From Perkinsus chesapeaki (lineage: Eukaryota > Perkinsozoa > Perkinsida > Perkinsidae): DNA of 64,000 bases. Made by a program: the position numbers and the translations under genes. Positions 1-64,000 of the stretch are shown piece after piece (position 1 is the stretch's first letter; every line of letters begins with the position of its first letter). Below the pieces are notes generated by a model that saw nothing but the letters and a program-made list of their open reading frames with translations, had not been told where the DNA came from and searched no databases. The DNA is taken from NCBI GenBank assembly GCA_013115145.1, contig JAAPAO010000042.1, positions 1-64,000 on the forward strand. Direction: 5' to 3'.

Positions 1-539
1 GAGAGGAATGTAAATGTCATTATTTTTCTCTCCCTTCTCCATTCGGTTGAATGGTTTACGGACCGTAAAAAAAGTACTCTAAATTGCTAGCTACGGCCGG
101 TTGGACGTCAAAGCGAGGAACAGTCCACTATTAGCAACCCACGACCAATAATATGGCGTAGACTTATGAGGAGTACGCGAGCCGCAGGCGCGCGAAATTC
201 TGTTGGCCGCAGCGAAAAACGTCTCGTGAATGCCACATGAAGCACCGTTGGTGAACCCTGGTGGATAATGGTAAGCCCCCGGCCCGGGGGCCCCGGGGGT
301 GGCTTCAAAATAAGCCGCGGGAAACCAACCTCCCTGCCACGCGCGTCGCCCGTTCGTACTGGCAGGAGCATGGCGCGCACAGTGTGCGCCGCACACCAAC
401 GTCTTTGTCTGCAACAGTACCCTACAGTTTTATCATTGCGTATTGTTGTACAACTGAGAACAATCCTACATAGAGCAGGCATTCGGGAATGCAATGTTTG
501 GTAGGACTGGAGCAAGTGGCCAATCTAGCCTTCTCACCG
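1..539. other. No gene recognised; GC-rich left edge
   Basis: Several overlapping open frames exist on both strands, but none has a signal peptide, a family motif or a plausible splice pattern. The stretch around 285-300 is a G/C run. A one-base-centred palindrome with 7-bp arms lies at 382-396. I see nothing else supportable. Confidence 0.4.
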
Positions 540-604
540 ACTATCACTTTCCACAGTTTTATCACACTCACCGTGAGTGTGATAAAACTGTGGAAAGTGA
601 TAGT
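540..604. repeat. Perfect 32-bp inverted repeat with a single central base
   Basis: The left arm 540-571 is the exact reverse complement of 573-604, and only base 572 is unpaired. It is the longest member of the one-base-centred palindrome class described in the findings. No ORF or known element is associated. It sits about 160 bp upstream of the cysteine-rich gene at 766, so an effect on that gene's 5' region is possible but unproven. Confidence 0.95.
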
Positions 605-765
605 GAGTGACTCACGTGACGTGGCTCACGTCCGTTTTCATACTCATCGTGCACCTGGCGCGCTGCGCCGCCTGTAGAACTCCACATGTGTGCACTGCTA
701 TTTACCCTTTCGAGTATAATTCTAAGCATCAAGTGAGCCTCATATTCCACAGATTTACATTTAAA

Positions 766-1011
766 ATGTTTATTTCTACGTTACGCTTTATCATCTACTT
801 GGAGGTATTTAATATTATTGCTCTCGGTACGAGCCCCCTCCCATTATTCGATCATGAGAGCACTCCTGCTACCCGTGTACTCAACAAGCAGTCTAACTGC
901 GACATGTGCGAATTCTGCACCAGTGGAGGTGCGATTGTCGTAGCGGCGGTTTGTCTTGCACATATGGCTAGATGTAGCACAAAAGGTAAAGTATGTGGGA
1001 AGTGCTGCTAG
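766..1011 (+). CDS. Small secreted cysteine-rich protein, family 1
   Basis: This 81-residue ORF starts with a hydrophobic signal peptide (residues 1 to about 22, MFISTLRFIIYLEVFNIIAL). A basic linker with the segment RVLNKQSNC follows, then eight cysteines at 45, 48, 51, 63, 70, 77, 80 and 81. It ends in a terminal Cys-Cys. I chose the ATG at 766 because it opens the signal peptide; an in-frame upstream start would put the hydrophobic segment internally. The same C-x2-C-x2-C ... C-x6-C ... C-x2-CC frame recurs in the minus-strand genes at 30968-31204 and 41680-41925, so this is a dispersed gene family. I recognise no known family. Even cysteine number and secretion suggest a disulfide-stabilised extracellular peptide; its role is unknown. 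It is a single exon, and the stop is TAG at 1009-1011. Confidence 0.7.
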   Translation: MFISTLRFIIYLEVFNIIALGTSPLPLFDHESTPATRVLNKQSNCDMCEFCTSGGAIVVAAVCLAHMARCSTKGKVCGKCC

Positions 1012-1360
1012 TACCCGGTATAATGCCTAGCATAGTCGGTAAGATATTACCAGCTTATCCAGCCAAGGTTGCTTTGTCCTCTTAGCATCGCCCAGTGCAC
1101 AAGACTTCACTGACAGCCAGGTCTGCCGGTTCTCCTTAGCGATGAGGAACCTCATGTACGGAATCTCTTCATTCTCATGCTCGGAGTTACAATAGATTAT
1201 TGCAAATAGTCATTGGAAATCCAACTTTTTTATCGGATTATTCTCGAGACTTCAAGGGTATTGCGTTGACAGGGTGTTTGAAAGCGGTATCGGATTTTGC
1301 GGAAACTTTCCGCAGATAGAAATTTCCGTGTTTGAAGCCATTATCGAACTTACCTGTTAC

Positions 1361-1875
1361 GGTGTATCAGATATTGGGGTTCTGACGTTAGATCAATTTT
1401 CTGCTAAAATTAAAGAGGGAAGGTAGCTTGCTCTACGGAGTGGGCCTGGAGTCTCTTTTCGATAAAATAATTCCCACCTCGGCGCTCCCCAAGAGTCCCG
1501 GGTCTCCAAAATTTGAGCTCCAAGCTGATAGAGTCCGTTTCGTACGGAGCGAGTCGTAGCGACGGAGCGTTATGATACACCATCGGCTCGATGGCATCTC
1601 TGGCCATAATCCCTGAGTGCACTTATCTGTGATGAATGTTCTCCCTGACTGCTGATTGAAGACTTTAATGTCGTAATAGCGCGGAGACCAGTCTCCTCTT
1701 TCCATGTCCACGTGACTGATAGGCGACTGTCTACGCCAAACTTTCGCTTTTAAACATAGTAGTGTAACACAACTTGTGTTGGAAGAGTGTTCACCCTCGC
1801 TGTGCAATACCTGTCCCTTCGCAGTACTCCTATTTAGGTTGTTACATTCTCTGGAGATCTACCTGGACCAGGTAA
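1361..1875 (+). pseudogene. Inverted, decayed fragment of the methylisocitrate lyase gene
   Basis: The plus strand at about 1361-1420 still reads as the lyase exon that ends in a segment like DIGLLTLDQFTAKIKE, here changed at several positions. It continues through the following intron-like DNA and stops just inside the next exon (about 1848-1860, GTTGTTACATTCTCTGGAG). The same order is present on the opposite strand in the intact gene at 5243-6881 (roughly 6660 down to 6190). The splice donor after the first exon is lost, and no open frame spans the piece. It is therefore a non-functional inverted copy of part of the gene, with its intron. A one-base-centred palindrome at 1766-1780 is shared with the intact gene's intron (6260-6276), so that palindrome pre-dates the duplication. 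Confidence 0.75.
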
Positions 1876-1881
1876 CCTGGT
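1860..1881. repeat. Two chained one-base-centred palindromes
   Basis: Bases 1860-1874 and 1867-1881 are both 7-bp-arm palindromes with one central base. The right arm of the first overlaps the left arm of the second. They lie at the broken end of the lyase fragment, just where similarity to the intact exon stops. Confidence 0.85.
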
Positions 1882-2153
1882 AGACCTCCAGGGAATGGTA
1901 GACTTTACTATTTTCATGTGACGTGGATACGGGATTTAGATCAGGGGCTTATTTCAAAAGTCTCTTAAAAGAAGCATTCGTAAGCTTCTTAATGGTGAAA
2001 CGGTCAGATTTAGTTCCAGTATGTGCATAATGCATGCCAGGCTGGCAGTCCACGGATGAACGAGACTAGTTTTGGGGGACAGTTTCCTAGCTGGAGCATG
2101 AAGGCTGAATAGCCAAGACCACTTTCTTCTGGCTGGTGACTACTGCTACCAGT

Positions 2154-2573
2154 TCATGGTCGATCAGCAAAAATGAAAAACCTCCTAGGGCGTCCGAAGC
2201 CACGAAGCTTACGTACAATATCAGAGCTGCTGTCGGTCAAAAGTGACAGCCGGGACGGGCTGGAATCCAGCGAAGTCTTCAAAGGCGTTTCGCTGAGCCT
2301 TTTCTGGAGCGTCATGTCAACCTTCTTAATCAGAGCTCTGTGATTTGCCTTCTCTCGTCGGGATAGAAATCGGAGCGTAATAGTTATGATAATTGCTAAC
2401 GTCGCAACCAACAGCCAGATGCTTTCTTGGTCATTCGCGCATTCCGGAGATGTTTCTGTTCGAAGGCGCCAAACTTCATTCTGTGTTGCTTCAAACCTGC
2501 CCTTCCAGTATTCAACTTCGTCGTGTGCTGCTCTGCACAATCCCAGTATGTCTGCTATCGATGATGAATACAT
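2154..2573 (-). CDS. Small membrane protein with amphipathic N-terminus
   Basis: A 139-residue ORF opens with MYSSSIADILGLCRAAHDEV. A charged, probably helical segment (residues about 15-50) comes next, then one strongly hydrophobic segment (IWLLVATLAIIITITLRFL, about residues 52-70). A basic, Ser-rich tail ends in RRFFIFADRP. This reads as a single-pass membrane protein with a short N-terminal helix and a longer basic C-terminal tail. I recognise no family. The minus-strand gene at 14990-15829 has a similar layout of one TM segment plus a charged C-terminal tail, but no clear sequence match. No splice sites are needed. The start is the first ATG after an in-frame stop-rich stretch. Coding is likely but rests only on length and architecture. 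Confidence 0.5.
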   Translation of the reverse strand: MYSSSIADILGLCRAAHDEVEYWKGRFEATQNEVWRLRTETSPECANDQESIWLLVATLAIIITITLRFLSRREKANHRALIKKVDMTLQKRLSETPLKTSLDSSPSRLSLLTDSSSDIVRKLRGFGRPRRFFIFADRP

Positions 2574-3126
2574 GGCGAGGTTATTCGTAACAGTTCAACT
2601 GAAAGCTTACAAGTCGAGTCGGAGCTGTGTGCAGCAAGTTCAATTGCAGTCGAATGATGAAACCTCTCCATCGTGGAGACTCCACGGGGCTCATTTGCGA
2701 AAGTGTATTCAGCTTGCATTTAATTTGACTTCGAAGTTAAACATGACCATTCATGCCCAGGGTGGAATAGGGACCGTTACAAGCAGACTGAAACCGGCGT
2801 ACAAAACGGTGAGTAATGGCCTAGTTTGTCGAATGCTCACAAATTCTACATGTAAATTTAAAACCTACATTTATATTATAAGGCCTCTGACTCAGGTGAC
2901 CTGAGGCATAGGAGGATAAGAGAGGCTTAAAGGCAACTAACACCTTGAGATTTAGTCCCTGGAAATGAGCAGGGGCACCATCGGGCATTTGACTTTGCAA
3001 AGATTTCCCTAGCAGTCCGCTAGCCTCGTATATTTGGTCTCATTAACACTGGAACGCTTAATCTTGCTTAGGCCCATCGTGAAAATATATTAGAAGATCC
3101 TTCCATATAAAATCGCTACATCATGC

Positions 3127-3480
3127 GCTCGGATGAACCCATTCCGTGCCAGGCTTGTATCTGTTCATAGCACATCTCAAACGACGACACAAAGCATCAC
3201 GTGCGCAGATTATGAAGTGACCGCGTTCGCCGCTTTAGGCAGCAGCATCGGCTGCCGCCCTGGCTCGATGAACTTTAGCAACCATCTCTTCTGTGGTGAC
3301 CAGAGTCTTCCCGTCCTACACAACTGAAGGGTTCGAATACTCTGGGTCTGCTGTTGTTCACCAAATGCCCGCATCTTTTGGGAAACTCCTGATCTTCAAT
3401 ATGAAGACCAGCAGCACCGGCAGCGATGTATTCTCTAACTGTTTTAGAGACCATCTCTTCTGAGCCAAAGCCCGTATTCG
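3127..3480 (-). pseudogene. Internally deleted fragment of the methylisocitrate lyase gene
   Basis: Read on the minus strand from 3480, this copy matches the lyase exon beginning at DTGFGSEEMVSKTV. It continues through the PKRCGHL active-site end, the next 46-nt intron and part of the following exon, and breaks off at about 3197. It is then fused to a piece (about 3130-3165) that corresponds to 5163-5203, just downstream of the intact gene's stop. The whole 3' half of the gene has been removed. Identity to 5870-6165 is very high over nearly 300 bp, so the duplication is recent. It cannot encode an enzyme. Confidence 0.8.
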
Positions 3481-3609
3481 CTGCTCTATCGTGTGCTTGG
3501 TATACACTGTGCTCACAACTGTCGTGAGCCTAAAGAAATAACGATGGTCTTCATTGTACTACAGTAGTGAAGACCATTCATTATAGATACATCTCGGTTG
3601 TGTCCTATA

Positions 3610-4641
3610 TTGCTCCATCGGCGCAATCCTTGCTCTTGTGGCTTCGGTCACCGCCCAGACTGAAGGCTCGGTGATGGTGGTTGAGGAGTTGCAAGTCACT
3701 GTGATGTTTATTACAGTTATTTTCGGCTAACGTGCTAAAATTCAGAGTCTTCAGCCAAGGTCAGGATAGATCCCGTTCAAGTGCCACGGAAGCTGTGGGG
3801 GGGCATTACCAAAAACCCATCGGTAATTGCACCTTAGTCGGCAAGATTATTTACGATTGTCTTTGTTACGATGGGGATTACCCATTCTCAGCGGTTGTAA
3901 TGTCGCCCAGGGCGACTCGCCCTTCCGAAAGCGTTGTTACAGTAGTCATATTGAGATGGTGACAAGTTGGTCGGTGTTATGTGCGTGCCGTCATGCAGCA
4001 AGGGGCCCTGCCCCCCGTACGAATCAAGGAACACGAGCTGTTTCAGAAGAACTTGCTGCCTGCCGTGTCTCCGAGTGAGTGGGAAGATTAGAACATATTC
4101 GCGGTATGGCACTTCCCGCTCTTTAATGAACACCAATGAGAGGTTCATCAGTATTTAGGATGCAGCGTTATGTATATTGTAACAGCAGTATACTGCTTAA
4201 GGTCAGTGCAAGCTACCACAGACAGTACTCCTGTAAGCTGTAATATCTTGCACTATGCCTCAGTGTTTACATTGCTATACTTGACATAATTTCTTTCACA
4301 ATCCTAAATTATTATGTATCCAATAACCTATGGCCGACGGCTATATTTGTGTGATGAGCATGTCTCGCATTATTGCCTCATTGTGGTATTATGAACCGCA
4401 GCCCGGCTGCGGCAGCCGTGTTATATAAGATTGCACTCCAGTGCTTCCACTGAATGATTGCCTCTCAGGCTCTGATTGTATGGAGTGTTTCCGTACAAGT
4501 TTCGACGATATTTGCCTCTATCCGACACACGAAAGAGTTCCTAACAGGCGCAAGCAGCTTGCGGCTCGAAACGGCCAAGCATTACGCCGACTTATTTCAA
4601 TGTTCGCCTATATAAGTCTTTGTTGTCATACCGATCATTGA
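3610..4641 (+). CDS. Secreted cysteine-rich protein, family 2, copy 1
   Basis: This gene is a diverged copy of the one at 8420-8990 and follows the same exon order. A hydrophobic leader-like segment (about 3612-3672, GAILALVASVTAQ) opens it. An exon at about 3801-3893 reads HYQKPIGNCTLVGK followed by DCLCYDGDYPF. A third exon at about 3970-4074 carries CVPSCSKGPC and further Cys pairs. The last exon, about 4442-4641, contains CLSGSDCMECF and DICLYP. The last intron is about 365 nt, against 51 nt in the other copy. The reading frame runs past the position where copy 2 stops, giving an extra basic tail. The 5' end is unclear: an imperfect palindrome (about 3552-3586) interrupts the ATG region. 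It may be a pseudogene; the function is unknown. Confidence 0.5.
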
Positions 4642-4649
4642 GAACCTCA

Positions 4650-5160
4650 AGAAGTAGTCTCAATCATCGTGCTTTCGTTAGTTTATTAATATTATACAAG
4701 TAACATAGAAATGTTTGGGATGAGTAGAGTGAGGTACTCATGTCTCAACGTCTACTGTCATAGGAGCTCTGCAGTGCGCGATAACGCGCAATGAGTCAAG
4801 TGCTTTGCGCCGCCCAATAACAAATTACACCTCGCGTAGTTTCTGCTTTTCATTGCGTGCATTGCTGCAGTGCACGCGATGTGGGTGCATCTCTACAGCT
4901 AACCAACGACGTACTGTAAGGACCTCCCTATAGAGGGTTCCGATGAAAAATCTGCAACGAGGACACAAAGTGGAATCGAGAAGAAAAAGCTCCAAGTATC
5001 CGAGTTCGATGATCTTTTTCTTCCGATGATCGCCCGCTGAATGGTGTTACCTCATTAACTGTTAATGATTAACATTAGAACACTGCGCTCGATCATGGTT
5101 TGAACCGCCGTGGAATTTAAAACAAACAATTTAAAAATTCAAGATAATATCGGTACGATC
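4650..5160. other. Intergenic, no gene seen
   Basis: No ORF with motif, signal peptide or splice support. The part near 5163 onwards is the source of the short 3' flank copied into 3130-3165. Confidence 0.4.
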
Positions 5161-5242
5161 CAATCATGCGTTCGGATAAACCCATTCCGTGCCAGGCTTG
5201 TATCTGCTGGACGGTTGAACCACAAAGCCCTCGAACACAGCC

Positions 5243-6881
5243 TCACCTCAGCAAGTCGTAGAGTTCCTTTCGAGACTGCATGTTCTCCTCATGGGACTTC
5301 AATCCTTGTTCTGCTTTCAGATGACTGAGGCAATCGTCAGCAGCCTTCATTGCGCATCTTAGGGTCGAGACAGGATAAATAACACAGTCGTAACTACAAC
5401 AATACTAGCCCGGACAACTAGTGAGCATAACCTACCCGGCAGCAGCGAAATCGTCCAGTTTAATTGGGTCCGTCTTGCCGAACTCGGTCATGTTTGCCAA
5501 CATGAAGGGACCCCCTCGTGAAGACAAGTTCACTGGTCCGATTTTCTGCATGTGTTCGGCAAACCTGGTCAGCTGACATGTGTGAGAGCAAACAATGAAG
5601 AAAATTCTTAGAAGCATTTTCATTTCCAATGATTTCGACGCGGAGTTCAACAATTGAGCTAGGTATCCTCTTACATTTTGAACTCTTCTATTGTCTTAAG
5701 TCCTTCCGGGAATATCATATCTGCACCAGCTTCGACGTACTGCTCACAAAGATTGTGGTGGACAAGTCTTAAAATCCTCGTACCTTCTTGGCCCGATCGA
5801 TGGCTTCTTCGATACCGTGCGTGCTATAGGCATCTGTACCTGCAAGATGGTGAGATATTTATCCAAACGATGATACAAAGCATCACGTGCGCAGATTATG
5901 AAGTGACCGCTTTCGCCGTTGTAGGCAGCATCGGCTGCCGCCCTGGCTCGATGAACTTTAGCAACCATCTCTTCTGTGGTGACCAGAGTCTTCCCGTCCT
6001 ACACAACTGAAGGGTTCGAATACTCTGGGTCTGCTGTTGTTCACCAAATGCCCGCATCTTTTGGGAAACTCCTGATCTTCAATGTGAAGACCAGCAGCAC
6101 CGGCAGCGATGTATTCTCTAACTGTTTTAGAGACCATCTCTTCTGAGCCAAAGCCCGTATCCGCATCACATAGGAATGGTAGACCTCCAGAGAATGTAAC
6201 AACCTAAATACAAGTACTGCGAAGGGACAGGTATTGCACAGCGAAGGTGAATACTCGACCAACACAAGTTGTGTTGCACAACTGTGCTAAGGAGCGCAGC
6301 TTGGCTTAGATTGTCGCCTATCAGCAGTCACGTGGACATGGGAAGACGAGACTGGCCTCCGCGCTATTATGATAGTGAAGTCTTCAATCAGCAATCAGGG
6401 GAAGCCCTTATCGCAATATAAGTAGACTCAGTTTAATAGGTAGTGCAACAAGTGCAGTAATAATGCTCCGTCGCTCGGACTCGCTCCGTGGACTCTATCA
6501 GCTTGAACCTCAAGTTCCGGAGACACGGGACTCTTGGCGAACGCCAAGGTGCAAATCATTTTATCGAAGAGAGACTTCAGGCACACTCCGTAGACCTTGT
6601 CATCTTACCTCTTTAATCTTAGCAGTGAATTGATCCAACGTCAGAAGCCCAATATCAGGTACGCCGCTAGCTGCCGACAGTGCTCCACCAGAGACATACC
6701 CACCAAGGAATCCATGAACGGGAAGCATTCTGAGAATATATGGCCATCGGAGCTATGTCTCAATTACTCACCTCGCCACAAGACCATTGAATGCACCAGG
6801 TAGCTGCACACATTGTGACCTCATCAGCGTACGGAGCCTCCTACCAGCGCTGTTCAATGCCGAGGTGGGTGTTAGACACAT
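5243..6881 (-). CDS. 2-methylisocitrate lyase (isocitrate lyase/PEP mutase superfamily)
   Basis: Eight exons on the minus strand (6881-6772, 6729-6609, 6203-6045, 5998-5887, 5839-5784, 5739-5675, 5564-5436, 5393-5243) join in phase to 300 residues, the usual length for PrpB (about 295). Visible landmarks are GYVSGGALSAASGVPDIGLL (about residues 47-66), the metal-binding DADTGFG (90-96), HIEDQ (117-121) and the catalytic PKRCGH (Cys127). Further on come FIICARTDA, AGADMIFPE and LANMTEFGKT, and the C-terminus carries MQSRKELYDLL. PrpB-type enzymes cleave 2-methylisocitrate to pyruvate and succinate in propionate breakdown. The C-terminal match favours this over isocitrate lyase or PEP mutase. 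Introns are 42, 405, 46, 47, 44, 110 and 42 nt, all GT-AG. The ATG at 6881 gives a basic, Ser-containing leader that could be a mitochondrial signal. Two fragments of this gene lie upstream in the window. Confidence 0.9.
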
Positions 6882-6899
6882 TAAAAAACAAATGCTGCC

Positions 6900-8415
6900 A
6901 AGCTGATGACGGTTTTAACTACAACTCGAAATTCTTGAAGTTAATTCAAGACGCCTGGGCAGACCCTTACCCACAGCTCTTTTTCCCGATGACTCGTCGA
7001 GACTCGAGAGAGTTTGGCAGAGGTCCATGGAGTAACTTGTCCAGTCCACAGTCGACGATCCACTTTCACTTCTCAATGTCATGAGTGTTCTCAGTGTTAT
7101 ATTCTGTTTGGTGCTCACTCTGAACTTCGCTGTTCTCTATAGCTATATAACACAATATCCAACGAGCCTTTTGATAATCATAGAATCATAACCAAAAATG
7201 TTAATTTCACTCGTTGATGGGTACATCTTAGTTGTTCTTAAACCCTTGGAAAACATAAGGTGATAAGAATTTGCCGCGCGGTGTAGAGATAAACGCACTG
7301 CGGTTACCACAGACTCATACCAAGTAACCAATACAACAGATACGCATCCAACATAACTTATCAACTGGTGTTATACAACATAATTACGCTCAGCCTTACA
7401 GACTAACTGTAGCTACGCAGCTCATACAAACAGGGACCTGTTACTTCTGGGGATAGTGTTACAGAGCAAATTTCTGGGTCACATTTACTGGGACGGTGAA
7501 TAAGGCACAGAAAGATACCTTGTCGTCCTGCGATCAGACACCCAGGTGTTAACATATTTAGCACTGGTCCAATGATAATACAGAGTAAAAGTATCGCAAC
7601 ATTACCTTCGCACTGGCAAGAATGGAATGCGTGCTACTGCCTGCGTACTGCAGGGGATAGAGGCTACTTGGACTGTTATGTGAACTAGTTGAGAAATAAC
7701 TATCATTATAGATATCCCCGACAAGAGCGTGATATGTGTATAGTGAAGAACTGGCAAGTCTGTAACAAGAAACCGTGTAAATGAGGAGCAACTGATCATC
7801 AGCTGTATGGCCAAATTGAGACGCGATTTCGCTGGATGCTGTATGAATCAGTTCGAAACGAGTACAGCGGTTAGGAAAATATAGGCCGTGGACTCCGAAT
7901 CATTCTGGAGGAAAACGCGCGTGCCAAATTGGCACTGTCATTGACAAACATCGTACCACTTTAACATACATGTAAAAACTGATAGAATTGGTAGGCGAGG
8001 AACTGCCCGGGTGATGCGTGGATCGATTGGTCGCTGATGAAGGGAAGAGCATGAAGCCTCCAAAAGAACTTCGTAGTCATGAGCGATCGGGAGTGTTAAG
8101 GGACCAAGCTGGGAGGAAAGCACCATCCGGCTACACAGAAAGTACGGGGCTCGCTACATACTGGAAGGGTGCTCCTCCCGGACCCTCCGGGCGGAGATTG
8201 CTGCGTACAGCTCGAGCTAGGCTATAAAGCACGCTTATGTTGTCAGATATCCTCACTGAGGATTCCTCAGTCATCGAACCACTCACGCTCCCCTTCAGTC
8301 ATAACCTATGACTCACAGGGTCTTCACTTGACAGCAAGGTGTAAGTGTCGAAGCTACTCCGCGTCTGCTTGACTGATAGTATCAATTCCCACTGCCAGCT
8401 TTCCAGCATTCCAAC
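6900..8415. other. Intergenic, no convincing gene
   Basis: Hydrophobic open frames of 60-77 codons occur on the minus strand between 7143 and 7814. They have no start context, conserved motif or splice partner. An open frame at 6915-7118 just upstream of the lyase start could hold an untranslated or alternative first exon, but I cannot support it. Confidence 0.3.
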
Positions 8416-8419
8416 GTTA

Positions 8420-8990
8420 ATGTTGCTGTCTACCGTCCACCTTGCCCTGGTGATCCCAATCTGCAGCCTGACTCAGTCTCCCCCTGTGATCGAACTGATG
8501 TAAGCATGGTCAGAGCAACTCATCCTGATACACAGTTCAGACCTTCCTGGACGTTCCCGCTTAATGGAAGCCTCTCAATCCGTCCTGCTATGCAGCACTA
8601 CGATAAACCCTCCGGCAGCTGCACTTACGATGGAAAGGAACTGACCAACTGTTACTGTCAGAACGGTGACACCCCATTCATCGGGCTAGTAGGATCGTTA
8701 CGTCGAGCACTGGTTCCTAATGCCCAGCTCAGATCCATGGTAAGGTCGGCGCTGCTATATGTATCCCTTCCTGTGGCAAGGGTGAATGTCCTCAATATGA
8801 CCCGTACTATTGGCAACGGAAGTGCGTAGAGGGGCAATGCTTTCTGGAATGTGTCCTGGTAAGTTGTACACCAATTACTGATGTCCCTCTATTATCAACT
8901 CTTTGTCAGACCCTTGCACCATGCGTCGTTAACACAGAGTGTTATAATGCAGGGAGTCCATATGGAAACATTTGCCTCTATCCGTTGTAG
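8420..8990 (+). CDS. Secreted cysteine-rich protein, family 2, copy 2
   Basis: Four exons (8420-8485, 8536-8688, 8733-8858, 8910-8990) join in phase to 141 residues. Introns are 50, 44 and 51 nt, all GT-AG. Residues 1 to about 18 (MLLSTVHLALVIPICSLTQ) form a signal peptide. The mature part has twelve cysteines in three blocks: GSCTYDGKELTNCYCQNGD; ICIPSCGKGEC followed by KCVEGQCFLEC; and APCVVNTEC with NICLYPL at the very C-terminus. The copy at 3610-4641 shares the HY-x-KP-x-G-x-CT, C-x-C-x2-GD-x-PF, CIPSCGKG-like and ICLYP motifs. I recognise no named family. Secretion and many cysteines suggest an extracellular disulfide-rich protein. The exon structure is well supported because both copies use it. 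Confidence 0.75.
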
Positions 8991-9544
8991 GAAGAGTTGC
9001 AGAATACATTTAGTAAACGGTCGTGGTTCGACGAGGATCTCATTCCTTTTGCCTGCTTTGGGTTCTCCGTCACCTGTCGGGTTCTCGAGTAAATGCCAAT
9101 TGGGCTCACTGAATGAGCCCAGATCCGAAAGCAACAGTCGAGGCTTAATTCAGTTGCTTAGTCAATCGATCTAGGCTTGATAATTCGCCATCTGCTGCTC
9201 CCAACAGTTCCAGAGATTATTACTAAACTCAATAAACCGAGGAACTGAGATGGCATCGTCAAAGATGATCGATGGTATTGAAATGGAACAAGGGACGATA
9301 TCTCGTCAGCAATAGTACTATACAAGGAAGTGAGTCATCTATGACAGGTTATTCGTTTAAAATCATCTGTCGGAGGTGTCTTGAACGATTGGCCACAAAA
9401 GAGAAGAAGTAACAAACAGCATCAGCAACCAGCAGTTGCTAAGCGAAAACTGCCTTAACAGGACAACGGGGATATTCTCAGGAATTTAACGACATGCTTG
9501 CCGCCGTCCACTACAAAAATCGACTGTTATTTATCCCTCGCGAT

Positions 9545-12500
9545 TTAAGTCATCGCTGGTAGCTCCCCGCGACAAGTCGGACACTCCATTTTAACCTGTT
9601 GCAAAGATTCCAACTCCATCACCACTTCCCCCACTTACGTCCATCCATTGCTCCAAACATCCAGCATGAAAGATATGGTCGCATGGTGTGATGACAGGCC
9701 GTAACTCTGGATCCTGTGTTTCCGATAGATCAATATCGTTCATGCAGATAACCTGACAACAACAGACCACCATTCAAAAATCTCCGGAAAGAATTTTCGT
9801 AAAATTTCTGGACATTCTCTACCTTCAACGTACAGACTGAACCGAGAAAGATACGCCCGTAGCGGCTAATAGGGGATATCTAGCGTCACGTTAGTGCGCT
9901 CCCCAAGGAAGGTGTTCTTCGAGGAAACCAGCAACTACTCGGCATCTAGGAATCCTAGACGTTCCACTATGGTATCCATCGAACGCTTATCGTTGATGAC
10001 ATTCTTACACATTCAGGTGCGCCGAGTTCCTCATCCTGAACAGGCGGTATGGCTCGATAATAGTTATAAACATGTGGAAGGCATATCCAAGGAACCTAAT
10101 CGATTACCAACAGTCACTGCGCCACAAAACTCATAATCCTTACGAAGGACCTCGGACCGAATTTCGCCTGAGCCCACATGATCGCAACTTGTGCCACTTG
10201 AAGGCATACAATGAGTGTTGCCTCGGCTGAGTTCGGTGCTGTCGGTAAAGCTGGATATACCTGAATCACACCACACACTGTCAAGGAGGTCTCACAGAAA
10301 CTTCTAGAATCGGACAGACCAATTATTATAATATATTGCGAACAGCTATCCGAACCTCGAAGGAAGGCTTCATCTCGGAGAACCCTTTCCTCATGACGAG
10401 CAAACGAGCGAGCAAAACTAATATCTAGCACCCTAGTAAAGCGAGCTTTATGTATTCGCTGTAGTACGTGGCACACATATGACCCGATCTGCCGCCAAAC
10501 CGAAAATCAACAACTCCAAGCCATATATCGTAAAAACTAAACTGCCCGAAGCTGCTGCCAGGCTACCACCTCCCCCCCTTATAACCTCGTTATTAAATAT
10601 AGTATAAGGGCATGCTAGTGCATATAGCGGCACTATCATCCTGGTGATCGATATCCCTATTATAAAACGCCATGATAATGGTCTTTTATGTCCCCTTATT
10701 ATATCATACACAATTTGGGGTACCTTAGAGTAGAATAAGCAGCAAAGATAAGATTCGTCTCTACTTACCCAATAACACTGCATGATAATAATAAGGACGT
10801 TGAGATACTGGTAGAAATTATACAGTATAATCATACCGATCAGCAAGGTTCCTGAACACGATAACGTCGCCCTTTCCATCATTATCATTCGACGAAATTA
10901 GCAATCCAACGCGGACTACTCTCAGACGTCCCAAAGGTCAATAAACAAGTGGTGCTGAATCGAAAACTTTAACGTCACTAAAAGTCTTTAGAGTTACATC
11001 CCAAGTCAGTTCAATTCTTAGTAATTCGTTTCGGTGTAGTTTTCGCCGAAAATGACCCCCCGGCCGGACATTTAGGCACCATTCGCTCACACCGTCTGAA
11101 AGTTTGATTCTCGATGGCCAAGAAAGTACTCCCAGCACCACGGTACCATAGACTTGTAAAAGGCGAAAATCATATTGGAAATGGAATCAGAAATCCTTTT
11201 GCACCTCTTTCTCTTGCTACCCTATCCGCACTACCGTAAAACCGAGAGTAGAGCCAACTGAGCTCTCGACGTATCGAATCCATTCCACCATCGTTAAATT
11301 GATTTTGTCGTCGACTTCGCCATACCAGCAACAGATACCGAACCTACTCGTACCGTCTGACATATCCCCCAAAAGGCACATCTCTCACCTCAAGCATGCT
11401 GAAGAGTATGAACTTGAACAACGCCACAACTGAGAATGTGTTAAACATGAACCTGGAATGAGCCAGGAAGCTGGGATGGATCAACACCAGGACGGCGATC
11501 CAATTCAAACCGAGACTTGTAATATGCTCTCAATTTCGCCAGGCGGTGGAGGACAGCATACAGGCCTCCTATTAATATCATAAATTACACCATTTCTTTA
11601 AAAAGATACTTTATTCTCAGTGTAACCAAACTGTGTCAAATGCTTTACATTTGTCTCCCTAATTTACTAAGCTCACGAAAACCGGTCTATATTTACAGCA
11701 GTACTCTCGAACCAGACTTACTGTGCGGAAAGTCCCAAAAATAAATGGATCAAAGAGTCATAAGCATCCATCAGTGCTTGTATGCCTATGCATAATAGAG
11801 ACACCTGACAGACACCACAAGGTAGAGTGGTGGGAATCCCACAAGCCACAAAGCATCTACTCCAGCAGCAAACCATCTCATCAAATAATGAATTGGAATG
11901 AACATCTTAACAACCCCTGCTAAGAGAAACATGTAAGGTGGTCAGATTTTCCTAGTGAAAGATCTCTTCGACGACTCCAAGGGAGTGGCAGGGCAACACC
12001 AGGTCTTCCCGGAATGGAGATGCTTGATATCCCTCAAACTATTAACAATCTCCTATCGGTGATATTTCCGCCCATTTCTAAGAAAACTATATATCCCCTC
12101 ACGAGACTAACCGTTTTTCGCAGCCCTAAAAATTCACAGGATTCACCAAATTTCTTTACTGCATTCAATCCTTCCCCCATATCCCACCAAACCTATTACC
12201 TTCGCATGCCCATTGTTGCTCTCGCCATGCTGCATTTGCAGTAGGAAAAAGCGTATTTGCAATATAGTAATAATCTGACAAAACCGTCACACCACCGATA
12301 TCACTATACAAAACTACATTGTTCAAGATAGAGTAGTTGATCACTTTCCGGCCCAGTTTCTTAACATCGATCTCCCGCAGGTTCATACTGACACAAAAAA
12401 CATTCTTAACATTTTTCCTTCCTTGCTCCACGGACGACATTAACGCTGCCCCCGCTGACCGCTGTTCTAGAGTCTTGATGACAATACCATGGACAGGATA

Positions 12501-13650
12501 GCGCCGGAACCGCTCCAGAAACATTCTCCTCAAAGCTTTCTGACACTGGTAACAGTTCCGATTTCACGGAACATTTAGCGGCATCACTCCGGGATGTATC
12601 GTATCAAAATTGCTCCACTCGTCACCCGTAAATCAACTACCTTATTTTAAAGCCGCAGTTATCACTAACAACCGTTCCAGTAGCAACCTTTTTGCCATCC
12701 AATACCATCACCTCACCCGCACTCATATCATCCTTCGCAGGCGTCCGAATCTACACGATTTGCAATCACCAAACTTACTCGAGAAGCGCAACTCACCGTG
12801 ATTCTTGCAGGGCCGATATCACATACCGGTTTGTTGACTCCAGCCAGTCGAAAGCGAGAAAGATCCGATCGCCCCGAAAATATCAATTCTTCCTGCGGAC
12901 CTGTTCGACCATAATGATGATGCTACGGTGAGCCATACCTATATAACCTGCACCAGGGATTCCCATCGCGAACATGTTATTCTGAAGACCGATAGCCGGT
13001 GAGAGCTGCAATTCGTGCCACTCGTTGTCGTGCTCAAAACGCAGCAGAATCTCCGACAGAGACATCTGACAGAAATAACAGTCGTCTGGAATATCTTTCA
13101 TCCGTTCTAAATTTTCGCGGTACCACAAGGAAAAGTCCTTCAGCGCACTAGACAGATTTCTTGGTGAAATTTCACGGCATCTTCGTTCCGTTAAAAATAG
13201 AAAATCAGTAACTGCATATAGTAACGAGTAGGTATTGAACTTTATAACATATTTCAAAAATCATCCATTGAAGCGATAATGTCAGTGCATTCTCGGAGTA
13301 ACAGTATCCTTACCATTTTCATTCCAGCTCCCTTGGATATCATATGAAGCTTAACTTCACCTTCAATCGTAGGTACACCCTCAGCAGCAGGAGACTGAGG
13401 CGGTCATCGAATCAACCTATAAAGTATCTTTGACTTACGTTTTCCAGAGGCGTCATTGTGTAAACTCCACGATATATAGAACTGGGTTTACCGACGTTAC
13501 TGCTGTCCAAAGCAGCTGAAAAAAACTATATACAAAATTCGAGATTTTCTAACCTGCGAAGTTGGGACCAGTGTAGTCAGCACTGTTGCTGCCTGAGGCC
13601 TCAGAATCGATCATGAGCCAGAAGCCTAGCATTAGTATGAAGCCAAGGAA
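9545..13650 (-). CDS. Multi-pass RING-H2 E3 ubiquitin ligase, Tul1/Dsc1-like
   Basis: The gene ends with two exons: 9752-9639 (CMNDIDLSETQDPELRPVIT, then PCDHIFHAGCLEQWMD) and 9595-9545 (VKMECPTCRGELPAMT, stop). A 43-nt intron separates them. Together they give the RING-H2 ligand set, with the first Cys expected at the previous exon's end. Upstream on the same strand, about 10888-10450 is a hydrophobic multi-TM exon containing SKVPQIVYDIIRGHKRPLSW and SITRMIVPLYALACP. Tul1/Dsc1 proteins have an equivalent membrane region before a C-terminal RING. Further exons lie at 11141-10938 (SDGVSEWCLNVRPGG), about 12500-12170, 13200-12900, 13383-13316 and 13632-13550 (hydrophobic start). Such proteins sit in Golgi or endosomal membranes and ubiquitinate membrane proteins. 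The exact 5' end and several central junctions are unresolved. Confidence 0.7.
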
Positions 13651-13699
13651 CACATTACTCCTGAAAGCGAAAAAGTGGTGGAATGTTTATAGGGATTAT

Positions 13700-14985
13700 T
13701 ACCATCGCCAATGGTGTGCTGGACGATTTAGTATACCCGGTGAACCGAGTACTACTAGGGGCATTATTAAGACAACAAATTGATAACAAACACCTAAACT
13801 GTGATGATCATTATTACCACGTTAAGACTCATGATCCGTCGCACGGCGTGCGCGTAGGCATCTCCTCGTTAGCGCGCGCCGATCTGATCGACTAATCGAG
13901 GAGGCTCGAACTCGAACTGTGACAGCTCGCGGCTGCTATGCTACATCAGAGTGCCAAAAGATGATCACGGTTTGATGCTACCGAACCCGCTGTACGAACT
14001 TGGCCAAAGAATGCTGTACGTTGGAGCAATCAGCGACATAAAATCGATCATCTTGGTTCAGGAAATTGTGGACAACGAGGAATACTAATACTTTGGACAA
14101 GTTGAACTTGCCTGGCAGTGCCAGGCTGGCACGAGATATTTTTGTGCAAGACTACGAGTCCCGTTTGGTGTTGCTGACTTGCTCCAGTATTTATCCTCTT
14201 CTCATCGACGAAATCTGCTGAGTACACCGTGTGCCATTCTACTGACAGTTTCACTGACATGATGAGTAACACAATTTGTTAAACACATTACTGTCTCCGA
14301 CATTAAGTACCGCTGGTCCGATAGTCTTTGCATTGTTACGCAGCATGAAAGGTTCCGATGCAGCATAATTACGGCTTTAATTGCGTGATTGCGGTGCAGT
14401 GCCGATCCGTAATCTCATTGAAGTCATCCAGTATCAAGTATGTCACAGTAGTGCTGCTCACACCATGCTCAGACGGCGCGCGGTGCTCCACCTTCGGACA
14501 ATGCAGAAGTCTGCAGTGCACGAATCAGTTAGAGTTTCAAAACCATTATTATCAAGTCCGATGAGTCTGATATCAGAATAACTAATCGAGTATTTAGCAA
14601 GCAGCTAAGATGGGATCATCCCAACGAGTGAAGTATTCATCAGTTAACACTTGTAGAGTCATATACGACTCGGTAAGTTCAATCCCAAAACATGGTAGTC
14701 CAGTATCACGCTCAGAACAGAACTTCCCTAACGAAAAACCAAGTGTCGGCGGATGCCCTAAAGAGTGCACTTTCCTCGTCAATCTTCAGTCAAGATCCCA
14801 TTCAAGTTCAGCTTGGTCAACTCGCTATCTCTCCTGGTGGATCTTTGACAAATTATTAATTGACGCGATTGAGATTAACTCAACACTAAACTTCTATTTG
14901 ATGTCAAATATACACCATTCTCATGTACATCAGTACTACTCTGGTAGAGTAATTCTACGAAGTAATATGAACAAGTCAGAAAATC
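13700..14985. other. Intergenic, two chained palindromes, no clear gene
   Basis: The minus-strand frame at 14048-14272 starts with a weakly hydrophobic segment but has no other support. One-base-centred palindromes occur at 14111-14125 and 14118-14132 and overlap by eight bases. The long plus-strand frame from 14610 is mostly the antisense of the membrane-protein gene beginning at 14990, so I do not call it. Confidence 0.35.
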
Positions 14986-14989
14986 AATG

Positions 14990-15829
14990 TCACGCCTGTT
15001 CAACATATTCAATTTCACTCTCCTTCACTTCAGCCCTAGCGGTTGCCTTCTCCTCGGCGAGTCTGTTCCATCGCTTGGCTATCTTGCCACTGATCCTCCG
15101 ACGAAGTTTGCGACAGCACCAGTAGCAGTATATTGTGACGAGCAAAGATATCGAGGTACCGATGATACTGGCAACGATTCTGAACAAAAGCAACTGTTGA
15201 AGAGGCCGTGCAGCATAAAGCACTATGCCCTCCAAAGGGAAGAGCTTCGTAATCAAACGACACTCTATGAAGGCGAGGCGCTCGGCAAACGAATCGTTCT
15301 AAACGATGTAGGCTCAATAATCGATAAATGAAGGGGCAGACAATCTGTATGTATGATGCTTACCCTCCAGTGCTCCATGTTCCATTGAAACGCTCTATCG
15401 CTTCCGCCAGATTCGCTCTGGCTGGACTCAATGTGGCGTGTACATGGCGAGTAGGTGCTGGAGTAGTTACTGAAGGGGTGGTCGTTGGTGTAACGGAATG
15501 ATCGCTGTTCCACGACCTATCGTGAAGGAAGGACCATCTGAAACAGAATATAAGGGGCACTAGAGACCGCTTTGTGCCTCACCCCTCAGCAAGGTTGTCC
15601 ATATTTCAAACACCAAAACACGGTCGCAAATTGTTGATACCAGCCTTGAACCTTGAACCAAATCGATCGATATGGCGAGCGCTCTTGCGCTAAACGCAGA
15701 GGCAATGGAAAGTTTTTGAAACACCCTGCCGACAAATGAGAGATCTGCATCGATTCGATATAGAATGTTACAGCCTCTTAAAGTGTCAATGAGATCCTGT
15801 GTTGGGTTGGTAGTGCTAGTAGTGGTCAT
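14990..15829 (-). CDS. Putative membrane protein with Thr/Pro-rich stretch and basic tail
   Basis: Read on the minus strand, an ATG at 15829 opens a Thr-rich segment (MTTTSTTNPTQDLIDTLRG). A helical region follows, with a probable 48-nt intron ending near 15545. A mucin-like Thr/Pro stretch (VTPTTTPSVTTPAPT) comes next, then a second intron ending near 15295. The last exon carries one TM segment (IVASIIGTSISLLVTIYCYW) followed by CCRKLRRRISGKIAKRWNR and an acidic end, EIEYVEQA. The 3' half is convincing as a single-pass protein with a basic juxtamembrane tail. Phase across the two proposed introns is not fully consistent, so the model is tentative. No family recognised. Confidence 0.4.
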
Positions 15830-18425
15830 TCTTCTTGGTATTGGTTCATTCTAATGTCTGATGTCGGCGTACCCTTGAAGTTGTTCGTCGGTGAGCTTCC
15901 TCCAGATCGGTCTGAGGACGATGCTCGTAACACCTTCGCATCGTAAAAGTGGAAGGCCCTTCCCGGAAGGGCAGTGTTATACCGAGGTGCTTGCCTGGTA
16001 TCTTTACCGAGTGCCATATCCGGTGCGTGAGCTGTTTTTTATAACAGGTATACCGAGAGCAAGATTGAAGAACAAGTTCCTGTGATGAAATTATCCTCAT
16101 ATACTCATCATTACCTCCTTCGGCTATTAGCGAATCACTAATAACCAATTATCGTGAGGTGAGTAATGCGAGTGGTATTTCGAAAAGAAAGTGTGGCGGG
16201 TTTCTCCACCCCTACCGAAAAGTGGATCATCTTAATAAGGGAATTGTGAAGACTCACCTGAAGACAAAGGCAACCAGGAATCCTATTATAGGATCTATTT
16301 GTTGGATTTCTTGAAGTATCTGTATGGGGAATTTTGATCGCGATGAATGAGTATTTTGTGAATGAACTTGAAATAATTCAGCTAGCTAACGTTTTAAAAC
16401 TTTCCTATTCTTAAATGGGCGAAAAAATTCGGGAAGTGACGAATTTTTCAGGCTGCAGTAGCCCTATAAGACGATGAGCGCAACAGTTATTAAAACCGAA
16501 TATGATCCATCAATTACAACGAAGAACCCCGCCTTCGTCAAGTACTTAGATCGAGTGAAGGTGTCGCGGTCGATATGATAACCTTGTTCATACGTATAAT
16601 GGTGGACTTAATAGCGCAAGGTACACCTTCATAGAGTATCACAACGTCATACTCATCGAGGATTGTCATGACAGACATAACTCTATCAGTATAGTCACGT
16701 CCATTAAGGCGAATTTATGGCTACCATATTATGCGAATCATTCGCAGAGAATGGCTTACTGGCCTTAAGGTGAAAACACTGAAGTCACTACAGCTCTGAA
16801 ACTGACTACGGTATGATCGTAGCCTATCACTAGTCCATGTGTGCTCGCTTCAAGATGGAATTTCGTTATAATTTCTAAACTACAAGTCCTTAGCGAGGTA
16901 GTGTTCATGTGATGAGAATTTTGGAGACTCCAAGTCAGAAACGATTTCGCGTCAATGAAACGCCTATGCTGATGCTCTAGTGGACTCAGTATGCTTTGTG
17001 CCCCACTCCAATGGCCCGTGCAAAAAACACGCTTATCTGGGCTGACCAAGGCCTGTACGCTAAACCGTCGAACCTTGCACACTGCGGCTTGGGTTTATTT
17101 ACATCGGTAGATCGGACGGACGGAGAAGAGATTTGTCCTTACACTGGTGAGAACACACGATAAAAGGCGTCACTGAGCTTCAGACGCTCAGCTAAGTAGA
17201 GGGTGAATTAGGTTGATTGGTGACCGTCCCCAGTATTTTCAAGTTAAATATAACTTCGGTTGCCAGGCTTCCACCTAGAAACATCGCTAAGCGAAGGGCG
17301 AGCCTTGCCCGACTAATTTTCGAATTCCTAGCCGAACTCGCTGAATAGATCAGTAAGCCTCAATCTCTAAGAATGCTATTCCCGAGGAAGGGCAAGTTCT
17401 ATCGGCTCAGCTCCCAATACCGAGTCCCTACATAGTATCGAGTCAATACTCCGGCGCACTGCATCCATTGACGATCCAATCATAGGATCGACTTGGTCTC
17501 CTATGTCAGGCAGGATCTGGCAAAGCAACCCGCCAAAAGGTTTAGACAGAACCTATCTACTGAAATTGAGCAATTCACTGTAACCCTCATCACGGTTCGG
17601 ATACAGAAATGATACGGCAGTTACATCGATGCCAGCGAACACGAAGACGCCCCCGGTAGATATATAAACGATTGCCGAGACAAGCGTTTCCATAACGTTG
17701 CCTTCGATAAGAGGCCCGATGAGAAGCGCGCCGTGGTGATTGCTATACGCGATATCAAAAAAGGTGAGAATAATCCTCGGAAGAAGGGACATTAATTGCT
17801 GCTAGATGACGAGCTATTTGCGGATTACGGCGTCATGTATTGGCTCGGATGGAGAATGACCAATCCTGATGTGACGCCGGTCAGGATATCTACATGGATT
17901 TGACTTTCACTTCTCAATTCAGCTTCTTTGTCGAGTTGAAAAGTGTTAATTCACATTCTCGTGGTGAGGGCCTCCCTCAGCTAATGAAAAGAAGTACGAT
18001 ACATCGCGCTTTGAGCCTTGGAACGTTTGTGGCACACTTCGGCTGCTCGTACCACACCCTGATCGAAAGCACGTTCTACGCACATCTCGACTGCGCGTTA
18101 AACTGAGTTGACTGAGTTATTATAACCCCAGACGAGAAGTTCATTGATCGTGCGCCGCATGACAAACAATTTCCTGTTTTTAATTAAAGCTTCTAAGTTG
18201 GAAGTTAACGATAGCTCGGGTATCGGACATTGTACAACTGCGCTAAGAGAAACGGGAGACTAAAACGTCGGGTTGAACCCACCAGGTTAGGCACGGCGAG
18301 GAATCCAAAAACTCTTCGCTGAGACGGGGTACTCTTAGAAGGTCATGTTACATGACTAAATGGGTCATGTACATGAGCCAGACTCATCACGAGTCGCACA
18401 TGTAAATCAAAGATACAACACGCTG
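15830..18425. other. Gene-poor stretch
   Basis: Short open frames occur on both strands. The best, minus strand 17792-17553, has a hydrophobic segment (AIVYISTGGVFVFAGIDVTA) but no signal peptide position, splice partner or homologue that I recognise. A 7-bp-arm palindrome sits at 18342-18356. I see no RNA gene. Confidence 0.35.
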
Positions 18426-18999
18426 GAGATGCACTTCTGTTATAGCGAGCGCGGCGATGCACTTCTGTTATACCGAGCGCGGCGATGCACTTCTGTTATA
18501 CCGAGCGCGGCGATGCACTTCTGTTATAGCGAGCGCGGCGATGCACTTCTGTTATAGCGAGCGCGGCGATGCACNNNNNNNNNNNNNNNNNNNNNNNNNN
18601 NNNNNNNNNNNNNNNNNNNNNNNNNNNNNNNNNNNNNNNNNNNNNNNNNNNNNNNNNNNNNNNNNNNNNNNNNNCGAGCGCGGCGATGCACTTCTGTTAT
18701 AGCGAGCGCGGCGATGCACTTCTGTTATAGCGAGCGCGGCGATGCACTTCTGTTATAGCGAGCGCGGCGATGCACTTCTGTTATAGCGAGCGCGGCGATG
18801 CACTTCTGTTATAGCGAGCGCGGCGATGCACTTCTGTTATAGCGAGCGCGGCGATGCACTTCTGTTATAGCGAGCGCGGCGATGCACTTCTGTTATAGCG
18901 AGCGCGGCGATGCACTTCTGTTATAGCGAGCGCGGCGATGCACTTCTGTTATAGCGAGCGCGGCGATGCACTTCTGTTATAGCGAGCGCGGCGATGCAC
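18426..18999. repeat. 28-bp minisatellite
   Basis: A head-to-tail array of a 28-bp unit (contains GATGCACTTCTGTTATAG and GAGCGCG) starts near 18426 and ends at 18999. About 16-17 copies are visible on the two sides of an N gap. Units are nearly identical; two early copies (about 18470 and 18500) have C in place of G in TATAGCGAG. Because 28 is not a multiple of three, the array is open in all frames. The long translated ORFs across it are artefacts. No spacer sequences are present, so it is not CRISPR. Confidence 0.97.
18575..18674. other. Assembly gap inside the minisatellite
   Basis: Exactly 100 N. A round 100 is a conventional placeholder for a gap of unknown size, so the array's true copy number cannot be read from this sequence. 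Confidence 0.98.
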
Positions 19000-19073
19000 G
19001 GATTGCAGACTATGCATTTCTCACCTGCCATACGCAAATCGTCATACAGTAATACTGTAACAGTATGACGTTT

Positions 19074-19128
19074 GGTTAATATCATATTATTAGTATGACT
19101 AATACTAATACTATGATATTAACCAATG
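19074..19128. repeat. Stem-loop with 13-14 bp perfect arms
   Basis: GGTTAATATCATA near 19074 is mirrored by TATGATATTAACC near 19116, and both arms extend by one more base pair. A smaller inverted repeat occupies the loop. It directly follows another imperfect palindrome at about 19039-19069. Confidence 0.8.
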
Positions 19129-19352
19129 GATTCTCAGTTCTCTAACACTCTCCGTTCAGTTATAAACGATTGGCTCCGAGGATTATCCAATATCAGATGA
19201 AGTTCATCTCTACTTGGACAAGCAACAGTCGGAATAGACGGTTGATTAGTGCAACTACCAAGTTATCACTGATCAGATAACATCGTTATCATAACAAATC
19301 AATAGTTGATTATTATCTAGTTGAACTGATAATGAAAAGTCAAGGATTTCTT

Positions 19353-19935
19353 CGGGGTATAATACCCCGGGTATTGCCCAGGGATGCGGATAGCCGCAGT
19401 CTCGGTGCCCAGAGTCTGGGCCCCAGACTAAACAGTCCACCGCGCGCCGTGCCATGGCAGCCATGGTGGCACCATGTCCCGTACGGGTGTTACACCCGGG
19501 GTGTATCTCACTTCGAGTGATAAAAAACGAGTAGTTACTACCCAGTAGTGTGGCAATGTGGCAGCCACATACAGTATATAACATCTTTCTGTTGTGTACG
19601 TGTAGATTCGCCTCCTTGTGTGAGGTTGCGTGTAGACTCTACACTGAAGAGCCAAAATGCATCATCACTATGAGTAAGTGCATGAAAGTTTCATCATGAA
19701 ACGATTTGGAATTCATGACATGCCGTTATTAGTCGTTTTTTTCTGGCATTAACTTAATGCCATTAAGATAGCAAGCTACAGGACACTAGCACATCGGATG
19801 CGCCGCATCCTTGTCGCTGTACCAATCCTCTGTAGCACACAATGAGTCTGTCCAGATGGTATAAGATAGAAGCTAAGCTAAGCTTATGGAGATGATGCAG
19901 CTCTATCGAGTGATTATTGCCAATAATTTATTGGC
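19353..19935. repeat. Dense field of one-base-centred palindromes
   Basis: Within 583 bp I find at least eleven perfect palindromes with one central base: 19353-19369, 19407-19421, 19452-19466, 19462-19476, 19484-19498, 19491-19505, 19556-19570, 19630-19644, 19688-19702, 19744-19762 and 19796-19810. A twelfth lies at 19919-19935. Arms are 7-9 bp and the sequences differ. Several share arms with their neighbour. No gene is recognisable here. Confidence 0.9.
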
Positions 19936-20213
19936 TTATTACTAGACCTTCCTGATCTATTTCAACCAGTGTAGTGTTATCTCAATTAGCAGAGCGGTGA
20001 TTCGTGAAGTGCCCCCCCTCCGGTGCACAGAACTCAGAATTATCCGAACTCTTGTCTTTGGTAACGCAATAACGTGAATTACGCGAAAATAATGGGGACG
20101 CTTTACTGCTGACTAATAGCTGGATGACAGATTAATATTGGGGATGCACCACTCTAGGACAAGACGTACGAACCTTATTGGCGAAGCAGCATGATAACGG
20201 TAGATGGTGGGGG

Positions 20214-21341
20214 CTAGATTTTCTTCTTGGCGAATGCAATAGATCCAATCTCATAACTGAATTGGACGAAATGGCCTCTGAATAGCGGAGCACCAATGAC
20301 CCAAGTGAAAGGGAGTGCTGTGTCGAAATCACCCCCTCTGATAAGGAGTCTACATACGTCTGGGCGATCCAAATGGGCTCGGATATAGTCCTTCCCTTCA
20401 ATGAATAGCCTTGTGATAAGTTCTTCTTCATCATCGGCTTTAATGTCGAACCAGATCTCTGGTAGCTTGCTAATGTCTGAGCACTTCACCATTCTCTGGT
20501 CAGCAATATGAACAAACTTGCTTATATACTCCAACAACTTGTTGACTTCCTTGACGGGACCCCAAATGCCGCTAGCACCTGAATCAAAAACGACGCGGGC
20601 CTTTTTGATGTGCAGGGCTTCTGACTCCGTTCCAGACCGATAACCAGCTTCATCAAGATTCAGAATCCAGCCTTGATCATCCCTTTGATGGAGTGTTATA
20701 AATGGTGAATGCCAACTAGGATCAGGATTTCCACCAACCGTCAAATGCCCGATATCAGTGGACGTCCTTGGATAGGTTATCGAGAATGTCAATCTGCGTA
20801 TGGCTCCATGCAAGCCTCGAACCAGCTGATGAATGAAGGAGTAGAGCTCACGAGAAAATCCCGGTGCTTTTTGTAGTGATAGAACTGGGAAAGGAACCCT
20901 GTTACTCGGAGTATATTGCTTCACTACACTAAGACGATAGTCCGAAGCAGTAACCGTAGTTCCGTTCGGGAGCTTCACAGCAAGAGATGCAGTATGAGGG
21001 AAGAACGTAAAAGTAGACCCATCTACGAAGTGAGTAGTGTCGTTCTCTTTACTGCTCTCCGCACACGAATCACCAGGACAAGAATAACAACCAGAGGTGA
21101 AGAACTTGCATCTCTGTGGACCAAATGCATCTTCATAGAGAACATACGTATATCTTCCACCGGTATCGGGTATAACTTGGACAGTCTGACCATCGAACAC
21201 AAGCTCGACCCAGCCATTATATCCAATCAAATTGATGGGAAAGTCAATAGTCCATGGCGGGAGTGCAGCTGAGCAAAAGTTCATAGGCAGAATGGTATGT
21301 TGTAGGTAAAATAATATGGGAGCTGCTAGATGACGGATCAT
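20214..21341 (-). CDS. Pepsin-like aspartic protease (family A1), paralogue A
   Basis: The single exon encodes 375 residues. The ATG at 21341 opens a hydrophobic signal peptide (MIRHLAAPILFYLQHTIL). The two catalytic motifs of pepsin-like enzymes are present: VIPDTGG with Asp59 and VVFDSGASGIWG with Asp253. Four cysteines cluster just after the first motif (CKFFTSGCYSCPGDSC), as in many A1 enzymes. A-domain and C-domain strands (LTVGGNPDPSW, FTWVIGAPLFRGHFVQF) are complete. There is almost no propeptide between the signal and the first lobe, unlike typical pepsinogens. It is about 85 percent identical by eye to the gene at 38685-39812 and has the same length. It probably acts in the secretory pathway or outside the cell. 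The lack of introns contrasts with neighbouring genes. Confidence 0.9.
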   Translation of the reverse strand: MIRHLAAPILFYLQHTILPMNFCSAALPPWTIDFPINLIGYNGWVELVFDGQTVQVIPDTGGRYTYVLYEDAFGPQRCKFFTSGCYSCPGDSCAESSKENDTTHFVDGSTFTFFPHTASLAVKLPNGTTVTASDYRLSVVKQYTPSNRVPFPVLSLQKAPGFSRELYSFIHQLVRGLHGAIRRLTFSITYPRTSTDIGHLTVGGNPDPSWHSPFITLHQRDDQGWILNLDEAGYRSGTESEALHIKKARVVFDSGASGIWGPVKEVNKLLEYISKFVHIADQRMVKCSDISKLPEIWFDIKADDEEELITRLFIEGKDYIRAHLDRPDVCRLLIRGGDFDTALPFTWVIGAPLFRGHFVQFSYEIGSIAFAKKKI

Positions 21342-21559
21342 TGTGCTCAAAATGAGTAAGCCTTACAGTGCGTATCATCGATTAAACAGATGCGAAAAGA
21401 GTTTAAGACCTGCAGAATATGCCGGGTGCAAACAAGTTCGTATGGTTTCAACAAGGCAGATACTAGAAATCACATGCGAAATCTTCACCCTGCATGCCGG
21501 AGTTCGGAGATAGTCATACACAGTCGGGCATCTGAAACTCTCGACAGTGGAATCCAATG

Positions 21560-23200
21560 AGTGGATATAAAATTTACAGTACTTTCTGACAGAAAGTTTC
21601 TGTATCCACTGCTTGTGCCTTAGGTACAGACTGTACCGTACATTATCTTATGTTACCTAAGTTAAGTACCCGCTGCTCTCGCTCTCAGGCTGCATAATGT
21701 TGCAGCTTCGCTCAACTTAAGCGGCTAAGCTAGGGTCGCTCAATCGACGCTGGACTGGCGTACCGTACGCTGCGCATGGGAAGAGATTGCTGGAGGCTAC
21801 TTCACACCACTGGCCTGTCAGGAGTCAGTGGTAGGCTACCACTGGTAGATACACCTTGAGTTCTTTCGTGCTGCAGTGCTTCATACACGGCTAATTCCCT
21901 GGCGAAACCCGAGTCTCCTACGGCCATTTTGCCTACCCCTCCCTATAAATCTCACCGCGGGAGGGGTGTATGGGAGGGGGACTTTCGATATACTTTTCTG
22001 TAAAAGTGCGAACTTAGTACTGCGATGCATAATGATATAATTGATTGTGACGATTACCGTAACGGCAATACCGTTGGCCTTCAACGATGTGATGTGAAAT
22101 GATAATCAAGTGGAAAATATGCCCCAGGGCGTATAGCTGTTTCGCTGTACGCCAGGGAGAGCACGTATTCCTCCGAGGCACGCGCGCTAGTTTTTCGCGG
22201 CACCATAGAATCCCATCGAATACGGGGTTTGCAGGAGTAACCTGAAGCCCGAAAACCGAGTATTATCCTACCGGATAATCTTGATGTAGATTAAATCATG
22301 TAATCGGGTCGGGCTTCGGTTACCATGCGCTTGATAGTTACTTGGTACAGAGATAATGCCACTATCTGGCAAGTCTGAGAGGCAGGCGGGCATTACTCGA
22401 TTCGCGACTTGCGAATCGGCCTGCACTATGGTATGGTACTCAGCTACTATCAAGAGCATCGCCGTACTCAGGAATAATTATAAAAAAACGGTATCTACAG
22501 TATGTCGAAAACCTACGACACATTCACGGTTTGGTTCGTTCAGCTCGGTGTGAGCCGTGCGAAATTCGCACTGAGAATAAGCCGCTTTGGCAAGCAATTG
22601 CTCTGGTTTATCGTAGAGTGTGTCATAACCTAATTCTTTAGCTGACACAATCTAAGCGTGTCCCTTGTTGTGTTGGCTACGTTCATGTCAATTGTCTCCC
22701 CGCCTGTTTTCTCGGGATTTCACAAGCACTACACTCGCGTACTCATTCCGTCAGCCAAGAAAGCATAATAGCTGTGAAAGCAGTTCGATATAGCCCTACT
22801 GGACGAACACCACAAGACGGGTGGCGCAGAAAGAATACCTTAATACAGATGGCTACAGCGCGCTACATTTAGCTATGCAAGTAATGCAGTAACAAAGCAA
22901 CTACAACTACTTCATATATCAGGTACCAGCTGCTCTATAACAATAGCCAACTAGGTAATTCTCTAGATGATGATTGACTAGCTATGATGTGATAATTGCG
23001 TCAGTCATAATATCTTCAGATGAAATCCATCGTTCGTTCGCATCCTTAAAAGCAATTCGATCGGCCTAATGATAGCTCGAGTATAGGGCGGCCTAATGAT
23101 AGCTCGAGAATAGGGCGTTGTAAAGCTCTTAGTTGGAGAGTAGTGTAGAGCCTTTGCGAGTTAGTGGTGCGCTAGCAGTTTGCATTTTTGGACGGTCATT
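21560..23200. other. Intergenic with scattered palindromes and a 27-bp tandem duplication
   Basis: No gene is recognised. One-base-centred palindromes lie at 21581-21597, 21623-21637, 21826-21844 (9-bp arms) and 22557-22571. A 27-bp direct duplication (23063-23089 and 23090-23116, one mismatch) starts GGCCTAATGATAGCTCGAG. Confidence 0.7.
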
Positions 23201-23204
23201 TAAA

Positions 23205-23426
23205 TCACTGCTTCAACACGTTTGAAGCATGCGCGACGATTAATGAATTTCCGACCGTGCATTCAACGTTCCTCGCAAATGCGTCCGTAATCTCGATCAG
23301 GCCTTGATCATCCTGGAGATGGAAAATGTTTTTCTGTACGAGTGGCGATACGAGTCGCGATTCGAAGTTCGGATTCCGAACATGCGTTTGGCGGACCGCA
23401 GCCTGAGATTCTACCGACGCAACCAT
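23205..23426 (-). pseudogene. Fragment of a dispersed unknown coding repeat
   Basis: The frame reads SRLVSPLVQ, HLQDDQGLIEITDAF and so on. It resembles the decayed frames at about 27030-27180 and 31390-31539 on the same strand, sharing the pattern NFE...R-x-L...L-x-(D/E)-x-x-H/Q...I. The DDQG word also occurs in the aspartic proteases of this window, so a distant link to that family is possible. The fragment has no start context or splice partner. I regard it as a relic. Confidence 0.35.
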
Positions 23427-23579
23427 GGTATCGTGACGCCATGTGTTGTCGATGTTGCCATATTATCCTATTGGTTTTAAATTAAGTGTTGCTGCTACAT
23501 TGACGAGTCGTGGTTTATGTTAACTCTTATTTCCCTCACAGAAAATCTGTTCGATCAGACCGAGTCGGTTTCGACTCGA

Positions 23580-23603
23580 CTCGAGTCACTCGAGACTCTC
23601 GAG
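23580..23603. repeat. Two chained palindromes around CTCGAG
   Basis: 23580-23594 and 23589-23603 are both 7-1-7 palindromes sharing the central CTCGAG arm. Confidence 0.85.
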
Positions 23604-23961
23604 CACGCGCATGAAAGCACAGACTGTCCAGCCTTCACCAGATGAAGCTAATCCCTACTTGAGCTGTACTCGACACAACCGCAATAGCTCGTGGAATGAA
23701 AACTCTTGATTGATGACGTTTATTAAATGTTATGATAACCTGTTTACCTTGATAACACGTTCGTCAAGAATAGTAGTTTATTAACAATTGGGGCCTAAAA
23801 TGTCCGACATGTGCCGGCTTCCCTCTCCTGGGCCAAAGAATTCCCTCACCACCTGGCTGGATACAATTATCTTATTAAAATACATCTCGCAGCGCGAAGA
23901 TCGAGCGAATAGATTCTCTAAGGGTGGTCTACTTGGCCAGCAGTATATTCCGGCACAGAGA

Positions 23962-25849
23962 TCACTCCATCGGCCTACGGCATTCCATGGAAATTGCCAG
24001 ATTTCCAGGGACTGAAGTCACAGGAGATGTCAGCTTAGATACGATCTCCGCTCCTTCCACAAGGCGAAGATTGATGAAGTTCCTCAATATAACAGCGGTA
24101 GTTATCCTCGTTCAGAGCTAAGTGTTCCCCGGGGCATTTACGAGGGCCATAACCGAATCCGATGAACTCAGCACATTTATTGTGGTCCAGTGCAGTAGCG
24201 CTTTCATCCAGCCAGCGATCAGGGCTACATGTAGTGTAATAATACCGGCAACAGAAACACTTTGCTCCTACCGGAACCGATGGCCCTCCACGTAGCCTTT
24301 CCACATCATGCGCCCAAGCGCTAGTAGAATATGGGATCCCGTTCTGATGGTCCCTTTGGGAAGAATGAAGTCTTGCGACGCGCGTGTCATGGTAACGGGA
24401 ATGACCGCGTTGAACTGATTGAGCCTGGAAGTTCCACCTAACTCCATCACCTACCCTCATTGTTTCCAATACACAAGCTCGAATGTACGGCAAGCACTGT
24501 AGATCCTCGATGGAGTCAGGATCCTTGCTCAAAGATTCGGCTTCAATGCGAGCCCGATCCTGGACATCCTTATACAAGCATAGGTTGTAAAAAATCCAAT
24601 CTATTGCCGCTGCAGTTGATTCTCCTCCGGCCAGACAGTATCTACCATCCAAGGACTACGTGCAGCCCGGCAATATACTAGGAGCTAAAGACAGGAAGCG
24701 GATGCTTTTACATCAGAAGCGTGTCGATTTCTTCGTCTTGGTCTAGGTCTTCACCGGTCACCGATGCTGGCTGACGGACCCTATTCCTCTCAATAGCCTC
24801 TTTGAGGGTCGTTCGCATTCCCCTCCACCGTTGATAGAACTACAATTGAACTTTGAAGTCACCGCATTATGTGATACATCACCTTCCTAACTGGCGGGAA
24901 GAATAGTCGGCAGACGAACCGATCACGATAGAACACATGCGCTGGGTTAACAGCGATGCTAATGGCGTCTCTGCAGACATTGATTATGTCCTCTTGTACG
25001 TTGGAGGAGTAAATTGGGTCTAAGGGGAGCACAAATAGGCCCCTTTACTAGGTGATAGTTTCACCTCCGCAACCTAGAGGGTCTGCTTCCTTCATAAAGG
25101 CCGCGGTCGATACAGTGGATGTTGCAATGTGAAGATCATCAACAGGATCCCAGTAGCCGATTCTACCGCTCCCATCAGCAGTATAGTTCACATGACGAAC
25201 CTGAACCATGTTAGTTAAACTATCACAGATAGATTCTCTTCAAGCTCAGCTTAGTAAGCTCCCTTACGAGCTCTTGAGCGATGCTGCAAATCATCTTCAA
25301 CGACTTATTCGTGGGCGCCTCAGCTAAACGGCGAGATGAGAACCGCTTGTGTCTTTTCCAAACATCTCCCTCCACGGTGGCGATATTCATCATATCCAGG
25401 AAGTTATCGTAGATCTGGCAACTGAAATGAGAGAGCCGCTTTGAAGATATTTCTCTGTATGCTGTCATATCTGCAACAACAACTGTAGGCCCAGTTGGCG
25501 ACCTGGAGGGTAACGTTGTCAAGGAGCAAGCAAGAGTTTCTTACCAAAACGAAAAAATATCTCCGAAGTCATCAGCCAGATTTACTAAAGACTTGAGGCC
25601 TTCTTGAGGGTTCAAACGCGCGATAGGCAGTAGTCGAAGGAGCTGGTAACAATAGATTCCCACACTTGACATTATTTTAAATGACATTACGTTGGGTCCG
25701 GGTAAGAGTGATGGTATACAACGACGTCGAAGGGATTTGTAGACTTTGAAAATGAGCATAACAGCCACACTTGAGGCAGTAAGCCACATCATTCCCTGCC
25801 TCGTCCCTAGGCTCGTACGCCAACCATCCGCTGAGGCAATCAACAGCAT
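23962..25849 (-). CDS. Cytochrome P450 monooxygenase
   Basis: Eight exons on the minus strand (25849-25545, 25502-25268, 25200-25074, 25019-24883, 24839-24712, 24641-24455, 24423-24272, 24224-23962) give about 510 residues, normal for a microsomal P450. Landmarks are an N-terminal membrane anchor (MMWLTASSVAVMLIF), the proline hinge LLPGP and the C-helix W in GDVWKRHKR. The I-helix LAGGESTAAAID, the ExxR motif ETMR, a PDRW segment and the haem loop FIGFGYGPRKCPGE complete the set. Introns 42, 67, 54, 43, 70 and 47 nt long are clean GT-AG. Two junctions are odd. After ETMR, 31 nt (24454-24424) must be skipped but lack a GT-AG pair in phase, and one extra G near 24106 shifts the C-terminal frame. 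These are two one-base insertions or sequencing indels, so the gene may be damaged. The substrate is unknown. Confidence 0.85.
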
Positions 25850-25859
25850 TAAATTCTCC

Positions 25860-27020
25860 GGCTTGGGGAATAGTCAACTGAAAAGAGTAAAGTCTGCCCT
25901 CTTGACTCACGTTATTTTTAATACGACTCGCGCAGTACGTCAAGGAGGAATCTGGTAGCATCCGTGCGGGCCCTTGTGAGCCACACGAGAGACACGTACG
26001 CTGTGGTGCGCTGGGGAGCCATACTTAAAGCATGATAGGTGGTATAAGTCTCCCTCACTGGGGTGCCACAGGTTAACCGCGCCACCGACTTTCTGCCCCC
26101 CCCCCGCCAGTGTAGGGGTTTGCGGAAAAACTCTCTGATCCCACCTACATCAGCGATTCGTCGATTCTCGGTGCGAGAATCTCGCACCTCACCAATTATT
26201 GCTAACCCTTCTGGCGGATGCGTTGACTCCTCAATGAGGAGATTCTACACGTAGTGCCAGTGATATCCCACTCGTTCCCCGCAGGAGAGTCTCCTGTCGA
26301 ACTGGTCTCGAATAGACTCTGTTTCGCTCCACTAATGACGTCAGTCTGACGGTCAGACTCTGACCTGATGGCCCAGCAGCGGCGAGTGCAATTTATAGGT
26401 GACAGACTACCACTGCTGGTTAACGGGGCCCGGTAACCAGTCAGTGCCCGCCGGGGCCCGGCTGCCGGGCACGTTCGTTTTTCCGGCAGATTTTTGTGCC
26501 CGTTGCGCATGCGTGCTTGGTGCTCCACGAAAGCCACCACGTGTTTGCACGAAGCTTATGTGGCCACCACCGCCTCGTATCGGATGGTTCAGTTGGTCAT
26601 AACACCATGTACAAACTCAGTAAGGCAAGGGCTCAGCTCTGCACTACAACCACAAATGATCTAGCAAGCGTGTGTGGCGCACGCCGTGCGCCGCAGGGAC
26701 ATGCGTTCAACACTTTGCCGGCTCGGCTTCGGCTGTATTATGGACGGGGCCCGCACCCAGGCTTCGATTTCTTCTAACTCAGCACTAGTTCTGCCTGATG
26801 AATGATCGCTCATCTAGCACTTGTAGTGATAATGTTTGACCGAGCAACAAGAACGATTATAAAGAACCCCTAACTCTGAAGGATTCCTAAAGCCTCATAC
26901 GAAGTATTATAACCATCAGCAATAAATCGGTTACATCACATACAGTTAATGTCGTAACCTCGGGTTCCTACAAGTTCCGTGACGGAACGACTACTACTAA
27001 CATACTGCGGTATGTTCGCA
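25860..27020. other. GC-rich intergenic DNA with many palindromes
   Basis: No gene is supported; the long frames at 26202-26540 and 26399-26777 lack any motif. The stretch has a C-homopolymer (about 26095-26106). One-base-centred palindromes occur at 26170-26188 (9-bp arms), 26227-26241, 26282-26296, 26343-26359, 26456-26470 and 26676-26692. Confidence 0.6.
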
Positions 27021-27029
27021 GTGAACAAC

Positions 27030-27560
27030 AATAAAATTGATGAGATTGATCAGAGTGAGGTGGCGATTCTCACGCAGTTTATTCCCGATAGTGTGGTCAG
27101 GATAGCCAGTATGCGACTTGACGACCCTCAATTTCGGCTAACCCGGCAGCCCTTGGATTGGGTCCATTGGACGCCATGATGGCGTCGCCATCCAACTTTT
27201 CTCCAAGCCGACTGGTTATCTATCGCCAACCTATAGACTCACATGACACTATCATCTCATGAAGGCTATTTGATCCACAGATTTCCTCGAGCTTTTTGTG
27301 CATAGGGCGAGATGGGGCGATACCACCAGTAAGGCATGTCACGGTGACACACACTCTTTCGTTGTCAGTGACAACTTATCACGCGTAAATATTGAGATTT
27401 GCGATAGTCCCGTAGCAAAACTGTATGTCCCGAGTGTTCGAGGTGCAGCTCGTTATGTCTTAACTTAAGACATAACTGAGTCCGACTCTTAAGTCAGAGG
27501 CATAGAACACTAGCATGTACTCGTACAGAAATCGTGCATTGCAAGCTCTAACTGTCAAGG
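27030..27560. repeat. Dispersed repeat X, copy 1
   Basis: About 500 bp, including a conserved core near 27205-27345 (contains GGGCGAGATGGGGCGATACC), is repeated in the same orientation at about 31390-31900. A decayed minus-strand frame lies at its left end. Three one-base-centred palindromes (27170-27186, 27361-27375 and 27452-27476 with 12-bp arms) lie inside this copy. The second copy differs at those places. Confidence 0.8.
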
Positions 27561-27770
27561 TCTTCAGTTGACCTATATCGAGGCGAATCGGCAGGCGTGT
27601 TTAGGGCTGGTTATTTTCCAGATTTTCCTCGATTTTTACTATGCTACACATGTAGCCTACACGTGTGGCTTCCTCTTAGATGAGACTGTTACGTGTGTTT
27701 GCCCACGGTGCGATGAGTGAATCTCGTCTGATCCAGTAAAATTGCGTCCAGTGGCCAACACACTCCAAAG

Positions 27771-27892
27771 GTTGAGCGGGAAGAGGTTTCGGTTTGGGTA
27801 TCCATTGCTGTCAAAGCAGCAAGTGACCCAAGCCAAATCTAGGGGCCATTTGTGGCCCAAGTCCCTATATCGGGCACAATTGATGTGCCTGG
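27771..27892 (+). repeat. Dispersed repeat Y, intergenic copy
   Basis: About 115 bp beginning GTTGAGCGGGAAGAGGTTTC is found again, inverted, at 45059-45167 inside an intron of the L-2-hydroxyglutarate dehydrogenase gene. No coding potential is seen. It is probably a small mobile element relic. Confidence 0.8.
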
Positions 27893-27899
27893 AATTATT

Positions 27900-28915
27900 G
27901 GAAAGTCATTCTACTGAGTGATGTCATCATCAAGTATAACGCTTCACAACTCCCACAGTTATTGCTATAACTGGGCCTGAATAGCAAATCCCATATCTTT
28001 GTTTTCTGCATTGTGTCTGGAAATATTTGGGTTGTGCGTGCGGCGCTCCCTCAATCTCAGGAGATTTCGCAGCCGCTACATTCGCAAGGTCATTCCACTT
28101 ATCATTACTAAAAGCCAAGTCTAAATACCGTGACCACTGTGCCACACCGAGAGTTTGCTGGCGGAGCCCGTGAATTTACGTGAAGTCCTTTCCCTCCGAG
28201 GAATTCTCACATCAATAGGGTGCCGGCTTGTTTTAATGGAATTTCCTGTTATATCCCGCGTATAGAGAACGAACTGATAGTCATGAGAGATATACATGTA
28301 CAACCGTACATGAGTAGTAAAAAAAGATTCATTTCACCACCAATGCTGATCCGTTACTTCAATTCCACGTCAGCCATCCTGCACTCATTGTCAGTTGCAA
28401 CGGCGGTGTTGCTGTCCCGACGGATATGTTGCTTTAAGCATGATTCGACATGAATACGGATAACTCAAAACCTCCTGACCACCCCTGCTGGTATTTGTCA
28501 TGAGTCTGATATCCATCCTGGGTGACCGAACCTCGGTCTACTTCTTGTCGGTTCTTCAGGAGTCTTGTATTGTGCCGCGGACAGTATCTTATCCATGGCT
28601 CCCAGTACTGCGAGTAGGATGGAGATACTGTTTCCTTTGATCAGGTCCGGATTACGTTCCGGACTGGTGTAGATAGAGTGGCTAGTTGCAGTAGTTTATA
28701 AGTTCACAATCCCTCCTGGCGTGTTGATACTTGGCCGTGGAAGTTAGAGGTCTTATTGGTGACCCTCTTCGAACTCATTGTATCCTACTGGCCAAAGATT
28801 GAAGTCTCCAGTGGAGCTGCTTCAACGCAGAATATGCGCCCTCTTCGATAGGGCTCGTGACGCGATTTCCGTGCAAGGCATGGAGTAATCGCATTGTTGA
28901 AAGTTGTAGGTTCTT
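27900..28915. other. Intergenic, no gene seen
   Basis: Only unsupported short frames. Confidence 0.3.
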
Positions 28916-28923
28916 ATCGAAAC

Positions 28924-29100
28924 ATGCGTATCTCCCTCGCTATCTTGGTATCGTACTGCTTCATGCCCGGTAGTGCACTAACTAGCTCTGCCAAAGCCGA
29001 ACTCTCCTGGCCTGTTCCCCATCCCTTCTCGTGCGATACATGCCCAGATGGCCCCAACTGCTGCATGGTGGGACTAGATAAGATAGATTGCATATGCTAA
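28924..29100 (+). CDS. Small secreted cysteine-rich peptide
   Basis: A 58-residue ORF begins with a signal peptide (MRISLAILVSYCFMPGSAL). A short linker leads to the compact tail SCDTCPDGPNCCMVG, which ends in DCIC. The mature part has six cysteines. I chose the ATG at 28924 over the in-frame one at 28894 because it places the hydrophobic core at the N-terminus. The Cys pattern differs from both other families here, so it is probably a separate family. It shares their design of leader plus tiny disulfide-rich tail. Unknown function. Confidence 0.55.
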   Translation: MRISLAILVSYCFMPGSALTSSAKAELSWPVPHPFSCDTCPDGPNCCMVGLDKIDCIC

Positions 29101-29109
29101 TAATAAGCA

Positions 29110-29970
29110 GCTAATTGCTTGGTGAGTCAAAAGCCAAGTGATATTCCCTTTGTTGAATCATTCAACTTGAATGATGCCCCCATTGATGTCCTGGTCCAAG
29201 GCTGGAATGTGCCGAAAGCTCTTGATAAGCTTATATTCTGCACGTTCCATCTTGCCTCTGGCAGTTTTAGTTTTTAGGTTTTGAGGAATAGATAAGCCTA
29301 TCGTGGTACATGCACCATGTAGCACGGTCTCTGTACTACTTGGTCGGTTCTATCTTGGTGCATCTACCTCAGTCTGGCGATGGCGAGTGTGTTCCTGCGG
29401 CAGGAATCCTGCCTCCACTTAGTCTGTCTAAGAGCAGGGAAGAGTTCTAAGTTGCTTAGACAGGTCTCACCAGGTCGTAACCGCTAACCTATCTCTTTCA
29501 ATTCTGTTCTGCTGGTTTGACGTAATTGCGTATTGTCGTAAAGCCGAGAAAGCTCGACGGCGTTCCTCACTGGAGCCGTAATCAGTCTGTTACAGATTAT
29601 TCTATCATGCGCACGTCTTCCCTGATAGGCTGTCAGTGACTGCGCCGAGGAACATTATATCCTTCTAGTAGGGTCACATTTATCGTCGTCTCAGTAGATA
29701 TTCGTAAAAGTTTTTCCTGATGTTACCCGTTATGATTTGGATCTGGTGGTGCAAGTCCTAGAGGACCGACAATCCTCGAAGGATTTAGATCATCTGTTAT
29801 CTAGGGTAGGTTCCGTCCTTTAGTTGCGTTTGTTAATTCGGTGATTCTCCTAGCTCGTGGTCCACGAATCGGGGATGACACCGGTGAGAATCGTCATGGG
29901 AATAGAGGAAGATTGCTGAGTGAACTACTCAGCCCGCCGCTCAAGCTTTCATATACTTTTTTTCCACTCT
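29110..29970. other. Intergenic, no gene seen
   Basis: No open frame with supporting features on either strand. Confidence 0.35.
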
Positions 29971-29972
29971 AA

Positions 29973-30042
29973 TAATGGTGATCAATCATTGATCACCATT
30001 AAAAACCACGATCATTCATTATGAATGATCGTGGTTTTTAAT
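29973..30042. repeat. Two abutting perfect palindromes (14-bp and 22-bp arms)
   Basis: 29973-30001 has 14-bp arms around base 29987. 29998-30042 has 22-bp arms around base 30020. They share four bases at the junction, and both have exactly one unpaired base. No known terminator or element is recognised. Confidence 0.95.
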
Positions 30043-30347
30043 GCATAGCGTTAGGTGTGGCTGCCAGTGAGGCACAGCTGATGTGCTCATAGTAAGCAGG
30101 GCTGGGCCAGGCCGCCTGGCGTAGTATAGCAGACTTCGCGGAGACCGATTTATGAATACGCTTTTCACCGAATAGCTGTTCCGCTGTAGGGCGTGCAGTG
30201 CACGTATTCCTCCGAGGCTCATGCTCTCGTTTTCCGTGGCACCTAGGTTTTTGTTTCCATTTTCGTTTCACGCCTAGAGGTGCTGAGTGTAATCACTTGA
30301 CTATCATTCCCAAGAGCCTGCAATTCGTGGGCCAAGGGCGACTATCG

Positions 30348-30428
30348 ATGCAGTTCCTTGTGAAGCCGGGGGTTCGTTTGTTTGCTTGTTTGGTGATCTG
30401 TGTCTTATTGCCGATAACTCAGGCTTAG
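30348..30428 (+). pseudogene. Isolated signal peptide ending in a stop
   Basis: The frame reads MQFLVKPGVRLFACLVICVL and ends PITQA then TAG. This is a textbook signal peptide with a plausible cleavage site but nothing after it. It may be the first exon of a secreted gene whose splice donor I cannot see, or a broken member of a secreted family. Confidence 0.25.
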
Positions 30429-30967
30429 AACATCCAGCGATGCAACTGTTGGATTGCCAATGTTTCGGCTCGGTTGTCGGGGCATGATTCAGAATTACCA
30501 CGTGCGCTTGCACACGGTGTTTGCCCTCAGTAGATATCCATCAAAGGCGCTAGAAATCCTTACCTTCGATTAGCCAGCTAGCCACGCTTGTTCACGGACC
30601 GAGGCATGGTGGTTGAAACGGCTCAACTTGACCAATTGCAGACGATACCAATATTGCTGTTTTTAGACTACAACAATTGTAGAATGGTAGCGTAAGTTTA
30701 CTGTGGCTAAACCCAACACTTTTATTCGAAAAGGCCGTTTTCACGACGACTGCTCTCAAGGCTACTAAAGACAACATTAAATGCCATTCTTAAGTCTACA
30801 TACGAATTATCTATTCGCATGAGGTAGACGGTCCAGAAATATATTTCTGAGGGCTCTGGATCCCATCCGAGGGGTTTCATTAAAACCGTTTCAAGAGCTT
30901 AATGATTATGGAAGATAGAATTCCTCCTAGCGAGGATCGTATGCCGTTTCCAAATAGTCAGCAACAT

Positions 30968-31204
30968 TCAGTGACAACAAACACTACAATCTAAGTCGCA
31001 TGTGTTTCGAACTCCTCCACAAGGAATTGCCAATAGGTTCGCTTCTGGGCTGCCCCCATTGCACCAAGTACAAAAATTACAGTTACTTCTTTTGTTCAAG
31101 GCTCGTTGAGGAAGATGGGATGGACGGGCCTCAACTTGGACCATTGAATAAATGACCAATAACACAGGTAAGTAAGCCGCAAGGCGGAAGAGGAGGCTGG
31201 ACAT
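30968..31204 (-). CDS. Small secreted cysteine-rich protein, family 1
   Basis: A single-exon 78-residue ORF. Residues 1-26 are a signal peptide (MSSLLFRLAAYLPVLLVIYS). RPSHLPQRALNKRSNC comes next, then FCTWCNGG, PCGGVRNTCDLDCSVCC and a final His. The eight cysteines are at 42, 45, 48, 62, 69, 73, 76 and 77. The gene at 41680-41925 is very similar along its whole length; the plus-strand gene at 766-1011 is a more distant member. Repeat X (31390-31900) lies just upstream of the start. Unknown role; probably exported. Confidence 0.75.
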   Translation of the reverse strand: MSSLLFRLAAYLPVLLVIYSMVQVEARPSHLPQRALNKRSNCNFCTWCNGGSPEANLLAIPCGGVRNTCDLDCSVCCH

Positions 31205-31389
31205 TGGCTATATTCAATGCTAACCTGAGGCAATTTGCCTCTATCAATGCTAATGATTGTGGAGTGCTACAATCCAATCTGTCGGATTGTAATACAAATT
31301 GTTCTGCACAAAATCATTTCTGAATAAACTGTCACCATGATGGCGTCATGGTCACTGTCGCCGAGGAGCCCATTCCCATTTGTGGATGA

Positions 31390-31900
31390 TTCACAACGAA
31401 CCACAATCAAATTCATCAGGCCGATCGCAATAATATGGTGATTCTCATCTAGCTTCCTCTCCGGTGGGATGGTTGTGGTAGCCAGTGTGCGAGTTGACGA
31501 CTCAGAGTCGTCGACTTCGAAGTTCGCCTCGTTCAACAACCCTTGGGTGGCGTTTATGATAAAGCCTTTTTCATGTCCGAAACGAAGCCGGCTGGTTATC
31601 TATCGCCAACCCATGGGCTCACACCATCTCACTATCATCTCATGAAGGCTATTTGATCCTCAGACCCGATCGAGCTTCTTGTGTATAGGGCGAGATGGGG
31701 CGATACCACCAGTAAGCCATGTCACGGTGACACTCTCTTTCGTTGTCACGCGTTACTCCTGAGAGTTGCGGTAGTTCACGGCAAGACTGAAGGCTTCGAG
31801 TCTTCGAAGTGGAGCTTGTTAGGTCATACGTCCGAGGCATAGACCACCAGTATGCAATCGTTCAGACATCGTGCCTCGAAAGCTCTAACTATGTTTCCTT
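31390..31900. repeat. Dispersed repeat X, copy 2
   Basis: Same-orientation copy of 27030-27560, with indels. The minus-strand frame 31539-31267 keeps a longer decayed reading frame than copy 1. A palindrome with 8-bp arms is at 31496-31512. Confidence 0.75.
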
Positions 31901-31904
31901 CAGA

Positions 31905-34700
31905 GAAACACATTTCTCTGAGGCTGGATGACTCCAGGTTCACAACCGTTTTTTGTTCGGTCAAGTGTGTGCGGCATACCTTTTCGTTGTAGTGTAACAC
32001 AACTTGTGTTCATATGAAAGCAGATATGTGAATGTTAACTGAAATCCTTAAAGGAGTGTGGGTAGGACGCACTGTACAGACATAGCCTGTGCAGCGTGTT
32101 AGTGCCTCACCGACCACTTGGAGGGTCTCGACCTGATGCCTACAGGCCGGTGACTCAAGTGATTGGTAGGGCACCTTCGTACCTAGGGTATTTTTTTGGA
32201 AAAAAGGTTACTGTTCTCCTTTGTTAACGATCGATTTGTCCCTCATTGAGTGAAAAACCGAGCACAATTTGAGCATTACAGCTTAGCGGAGACAGCGTCC
32301 TGCGTTATGTTGTGTAATTGGGACACAGGGATGGCTGGGTGCACTCCTGTTGCTTCCGTTATTCCACCTACGCTCGCAGAGGGCTGATACGTTGACACAG
32401 AATGAATATATCAAATTTGATAAAGTATCATACAGTCTGTATGATACAGAGGGGAGTGCTAGGTAATCGAGACTTGATTATCAAGTTTCGCGTGGAGGAC
32501 AAAATACTGATTATGCTACTCTTGGCCACATTACTCGCTCCTCGGTGATGACTCGCGAAGGTTACAGAGACAGGCTTTGAGTTCGTTACGTTTTGTGGCG
32601 GGTCGCTCAACAGAAAGCTTATTAGCTGATTCTCACATAACTAACCGTCATGGTTCATCCGGCATCCACCAGCTCACCAGTGAGCGGCAATCCAGCATGC
32701 TCACTCCCAGCAAACCGTGACAATACACTCGACGAGTCACTTCGCAGACTTCCCTCTACGGAACGATCGCGCAGGAGTACTGTTGACTACCGATGATAGC
32801 GTGATGAAGATTTCTCGGTAAGACTGAGCTCAGGATATCAACGATCTTGCAGCGTCAACGAGATCCGCAATTGTCGATGCTGTCAGAGAAGCTCATCTCA
32901 GCGGGCCGCAGTTTAATGAGCGAACCATTCCGATAACAAGATTATTGCCAAGCTCGCTCAAGCAGTAGCTGGCTCAGCAAAGCAGTGTGAGCACCAAACG
33001 AGACAGGTGAATTAACTACATTAGCTTCCCCTGGGAATTCTTTTTGTCTCGCAATGTGCTTTTCGATAAGAAAAGTAGACACGCTCCTCAGTGCGCGACA
33101 TAATAGCTTAATTTGGAGCAAATAGCTCCTCTACCTAATTTACGCATCGCCATAAAATGCATGGCATACATTATCCTGATTTTGCACTGACTAAGAAATG
33201 AGATTCGATACAGAGTCCTCCTGGCCCTCACATCCACGTACTCCAGGCATGGCAACTTGCCATTGGCAGAACACATGCATGTAACGTACGTCTATCCTTC
33301 TACTGTAGAAGGATAGACATGCCATACAATGTAGAAGTTCTACATTGTATATCCTACCTTGTAATTTAAATAGTCATACTGCGGCTCTATCTTCGCTCGC
33401 TGGTAGTGACTTCCTTCTGCAAAGGGGCTCTGTACTACAAACGGGTAGGTCGGAAAATCCCTATTAGAATAGAGTGGAATACTAGCTATTTTATGTCCTA
33501 TAATGAAGGTCATTAACGCTGCGTGCACAGAAGACTTCAGTGTCTACAATTGTGTTCTAGCTAAGCGCTGATATGGCTATTCTCTGATTCTCTGTGTAAC
33601 ACAGAGAATCAGAGTAACAGTTACTTCGTTCTCATTCCCAGTCTATCTCTACCCTCCTTCTGGTGTGTTACATACGTTAAGAACCAATTTGGGGAATCCT
33701 TTCGTCTCTCAATTAGCATGCCGCGTTGGACTTCCAGTATCAGCCCAGGGACCATACCTTCCGATGAACCAACTGCTTCGCGATTATACAGCCAAACAAC
33801 AACAGTTTTCCACATGCCGACCACCTCATTGAACGTTGAGTTCTACAACGGAAATCTGATATCTTTGTCACGTCGATTGGTGGGCGATTACATGAAGCAG
33901 GAATAATTCAGACTCAAATTCATGACAACTCATGAATAATTAGATATTCATATAATTGGAAATTTAGATGATTCATGTCGCATTCATATAAACTCTTTCA
34001 CGGTTGCGGCCATTTACTGAGTAGTTGAGAACTTTTGCCTGGTTCGCAGTTTTTTAAATGGAAAAATGCAATGTTAAGGATCATCACTGCTACGTAACTT
34101 CCCTAACTCCACGCACTAACACAAAGGTCCGAAGATTCCAGTACCATCAAGCTCTAGGATTATGACTAAGCACATACAAAGAATGCCTAAACGCCTCATA
34201 TACAATTGTCCTTGGTGTGATAGACAGGTGCCACGCTTTGCTAGAGGAGGGATGATTGGAATTTCCAACCTAGAGAAGCCATAGTATGGCTGCCATACAT
34301 CCACCAGTAACTGCCAGTAAGAATCCAGTAAGACCATTGTAACCACAGAAGATCAAAATGTGGGCTGCTTGATTTCTAGAGACGTCAATCATAGCAAACC
34401 CTTGGGTTGGCCAAAGCAAAATCAGATACGGATTGTGGTTGTGCGCATCTGCTCATAATGATCAGTTTGATAAGTAAACTAGCAATTCATTTCCAAGTTG
34501 GAATGCCGACAGCAATGAAGGCAACAGTGACATATATTGTAGTCTCCAATACAATCTAATAGATTGAATCTATAATTCTGAGTGGAATAGTTCAGACAAA
34601 AGGCAAGACTTAGAAGCTATAAAGCTGGACCAGCTCAGCGGGTCGAGCACCCTAATGTATGGTCAAGACATAGGCATCTGACCAAGTTGACTCCACTTAG
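31905..34700. other. Gene-poor stretch with long palindromes
   Basis: Minus-strand frames at 33528-33340, 33824-33621 and 34346-34116 are open but carry no motif, so I do not call genes. One-base-centred palindromes occur at 31996-32010, 32425-32447 (11-bp arms), 33290-33318 (14), 33324-33350 (13), 33582-33614 (16) and 34552-34566. Confidence 0.6.
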
Positions 34701-34709
34701 TGGGGTTGA

Positions 34710-35946
34710 CTATGTATACAACTTTGCACCATTCGGAGAGCCGGCGAATACCGACCCGTTGAAGTGACGGAGAGAAGTGCTTTGAGCGGCAGTTTTAGCA
34801 ATTCCCACTCGTCCATTATCTATTTGAAACTCGAAGTAATGCCCGATCAAAGCCGAACCGGGAAGGATCCGGTGAGGTATATCTAGCTTTACGATCCTAA
34901 TGGTGCATTTCTCGGCGTCTGGCCGCACATAATTAATATTACTCATAGTGATAGGAACTTCCCCTTTAGGTCCCAAGTTGAACATCAATTTTGGCATTGA
35001 GGTGTAGTTACTACACTGTAGTAGCTACAGGAAATTGACCATAGCTTATTTGCTGGGTTCCATACCAGGGGCTGTCGCACCGCTTGAGAGATATCTCTCA
35101 TTATGGCATCAAAATAAAGCGGTGGTACTGCAAGCGCGTCGCTTCCACTGTCGAGCAGTAGTTTCTGGTTAATACCAAGATGTAGGTGACCATCATCAAC
35201 CTGCATACTACTCAATGGTACCATATAATGTTTGGCATCGGTGAACGTCAGGTACAGTAATGGGTGCTTATAGAGGTTTGGGTCACAACCACCTAGTAGG
35301 ACTTTTCCATGATACCTGTCCTTGTTTCGCTCTCTCTTATTAAAGTAAATAGCGAAGGTTCTACTGTTTATTATTCCAGGCTTCTTATTCATCAATTAGT
35401 ACAGCAGCGGGGGGAACCCACGTTCACTTTGAGGTCCCAAACAGATTAGATTGAATACTGGGGATACATTAGGTGGAGGGTCTTGGCCAATCACAAGCTC
35501 GAACTTTACTTCACCGACGTCCACAGACCCTATCTTCGAATCATCTACATGTTCGAAGGCCGTTTCGCGTGTGCCATCGAAGAAAGTGTTAACATAAATT
35601 TCGGCATGCTGAGGATCACATTCTGTCTTGCATATATAGCAACCAGCGTACAACTTAGCACACGAAGAATCAGGGCTCATGACAGAGTCATACCATTCCT
35701 TCCAGATTAACTGGAATTGACTTGCGCCAGTATCCACCAGGGCCCATAGCCCCAGGTCCTTGAGATGACAATACGGGCTGAAGTCGGATTCATAACCAGA
35801 TATCCTTCCAAGAACCACATCAACTGACCATCTCCAACTGGCAGTCTACCCGAAATTCCAAATGTAAATGAAACAGCCCGAATGAAGTATAGCAGAGAGC
35901 GATAAATACACTTGGTTCTTTGATAGACGTTCCGATTGATAGACAT
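34710..35946 (-). pseudogene. Broken pepsin-like aspartic protease, paralogue C
   Basis: The pieces cover both lobes of an A1 protease: ALVDTGASQFQLIW with the first catalytic Asp, a Cys-rich loop (CAKLYAGCYICKTEC), LLGGCDPNLYKHPL, and LLLDSGSDALAVP with the second Asp. It is a different subfamily from paralogues A and B. Three breaks are seen. Near 35815 the frame changes, which a 26-nt GT-AG intron could explain. An in-frame TAA lies at 35396-35398, between LLY and MNKKPG. A frameshift near 35000-35025 coincides with two chained palindromes (35002-35016 and 35009-35023). With one stop and one shift it is most likely a recent pseudogene. Sequencing error is the alternative. Confidence 0.75.
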
Positions 35947-36028
35947 TCTCTGCTAGAGACTCAAGGCTGGAGAGCGGCGTATAATTGTTGATGAACCTCT
36001 TAATACCTGAAGTCGCTTCCAGGAAGTG

Positions 36029-36050
36029 ATCACGAATCGTGATTCACGAT
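36029..36050. repeat. Two chained one-base-centred palindromes
   Basis: 36029-36043 and 36036-36050 are 7-1-7 palindromes. The right arm of the first, minus one base, is the left arm of the second. Confidence 0.9.
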
Positions 36051-36062
36051 GACAATGGTACC

Positions 36063-36122
36063 GTGTCACGGTGACCACGTCAGGGTGTCACAGTGACCTC
36101 GTCAAGGTGTCGCAGTGACCGA
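36063..36122. repeat. Three imperfect 22-bp tandem units
   Basis: Units begin at 36063, 36085 and 36107, each GTGTC(A/G)C followed by GTGACC. Every unit contains a small one-base-centred palindrome (GTCAC-N-GTGAC; the third is altered). Confidence 0.8.
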
Positions 36123-36202
36123 CAGTCGCTGACCAGGCCGATGGCATCGATCTTCTTTGAGCTCGGAAGTTTGAGGGGACCCCTTCCTTTCCCGCCATTT
36201 AC

Positions 36203-36232
36203 GAGGCCTAAGGCCTCAGGTCTTAGACCTGA
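36203..36232. repeat. Two adjoining palindromes
   Basis: 36203-36217 (7-bp arms) and 36216-36232 (8-bp arms) overlap by two bases, each with one central base. Confidence 0.9.
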
Positions 36233-36235
36233 CAT

Positions 36236-36296
36236 CCAGTGCCATAACATACGCAAGCGATGTATGATATATTGCTTGCGTATGTTGTGACACTGG
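36236..36296. repeat. Long hairpin: 23-bp stem, 15-nt loop
   Basis: Bases 36236-36258 pair with 36274-36296, with one mismatch and one G-U pair. Unlike most inverted repeats here, it has a real loop, so a transcript could fold into a precursor-like stem. No evidence of transcription is visible. Confidence 0.75.
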
Positions 36297-37005
36297 TATA
36301 TATTTTGTATCTACACTGCAAGTATTTGAGCAATGAGGTAAGTTACGGTATGTACTACCGCGTAAGTGGGTTGCTTGTTCAAGGTTGACAACCGCTCGCT
36401 TGTTAAACAAGTCGCACAAGCTACAGTATCTAACATTTCGTCCGACTCGAAATGCAATAATACCACCGTATACGATTTAGTAAATCGGATTTACACAACT
36501 AGACTCCATCTTGGCATGAACAAAACGGGTAAACGTTGGGTTTGAATAGTCGATCTTAGCCCGGCCTGACAATGTAAAAAGCACAACTGAACCATGGTAG
36601 TGTATAGACTTTTGTAGACCGCGACGCCAATTGCTGCTGTTTAAAGGGTGCCTGCAAGGGTTGCTTGCATTTACATAACGTTAGGATTACTCTATTCAGA
36701 GGTCAGTCTCTTAAAATATTAATAGCAAACTGTGATGTGCTGAAGTCGCTCACTTCCCACCAAAAATGCCCTCCGATGTTGTTTCGAACGAGAACTGTCT
36801 TTGAATATTCCGAGATACTCCACATTCTCAACCAACGCGGATGAAGCCATAGCTGCTATCAGACATATTGTAGCGGGAATCATCTGCCAATAGTCGACAG
36901 CAAGGCTGCGGGGAGTCGCGTGCTAAATGGCCGTTTGACGATTACTCGTAGTAATAAACTCCATGCTGTTAAGCACTGTAGGGTAAGCCGCGCGCAAACG
37001 GTCAC

Positions 37006-37047
37006 GATAGGTGTCACCTATCAGCCTGATAGTATCAGGTGACCTGA
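37006..37047. repeat. Chain of four one-base-centred palindromes
   Basis: Palindromes 37006-37022 (8-bp arms), 37018-37032, 37025-37039 (7-bp arms) and 37035-37047 (6-bp arms) follow one another, each borrowing part of its predecessor's right arm. Confidence 0.92.
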
Positions 37048-37179
37048 GTAGGACAGTTACCGACTATAAAAAGACAGCTGCAAATGAAGGCAGTACAAAG
37101 TCGTTTATTTTCTCAATCACGGACGTCAGTACTATGAAATATCAACATGCGATTGCCACAAAAAATTGCAAGGATAGTG

Positions 37180-38620
37180 ATATTCATTGTGCGCCGCCCG
37201 TTCATTGTACACGCGTACACAGTTCATTCCTCTTGCGAGAGTGAGTTAAGTGAAAGGAAGAAGATCACTGCATCTACTGTGAAAAGTAAATGGCAGTCGA
37301 CCCGTGTGCAGACACACTTTTCAAACTGGCTGGAAGGTCTCTGCATCCTCACAGTTTACTTTTGCAAGGGAAATGAACCCCATGCAGAATGGAGGAGATG
37401 CCGCACAATAAAGAGAGAGACCAAATTTGACCCTTCGATCACTGTATAAGGGGACCAATCGTTTCGATCGCTCCGGCTCGAATAGTCACATTGTGACCAA
37501 ATGTATATGCGTGATTCACGCAGCGTGAAGCCTCTGATCTCCATGTTCGAGTGATTCATCTGAGGCTGAACAGTTAAGCTGAGCTCCACGCTCATATATT
37601 CAGAGACTCACTTAGTGGGCGGCGGCCACTTAGTGGCCGTGAGTCGTCACATGATTAGTGGCTAGTGGAGCGAGAAGGGGTTGCCAGGAGAGACTTGACT
37701 CAGTGCCTCTTCTGTGGCAGAAGTTCTGCCAATTCCAGACCCATTACAATACTTCAAACATCATATATATTTACATAGCCTAACAGACAGAAGCTCATGG
37801 AGGTAGACTAGTCCACTAGTCATGCTAGACTAGCATTGCTAGTGGACTGCCGATCAGTCACTGAGCAGACCTTGCGACAGGCGTGTACTATAAGCGTTGA
37901 AGAAAGGCCAGGAAAGGTCAAGAAAGGTGATTGTAAGGCCTCTCATCTTCAAAAAGAGCAGGTATGAGTCGGACTCATTGAGTCCTGAGCTCACCGAGTA
38001 TGTCATTGATGACAACAATATAAGAAGGCGCCTCTTCCGAGGCGTTCACTTCATCAGTTAAATGACATTAGATAAGGGAACGCACGATTTCTTTCATGCA
38101 CTCACTGTCGCTATTTAATCACTATGGTAAGAGTCTTAGGTTAATAGCCAAACCTTGCATAGTTTTAAACTCTCGAAGTTGATATATGTTCGTACACGGT
38201 ACGTCACTTCGCGGGAAATCGAGCAATGTGATATATCAGAAAGGCAGCCTTTTGAAGGCTCGAGCTTTCGTTTTGTCTTTGGTTTCGCCAACGTACCAGT
38301 CATGTCCGTAAGCCGAGGAGTCATGGTTATGAAGACTCACCGAGTCCGACTCGCTTTGAACGGCTGTATAGTTCAGTCACTGAACTTCAGTGTGAACGAT
38401 GCCGAGCCGGGATTATCGACACTGCTCGTTGCCGCAAGCAAGCCGCTTGATGTAAGCGTACTGAGGCTCAACCCAACACCTCCATTCAAGAATACTGATT
38501 TGAAAGCGACTGCTTACACTCTGATAATATTGGGTGAGCAGTCCAAATACTACTTAAGGCTGCAGATAACAGCCGACAGACAACACGGGGCCCAGCTATG
38601 AGAAACTGCTCATGAATGCA
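37180..38620. repeat. Segmental repeat Z, left copy
   Basis: Long blocks of this stretch recur in the same order at 40410-41655, for example the block near 37190-37500, the block near 37680-37790 and the block near 38290-38560. A partial third copy is at about 40186-40400 (starts GAACCCCATGCAGAATGGAG). Between blocks the two copies differ by indels. ORFs across it, for example 38155-38601, are probably not genes. This copy lies directly 3' of protease B. The right copy lies directly 3' of the cysteine-rich gene at 41680. Confidence 0.85.
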
Positions 38621-38684
38621 TTCCTCTAGGACACAAGAAAAAATCTCGTTGGCGAAGCAACATTATAACGGTAGCTGGTGGATG

Positions 38685-39812
38685 CTAGATTTTCTTCTTG
38701 GCGAAACCAATAGACCCAATATCATAGGTGTATTGGACGAAATGGCCTTTGAAAAGTGGATCACCGATGATCCAACGGTAAGGGGAACTTTGGTTGAAAT
38801 CAATCCCTTTGATACGAAGTCTACAGATCCCTGGACGCTTTAAAGCTCTTGTGTTGTCCTTCCCTTCAATGAATAGCCTTGTAGTAAGTCCTTCTTCATC
38901 ATCGGCTTTAATGTCGAACCAGATCTCTGGCAGCTTGCTGATGTCCGTGCAGTTCATTCTTCTCGCTCCATCAATATGAACGAGCTTGCTTATATACTCC
39001 AACAACCTGTTGACTTCTTTGACGGGTCCCCAAATGCCGCTAGACCCCGAATCGAAAAGAACGCGGGCCTTCTCGATGTGCAGGGCTTCTGACTCCGTTC
39101 CAGAGCGATAACCAGCCTCATCAATATTCAGAATCCAGCCTTGATCATCCCTTTGATGGAGTGTGACAAATGGTGAATGCCAACTAGGATCAGGATCTCC
39201 ACCTACCGTCAAATGCCCGATATCAGCGGATGTCCTTGGATAGGTTATCGAGAAGGCCAATCTGCGTATGGCTCCATCCAAGCCTCGAACCAGCTGATGG
39301 ATGAAGGAGTAGAGCTCACGAGAAAATCCCGGTGTCTTTTTCAATGATAAAACCGGAACTGGCGGGATGTAATCCGGAGTATATTGCTTCACTACACCAA
39401 GACGATAGTCCGAAACATTAACCGTCGTTCCGTTCGGGAGCTTCACAGCAAGAGATGCAGTATGAGGGAAGAACGTAAGAGTAGACCCGTCTACGTAACG
39501 AGTAGTGTCGTTCTCTTTACTGCTCTCCGCACACGAATCACCAGGACAAGAATAACAACCAGCGGTGAAGGTTTTGCATTTCTGTGGACCAAATGCATTT
39601 TCATAGAGAACATACGTCCTTCTTCCGCCGGTATCGGGTAAAACTCGGACAGTCTGACCATCGAACACCAGCTCGACCCAGAAACTGTTTCCAATCAACT
39701 TGATGGGAAAGTCAACAGTCCATGGCGGCAGAGCAGCTGAGCAAAAGTTCATAGGCAGAACAGTATGTTGTAGGTAAAATAATATAGGAGCAGCTAGATG
39801 ACGGGTGATCAT
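38685..39812 (-). CDS. Pepsin-like aspartic protease (family A1), paralogue B
   Basis: Single exon, 375 residues, same length and layout as paralogue A at 20214-21341. It has a signal peptide (MITRHLAAPILFYLQHTVL), DTGG in LPDTGG and DSGSSGIWG as catalytic motifs, the four-Cys cluster CKTFTAGCYSCPGDSC, and C-terminal YRWIIGDPLFKGHFVQYTYD. The frame is open for 65 codons upstream of ATG 39812. Paralogue A has no such extension, and that stretch is a purine/pyrimidine run, so I use the internal ATG. Differences from A cluster in surface loops near the C-terminus. The upstream DNA (39830-39905) is a strand-biased TTTC/GAAA tract. It is flanked by copies of repeat Z. Confidence 0.9.
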   Translation of the reverse strand: MITRHLAAPILFYLQHTVLPMNFCSAALPPWTVDFPIKLIGNSFWVELVFDGQTVRVLPDTGGRRTYVLYENAFGPQKCKTFTAGCYSCPGDSCAESSKENDTTRYVDGSTLTFFPHTASLAVKLPNGTTVNVSDYRLGVVKQYTPDYIPPVPVLSLKKTPGFSRELYSFIHQLVRGLDGAIRRLAFSITYPRTSADIGHLTVGGDPDPSWHSPFVTLHQRDDQGWILNIDEAGYRSGTESEALHIEKARVLFDSGSSGIWGPVKEVNRLLEYISKLVHIDGARRMNCTDISKLPEIWFDIKADDEEGLTTRLFIEGKDNTRALKRPGICRLRIKGIDFNQSSPYRWIIGDPLFKGHFVQYTYDIGSIGFAKKKI

Positions 39813-40185
39813 GGTGCTTAAAACAGGGTGGCTGAAGGAAGGAAAGATAGGAATTATTTCTTTCTTTCTTTTCTTTCCTGAAAAGAAAGATAGAGGAAAG
39901 AAATTTATACCAGCGGCCTTCGGCCGCAAGATGGAAAGGTGTCGCTTCGCCTTTGCCAGCGACAATAATTGTCGGTGACGCCGGCAGATTGACGGGGGCA
40001 ATATCATTCTACTGTATAGTAGCGCTACCGATGCTGCACCGGTCTTGTGTACTGACTCTAATGGTAGAGCCTCTACCTCCGGAAGGATGTAGAGATAGAG
40101 GTAGAGTCCACTCTCTCTTTAGCATTTATTTTTTGTTTAATGATTTATTCTCTCTCAGCCTGAGAGTCTCAGGTTCTTCCCGAAT

Positions 40186-41655
40186 GAACCCCATGCAGAA
40201 TGGAGCAGATGCCGCACAATAAAGAGAGAGGCCGAATTTGACCTCTCTATTACTGTATGAGGAGACCAATCGCTTCGATCACTTCGGCTCAAATAGTCAC
40301 ATTGTCACCAAGTATATATGCGTGAAGCCTCTGATCTCCATGTTCGAGCGATTCATCTGAGGCTGAACCGTTAAGCTGAGCTAATTATACTGGATCGGAT
40401 GGGTTACCCCGATTGTGCGCCGCCCAACCCTTGTACACGCGTCAGCAGTTCATTCCTCTTGCGAGAGTGAGTTGAGTGAAAGCAAGAAGATCACTGCGTC
40501 TACTGTGAAAAGTAAATGGTAGTTGACCCGTGTGCAGACACAGTTTTCAAACTGGCTGGAAAGTCTCTGCATCCTCACAGCTTACTTTTGCAAGGGGAGT
40601 GAACCCCATGCAGAATGGAGCAGATGCCGCACAATAAAGAGAGAGACCAAATTTGACCCTTCGATCACTGTATAAGGGGACCAATCGTTTCGATCGCTCC
40701 GGCTCAACTAGTCACATTGTGACCAAGTATATATGCGCGAAGCCTCTGATCTCCATGTTCGAGCGATTCATCTGAGGCTGAACCGTTAAGCTGAGCTCCA
40801 CGCTCACCTTATGTGAGCCACATGATTCTGAGTCACATGCTCAGAAACTCTCTTAGTGGGTCACCCACTGTGGGTGGTGGGCACTTAGCGGCCGTGAGTC
40901 GCATGATTCACATGATTAGCAAATTAAGCAAGAAGGGATTGCCAGGAGAGACTTGCCCTAGTGCCCCTTCTGTGGCAGAAGTTCTGCCAATTCCAGACCC
41001 GTTACAATATTTCAAATATCATATATTTACATAAACAGTCTAATAGACAGAAGCTCATGAAGATGGACTAGTCCACTAGTCATGCTAGTGGACTGCCGAT
41101 CAGTCACTGAGCAGACCTTGCGACACGCGTGTACTATAAACGTTGAAGAAAGATATTGTAATGCCTTTAATTAAGGGCAGGTATGGTTCCTGAGTTCATC
41201 GAGGATGTCATTCGTTTTCGAGTTGAGGACAATACAAGAAGGCGCCTACTCCGAGGCGTTCACTTCATCAGTTAGATGATGAATGGTTGAAATGATGAAT
41301 GTCACCTGGTCACGTACCAGTCATGTCCGTAGGCTGAGGAGTCCTTATTATGAAGACTCACCGAGTCCGACTCGTTTCGAATGGCTGTATAGTTCAGTCA
41401 CTGGAATTCAGTGTGAACGATGCCGAGCCGGTATTACCGACACTGCTTGTTGCCGCAAGCAAGCCGCAAGCAAGCCGCTCGCTGCAACTTGCAGCCTGCA
41501 AGCGTACTGAGGCTCAACCCAACACCTCCATTCAAGAATACTCATTTGACAGCGACTGCTTACATTCTGATAATATTGGGTGAGCAGTCCAACAAAGTTA
41601 GTACTACTAAAGGCTGCAGATAACAGCCGACGGACTACAAAGGACCCGGCTATGG
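40186..41655. repeat. Segmental repeat Z, partial and right copies
   Basis: A partial copy (about 40186-40400) is followed by a fuller copy (about 40410-41655) of 37180-38620, in the same orientation. The palindrome at 37715-37731 is conserved near 40974-40990. A palindrome at 40862-40876 lies in the spacer between blocks. Confidence 0.85.
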
Positions 41656-41679
41656 GAACCCGCTCCTAGTGGGGGGCAT

Positions 41680-41925
41680 TCATTTACAACAAGCACTACA
41701 ATCTACGTCGCATGTATTCCGAACTGCTCCACAAGGAATAGCAAATAGATCCGCTCCAGCACTGCCCCCATTGCACCAAGTGCAGAAACCACAGTTACTC
41801 TTGCGGCTCAAGGCTCGTTGAGGAAGATGGGAAGGACGGGCCTTAACTTGGACCATTGAATAAATGACCAATAATACAGGTAAGTAAGCCATAAGGCGGG
41901 CGAGGAGGCTGGACATTATATTCAT
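41680..41925 (-). CDS. Small secreted cysteine-rich protein, family 1
   Basis: Single-exon ORF of 81 residues. If translation starts at the internal Met (41916), it aligns end to end with the 78-residue gene at 30968-31204. The order is signal peptide MSSLLARLMAYLPVLLVIYS, RPSHLPQRALSRKSNC, FCTWCNGG, PCGAVRNTCDVDCSACC, Lys. The eight cysteines are conserved in number and spacing. The start of the mature region (RPSHLPQRAL) is invariant between the two copies, whereas the first loop varies. Its 3' side runs straight into repeat Z. Unknown function. Confidence 0.75.
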   Translation of the reverse strand: MNIMSSLLARLMAYLPVLLVIYSMVQVKARPSHLPQRALSRKSNCGFCTWCNGGSAGADLFAIPCGAVRNTCDVDCSACCK

Positions 41926-41929
41926 TATC

Positions 41930-43140
41930 TAAGGCAATCCATGCTAATGCTGGTAGACCTTAAAACCAATTATGCTGCATTGGGTATCCTTGGCCGTCAC
42001 TGGGAGACAACTCTTAATCCCGTCACCTCGGGAGTCCGCTATGCAGATTAGTCACCCGCGTTGTTCATTTTAATTGCTCCAGTATGCAATAATCAGTTGG
42101 GGAAGTCCACGGATTCACGTGGATTCTTTTCTCTATGCCTTTTGTGGGAGAAGTAAGGCGTTAAACCTAGGACGCTGGAAAGGCGTCCAGAAGCCTGTCT
42201 GGAAACGGCCTGTCTATATCGGAGCGAGGTTATGTCACATGTTACTGTGACACAGTATGGCGAATCTGCCAACGCGGTATACAAGTTTACAGGTAACAAC
42301 GAACCATACGATCAACTAATGATGTCACTAGTGGCCAAATCCTCGCGAACCGATATGTTTGCGCATGCACGACGAGGAACCAGTACGGACGCCGCACACC
42401 ACGCGAGCCAACACCATAGAACAGCAAATAGTCCATATTACAGTGATGTGTAGGTTTGCGTTTCAAGAAGCTGAAAATTCTGACGGGAACTTTCCGTCAG
42501 CATCTGTAGTTTCCTTCGGATTTCCCGTCGGGAAGGGGCACATTTACACTTCAAGGGAAATGTGTATGTTTTGCTTCACACCAAGATCCTCCATTTGAGT
42601 TAATAATATCTTGAGTCTTCCAATCAACAGAGCTAGCAGTTCCATAAGTGCGGAGCCCATGAGCGCCTCCAAAAGGCAAGAAAATTGGACTCTTTGGAAT
42701 GATCAGAGTCGGAAAGCACCGCCTGTGCTATGGCAACACGCTCGCGAGTCCAGAAAGTCTAGATGACTCGCCTAGCCGGACGAGAAGCTCTTAATTTTCA
42801 TCGTCTTCTTCTTGTACATAACAAGTGATGGTGGCATGGTGTTCACTCGTACAACTTGGTTGAACCAAGTCGGGATCTTGCTATGCAAGATTTGGGATGT
42901 ATCAGTTGAGTTTGCTAGGGCTTAGGCTTAATCTATGGCTTATCTAGGCTTAGGGGAGTTGGAGCTTTGCCTTAGTGTGCCAATAAGACCGTCTTAGTAA
43001 GAGGGCGTAGGCTTCGGTATGAGAGTGCATCGGGAGGGTTTCTGAGTCGATTGAGTACACTCGTGTCGTTCAAAACTATCAACAACTCAATCGCAACATT
43101 CACAGCAGGAACGAAGAAACGACAACACACAACACCGATA
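41930..43140. other. Intergenic, no gene seen
   Basis: Short unsupported frames. An 8-bp-arm palindrome is at 42854-42870. Confidence 0.35.
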
Positions 43141-43145
43141 GTAAT

Positions 43146-46100
43146 TTATTCGACAGTTTCCGGCAGTGGCTCTTCTGTTTGCATCCCAAGCTTACCCAGA
43201 ACCATCTCAGCCAAGGCTAATGAAGCTGTGAGTCCAGGAGACTCTATACCGTACCTGATAACATCAACACGTGCTGGAAGCCCTTCTCACACTAGCATGC
43301 GTATTACAGTGACACATATCTTCCGGCGTAGCCATGATCATCAACTATAAAATCACCTCCATCAACTTTTGGCCGAATACCTGAGTAGTCAGCCTCCAAG
43401 GAGTCATCCGGTAAGGCAGGCCAGTAATATCGAATGTTGCCATAGAACTCAGCGGCCCTCGCAGGATCCACTTGGTAGATCTTAGGGTCATCTGAAACAC
43501 TAAAGTGTCGCAACAATGATTGTGTGTGATGGCACACCTAAGTCAACATCATCTGGCAGCCATTCTCCATTGGGCCCGAATTTCAGGCTCTTACCGTCAA
43601 GACTTAGTGTGCAATGCGTACCTGTTACGCGATGTAAGGGTCATGAAATTCCAGAAAAAGTAGAAGCGTCATTAAGGACATCCGAGGAGACGGCGTTTCC
43701 GAAAAGCTGACTGGTATGAAATCCCATCAACAGAGTACTCTGCGGAGGCAGTTTATGATTCGAGAAAGAAAGGAGTATAGATTACCTAGGCCAGTGGCAG
43801 TCGGCTGCGGGTAGACTAAACTTTTAAAAGGGAATTCTATGCCGCTCTTAAGTTTGAAATAATTACCCTTCACGAACCTGGAGAGAAAGACAGTTTTATC
43901 GGTAGAACCCCGTCATCCACTGCACGAAAGAGGTTGATTATGGAGCCTTCAATATTTCCCGCCGAACGTGGAACTCCGGCCATTTGTGCGTTAGCGATGC
44001 GCGCTGGCTGAGAGCGCAAGATGCTGTACCTCCTCCATCAATAGGGAGTGGATAAATTTCCTACCAAGAAAATAGACACAAGCCAACTGAGTTGTTCCAG
44101 GCAAGACCGAGCCATTCATTTATTAGCTGTTACCGTGCCGCCAAATCCTGCCTCAAACTCATCAGATGATGGGCTCTCGTTTACCCGCCATCAGACACTT
44201 AAGCGATATAAGTGTGTAACAGCAAAACCTCAACAGTGCCATCGATTTTGCACACACTACCGAATTCCTCCGTCACCGCCGCCTCCTATGCCCCAAATAT
44301 AGCTCACCCAGGTGTGCGAAGCAGCAGCCTTACCGCGAAAAACCAGCAATGAATCTTTACAATGCCAAGCTTGCCAAGCCGGTAATTACTTAGGACACAT
44401 TGCTCTGCGCAAATTAGAGCCCACGAATCGGCATTGAGATCATGTGCCCCGGCCACACACCGCCAAGCTAAGACATTTTAGCATTATTACAGTGTACCCT
44501 GTGCTACACTGCACGCATCAATAAGTGTGAGGTTTCCACAATAGATTGATGAGACTAACATTCCAATCTTTATCGGGGATCGAATGGTTAATGGAGGCTA
44601 GGGTGGCGAGCACCCGACAAACAAATATCCCTCAGAGGTATCCAACTCTACATTGGGAAAACGTTCGATTTGGGCCAACTCGGGGGGCCGGTGCAGCAAT
44701 GATGTAATTCCTGCGTAGCTCCCCTTGCTTACCGAGTTAGAGGAATGGTAACCGAGGAGTTCTGAGATAACCATAAGTTGGAAAAGTGTGTTGCATGAAG
44801 GCCAGCTGCATTTATAAGAACATCACATGACATGGTGTCCTCTCCATCATTTAGTGTTAATGTAAATGGAGGCTCACCGGATGAGGCAGCTTCCTCAGAA
44901 TACGATACACCTGAGCAAATGCGACATAAAAAGTGAAAAGACAAAACATAACTCTGTAATTGTCTATCCTGCCTCCAGCTTACGGATAAATTCCAGCGTA
45001 GGCCCCCCCACAGTGTCAACGAAAGCGACTGCTAAGAGAGTCCCAAACCACCAAAACATCAATTGTGCCCGATATAGCGACTTGGGGCACGAACGGCCCC
45101 TAGATTTGGCTTGGGTCACTCGCTGCTTTGACATGGATACCCAAACCGAAACCTCTTCCCGCTCAACTTTCGGAGGAAAAGAATACCTCGTCCAAGATTA
45201 ACAATTCGGGCAATGAAAGCCACAAAGATATCTCAGTCAAACATATGTATCATTTAATTCTTACCAGTAACTTTATTGTCAGTTGCAATAATTGCTCCAT
45301 GCTCCTCAGCATCATCCCTCAACGCTTCCATCACAGCATGGGAATCAAACACGGCTGTATGTGGGCTCCATAATGCTGAGAAATCCGAGGGTACCTAGTT
45401 GATCATTTCAAACGAACGAGCGGTATGAGACTGTACTCCATCGGGAAGGTCCTTCGACCAGTTCACATCCTTGGCGCCGTTCTCCTGTGCTTTATGAAGG
45501 AGTTCTTCAAGCTGAGTTTTGTCACGCGCCACGATATATTTGCCGCACTTGAGTGAAGTAATGCCGTGCTGTTCGATGAATCTTTCCATGAGTTGAGCTC
45601 CTCTCACACATGTCTTGGCTTTGACGGAATCTTTCTTATAATAAATACCTAGGTTGACCTGTAAAATGCACGCTTGACATAAAGATACGACTACCTTGGT
45701 GAAGCACTTCGCTATTTCTGCTACTTGTTTCCTCGCCTATTCGTGAGTTTTTCTCAATGCATATAACCTAGAGAAAATCGACGTGAGCGCGCAGGACAAT
45801 ACCATGTCCAATTGTCCGACAACGTCTTGATCGTTTTTTTAATTCTGGAAAATTTTCTCGGGAAAAATACATTCACTGAAATTCGACTTGATGATGGCGG
45901 CTGAATAACACCCGAGATGTGGTCAACACCACGGTGTTGATTCTGCTCGTTCTTATTCCTGAAACTTCGTACGAAACATTACTGAAAACCAGTTTCTTCA
46001 TAAACGGAGTAACACTATCACAGATAACCTTCATATAGCAACTCTACTCGGAAAAAGTTTTCGTTGGAAAATCGATGAGACATGACCGACGGTCATGTCT

Positions 46101-47017
46101 CATTTCCACTCGGTGTACGGGGCGAGACGTTGCGCGTTCGGCCCCCACCCCCACAGTTCGCGCCGTGCGGGTAGGGGCCCGCCGGGCGCGCCACAATTGA
46201 GCAGGGTGCTGGCACCGATAGACCTTAACTACCAAAATGCGTTATCTGGCCTATTTTCGCAACTAACCGTTACATTTTCTTCAAACTTGGCACATCTATA
46301 CATCTCCGAAAACGACCCGGATTCGCGCAAACGTGGTCCCCAGGAATACCCTACTTCACAAGTTATTCAAGCATTTACCACCGGTGACGGCGTCACACCG
46401 CTCCGCCGGGAGACAGCTTCAGATTTCCACTTTTGGGCCCTGCGTCGCTCCGTCTCTCGCGCAGTTCAGGTTTCACGGCTTTTCCCCCGCGTCGCTCCGC
46501 CGACTGCGCATATCACATCTGCCATTTCCCGTCACCGACACGCCCGCGGCTCGGAGAGGGGCCCCCATTGTGGGGTCTCTGCGAGCCGCGGCACTGGACG
46601 ACCGTCCGCAGTAGTTTATGTGGTAGTTCTTGTGGTTGTTGATGAGTTTTGCCGTCTGTCTCCTGCAGTGGGCGCATATGCCCAACAAACCCTCCGATTT
46701 TGCCTCTAGCGGCCTCAGGACGATCGGCTGCTAGGTCATTGACCGAGAGGAGTCGGCGAATTGCCACAGTACGAAAGCACTTGTTAGAAGGAAGGTCACA
46801 AACCTAGGCGTCGAAAATTTTGACAGTACTTTCCTGTAGAATTTCGTCACCAAAAAAGTCGACAGGAATTCCACGAAAATTTCCCACATTTTTCGGGGAT
46901 ATGTGGAGTTCCAAGGTTAGCCGAACACACCTCAGTAGCACTGCAACGAGCAAGAGCTCTGGTGATGGCCAATCCAACCACTCCGGCACCAACAACAACA
47001 CAGGTCTTATCGGCCAT
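43146..47017 (-). CDS. L-2-hydroxyglutarate dehydrogenase (FAD-dependent)
   Basis: Nine minus-strand exons (47017-46931, 45767-45695, 45648-45437, 45394-45265, 44910-44733, 43877-43786, 43621-43538, 43491-43314, 43254-43146) join in phase to 380 residues. The first exon has the FAD dinucleotide motif [12 protein letters not shown]. Then come [88 protein letters not shown] and the C-terminal [16 protein letters not shown]. These are the L2HGDH/LhgO signatures. The enzyme oxidises L-2-hydroxyglutarate to 2-oxoglutarate, usually in mitochondria. It is a little shorter than known members (about 420-460), mainly for lack of a targeting leader. Introns range from 42 to 1163 nt. Intron 1 holds an unusual GC-rich block and a 14-bp-arm palindrome, and intron 4 holds repeat Y. 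Confidence 0.9.
45059..45167 (-). repeat. Dispersed repeat Y, intronic copy
   Basis: Inverted copy of 27771-27892, lying inside intron 4 of the L2HGDH gene. Confidence 0.8.
46075..46103. repeat. Palindrome with 14-bp arms and one central base
   Basis: 46075-46088 is the exact reverse complement of 46090-46103; base 46089 is unpaired. It lies in intron 1 of L2HGDH. Confidence 0.95.
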
Positions 47018-47184
47018 GATAAATCTGATAGAAAAATAGGAAAAAACTTATCTGCCATTCGATGATGTTGAGCAAATGAGAGGAATAGAGATTACTATTT
47101 CAGAGAAAGTATGCGGGCAAACAATTCAACGCTAGAAACGTATTCCGAAGTGAAAGTGCCAAAAAATGTATTTTCCAGCAGAAA

Positions 47185-47217
47185 AAAGCCGCAGGCAGGG
47201 ATCGAACCTGCGGCCGA
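47185..47217 (-). other. tRNA T-arm-like hairpin before the divergent gene pair
   Basis: On the minus strand the sequence GCAGGTTCGATCCCTGC forms a perfect T-arm with the usual TTCGATC loop. It is flanked by GCC/GGC and followed by a T-run like a Pol III terminator. I could not find a matching acceptor strand, D-arm or anticodon arm upstream, so a complete tRNA (or one with an intron) is not shown. It lies between L2HGDH (starts 47017, minus) and the coiled-coil gene (starts 47430, plus). Confidence 0.4.
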
Positions 47218-47429
47218 TTTGGACGCAGTTTTAAAACATTTGGGAGACTTGGAAAATTTTGACATGAGTGAGCGAATGCCTCTCCCGTCTAATGCATTCA
47301 AGGTACCGGCTTTATTTTCGCAGTGTTTTCTGTAAAACGGTGCAGGAATGCCTATAAAGGAGGATCTGATGGAATATACAGATTGAATGAGACTTAGGAA
47401 TTATTAGTTTTACTATTTTTCAATCAGAA

Positions 47430-50400
47430 ATGTCTCATCCATTTGGCTGGTCAACTAATGATGATAGTACTTCGGATGGAGAGGATAATGAAGAGGTCAT
47501 AAAGAGGTGGATAGGTTGAATTATTATGATATTATTGAAATTCTCAAGATTATTAGTGATCGAGTATAGGGTACCAAATCGATATTATTTTGTTTAATAT
47601 GAGTTACGATACGATAATTATAAGGTAGTATTTACTATCAATAATATTGTTAATCCTAGCGGTTCTATGGGAGCATATAACGATCTTCTCCCTTCAGCAT
47701 TTCCAGCAATCACTTTCCCTGCAGTAGATGGAGGAAAATCTTGTGAGCTCACGAATGCCGTACGGGTCACTACGATACTGTCATCGGGGAAAACGGTTAT
47801 TTTTATGGAATCACGCGATTGGATAATTCATAAGATATCTTTGGGTACAACTTTCGAGCTTATGTTTAGATTGACTGTTGTGACGACGCTATTATTGTTG
47901 GTAGAAAGACAGTTAATGGCGCTACGAAAAAGATGGGAGATCTAGCATGGAAGGTGAGAAGAATCTTCAGGTTAAACGCGCAAGAGGTAAAATAGGTTGG
48001 CTGCGTGTTTTCAGTTGGAGATTCTTGCTCGTAAGTGTGAACCAAAGCCGTGGTATCGTATATTAGCGGATGACCCAGGTGAGACCTATCTCCTCATTTA
48101 TTAAATCAATACTGAATAAGTAAATGGTCTAATATGTGTATGCATTTCCTGGCACGTCACAAATGAATTATTAAAATATTTCGGGACGTTTCCCAAATTT
48201 TTGGACTCAATCTCGGAGGCTGTTGATGCCAGATTGTCATACTGATTAGTTTTATCGATAGTGGATACCACTCACTGATTAATGTATATAAGAGGAGAAG
48301 TGCATATTGCTATACGTATGTCGTAATAGTGTAAAGTATACGTTTGCCTTTTTACACTTGTTACGATGTTACTGCTGTATTTTTACTTTTCCTTCAGATA
48401 GGCCTAAGACGCTGTATTGGTTGGAAAAAAGAGTTGTTATATTAGAAAAGGAATTGAGAGAAGTAAAACGATTGGGGGCCGGGGAGGTTGGAAACTTTAA
48501 TATTGTTTATTCCGAGCAATCCTTATATAAAGAGGAATAAATATGAGCACGTAAAGACATTAGTGCGCAGCATGCTCAGGCGATGGTGGATGATTCTTTC
48601 AGGCATTGCTGACTCTTGAACGTACTTCACTTGAGAGTGGCGATTATCATGCGGAGTGTCTTCGTTATATAGCAAGGCTTGAAGATATGACTAACAAATA
48701 CGAAGCTGCAATGAGAAAGGTGAGGTGGGCAAAATCTCTCGCGTTCATTTCCTATCGGCCTGTTTCGGCTGTTCTATGGCTGGTGAATTGTGCCCTATCT
48801 CGCTGGTGAGTCATACATAGCAACGGAACTAGCATTGATTGGGCTCATAGTTAAGAAGGATGAGTAATGGGTGAAATGTGACAAGTTAAGGAGCCTTGGA
48901 GTACGTCGGTGAAGGCTGGTGATAGTAGACTACTCGATACCGTAAGGTCGATAAGTGCACTCCTATCTCCACATAATAGATCATCTGTAAAAGATCTCAT
49001 CTGGTATATTATCAAGATAGTAATAGTAACTTTCGCTGCCTAATTCTAGTAGCATATATGACTATTGTGCAATTTAATAATATATTTTATTACTTATATA
49101 TTTCCATGGTATTTATAATATAGAGTTCTTTATATATATTAATTATGGGTATTTTACCTATTATAAATAAATAGTGATATCTAAATGCATATAAATAAGG
49201 ATAAGGTCACGTGGCAGCTGTTCACTGGCTGAGGGATCGGTCAAGATGACGAAGGTGTGAACTATTTAGTCACTGTTCATACAGTGGGTTTTGTTGCAAG
49301 TTATGAAAGAGATTTTTGAGCAAATAATAATGTGTGAATTAAAACGGATCTCCCTATATTCGAACCAGCGACCTTTCGGTTACCTCAGGTGGCCTTCCTA
49401 GAAAATGCGTTGAAAGAATCCGAAGAACGTGGTCATCTGACTGAGGCGGAGCTGGCGTCACGGCGTCACGAAACTCGCGTTGCTGTCGAGACCCTCCAAT
49501 TGGAAGTGCAACATCTCAGGTGATTAGTTGAGGAATTTTTGTCGGAAAATTTAGGAATTTTCAGGATTCATCGGGACAAATTGGAAAAGTCACTTTACGA
49601 GTGTCGACAAATGATAAAGGAAATGAAGGAGGAAGCAGAAAGGATGATGGAGGTGGGAATTTTGTGGCGCGTGACGGTTTGTTAGGGCTGAATGGGACGT
49701 GGTGTTGATGTGGTACCGAGGCACAGAATTTTATGACTGTTCTTGAAATCTTCCCGGAATTTCGGAAATTTTGTAGATCTCTAGCGGCTCGTTTCTGAAA
49801 CTATCTGATGAGTTTCCAGGAGCTTCGAGCGCCCCTTGAGTTCTGCTTTTCACAATCTGGCCGAATTGTGAAGGATGTGTCGGTATGGCTAGGTGATGGA
49901 AAATGATAGACTTGAAGGTGAAGCGCGAGAAGATCAATTAAAGCGTCATCTGAAGGCTACCACGGAGAGGCTGGCTCAGGTGAATGGGGAACTAGGACGC
50001 AGTTGGTGGGGCTTGAAGATGAGACATCTATCTTGAGGAGAATACATTAGGAATTCGGAGGTCTGGAGAAGGACGAAACGGTTGATCGATTTTGACTGTC
50101 ATACGACAGTTATTATCATTTCACTCATGGCCATCTGTGTTATATTACTTGGTCGCCATCCATGAGTGTACATAGGATCGGCAAGCTAGTAGTGAAGAAT
50201 TATGGATTGTCGGGAAGACGGTTGTGGTACAGCTGTTGGATACAAGTGGATAAAATATAGTGATTACTTAATTGTTGCTATATGTGGTAAATTGATCGAT
50301 TTATCGCTGGCTGGCGGCCGCTGTTTGCAAAGATTCCGAGCTTTGCCGTGTGTGTACGACTTGATAATGCTACTAGTTGTGCGTGCATTAGGCATATTAA

Positions 50401-53400
50401 AGGGAGAAGATGATATCTGATGGTGGAGACCCGTATCTAAAGACGGCGCTTGCTGAACTTGGCATAGTTAAACGTGCCTCGTGATTTCAATTTTTACAGT
50501 TTTCGCGTGAAACTTCTGATGTATAGGATTTTACGTGATGACAATGCTTTAGTGGCATTAATAAAACCGTTTCTCGGAAAAACGGACGAGCGAGATTTTT
50601 GTACCATATATGGCAACACTAGGGATATGTATATCTATTCATAATATTACTAGTATATCTAATATAATAAAGGATATCCGTACTAATTATATATTTAATA
50701 ATCAATAGACTATAAATAATATAAATCTATATTATAAATATAATTAAGGATATAGTAATTATGGTACAGGAATTAGAATTAATAATCTCATAGAGACGAA
50801 GCTGCCGAGCATTCAAGAATTGTCGTATCAGGTTCGGGTTGAGAATAGGAAGTTGTTGGAATATATCAAGACCACTACAGAACAGTAAAGCTGCTTGAGC
50901 GAGGAAGCTGAGAGAATCGGGGAAGTGTCGTCTTTTAGGTATATTAAAGATGGAAAGGAATGGAAGAAGATGCTGGGAAAGTTAAATCTGCAAGCGAAAG
51001 ATTTCAAGTGCGTTGAGGAAATGCAAGTGAGGATAAGATTGCAAGTTTTTGCTATGGTAGTTCTGGTCGAGCAAAGACGGCGGAGTTAGTTAGGGAGTTG
51101 GAGATTGGCATTGAGAGACGGATGGAGGAATGGGTAAGAATGGCTAGAGGTGTCAGAATAATTATTATTACAGCGTGTGTATTGGGGACATCTTCAAATG
51201 ATCAAAACAACGTGTATGTATTTTTCCTGTCGGGAATTCCCCCATTTTTCCACCTCGTGGAGGTCGGTAAATTTGGCAGCACTAGGGGAATCGACTGGGA
51301 CATCCTACGTGATCGGAGAAATGTTAATTACACAGCGTAAAATCAAGTACTTACCTTTGATTACCGCGTATCTTAGGAGTAACTGCGATTGGCTTTAGTT
51401 CCGTATTTAACCGTCTTACCTTTTTTGAGATGGCTACGATTACCATACGATATTGCTTCTCATTAGACTTGATTCAAGTCTAATAATTAATGCAATTTAA
51501 AAATCTATTTATTCAAGCAAATATCAAGTCACTTGATATCGGCAGTGTTATGGGCAATCAAAGATTTTCTAATAATGTTACAGCACCCGCCATCTAAAGA
51601 CCGTTGAACATTACACGAGCCTCATGCGTTCCATCTTCACAGTTTTCAATTGGCGTTTTAAATACATGGTTTTGCGTATGGTGAACGCATTAGCGGGGTG
51701 CATGGAACCGTTTCTGGAATAAACGGGCGAGCGAAAATTTTTTACTGCGAGGAAAATTTCATGAAAATTTCGCGAAATTTTTGACCTTGTATTTAGAGGG
51801 GAACTGAAGAAAGATTCCAAAGAGAGATCGAAGCGTCATATAGTGCACGTGATGAGATGATTGCCGAGGCAGCTGGGTGCAGAGTTAAGATGGAGGAAGT
51901 TGAGAAGGAAAGGAGAGATACTGGTGAGAAGTTGACCGACGATGGGCAAAGTGTTCGAGGAATTCTGGTATGAAAATCTAGCATCTCTGAGCGGTCTTTT
52001 TGAAGCATTTGTTAGCGGAGCTCGATTACATATCGTGAAAGGAAAATACTGTGTTAAATTGCTTCACTTCAAGCCTAGCAGACACTCTATTATTCGATGA
52101 GAAGATGGAGTTCTTACCAGAACTTATTATCAAATTTCTGAATGCCGAAAATCTCCTCTTAAAATTCAAGTATATGCGGTTTTCGGTAGTAGAATTGACG
52201 TAGCTTCACTGCCGTACCAGTTGCGTTGGGAGTAGAGATAAACGGGCAGGAGCAACTCCGAATTATTTTGCGGATTTTTTCCGCGTTGCCGAAATTTCTC
52301 ATTTCGCTGACAGAAATGGAGTCATATTCTCATAGAAATGGATTTGGCATCTATCAAGCTCGAGTTCGGTCGGCGAGAGCGGGAACTACTCGATGAACTT
52401 TCGACAGTCACCACTCAACTTGCTGACACTAAAGAGGAGCTGGCCCAAGCGTAATCTTGAAATCTTGCCAAATCTTGCATTTCCTCAACGTTCAGTTTGG
52501 ATACACTCAATTGTGTTGATGATAATGTTGAAGATGATTGTAACTATAATCTCGAATTTGGTGTGCCTGTGATTGGTCCACGGAAGTTGCGAGGAGAAGT
52601 TCTGTGTGTCGGATGCAGGTGAGGAAAAATGTGAAAGAAGTGGAATTTGGAGGAGTATCTTTTGAATTTTCAACTCCTATTAGGATTTCTGGTCCGGCCA
52701 TTTTTTATTTCATCACCTTTGTTTCTACAGTGCTCCAAATTAATCTGGCATAGCTGGCACGGGCGAATAACTCGCTTGCCTATGTTGTCAATAGCTGCCA
52801 TGAAACGGTCGAGAAATTCTGTGACAGAGGATGTAATATAGCTAAGCATGACATTATCCGATTTCATGGTTAAACTCGCTCTAGTCATTTCAAGGTTATA
52901 CTCCGAATTAATTTGGAGCGATATATTCCCCTTGCATCCATCCCGTCTTATTGATGAGCTCAACGGCTTGCATCGCAATTCATATTTTTGGGACCAAGTT
53001 GTTTTGAAATTCTGCAATCGCTCAAGACGTCCTTAGGTAGTATTGGCCTATCGCCGGGCGATAATCGCCCTGAGCCTGTGAAGCTCGCTTGCTGGTCACA
53101 AATGAGCCACTATCCCGTGTCGTCATTGCTCCGGTGTTGCCGTACTCGTTCAATCCTTACCCCCGACTGCGGCCCGTTGAGGTTCACTCCAATCGATGCC
53201 GAACGAAGAGTAAAAATGCAGCTCCCTAGAATCGAACCGGCGTGGTCTTATCTTGAGCCTCGGATTGCACTCGGCAAAGACAACTGATGCTTCAGGGGTG
53301 AAAAATTTCGCAAACTTTTCATGAAATTTTACTCGCAGTGGGAAAAAGTAGTAGAAGTTTCGAAATAACATTTCTTCTTGACAGGCTTTCTACGTGTTCC

Positions 53401-56040
53401 AATTTTCAGGAACCGTGTTGTGTTTGCTGGTTATGGTCCAAAGACGGGCGCGTTAAAAGTATCGTCTGCATTACCGCCACCGAAGCTCGATGAAGTTGTG
53501 GATGATTTTATGGCCGATTATACCGATGCAAAGAGAAGGGTTAAATTGAGGAGGAATATCGAAAGGGTTGGTTGTTATCGATCAATCGGGCGCGCGCTTT
53601 TTACACCAAATCCGAATAGGCACACCGGGAAGCGGAGGGGAAGATAGGATCTCGAGGTGGCTCTGATGGGGAAAGAACGAGACCGTCTACGAGGTGAGAG
53701 GGAAGGATTCGATAAGGCTTGGGTGATTGTATTTGTGTTAGGGAGACAGGTACCCCACAGAATTGCAGACGATTACAGAAGAGAGCGGTATGGGAATTAA
53801 TGCATGCTGGAAGACCTTCGTCGAATTCTTCACGGTGTGAATTGCCCGTCTTATGGCGGAAATAATTTGCCTTATGTATCGAGTTGAGTAATTTCAATTG
53901 AAGATTTCCGTAGCGCGTGACTTTTGATGCCGCCTACGCCTTCGGGAGGGGAAGTTGGCAGCGGCGGGGGGCAACAGAAGGGTCAGCGATCGGGTCAGGT
54001 CTCTGGCGATCAGGTGCGAATGGGACACGACACAAAAAATCTGCACGCATACACAGGTACTTTCTTTCGACGTCATTGTATCGAAATCAGTGACGGAAGC
54101 CGCGGAGTTCCTACGAACGGCCCAGATGGGAATAGACCGTCAGAAGGTTAGCGGAGCGAATCGATTCATGTTTACCGTTTTTGTTTTCTAGGAATATTTG
54201 GCGCAGCGCGAGGCTGAGCTTAAAAGGGGTGAGACTAGATTGTTGAGAGGACAGAGAAGATTGAAAATGCAAAAGAAAAAACTACGGCGAATAATAAGAG
54301 GAATTGTAAGTGGATAGGAAAATCTACATAGTGCGAAAGATACGCGGATTTGTTCAAGTGCCGGATTTCGTACGGCATTTCGAGAAAATGAGAAAGACCT
54401 CTGAATGCGCGTGAGTGTTATTTTCTCACTCGTCACGAAATTGCATACAGTACGCGACATCTAGAGATGCGTGGTCTTTCAGCAATCGATTGGCATATCT
54501 CTCGATTCAAGTGGCTCTGAAAGGAGCGATTCATCAACAAGCAGCTCAGAGTCCACCGACGAGTTTGCTCGTAAACAGCAGAAGAAGCGCCCAGCTGGTC
54601 GGTCACGAACACCTGTGATGAACCGACGACCAACTAAGAAACGGAAAACGACAAACGAAACGACGGGAACAACAACTGACTCTAGGAAAACTGATAGCTC
54701 AGTTACAGCACCGGTGAGATGAATATATTGGTAATTCCGTGGCGCAGTGACGGTTTTAGGGACCATGCGAAGGTGAGGGGTCTCCGGGTGTGGTGGATCC
54801 GGCAGTGCAACAGGAAGAAAAAGAAGCGAAAGCGGCTGGCTCGTTCAACAGTGAAAATGGGAAGGTTTTTTGGAATAGGAGAAGTCGAGCCTGGATTGCA
54901 AGGTGAGGCAGTTAAGTGCACGCATGCACAAGAAGAGCATTACCAAGTCTACTCAGAAGGGTCTGATTCAATGTTGTCGAGGGTTTGTTGCCTCCTTCCG
55001 GTCCAGGAAAATATCTTCCTAGATCGGTTTGTGTTTTATAGTGGTATTTTTTGGTCCGGATATGTGAGGCTGAAAGAGTCCCATGGCCAGCGAGTCGTAG
55101 GGCAACACCAATGCTCCGAGAGGGAAGGCTTCCAATTCTTTATGGGAAAACAAATTCATGCAGAAAAATTAAGTACATCTTCGCATTGGGAACCTCTCGA
55201 CGCTTGAAGAGCTGTTGATCAGTTGGAAGGATGAGGAAAGTGGCGGTTGGAGGACGAAGTCGTTTAATCCCCGAACAAAGTATGACGGAAATGTCCAGTC
55301 GGCTCGAGACGATGCGATAGGTAGGTCCTTCTGAGATGGCGAGTTGCTGATTTAAGCGAGTAGTGTTCCTTACCGCGCGACCGAAAGTGAAATCGCCGGC
55401 GTCGAGCGATCCGACAAAGAAGGAGGCATCCTCTGGTGGAGAGGACGACGAAGAACACGAGGGGGAAATTCAAACCGAGGTATAATTATGTGGCGCAGTG
55501 ACTATTGGCATGGTATCTTGCTCAGATGCTTAATGGCGAAGATGCCGAGGAAGGAGGTAAGATTACACTTGGTGGCATTTTTAGAATAATCGCTAGTGGT
55601 GGAATGAAGATTGCATCCGGGGAGGCGTTTTCTGGGTTCACAGATGAAGAATGGGCACATTAAACAAATACATAGGAAAGGCCCATTTAAACGGGACTTG
55701 AAGGGAAACTAACATTTCAAAGTATTTCCGATTTTACGATAGGAAATCAGAACTCGGTTGGCATTAAGCATGTACTCCAATACTGAAAAAAATTATTGTT
55801 GAGGGCCCACTCGAGCGTGCTTTGCAAGTTCTCGAAAATTTCTAATATTTCGTTCTGCATGCCGTTGCAGCGATCGGCTGCATGCTCGCAGAAATGGCCG
55901 AGAATTCCCCTTGAATGTTCGAGACGTGGATTTTTACACCTTGTTGAGCTTCATGGCAGGTTCTCGTAAACATGATAATGAAGCGGAAGTGATTGATGCG
56001 ACATGGGTTGATCCCAGCAAACCATTGGTGAGCTTTTAAT
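47430..56040 (+). CDS. Very long multi-exon coiled-coil protein
   Basis: An ATG at 47430 opens MSHPFGWSTNDDSTSDGEDN. Downstream, many short plus-strand exons with good AG/GT borders encode heptad-like, charged helices. Examples are LYWLEKRVVILEKELREVK (about 48415), LERTSLESGDYHAECLRYIA (48604-48719), FLENALKESEERGHLTEAEL (49390-49520), KLEKSLYECRQMIKEMKEEA (49566-49650) and SIQELSYQVRVENRKLLEYI (about 50800-50885). Two more lie at about 51800-51970 and 52337-52455. The 3' part changes character: a compact exon VVFAGYGPKTGALKVSS (about 53411-53550), a Ser/Lys/Thr-rich low-complexity exon (54482-54714) and acidic exons (55385-55490). The last one ends in WVDPSKPLVSF then TAA near 56038. Architecture suggests a cytoskeletal or centrosomal scaffold. 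I recognise no family, and the exon chain is incomplete. Confidence 0.5.
49355..49431 (-). other. tRNA-like relic ending at a splice acceptor
   Basis: On the minus strand the segment containing AAAGGTCGCTGGTTCGAA resembles the 3' half of a tRNA, and weak acceptor-like pairing is possible over 77 nt. The T-stem does not pair, so it is not a working tRNA. It overlaps the 3' end of an intron of the coiled-coil gene, and its terminal CAG is the acceptor. Confidence 0.3.
51462..51539. repeat. Two long one-base-centred palindromes in an AT-rich intron
   Basis: 51462-51484 (11-bp arms) and 51521-51539 (9-bp arms), each with a single central base, lie in intronic DNA of the coiled-coil gene. Confidence 0.92.
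53205..53275 (-). other. tRNA-like relic in an intron
   Basis: On the minus strand a box-A-like TTTGCCGAGTGC is followed at normal distance by a box-B-like CCGGTTCGATTC. The T-stem pairs poorly and the acceptor stem pairs only in part. It shares the word TAGGGAG after box B with the relic at 49355-49431. It is probably a decayed tRNA or tRNA-derived element. Confidence 0.35.
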
Positions 56041-56049
56041 GGCAATTCA

Positions 56050-56815
56050 TAATGGAGAGATGTCGAACCCGTAGAATCTTTATTGCGTTTTCTGCGTGAT
56101 CGGCGTTATCTCGACTTCTGTGGGTGATCGTGTAACACTTAACAATTCTTAACAAGGTCTTAACCGTCAATTCGAATACCTCTCTGAGAGATCGTCCGAA
56201 CGGTATTATATAAAATTATTGTCTTTGGAAATCTTTTGTAGCAACTCCAATTAACGGCTCAAGACTGCCGCATCACTTCTGCCGCATTCAGGCGGAATTG
56301 GGCCTCGCTCGGGCCTTGGGGGGTTTGCTCACGCGATGTATGCCCTTTGTTCGAAAGCTGGCAAATGTGTTATGACCGCGCGCCGCGAAATGCCTGCTTC
56401 AAAAATTATTGACAAATGTACAGATAGTAATTATCATAGGCGTAATAATGTACGCATTTATATTCCTATCCTGCAAATACTCCATGGTGTTAGGCAGCCA
56501 CGAACGATGGACGAGTTGAAGTTGTCGAGTGCAGCCTCGTGTCGTCCTCATCTTCATCTGATGAATCACCGAATCGTCGCCGAGCCTGATTACTGTTTAT
56601 AACATTGATAGTGTATCATTATTCTTGTCAAGTGCAGAGTTGGTCAATGAGCTACCGAATTGAAAGAGTTCACCGCGCGCAACGCCTTTATCCGTGAAGA
56701 ATGATCATTATCCTCACCAAGACATATTCAGACTGCACTTGTTGTATTTTCCAAATCATGTACGTTGGTGAGCAACCTGACACGCTTGATTCATCTTGTT
56801 ATATTTCGGATCATT
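56050..56815. other. Intergenic, no gene seen
   Basis: Only an unsupported plus-strand frame at 56336-56602. Confidence 0.3.
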
Positions 56816-56819
56816 CTTT

Positions 56820-57020
56820 ATGCCGATATTTTTCCTCGCATTATTCTCAACACTTGTTGGTTCGATTTGGTCCGCCGACATCTTGGTCGATGAATACGCA
56901 AGATACGCGGTGAGCTTCCCACGGACAATCATTCCCCAGGAAGGGGTATTTCGTAACCTTCGTGACCTTGAGAAATACGAACGCAACTTGTCGATTTGCA
57001 AAGGAGTCCAAAGGAAGTGA
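56820..57020 (+). CDS. Short putative secreted protein
   Basis: From ATG 56820 a clear signal peptide (MPIFFLALFSTLVGSIWSAD) leads into a 46-residue tail with RTIIPQEGVFRNLRDLEKYE and a single Cys near the end, then TGA. It may be a complete small secreted protein or the first exon of a longer one, as neighbouring genes are multi-exon. No family recognised. The start was chosen because it exactly opens the hydrophobic leader; an upstream in-frame Met would bury it. Confidence 0.4.
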   Translation: MPIFFLALFSTLVGSIWSADILVDEYARYAVSFPRTIIPQEGVFRNLRDLEKYERNLSICKGVQRK

Positions 57021-57200
57021 ACTTACAAGTGCAATCCTTGCGATTTGCCATCTCAATCCAACCCGTTTTATTCGTTCCCCAGGAGGCTTAATGGGGCCAA
57101 TTAAGGTTATGGCTAAATAACGCTTACTTGAATAACCTCAGATCATTCTTGAAACATAACCACGAGCTTTATCAAAATTAGAGCGGCGGCTTGCACCACA

Positions 57201-59344
57201 ATGAGTAACAACTACTCCTTTACGCAAAGCTTCGACAAATTATCTGCCGAATGCGAACTTTTATTAGAGTAGTTTTCCCATCTGTTCCGTCGAGTTGGTT
57301 GAACAGCTACCCGGTGGCGGTATAATAGATAGGGTAAAAGACGTGAACTTGTTAGTATCCAAACCAATTCAGAGGTATGAGAGTTGACTTAAGGCGAGCT
57401 AAATAGCTCTGCAGAGGATCGCCTTTGGCCATCTGAAATTCAACGATTGAATTGGTTCGTATTGGCCTGTGATTACCGTTCTTGCTACAGCAGCGGAGAG
57501 CTGCCACGCATTCCGACTCCCAGTACTCTTACTGAGCACGAATCGTAGGCAAGGTAGGGATCGACTTAGGTAGGGCTTTAGGAGCAACCAGATATCGATG
57601 CAATATCGGACTCCTGACGAAATAGATCCGTATGTCTCATCGAACTGTATGAAATATAGTCGCTCTCGGATTGGGGTTCTGATCAGGAGCCGGACTCCTT
57701 CATCAACATTACACCCTCCCATCGTGCTTGGTGGTACAATGATCTTGATAGTCTCATCACCTCTCGATCTGGCTCACATACGATTATCGTTATGTGGCTG
57801 ACAGAAGCCGAGGAGCTGGAAGCTGCCAAGTTGGGCATAACCAAGATGATAGTCTCAACGAGTTTCGTAGGTATATTACCGACCGGCATAAGGTGCAGAT
57901 CTTTGCACTGCTACCTCCGTTGGCTCGGCCGGAACAGACTTATCTTATTAGCTCTCCCTTGGGCTCTATGAAAAGGTTGTTTATCGCAGAGTATCCTACA
58001 GCGGAAGGTCCGAAAGCGACCTCGTTTGGAATCTTTAGCAGGCTGCTGTTCAGCCGACCTTCTCCGTTTTTTACGTCGAATTCGCTCGGCATGTGGCGCC
58101 CAGATTCTTCCCAGTGTACTTGAAGAATTCTCTCAGTTCATCACCGACGCATGTAAGCGGCCAGTGCCGCCGTCACGCGCCACAAAATGTTATCAGGTTA
58201 CGAGACTATCATAGAGAAACCCAAAGGAATCTCCCGAGCCAGAAATCGAAGTATCCCTTCACTCGTGCCCGTCGCGTGAAGGTCACTACAGATGTGGAAG
58301 CACCGCCCGCACCGTATGGCATGCCTCTCGCCGCGCTGTTGGCACTGCCGTCGGGGATATGGCCAACATCTGCGGCTATGGGGCTTGCTCAGGTTCGGCA
58401 AGGATTGCTGGGCGGAATGAGCGGGTTGGTCAGGTTTATGCTGTTTTATTTGATAGTCCTTTGGGAAGGGAATGCAGTAAAAGTGAAGATGTGTGGCGAT
58501 GTACGAGGGACGTAACAGAAGCTACTTAATATTTTAAAATTATCGAATTGAATTATAATTGCATTGTAAATCTTCAGGTTTGGCCCCGATAGTCGATCAA
58601 GCTGGAATAGAAATCCTAGATGATATTGCACTCATAGGGCATCAGTGTGAGATGCACGCTGCGACCTCAGATACCAACAGTTGTTAGGTACGCTCTCGGA
58701 GGACTGGTGTAGCTTTCAGGGCTACACTTTGCCCGGCGCAATCCAAGAATTCGAGCCCGAGTAGGTTCATTTTGGGTGTGCCGAAATGACGCGTCTGTTA
58801 GGTCGACATCCTCCCGATCGTCGAGGCAAGCTGATAAGATCGTCTGTGCTGTGGAGGAGTCGCTGGGCCTCGGTAGGCCATGTGATTCGCTTTCAACGAG
58901 ATCACGTGAGTAGGTCCTCAGACAGCTCGACGAAGGCTCCGGCAGGAATTTGGCGTCGATGAGGAATTGGATGGTCTCATGGAACTGCTCAAGGACGGCG
59001 CGTCATTAGACAATGACGGTTACGGTATTGTGTAGTTGAAGAACCCACTTAGTTAACATTATCGCAGATGAACCCTCCGGTGCCATTGACTGGGGTTCCG
59101 AGTTCGGGATTAATGTCGAGCCTCGTGGTGACGATGATATTTATGATGATTTAGCGATCGATGATGGCAACGAACATGAAGAAAGTCCGTTGAGGAGTTT
59201 GTGGATAGTATTATGCGCTCATTGATTGGGTGTGTGTCAGGTAGAGAAGAGAGCACGCCAAAGTTCGGCGCCAAAGAGCTGGAGCAGTTTAAATCAGACT
59301 TTGAGAGCGCCACTCAGAAGTTCTTGAAAAGTCCGTTTAACTAG
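57201..59344 (+). CDS. Multi-exon protein of unknown function
   Basis: An in-phase start is readable: exons 57201-57268 (MSNNYSFTQSFDKLSAECEL), 57333-57374 and 57407-57544 (RLWPSEIQRLNWFVLACDYR), with introns of 64 and 32 nt. The middle (57600-58500) has overlapping open frames and I cannot choose the path. One reads NEFRRYITDRHKVQIFALLP, another SVLEEFSQFITDACKRP. The 3' exons are clear again: PIVDQAGIEILDDIALIGHQ (about 58578-58645), a segment with EFGVDEELDGLMELLKDGAS (about 58917-59023) and GAIDWGSEFGINVE with acidic residues (about 59070-59180). The end is FGAKELEQFKSDFESATQKF followed by TAG at 59342-59344. The IDWG word also occurs in CDK5RAP3-type proteins, but the rest does not match them. 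Unassigned. Confidence 0.45.
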
Positions 59345-59446
59345 TTCCGCTGTGGGAATAACTAGGCAGTCGTCTGATAAATCAACATTATCGGGGTATG
59401 GTATTATTAAATACTGAAAACCAACAAGCATTGAGATTGAAATATT

Positions 59447-59519
59447 TTCCGATACCGGGACTCGAACCCGGGTCGCCTGGGTGAAAGCCAGGTATCCTAA
59501 CCAGCTAGACTATATCGGA
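59447..59519 (-). tRNA. tRNA-Glu (anticodon TTC)
   Basis: A 73-nt cloverleaf on the minus strand. The acceptor TCCGATA pairs perfectly with TATCGGA, and the discriminator is A. Box A reads TAGTCTAGCTGG. The anticodon arm is CCTGG-CTTTCAC-CCAGG, and the T-arm GGTTCGAGTCC has a perfect stem. There is no intron, and CCA is not encoded, as in eukaryotes. It lies between two plus-strand protein genes and is transcribed against them. Confidence 0.95.
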
Positions 59520-59559
59520 AGATGCTGAAAAATTCGACAGGTCAGGGTGCCTCACTACC

Positions 59560-61880
59560 CATGCTTCAGGACGAAGCGATACCCGGCTTGTCGCTCTTGT
59601 ATCGCCGGATACCAGTGCAGCTACGTCGGCAATTGCCGATAAGCTCTCTGAATCAGCAAATAAGGTAGACACTTCTTCACTCCAATTAATGTAAGGAGGT
59701 GTATTTCCCAGAGCACTATTCAGGCCACCATCCTACTGTCATCAGCTGAGCCCACTGAAGTCCCCCGAGGCAACGATAACATCTCAATTCTGCGTGTTAA
59801 ACAAACTGCAAATTGGTTGGGTGAGACTCACTACTGGATGACTTGGTTTGGTCCTACTTCAGACTTGCTCACTATGCCTTGGAAAAAGGCAAGGTTCAAC
59901 AGCATCTTCGTCGGTTTCAAAGATGTGTTCAGTATTTGGTCGAATGCGGTGATTCAATTGCCCTCTAGTCTTTCTCCCTCTGACACCTGTAATTGTCCGA
60001 TTCGTGAAAGTGAGTGAGTAAACCAGTCAGGCGTGGAAGCCTCAAAAGTCCTCGGAAGGATATCAGTCTCCATCTCGAAGTCCACAGACGAGCTAGTCAT
60101 TGAAGCACCTACATCGCCAGCACTGGTGATGCGATACTAACAGAACCTGCTGGAGTCACCCTATCAGATCAGCCTGCTAGAGCGCACTTTCCGTTCAAGT
60201 CATCTGCCTTGTATCCGCAACGTTTGGCTCAATGCAACACGAACGCTCACTGTTCAAGGAAGGTCATCGGAAGCGTGCGATCAAAGGTGCCTAATTCTCT
60301 CTACGTTCATCTATGAATTCTTGTCTGTTAGGGGAGACCTTACAACACTCATCCGTTTCACACAAAAGCCGGCCGACCGTATGGAAGGGTTTCTACCGAT
60401 CAGGTTTCTCCCTCACTTAGTAGGTTCCACCATTTCCTATCGTCCACACTAGTTGTCCTGAATCAGGACGTTTTTTCCTCTGAACGCATTGTTAACGCTT
60501 TGAAGGCCTTGGCGGGGAGCATCGGGGAATCCGAGGTTCTCGATAATGGGTCAATATCATCGGCCCATGCAGTACGTCATGCGCGTGCGTGCAGATACAT
60601 TGTGTGGGTGACAGAATCAGAATCCAAGTCTTTCATAGAAGAAATCGGTATGAGACTCGAGGACAAGGATTACGATTTCTCCAAACCAGCTCGGAAGAAG
60701 TAGACACTCTCCTTACCACCACATGTGAAGCCTCTCGTATAGGGCGACTAGTTGGTGGGCAAAAGGCTCTTCCCAAGATGACGGGAAGGCGGCTTCGGTT
60801 GCAACACGTCAACACGGCTTGGGTCTGATTGTTATTATCGGCAAGGGTGTGTGAGCTCTCATTGTGTCTCGAACAGTATGCAGTTGCTGTCAAAGCGAGA
60901 GGAATAGTCGGTCACACGATAGCAGAATACCGAGTGAATCAAATAACGAAAACGAACGAAGCTGCTGCGGTGCTACGGCACTTCCAAGCTCTGACGGCCG
61001 GCGTAACTGACAATGGCAGATTCTCCTTTGTCGAGTGGGGCTCAGGAGAAGGTGAGCTGGCTGCTACTTCTGTAACGGTTAGATGACGTTGTGGTCAGGG
61101 CACTTGTCGATGGCCATGTCACAAGCCTTTCCCGAGGCGACGATCATCTCTGTGGAATCTGATAAACGATCTTCGGTAACTTGAATCAAAGGAGGTGCTT
61201 CTTAATGAGTTACCAGGAGAGACATAGGGCAGCTGGAGCCTCCTTCGTCAAGTCGACGGGCCTGACCAACAATATAGTGTGTAACGGCGACACCACCGAG
61301 GACACAGCTCAGGACCTAGCTGACTGGTCACTAAAACGCCACGTTCTCTTTCCATCTTCGCCCGTTCAGCCCTGAACTGTTCCGATTCCAATGGATTGGC
61401 CAGAAGGTTAGTAGTCCTCGATTAGCGGGGGCATTTGCGAGCAGTGCCTTGACGACGCTCATACCGTTGAGAGCAGGGTCAGCGGTGAGGCCTTCTGTCC
61501 AGTGCAGAACACTCTCTACCAATCCTCAGACATCGTTCCTTCTGACTCTCGTCACTGGGCGTAACATAGGACCGGCTGAGCTCGTGACATCTCGGTTCAT
61601 CGATCGCTACACTACTAGGTTCATAGGTAGCAGAGGTATAGGAGCTACTTGTCATCGCTTACCAGAACCGCACATAACTTCCGATACTGTTCTAAACTGC
61701 AGTTGGTTTGGTGGTGGCCCGCAGTTGGGTATCATTCAATGCGACCTGATAAGATCGTCCCGACAAGTAGGATGCTATTGGAAGTGACAATAGATGCCAA
61801 AACCTGTCAAGGTGCATCACCATTTTAAGTGGTATAAAGATGGCCACAAGCGAACATACACGATGAAGATAATACCGGTG
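59560..61880 (+). CDS. Multi-exon SAM-dependent methyltransferase-like protein
   Basis: The diagnostic part spans two exons. 60877-61051 ends in GRFSFVEWGSG. After a 47-nt intron, the exon from 61099 gives HLSMAMSQAFPEATIISVES. Together they form motif I (E-x-GSGEG-x-LS) and the acidic end of strand 2, as in class I methyltransferases. Upstream exons include TRLVALVSPDTSAATSAIAD (about 59570-59664), STIQATILLSSAEPTEVPRG (from 59713), SGVEASKVLGRISVSIS (from about 60027) and ERIVNALKALAGSIGESEVL (from about 60483). Downstream, GLTNNIVCNGDTTEDTAQDL (about 61260) and KPVKVHHHFKWYKDGHKRTY (about 61800) look coding. Several junctions are unresolved, and these could be two genes. The substrate is unknown. 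Confidence 0.45.
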
Positions 61881-61932
61881 CGGCAAAGTCTTACTAAGCA
61901 ACTTGGCGCCACGTCCGCGGTTGGAGGAGTAA

Positions 61933-62620
61933 GAGTATGCAATTGTTGAAGGCATATTACGATTTGTTTTGAAGGACTGGCGCCAATCGCTGACTCGCCG
62001 GTCTAAAGTCGATGTCGATAACTTGTATGTGGTTGGAGACAACGTACTCAATGTCACCCTGTATCGGGACAAGGACAAATCGCCAATTCCCTACAGTGGG
62101 AGAGAATATCTGTTGTCCATGCGAAATGCTTCTGCTAGTTGCCCCTCTTCGCGCGGTGACGTTGATACTAATAATGCGGCTTGGTCTGTCGTCCGTTGCC
62201 AAGGAAATGCTGTACAAGGAGTTCCTCAGTTTACCACTGTAACCACCGAAGGATTGACAGCAATCGTTAGTCTTCTTAAAGATATGAAGATATGGCACCC
62301 TGGAATATCGTAGCGGTCGGCAATAGATTGGATTATATCGATTATGATAGTCGAGGGAAGACATTCACAAAGGCAGTCCAGCAAGCGTATATGGCATTGA
62401 CTATTCTTGCCAACTATAAAGTACGTTCTCATTCTGCTGAGCAAAGATAGGCTCCCTTTAGCGTACTATCGAGGACTTTGGCCACTGCGATCGAAGCAAG
62501 GCTAAGGTGACTGCCGGCTATGACTTCTTCCCCTATATTCACGAATGTGTTGGAAACTCAAAGTTTAAGGGACCATGCAAGTCTCCAGAACTACCAGTGC
62601 CATGTGCCGACGGCAAGTGA
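61933..62620 (+). CDS. Unknown protein, 3' end of a multi-exon gene
   Basis: A long open segment (61933-62312) reads EYAIVEGILRFVLKDW and later LYVVGDNVLNVTLYRD. It is followed, in another frame, by 62292-62420 (NRLDYIDYDSRGKTFTKAVQ) and, after a clean 41-nt GT-AG intron, by 62462-62620. The last exon is RTIEDFGHCDRSKAKV, GYDFFPYIHECVG, CKSPELPVPCADGK, stop. The last junction is in phase; the first is unresolved. Cysteines concentrate in the C-terminal exon. It may belong to the preceding gene. No family recognised. Confidence 0.4.
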
Positions 62621-62624
62621 GTTG

Positions 62625-63195
62625 ACTGTCTTTCCATTATTGTCTGAAGTGCGTTGCCGCCAATGCCATTAGCGACCCGCCATTCCTGTCTGTAATTGGC
62701 TCGTTGGATGTTCGGAAAGGCGAAGTGAATTGTTTTTCAGGTGCCACCCCGATATGATTAGCTGTCTTCGGGCGCGAGCTGGAGTGACCGAAAAGCTTCC
62801 TGCAGACTAACCTCGCGCGCCCCACAAATGCTGCCTTTCGCTCACTTTCCAGACTAACATGTCTTTTGCGTTACCTGGTAACAGAGAATCGAAAATTCTG
62901 CATGGGAGAGATTCTGCGTGCAAAACGGAGACTTCCATCCGAATGAAAGGGGGCATAAAAGCGAGACGTATAATATCTTATCTCTGAAGAGTGCTAGCGA
63001 ACCCAAGAGGCATCCGCTCTCAATCACCTGTGAGTCTTGACCTATCGAAAACAGAACCAAGAGCCCAGATGCTGTAGTGAGCATCTGGCCCGAGCGCAGT
63101 AAACACCGAAGTCCTCGCTTGGAGGAGACGGCACGCCATCTGCCGTTTCATCTGGCGTCTCCTTCAACAAATTAGCTTGTTCATTAACGTCTCCA
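62625..63195. other. Intergenic with two hairpins
   Basis: No gene is seen. A 9-bp stem with a 6-nt loop lies near 63064-63089 (CCAGATGCT ... AGCATCTGG). A GGAGACG ... CGTCTCC stem spans about 63123-63165. Confidence 0.5.
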
Positions 63196-63199
63196 AAAA

Positions 63200-64000
63200 T
63201 GCCAAATACAAACTCTATTTATTTTTTAATAATAGTATCCCTCTCGACTATCACCCTATCATCTGGTCTTCCTGTAATGATAACTTGCACCGGTGGGCCA
63301 GAGAGCATTTTGGAAGTACTCAGCGGACAGACCACAAGCATAGAGATGCTGTTCGACTGTGGGCAACCTGTTCAAGGCATCAGCCGATCATCTTACATTG
63401 TTGACTCTACCAGAAGATGGCTACCAATAAGATGGGAACTACAGTCCAACATTTCGGACGTGAAAATCAATGGTTCGCAAATCCGGCTAGGTGTTCAATT
63501 GAAAGCCAAAATGGGCAGCTTTGGCTACTACGAGATGCTGGCCATGTTATTTAGCGAGGAGGACGATAACACCGACTACTACGCTCGGTTCAATGTCAGT
63601 GTAGTTCCAGAAAAAGGAGTGGGAGAAGCCAAGTTTGACGATGGGCTGTGGTCGCAATGGTTTTATAACCCTGTCTCTGGTGATCGTACTTTCAACTTTA
63701 ACGCCTCTGCAGCCAGCGCGCCTGACAGACTGCTGTCTAAGCCGATGAATTTGAAATTAGCTTGCCAGGATATTTTGCTGACTGACCGATTCGGTGCTAC
63801 CATACCAGACACACATTGCCGATGGTTGCAGTCAAGGTTCACTCAAAAGAGCTTTTATAATGGCACTCACCATGTCACCACGGGAACGATAACTTTGAAG
63901 CCCGAAGACGTGGCACCGGGGTCACCATTAGACCAGATCAATCCTTGCTTTGCCCTAACAGACGACTTTCACGAGTACGAGTATAGTCCACAGTGGAATA
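63200..64000 (+). CDS. Putative secreted glycoprotein, truncated by the window edge
   Basis: From ATG 63200 the frame stays open to the end of the window (about 266 codons) with no intron. It begins with a signal peptide (MPNTNSIYFLIIVSLSTITL). Several N-glycosylation sequons follow (for example in NISDV, INGSQ, FNVSV, FNASA, YNGTHH), with widely spaced cysteines. The sequence is rich in aromatic and acidic residues (LFSEEDDNTDYYARF, DDGLWSQWFYNPVSGD). I recognise no family. Length, sequons and the absence of stops make it a confident gene; the C-terminus is missing. Confidence 0.75.

Follow-up and report, generated by a model that had tools for sequence, protein, structure and literature searches.

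Excision of the hAT transposons Ac/Ds in plants, S. cerevisiae and Candida albicans leaves footprints with P-nucleotide palindromes, in which the central base is the complement of the one that adjoined the element, and proceeds through hairpin opening to a joint that often uses microhomology (PMC5873905). In Candida, 128 revertants comprised 28 kinds of footprint, in which no insertion exceeded 3 nt; the arms of yeast footprints reach up to 20 nt and measure less than 3 nt in about half (PMC5873905). The related element Hermes has nTnnnnAn as its target (PMC10368747; PMC2803484), and a likeness between the hairpins of hAT elements and those of RAG has been described (PMC2803484). In the reports consulted, hairpin repair is treated as assay data only (PMC5873905, PMC3499496). 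The existence of hAT footprints with P nucleotides is already known, from assays (PMC5873905).

The window analysed here is a 64-kb stretch of the Perkinsus chesapeaki genome. Perkinsus is a clam parasite. Within the window, 130 perfect inverted-repeat centres have arms of at least 7 bp separated by a single central base, compared to 4.4 ± 1.8 in 30 dinucleotide shuffles of the same DNA. At the same arm length, spacers of 0 and 2-10 bases yield 4-12 centres each against 2.6-3.5 in shuffles. Spacers 4 and 5 (12 and 11 centres) reach about three times the shuffled value and the remaining non-1 spacers are nearer to chance, including spacer 0 with 6 centres versus 3.4. For spacer 1, arms of exactly 7 bp (92 versus 3.1 shuffled) outnumber arms of exactly 6 bp (45 versus 12.0), making 7 bp the mode from arm length 6 upward. 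Thus, the shuffling control that the original prediction had called for reveals a genuine spacer-1 excess, and the rarity of other spacers and the preferred arm length are as it described. All 15 of its quoted examples were recovered by our scan, but its number of about 70 palindromes was too low. The thinning that it noted between 43 and 63 kb is real, because just 6 centres are present there, whereas the proposed avoidance of exons holds to the extent that an open-frame proxy can stand for exons.

Structurally, a single 22-bp design, p X q' X' p' X q, accounts for many of the palindromes; X is 6 nt and a prime denotes the complement. This design comprises two palindromes whose centres are exactly 7 bp apart. 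There are 35 pairs in the window with both arms of at least 7 bp and this spacing, which use 70 of the 130 centres, and therefore the palindromes are not independent singles. They had been taken as such in the original prediction, which overlooked the second tip and the second copy of the target. When the window and 20 other stretches are considered together (arms of at least 6 bp), a centre spacing of 7 occurs in 76 cases and any other spacing between 1 and 30 in no more than 5. Likewise, 306,116 bases from 41 loci of the same genome contain 92 perfect 22-mers at centre distance 7, and 0, 0, 0, 1 and 1 perfect copies at distances 5, 6, 8, 9 and 10. The arrangement X n X' m X is found 114 times with n=m=1 and 0-2 times at each of 24 other loop-length combinations. 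Complementarity between centre 2 and p is seen in 101 of these 114 cases, and between centre 1 and q likewise in 101, so each tip displays the hAT-footprint trait in which the palindromic addition has at its centre the complement of the element-adjoining flank base.

A scan for two tips, from which low-complexity X and window positions 18250-19080 were left out, gave 103 cases at tip distance 7, whereas the remaining distances between 1 and 99 have 0-11 each (mean ~5). The corresponding class with identical rather than complementary tips is inflated by tandem repeats, with up to 219 at one distance, and is useless as a control. In the same scan, short plant-type footprints (pXq'p'Xq, tips 1-6 bp apart) total 32 in six classes over a background of ~5 per class, and classical short hAT footprints thus show no clear enrichment. 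The same is true of plain tandem 8-bp duplications. Deletion footprints and precise excisions would be invisible to the scans used. Copies of the 22-bp design (Table 1) differ in their degree of decay. If up to 3 mismatches are permitted, 285 of 357 centres fall in doubles, although this count is inflated, and a lone 7-bp palindrome meets the rule by chance at roughly 14% (a rough estimate rather than a computed value). Matches with 1-3 mismatches partly overlap by 7 bp (window 31490/31497; locus L016, 6898/6905/6912) and are to be read as matches, not events.

Table 1. Candidate excision scars and paralogous empty sites in the window. TSD, target duplication; for empty sites, the sequence of the site.
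Feature	Position	TSD or empty site	Remarks
perfect 22-bp scar	276-297	CCCCCGGG	
perfect 22-bp scar	375-396	GCGCACAC	
long-hairpin scar	540-616		left arm 32 (centre 572), right tip 609 arm 6; second target copy ACTCACG 610-616
perfect 22-bp scar	1860-1881	TACCTGGT	
perfect 22-bp scar	3902-3923	GTCGCCCT	
perfect 22-bp scar	4397-4418	CGCAGCCG	
perfect 22-bp scar	5053-5074	CATTAACA	
perfect 22-bp scar	8249-8270	ATCCTCAG	
perfect 22-bp scar	14111-14132	CCTGGCAC	
perfect 22-bp scar	19045-19066	TACAGTAT	
perfect 22-bp scar	19354-19375	GGGGTATT	
perfect 22-bp scar	19407-19428	GCCCAGAC	
perfect 22-bp scar	19484-19505	CGGGTGTA	
perfect 22-bp scar	19746-19767	GCATTAAG	
perfect 22-bp scar	19913-19934	ATTATTGG	
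perfect 22-bp scar	21582-21603	CTTTCTGT	
perfect 22-bp scar	23573-23594	GACTCGAG	
perfect 22-bp scar	26344-26365	GTCTGACC	
perfect 22-bp scar	27171-27192	ACGCCATC	
22-bp scar, one mismatch	27361-27382	GTTGTCAC	empty paralogue 31742-31749
long-hairpin scar	27452-27493		left arm 12; second target copy TCTTAAG 27487-27493; paralogue has 29-bp gap
perfect 22-bp scar	29152-29173	GTTGAATG	
perfect 22-bp scar	29392-29413	TTCCTGCC	
empty site	31742-31749	GTTGTCAC	paralogue of scar 27361
perfect 22-bp scar	32429-32450	CATACAGA	
two-hairpin scar	33290-33350	CTTCTACA	left arm 14 (centre 33304), right arm 13 (centre 33337); filler between hairpins
perfect 22-bp scar	34277-34298	AGCCATAC	
perfect 22-bp scar	34552-34573	CAATCTAT	
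perfect 22-bp scar	35002-35023	GTGTAGTA	
perfect 22-bp scar	36029-36050	ATCACGAT	
perfect 22-bp scar	36473-36494	CGATTTAC	
perfect 22-bp scar	37018-37039	CTATCAGG	
perfect 22-bp scar	37508-37529	TGCGTGAA	empty paralogues 40319-40326, 40734-40741
empty site	37614-37621	AGTGGGCG	paralogue of scar 40855
perfect 22-bp scar	37822-37843	ATGCTAGT	empty paralogue 41082-41089
perfect 22-bp scar	37964-37985	ATGAGTCC	empty paralogue 41183-41190
perfect 22-bp scar	38371-38392	GTTCAGTG	
perfect 22-bp scar	40152-40173	CTCTCAGG	
empty site	40319-40326	TGCGTGAA	paralogue of scar 37508
empty site	40734-40741	TGCGCGAA	paralogue of scar 37508
perfect 22-bp scar	40855-40876	AGTGGGTG	empty paralogue 37614-37621
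empty site	41082-41089	ATGCTAGT	paralogue of scar 37822
empty site	41183-41190	ATGGTTCC	paralogue of scar 37964
perfect 22-bp scar	41481-41502	GCTGCAAG	25-bp gap at paralogue near 38451
perfect 22-bp scar	53049-53070	TATCGCCC	

The palindromes are very probably repair scars (footprints) left by excised hAT-type DNA transposons. This origin, which had been proposed as hAT hairpin excision in the original prediction, is favoured by several features of the sequence, namely the 22-bp two-tip design, the complementarity of the tips, the 14-bp difference at six empty and filled sites, the lean towards nTnnnnAn targets, the two-hairpin forms and fragments of hAT genes. Presumably, a copy of the 8-bp target duplication p X q stood on either side of an element, and the transposase would nick one base outside each element end. 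Attack by the 3' end of the flank on the opposite strand at the element border would then create a flank hairpin with a single tip base. If each hairpin were opened far from its tip, the resulting 3' overhang would carry the complement of q (left) or p (right) as its tip letter. The two overhangs would have the 8 nt q'X'p' in common, and annealing there followed by gap filling would generate L-p X q' X' p' X q-R, or the empty site plus 14 bp. Longer overhangs joined elsewhere might instead give two separate long palindromes. The former element at each site, the polarity of the 3' overhangs, the annealing step and the enzymes are the components of this model that we infer.

Paralogous sequences provide examples of sites with and without scars. 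Their alignments contain 25 gaps, and all 7 gaps of exactly 14 bp sit on scars, representing 6 distinct sites. The six empty sites hold a single copy of the 8 bp formed by X plus one base on each side, as for the 8-bp target duplications of hAT elements, and this agrees with the earlier equation of 8 bp with a 7-bp arm plus one base. The target in the scar is identical to the empty site in three cases, including scar 37508, for which one of the two empty copies agrees, and carries 1-2 differences in the other three. Two cases depart from 14 bp: a scar with one mismatch (L022:9944), whose 70% alignment has a gap of 12 bp, and a scar with three mismatches (window 40803), with a gap of 26 bp. Many paralogue matches are seen for window positions 33200-37170 and for locus L028.

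The empty sites also bear on the second candidate of the original prediction, fold-back or template-switch synthesis. By this transposon-free route, a polymerase working at a break would turn back twice onto the strand that it has just made and copy first X and then X' again. Such a double turn could write the same 22 letters, and turns of one base are conceivable. However, it predicts an empty site ending in the base of centre 1. We reject fold-back copying because all six empty sites carry the complement of that base as q. The fixed 6-nt X with one-base tips (114 versus 0-2) and the nTnnnnAn lean are also unexplained by this process, which we consider very unlikely. The probability that these are chance or binding-site palindromes is negligible given their excess over shuffled DNA, the fixed 7-bp tip spacing and the existence of empty paralogues.

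In some cases, sites keep two long hairpin arms. For the 72 palindromes outside doubles, an exact second target copy is located downstream in 11 and upstream in 10, some of which are two halves of one site, and reversed-word controls gave 0 in both directions. Among non-double palindromes with arms of at least 10 bp, 8 of 19 are without an exact second target copy within 45 bp. In these long forms, as much as 32 bp of the local flank is copied, which is not expected if the 22-bp (net 14-bp) unit were itself a tiny inserting element. Although such an element would account for the addition of exactly 14 bp to the empty site, the copies have no common sequence beyond a partial target motif, and the letters of each scar come from its own 8-bp target. 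This explanation is extremely improbable.

Of the 92 inferred targets, 42 have T at position 2 and 45 have A at position 7 (p = 3.4e-9), whereas scar flanks have no comparable letter preference. The match to the hAT preference nTnnnnAn is partial, with both letters occurring together in 19 of 92 targets. Elements of the Merlin, P, Sola1 and KDZ superfamilies also produce 8-bp target duplications, and one of these might make flank hairpins in this lineage. We know of no flank hairpins for any of the four. Consistent with such a source, Merlin-related genes are reported from Perkinsus marinus (PMC8101967), and only a few, fragmentary hAT genes were found here. However, flank hairpins together with nTnnnnAn targets are described as hAT traits (PMC5873905, PMC2803484, PMC10368747), and involvement of another superfamily therefore seems unlikely.

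A search for hAT-type transposases, also suggested in the original prediction, returned gene fragments. The hAT dimerisation domain (PF05699) has 4 matches in the genome, all above the cut-off, and PF14291 (DUF4371) has 2, with one locus common to both. PF14372 has no genome match, and the control for that search was uninformative. Comparison of a hAT piece with solved structures gave matches at E >= 1.5 only. Across ~309 kb, exact 8-bp repeats with an inverted terminal repeat (TIR) of at least 6 bp number 4, versus 3-7 in shifted controls, and there are none with a TIR of at least 10 bp. One of the 4 (L016:5154-8766; TSD TATGCTAC, 10 of 12 TIR bases matching) encloses a hAT domain. This candidate is single-copy and decayed, and contains nine scar matches with up to 2 mismatches (three perfect, some overlapping). 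It is a relic at best, because a genome search with its sequence returns itself only and because scars lie inside it. No element still inserted at a scar, and no occupied paralogue, was seen among the paralogue alignments.

Other candidates were also considered. A dispersed repeat of ~145 bp was rejected as a MITE and appears LTR-like because it has TG...CA ends and 5-bp duplications. A Pfam ToxA_N match at window positions 54698-55204 (E = 0.2) is under the cut-off and was discarded. Host repair genes are represented by a Ku-like piece with in-frame stops, a DRMBL (SNM1/Pso2/Artemis-type) match and a DNA_pol_A match, which are compatible with the excision model but are no proof of it.

It is conceivable, although doubtful, that the lineage has experienced several thousand hAT-type excisions while retaining almost no resident copies. 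The scars would then be a ledger of a purge or of host-run (domesticated) excision rather than of an ordinary mobile family, with closure mainly by a dedicated repair route in which both hairpins are fully opened and the 8-nt target complement is annealed. If true, such dedicated repair would constitute a new stereotyped end to transposition. Because the empty site, the two hairpin tips and the joint can all be read from a scar, a single genome supplies a large natural archive of the opening and rejoining of transposon hairpins. Three questions become testable, namely the number of times a hAT family has moved within a lineage, the existence of one fixed annealing route for resolving hairpins, and the fate of the elements. 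Scanning for pairs of spacer-1 palindromes at a centre distance of 7 bp is computationally simple, and might uncover former hAT activity in any genome, including those from which the elements have disappeared.

A genome-wide class of 22-bp scars was not found in the literature we searched, and comparison is possible with several known systems. At V(D)J coding joints, off-centre opening of flank hairpins made by RAG leads to palindromic additions. Because no one-base offset is involved in the sealing of RAG hairpins, spacer-0 palindromes would be expected, unlike the near-chance number of spacer-0 centres observed here. The scars share with Hermes the 8-bp nTnnnnAn target (PMC2803484, PMC10368747), and with TcBuster the small insertions complementary to the flank, which have been ascribed to hairpin repair (PMC3499496), although the scars yielded neither a Hermes nor a TcBuster element. 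The Ac/Ds footprints are alike in their complement-centred palindromes and hairpin opening, but as described they are variable assay products at a donor site (PMC5873905). In contrast, the scars of P. chesapeaki, with no enrichment of short forms, represent one exact 22-bp product present in graded states of decay at many unrelated natural sites.

Perfect inverted repeats with a single central base and arms of 7 bp or longer numbered 130 in the window compared with 4.4 in dinucleotide-shuffled sequence, which bears out the excess over chance claimed in the original prediction, and all 15 of the examples quoted there were recovered. At the same arm threshold, spacers of 0 and 2-10 yielded 4-12 palindromes each in the window, versus 2.6-3.5 in shuffles. 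The proposed mode at 7-bp arms was also upheld, with 92 arms of exactly 7 bp against 45 of exactly 6 bp.

Inspection of the flanks revealed that many palindromes come in pairs. In the window and 20 other stretches (arms of at least 6 bp), the distance between the centres of spacer-1 palindromes was 7 bp in 76 cases, and no other distance up to 30 accounted for more than five. A palindrome pair with a common arm creates the 22-bp design p X q' X' p' X q, where X is 6 nt, primes denote complements, pXq is the presumptive 8-bp target duplication, and q' and p' are the first and second centres, or tips. Across 306,116 bases in 41 loci, some of which were picked for hAT, spliced-leader or repeat matches, all 14 pairings were found in 92 22-mers, whereas control centre distances of 5, 6, 8, 9 and 10 gave 0, 0, 0, 1 and 1. 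Matches with one, two and three mismatches numbered 64 (controls 2-4), 72 (9-21) and 122 (59-84), some of them overlapping by 7 bp, and there was no excess at four mismatches (297 versus 271-351). This graded decay suggests that these putative excision scars are inherited and differ in age.

Scans with fewer requirements gave the same spacing. When exact 6-mers were sought as X n X' m X with loop lengths of 0-4 and nothing else required, n=m=1 occurred in 114 cases and each of the 24 other combinations in 0-2. Among the 114, the second centre is complementary to the letter preceding the first X in 101, as is the first centre to the letter following the last X, likewise in 101, and both pairings occur together in 92. 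A two-tip scan that did not require a palindrome, just a pair of target copies with complementary tips, produced 103 matches when the tips were 7 bp apart and 0-11 (mean about 5) for each of the other separations between 1 and 99.

Transposases of the hAT type make a nick one base beyond either end of the element, after which the 3' end of the flank attacks the opposite strand, closing the flank as a hairpin with a one-base tip. For a target pXq, the left hairpin, if opened with a 3' overhang, would read p X q' X' p', and the right hairpin would read q' X' p' X q on the same strand. Because the 8 nt of q'X'p' would be common to both overhangs, their annealing would yield exactly the observed 22 bp. 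Tips equal to q and p, as expected from opening with 5' overhangs, are found in only 3/114 and 6/114 cases. Both the annealing step and the overhang polarity are what we infer from the sequence.

Some scar matches overlap in 7-bp steps (locus L016 at 6898, 6905 and 6912; window 31490/31497 and 36203/36210), perhaps representing repeated events at one target or fold-back chains. Fold-back synthesis, in which a polymerase turns on its own product and no transposon is involved, was the other candidate originally named. Paralogous copies lacking the scar distinguish the two. When 42 loci were self-aligned with gaps allowed, 25 gaps were 6 bases or longer and had flanks at least 70% identical, including seven of exactly 14 bp that all fall on scars, at six distinct sites (Table). 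At all six, the empty site ends in the base complementary to the first centre of the scar, which agrees with the prediction for hAT excision and is contrary to that for fold-back synthesis. The other 18 gaps differ in length from 14 bp, and a single one of them coincides with a scar having at most two mismatches (L022:9944, a 12-bp gap, alignment at 70%). In the window, a 26-bp gap occurs at 40803 (three mismatches), and in paralogue alignments the scar at 41481 and the long-hairpin form at 27464 adjoin gaps of 25 and 29 bp, respectively.

Table. Sites with empty paralogous copies, two-hairpin sites, and genes in the window.
Feature	Location	Strand	Details
Scar, 14-bp gap	window 27361		empty copy GTTGTCAC in window
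Scar, 14-bp gap	window 37508		empty copies TGCGTGAA and TGCGCGAA in window
Scar, 14-bp gap	window 37822		empty copy ATGCTAGT in window
Scar, 14-bp gap	window 37964		empty copy ATGGTTCC in window
Scar, 14-bp gap	window 40855		empty copy AGTGGGCG in window
Scar, 14-bp gap	L006:5284		empty copy GTCGGCGT in L028
Two-hairpin site	window 33304 + 33337		arms 14 and 13
Two-hairpin site	L022:9863 + 9884		arms 12 and 8
Two-hairpin site	L031:2341 + 2364		arms 15 and 9
Two-hairpin site	window 572 + 609		arms 32 and 6
Aspartyl protease gene (PF00026)	window 20217-21362	minus	paralogue
Aspartyl protease gene (PF00026)	window 38688-40118	minus	paralogue
Cytochrome P450 fragment (PF00067)	window 24038-24655		
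tRNA gene	window 59447-59519	minus	

Longer hairpins also occur. For 72 palindromes outside doubles (defined with up to three mismatches), an exact second target copy is present downstream in 11 and upstream in 10, some of these being two halves of one site, and reversed-word controls gave 0 in either direction. The two-hairpin sites (Table) show both hairpins of a single event, opened at unequal distances. Both arms reach at least 4 in 10 of the 265 two-tip matches at distances 8-60. Non-double palindromes with arms of at least 10 have an exact partner in 11/19 cases; none was found for window 30020, 33598, 46089 and 51473, L015:4543, L019:9532, L030:1357 and L049:1320. By eye, an interrupted inverted repeat at window 19068-19130 (TTGGTTAATATCAT ... 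ATGATATTAACCAA) adjoins a perfect scar and is perhaps a decayed long-hairpin scar.

Sixteen blindly chosen contig starts (150,673 bases) carry 16 perfect, 10 one-mismatch, 8 two-mismatch and 33 three-mismatch scars, against 0, 0-2, 4-7 and 12-30 in controls. This density of about 0.2 per kb extrapolates to roughly 6,000 scars assembly-wide. The window is richer (35 perfect, 24 one-mismatch, 28 two-mismatch), and scars with at most two mismatches are present in 30/41 loci. Their spread is uneven, since window 44001-64000 holds 1 of the window's 87 such matches (86 lie in 1-44000) and five contig starts (L007, L008, L010, L012 and L013) have none. GC skew is 0.24 at 48-52 kb of the window. The claimed absence from exons stands in part: with at most one mismatch, open frames of at least 200 codons contain 1 scar in 51.7 kb versus 155 in 254 kb outside, but the contrast shrinks for 120-codon frames (24 in 104 kb versus 132 in 202 kb). 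The shortage fits selection against 14-bp frameshifts, with frames serving only as a proxy for exons.

The search for hAT-type transposases found dimerisation domains at four places in the genome and DUF4371 at two, with one locus common to both and all frames partial or broken. Used as query, the hAT piece from contig C379 gave a 100% match, over 73% of its length, to FOL47_007452 from Perkinsus chesapeaki. Resident elements with terminal inverted repeats (TIRs) and an 8-bp duplication were not above controls. A candidate at L016:5154-8766 combines an exact 8-bp repeat (TATGCTAC) with 10/12 matching TIR bases and an internal hAT domain. It is at best an old hAT relic, because it has scars inside and is single-copy in the assembly (35.4 Mb, 884 contigs), from which repeat-rich short contigs may be missing. 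Matches to Ku (C21:18552, with in-frame stops), DRMBL (C27:37644, an SNM1/Pso2/Artemis-type nuclease) and DNA_pol_A (C521:14654) are candidate factors that would open hairpins and join ends. Spliced-leader-like sequences were also found.

An element roughly 145 bp long (TGTTATTC...CAACA) is dispersed, occurring at window 37173-37260 and near position 1500 of L040, L041, L044, L045, L047 and L049, with 5-bp duplications GATAC (L040), CACAG (L044), GCAGC (L045) and TTGTT (L049); L047 has a pair of copies separated by about 25 bp. The element resembles a solo LTR or a TRIM-like LTR element of very small size. A minisatellite of 28-bp period spans window 18362-19055, including a 100-N gap at 18575-18674. 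The nearest named relatives of the aspartyl proteases are from P. chesapeaki and P. olseni.

Among the matches listed in a literature search, none described hAT hairpin scars as a genome-wide class or palindromes of this kind in Perkinsus, which hints weakly at novelty. In the 92 reconstructed targets, position 2 is T in 42 and position 7 is A in 45 (background 27%, p = 3.4e-9), with no comparable preference at flanking positions. The respective counts are 14/35 and 13/35 in the window alone and 28/57 and 32/57 at other loci. The scars L006:1720 and L026:1279 have the same target letter for letter, within unrelated flanks. The preference is partial, because T2 and A7 occur together in only 19/92. 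The Hermes target is given as nTnnnnAn (PMC2803484, PMC10368747), and hAT footprint palindromes are described as having the flank base's complement at their centre (PMC5873905).
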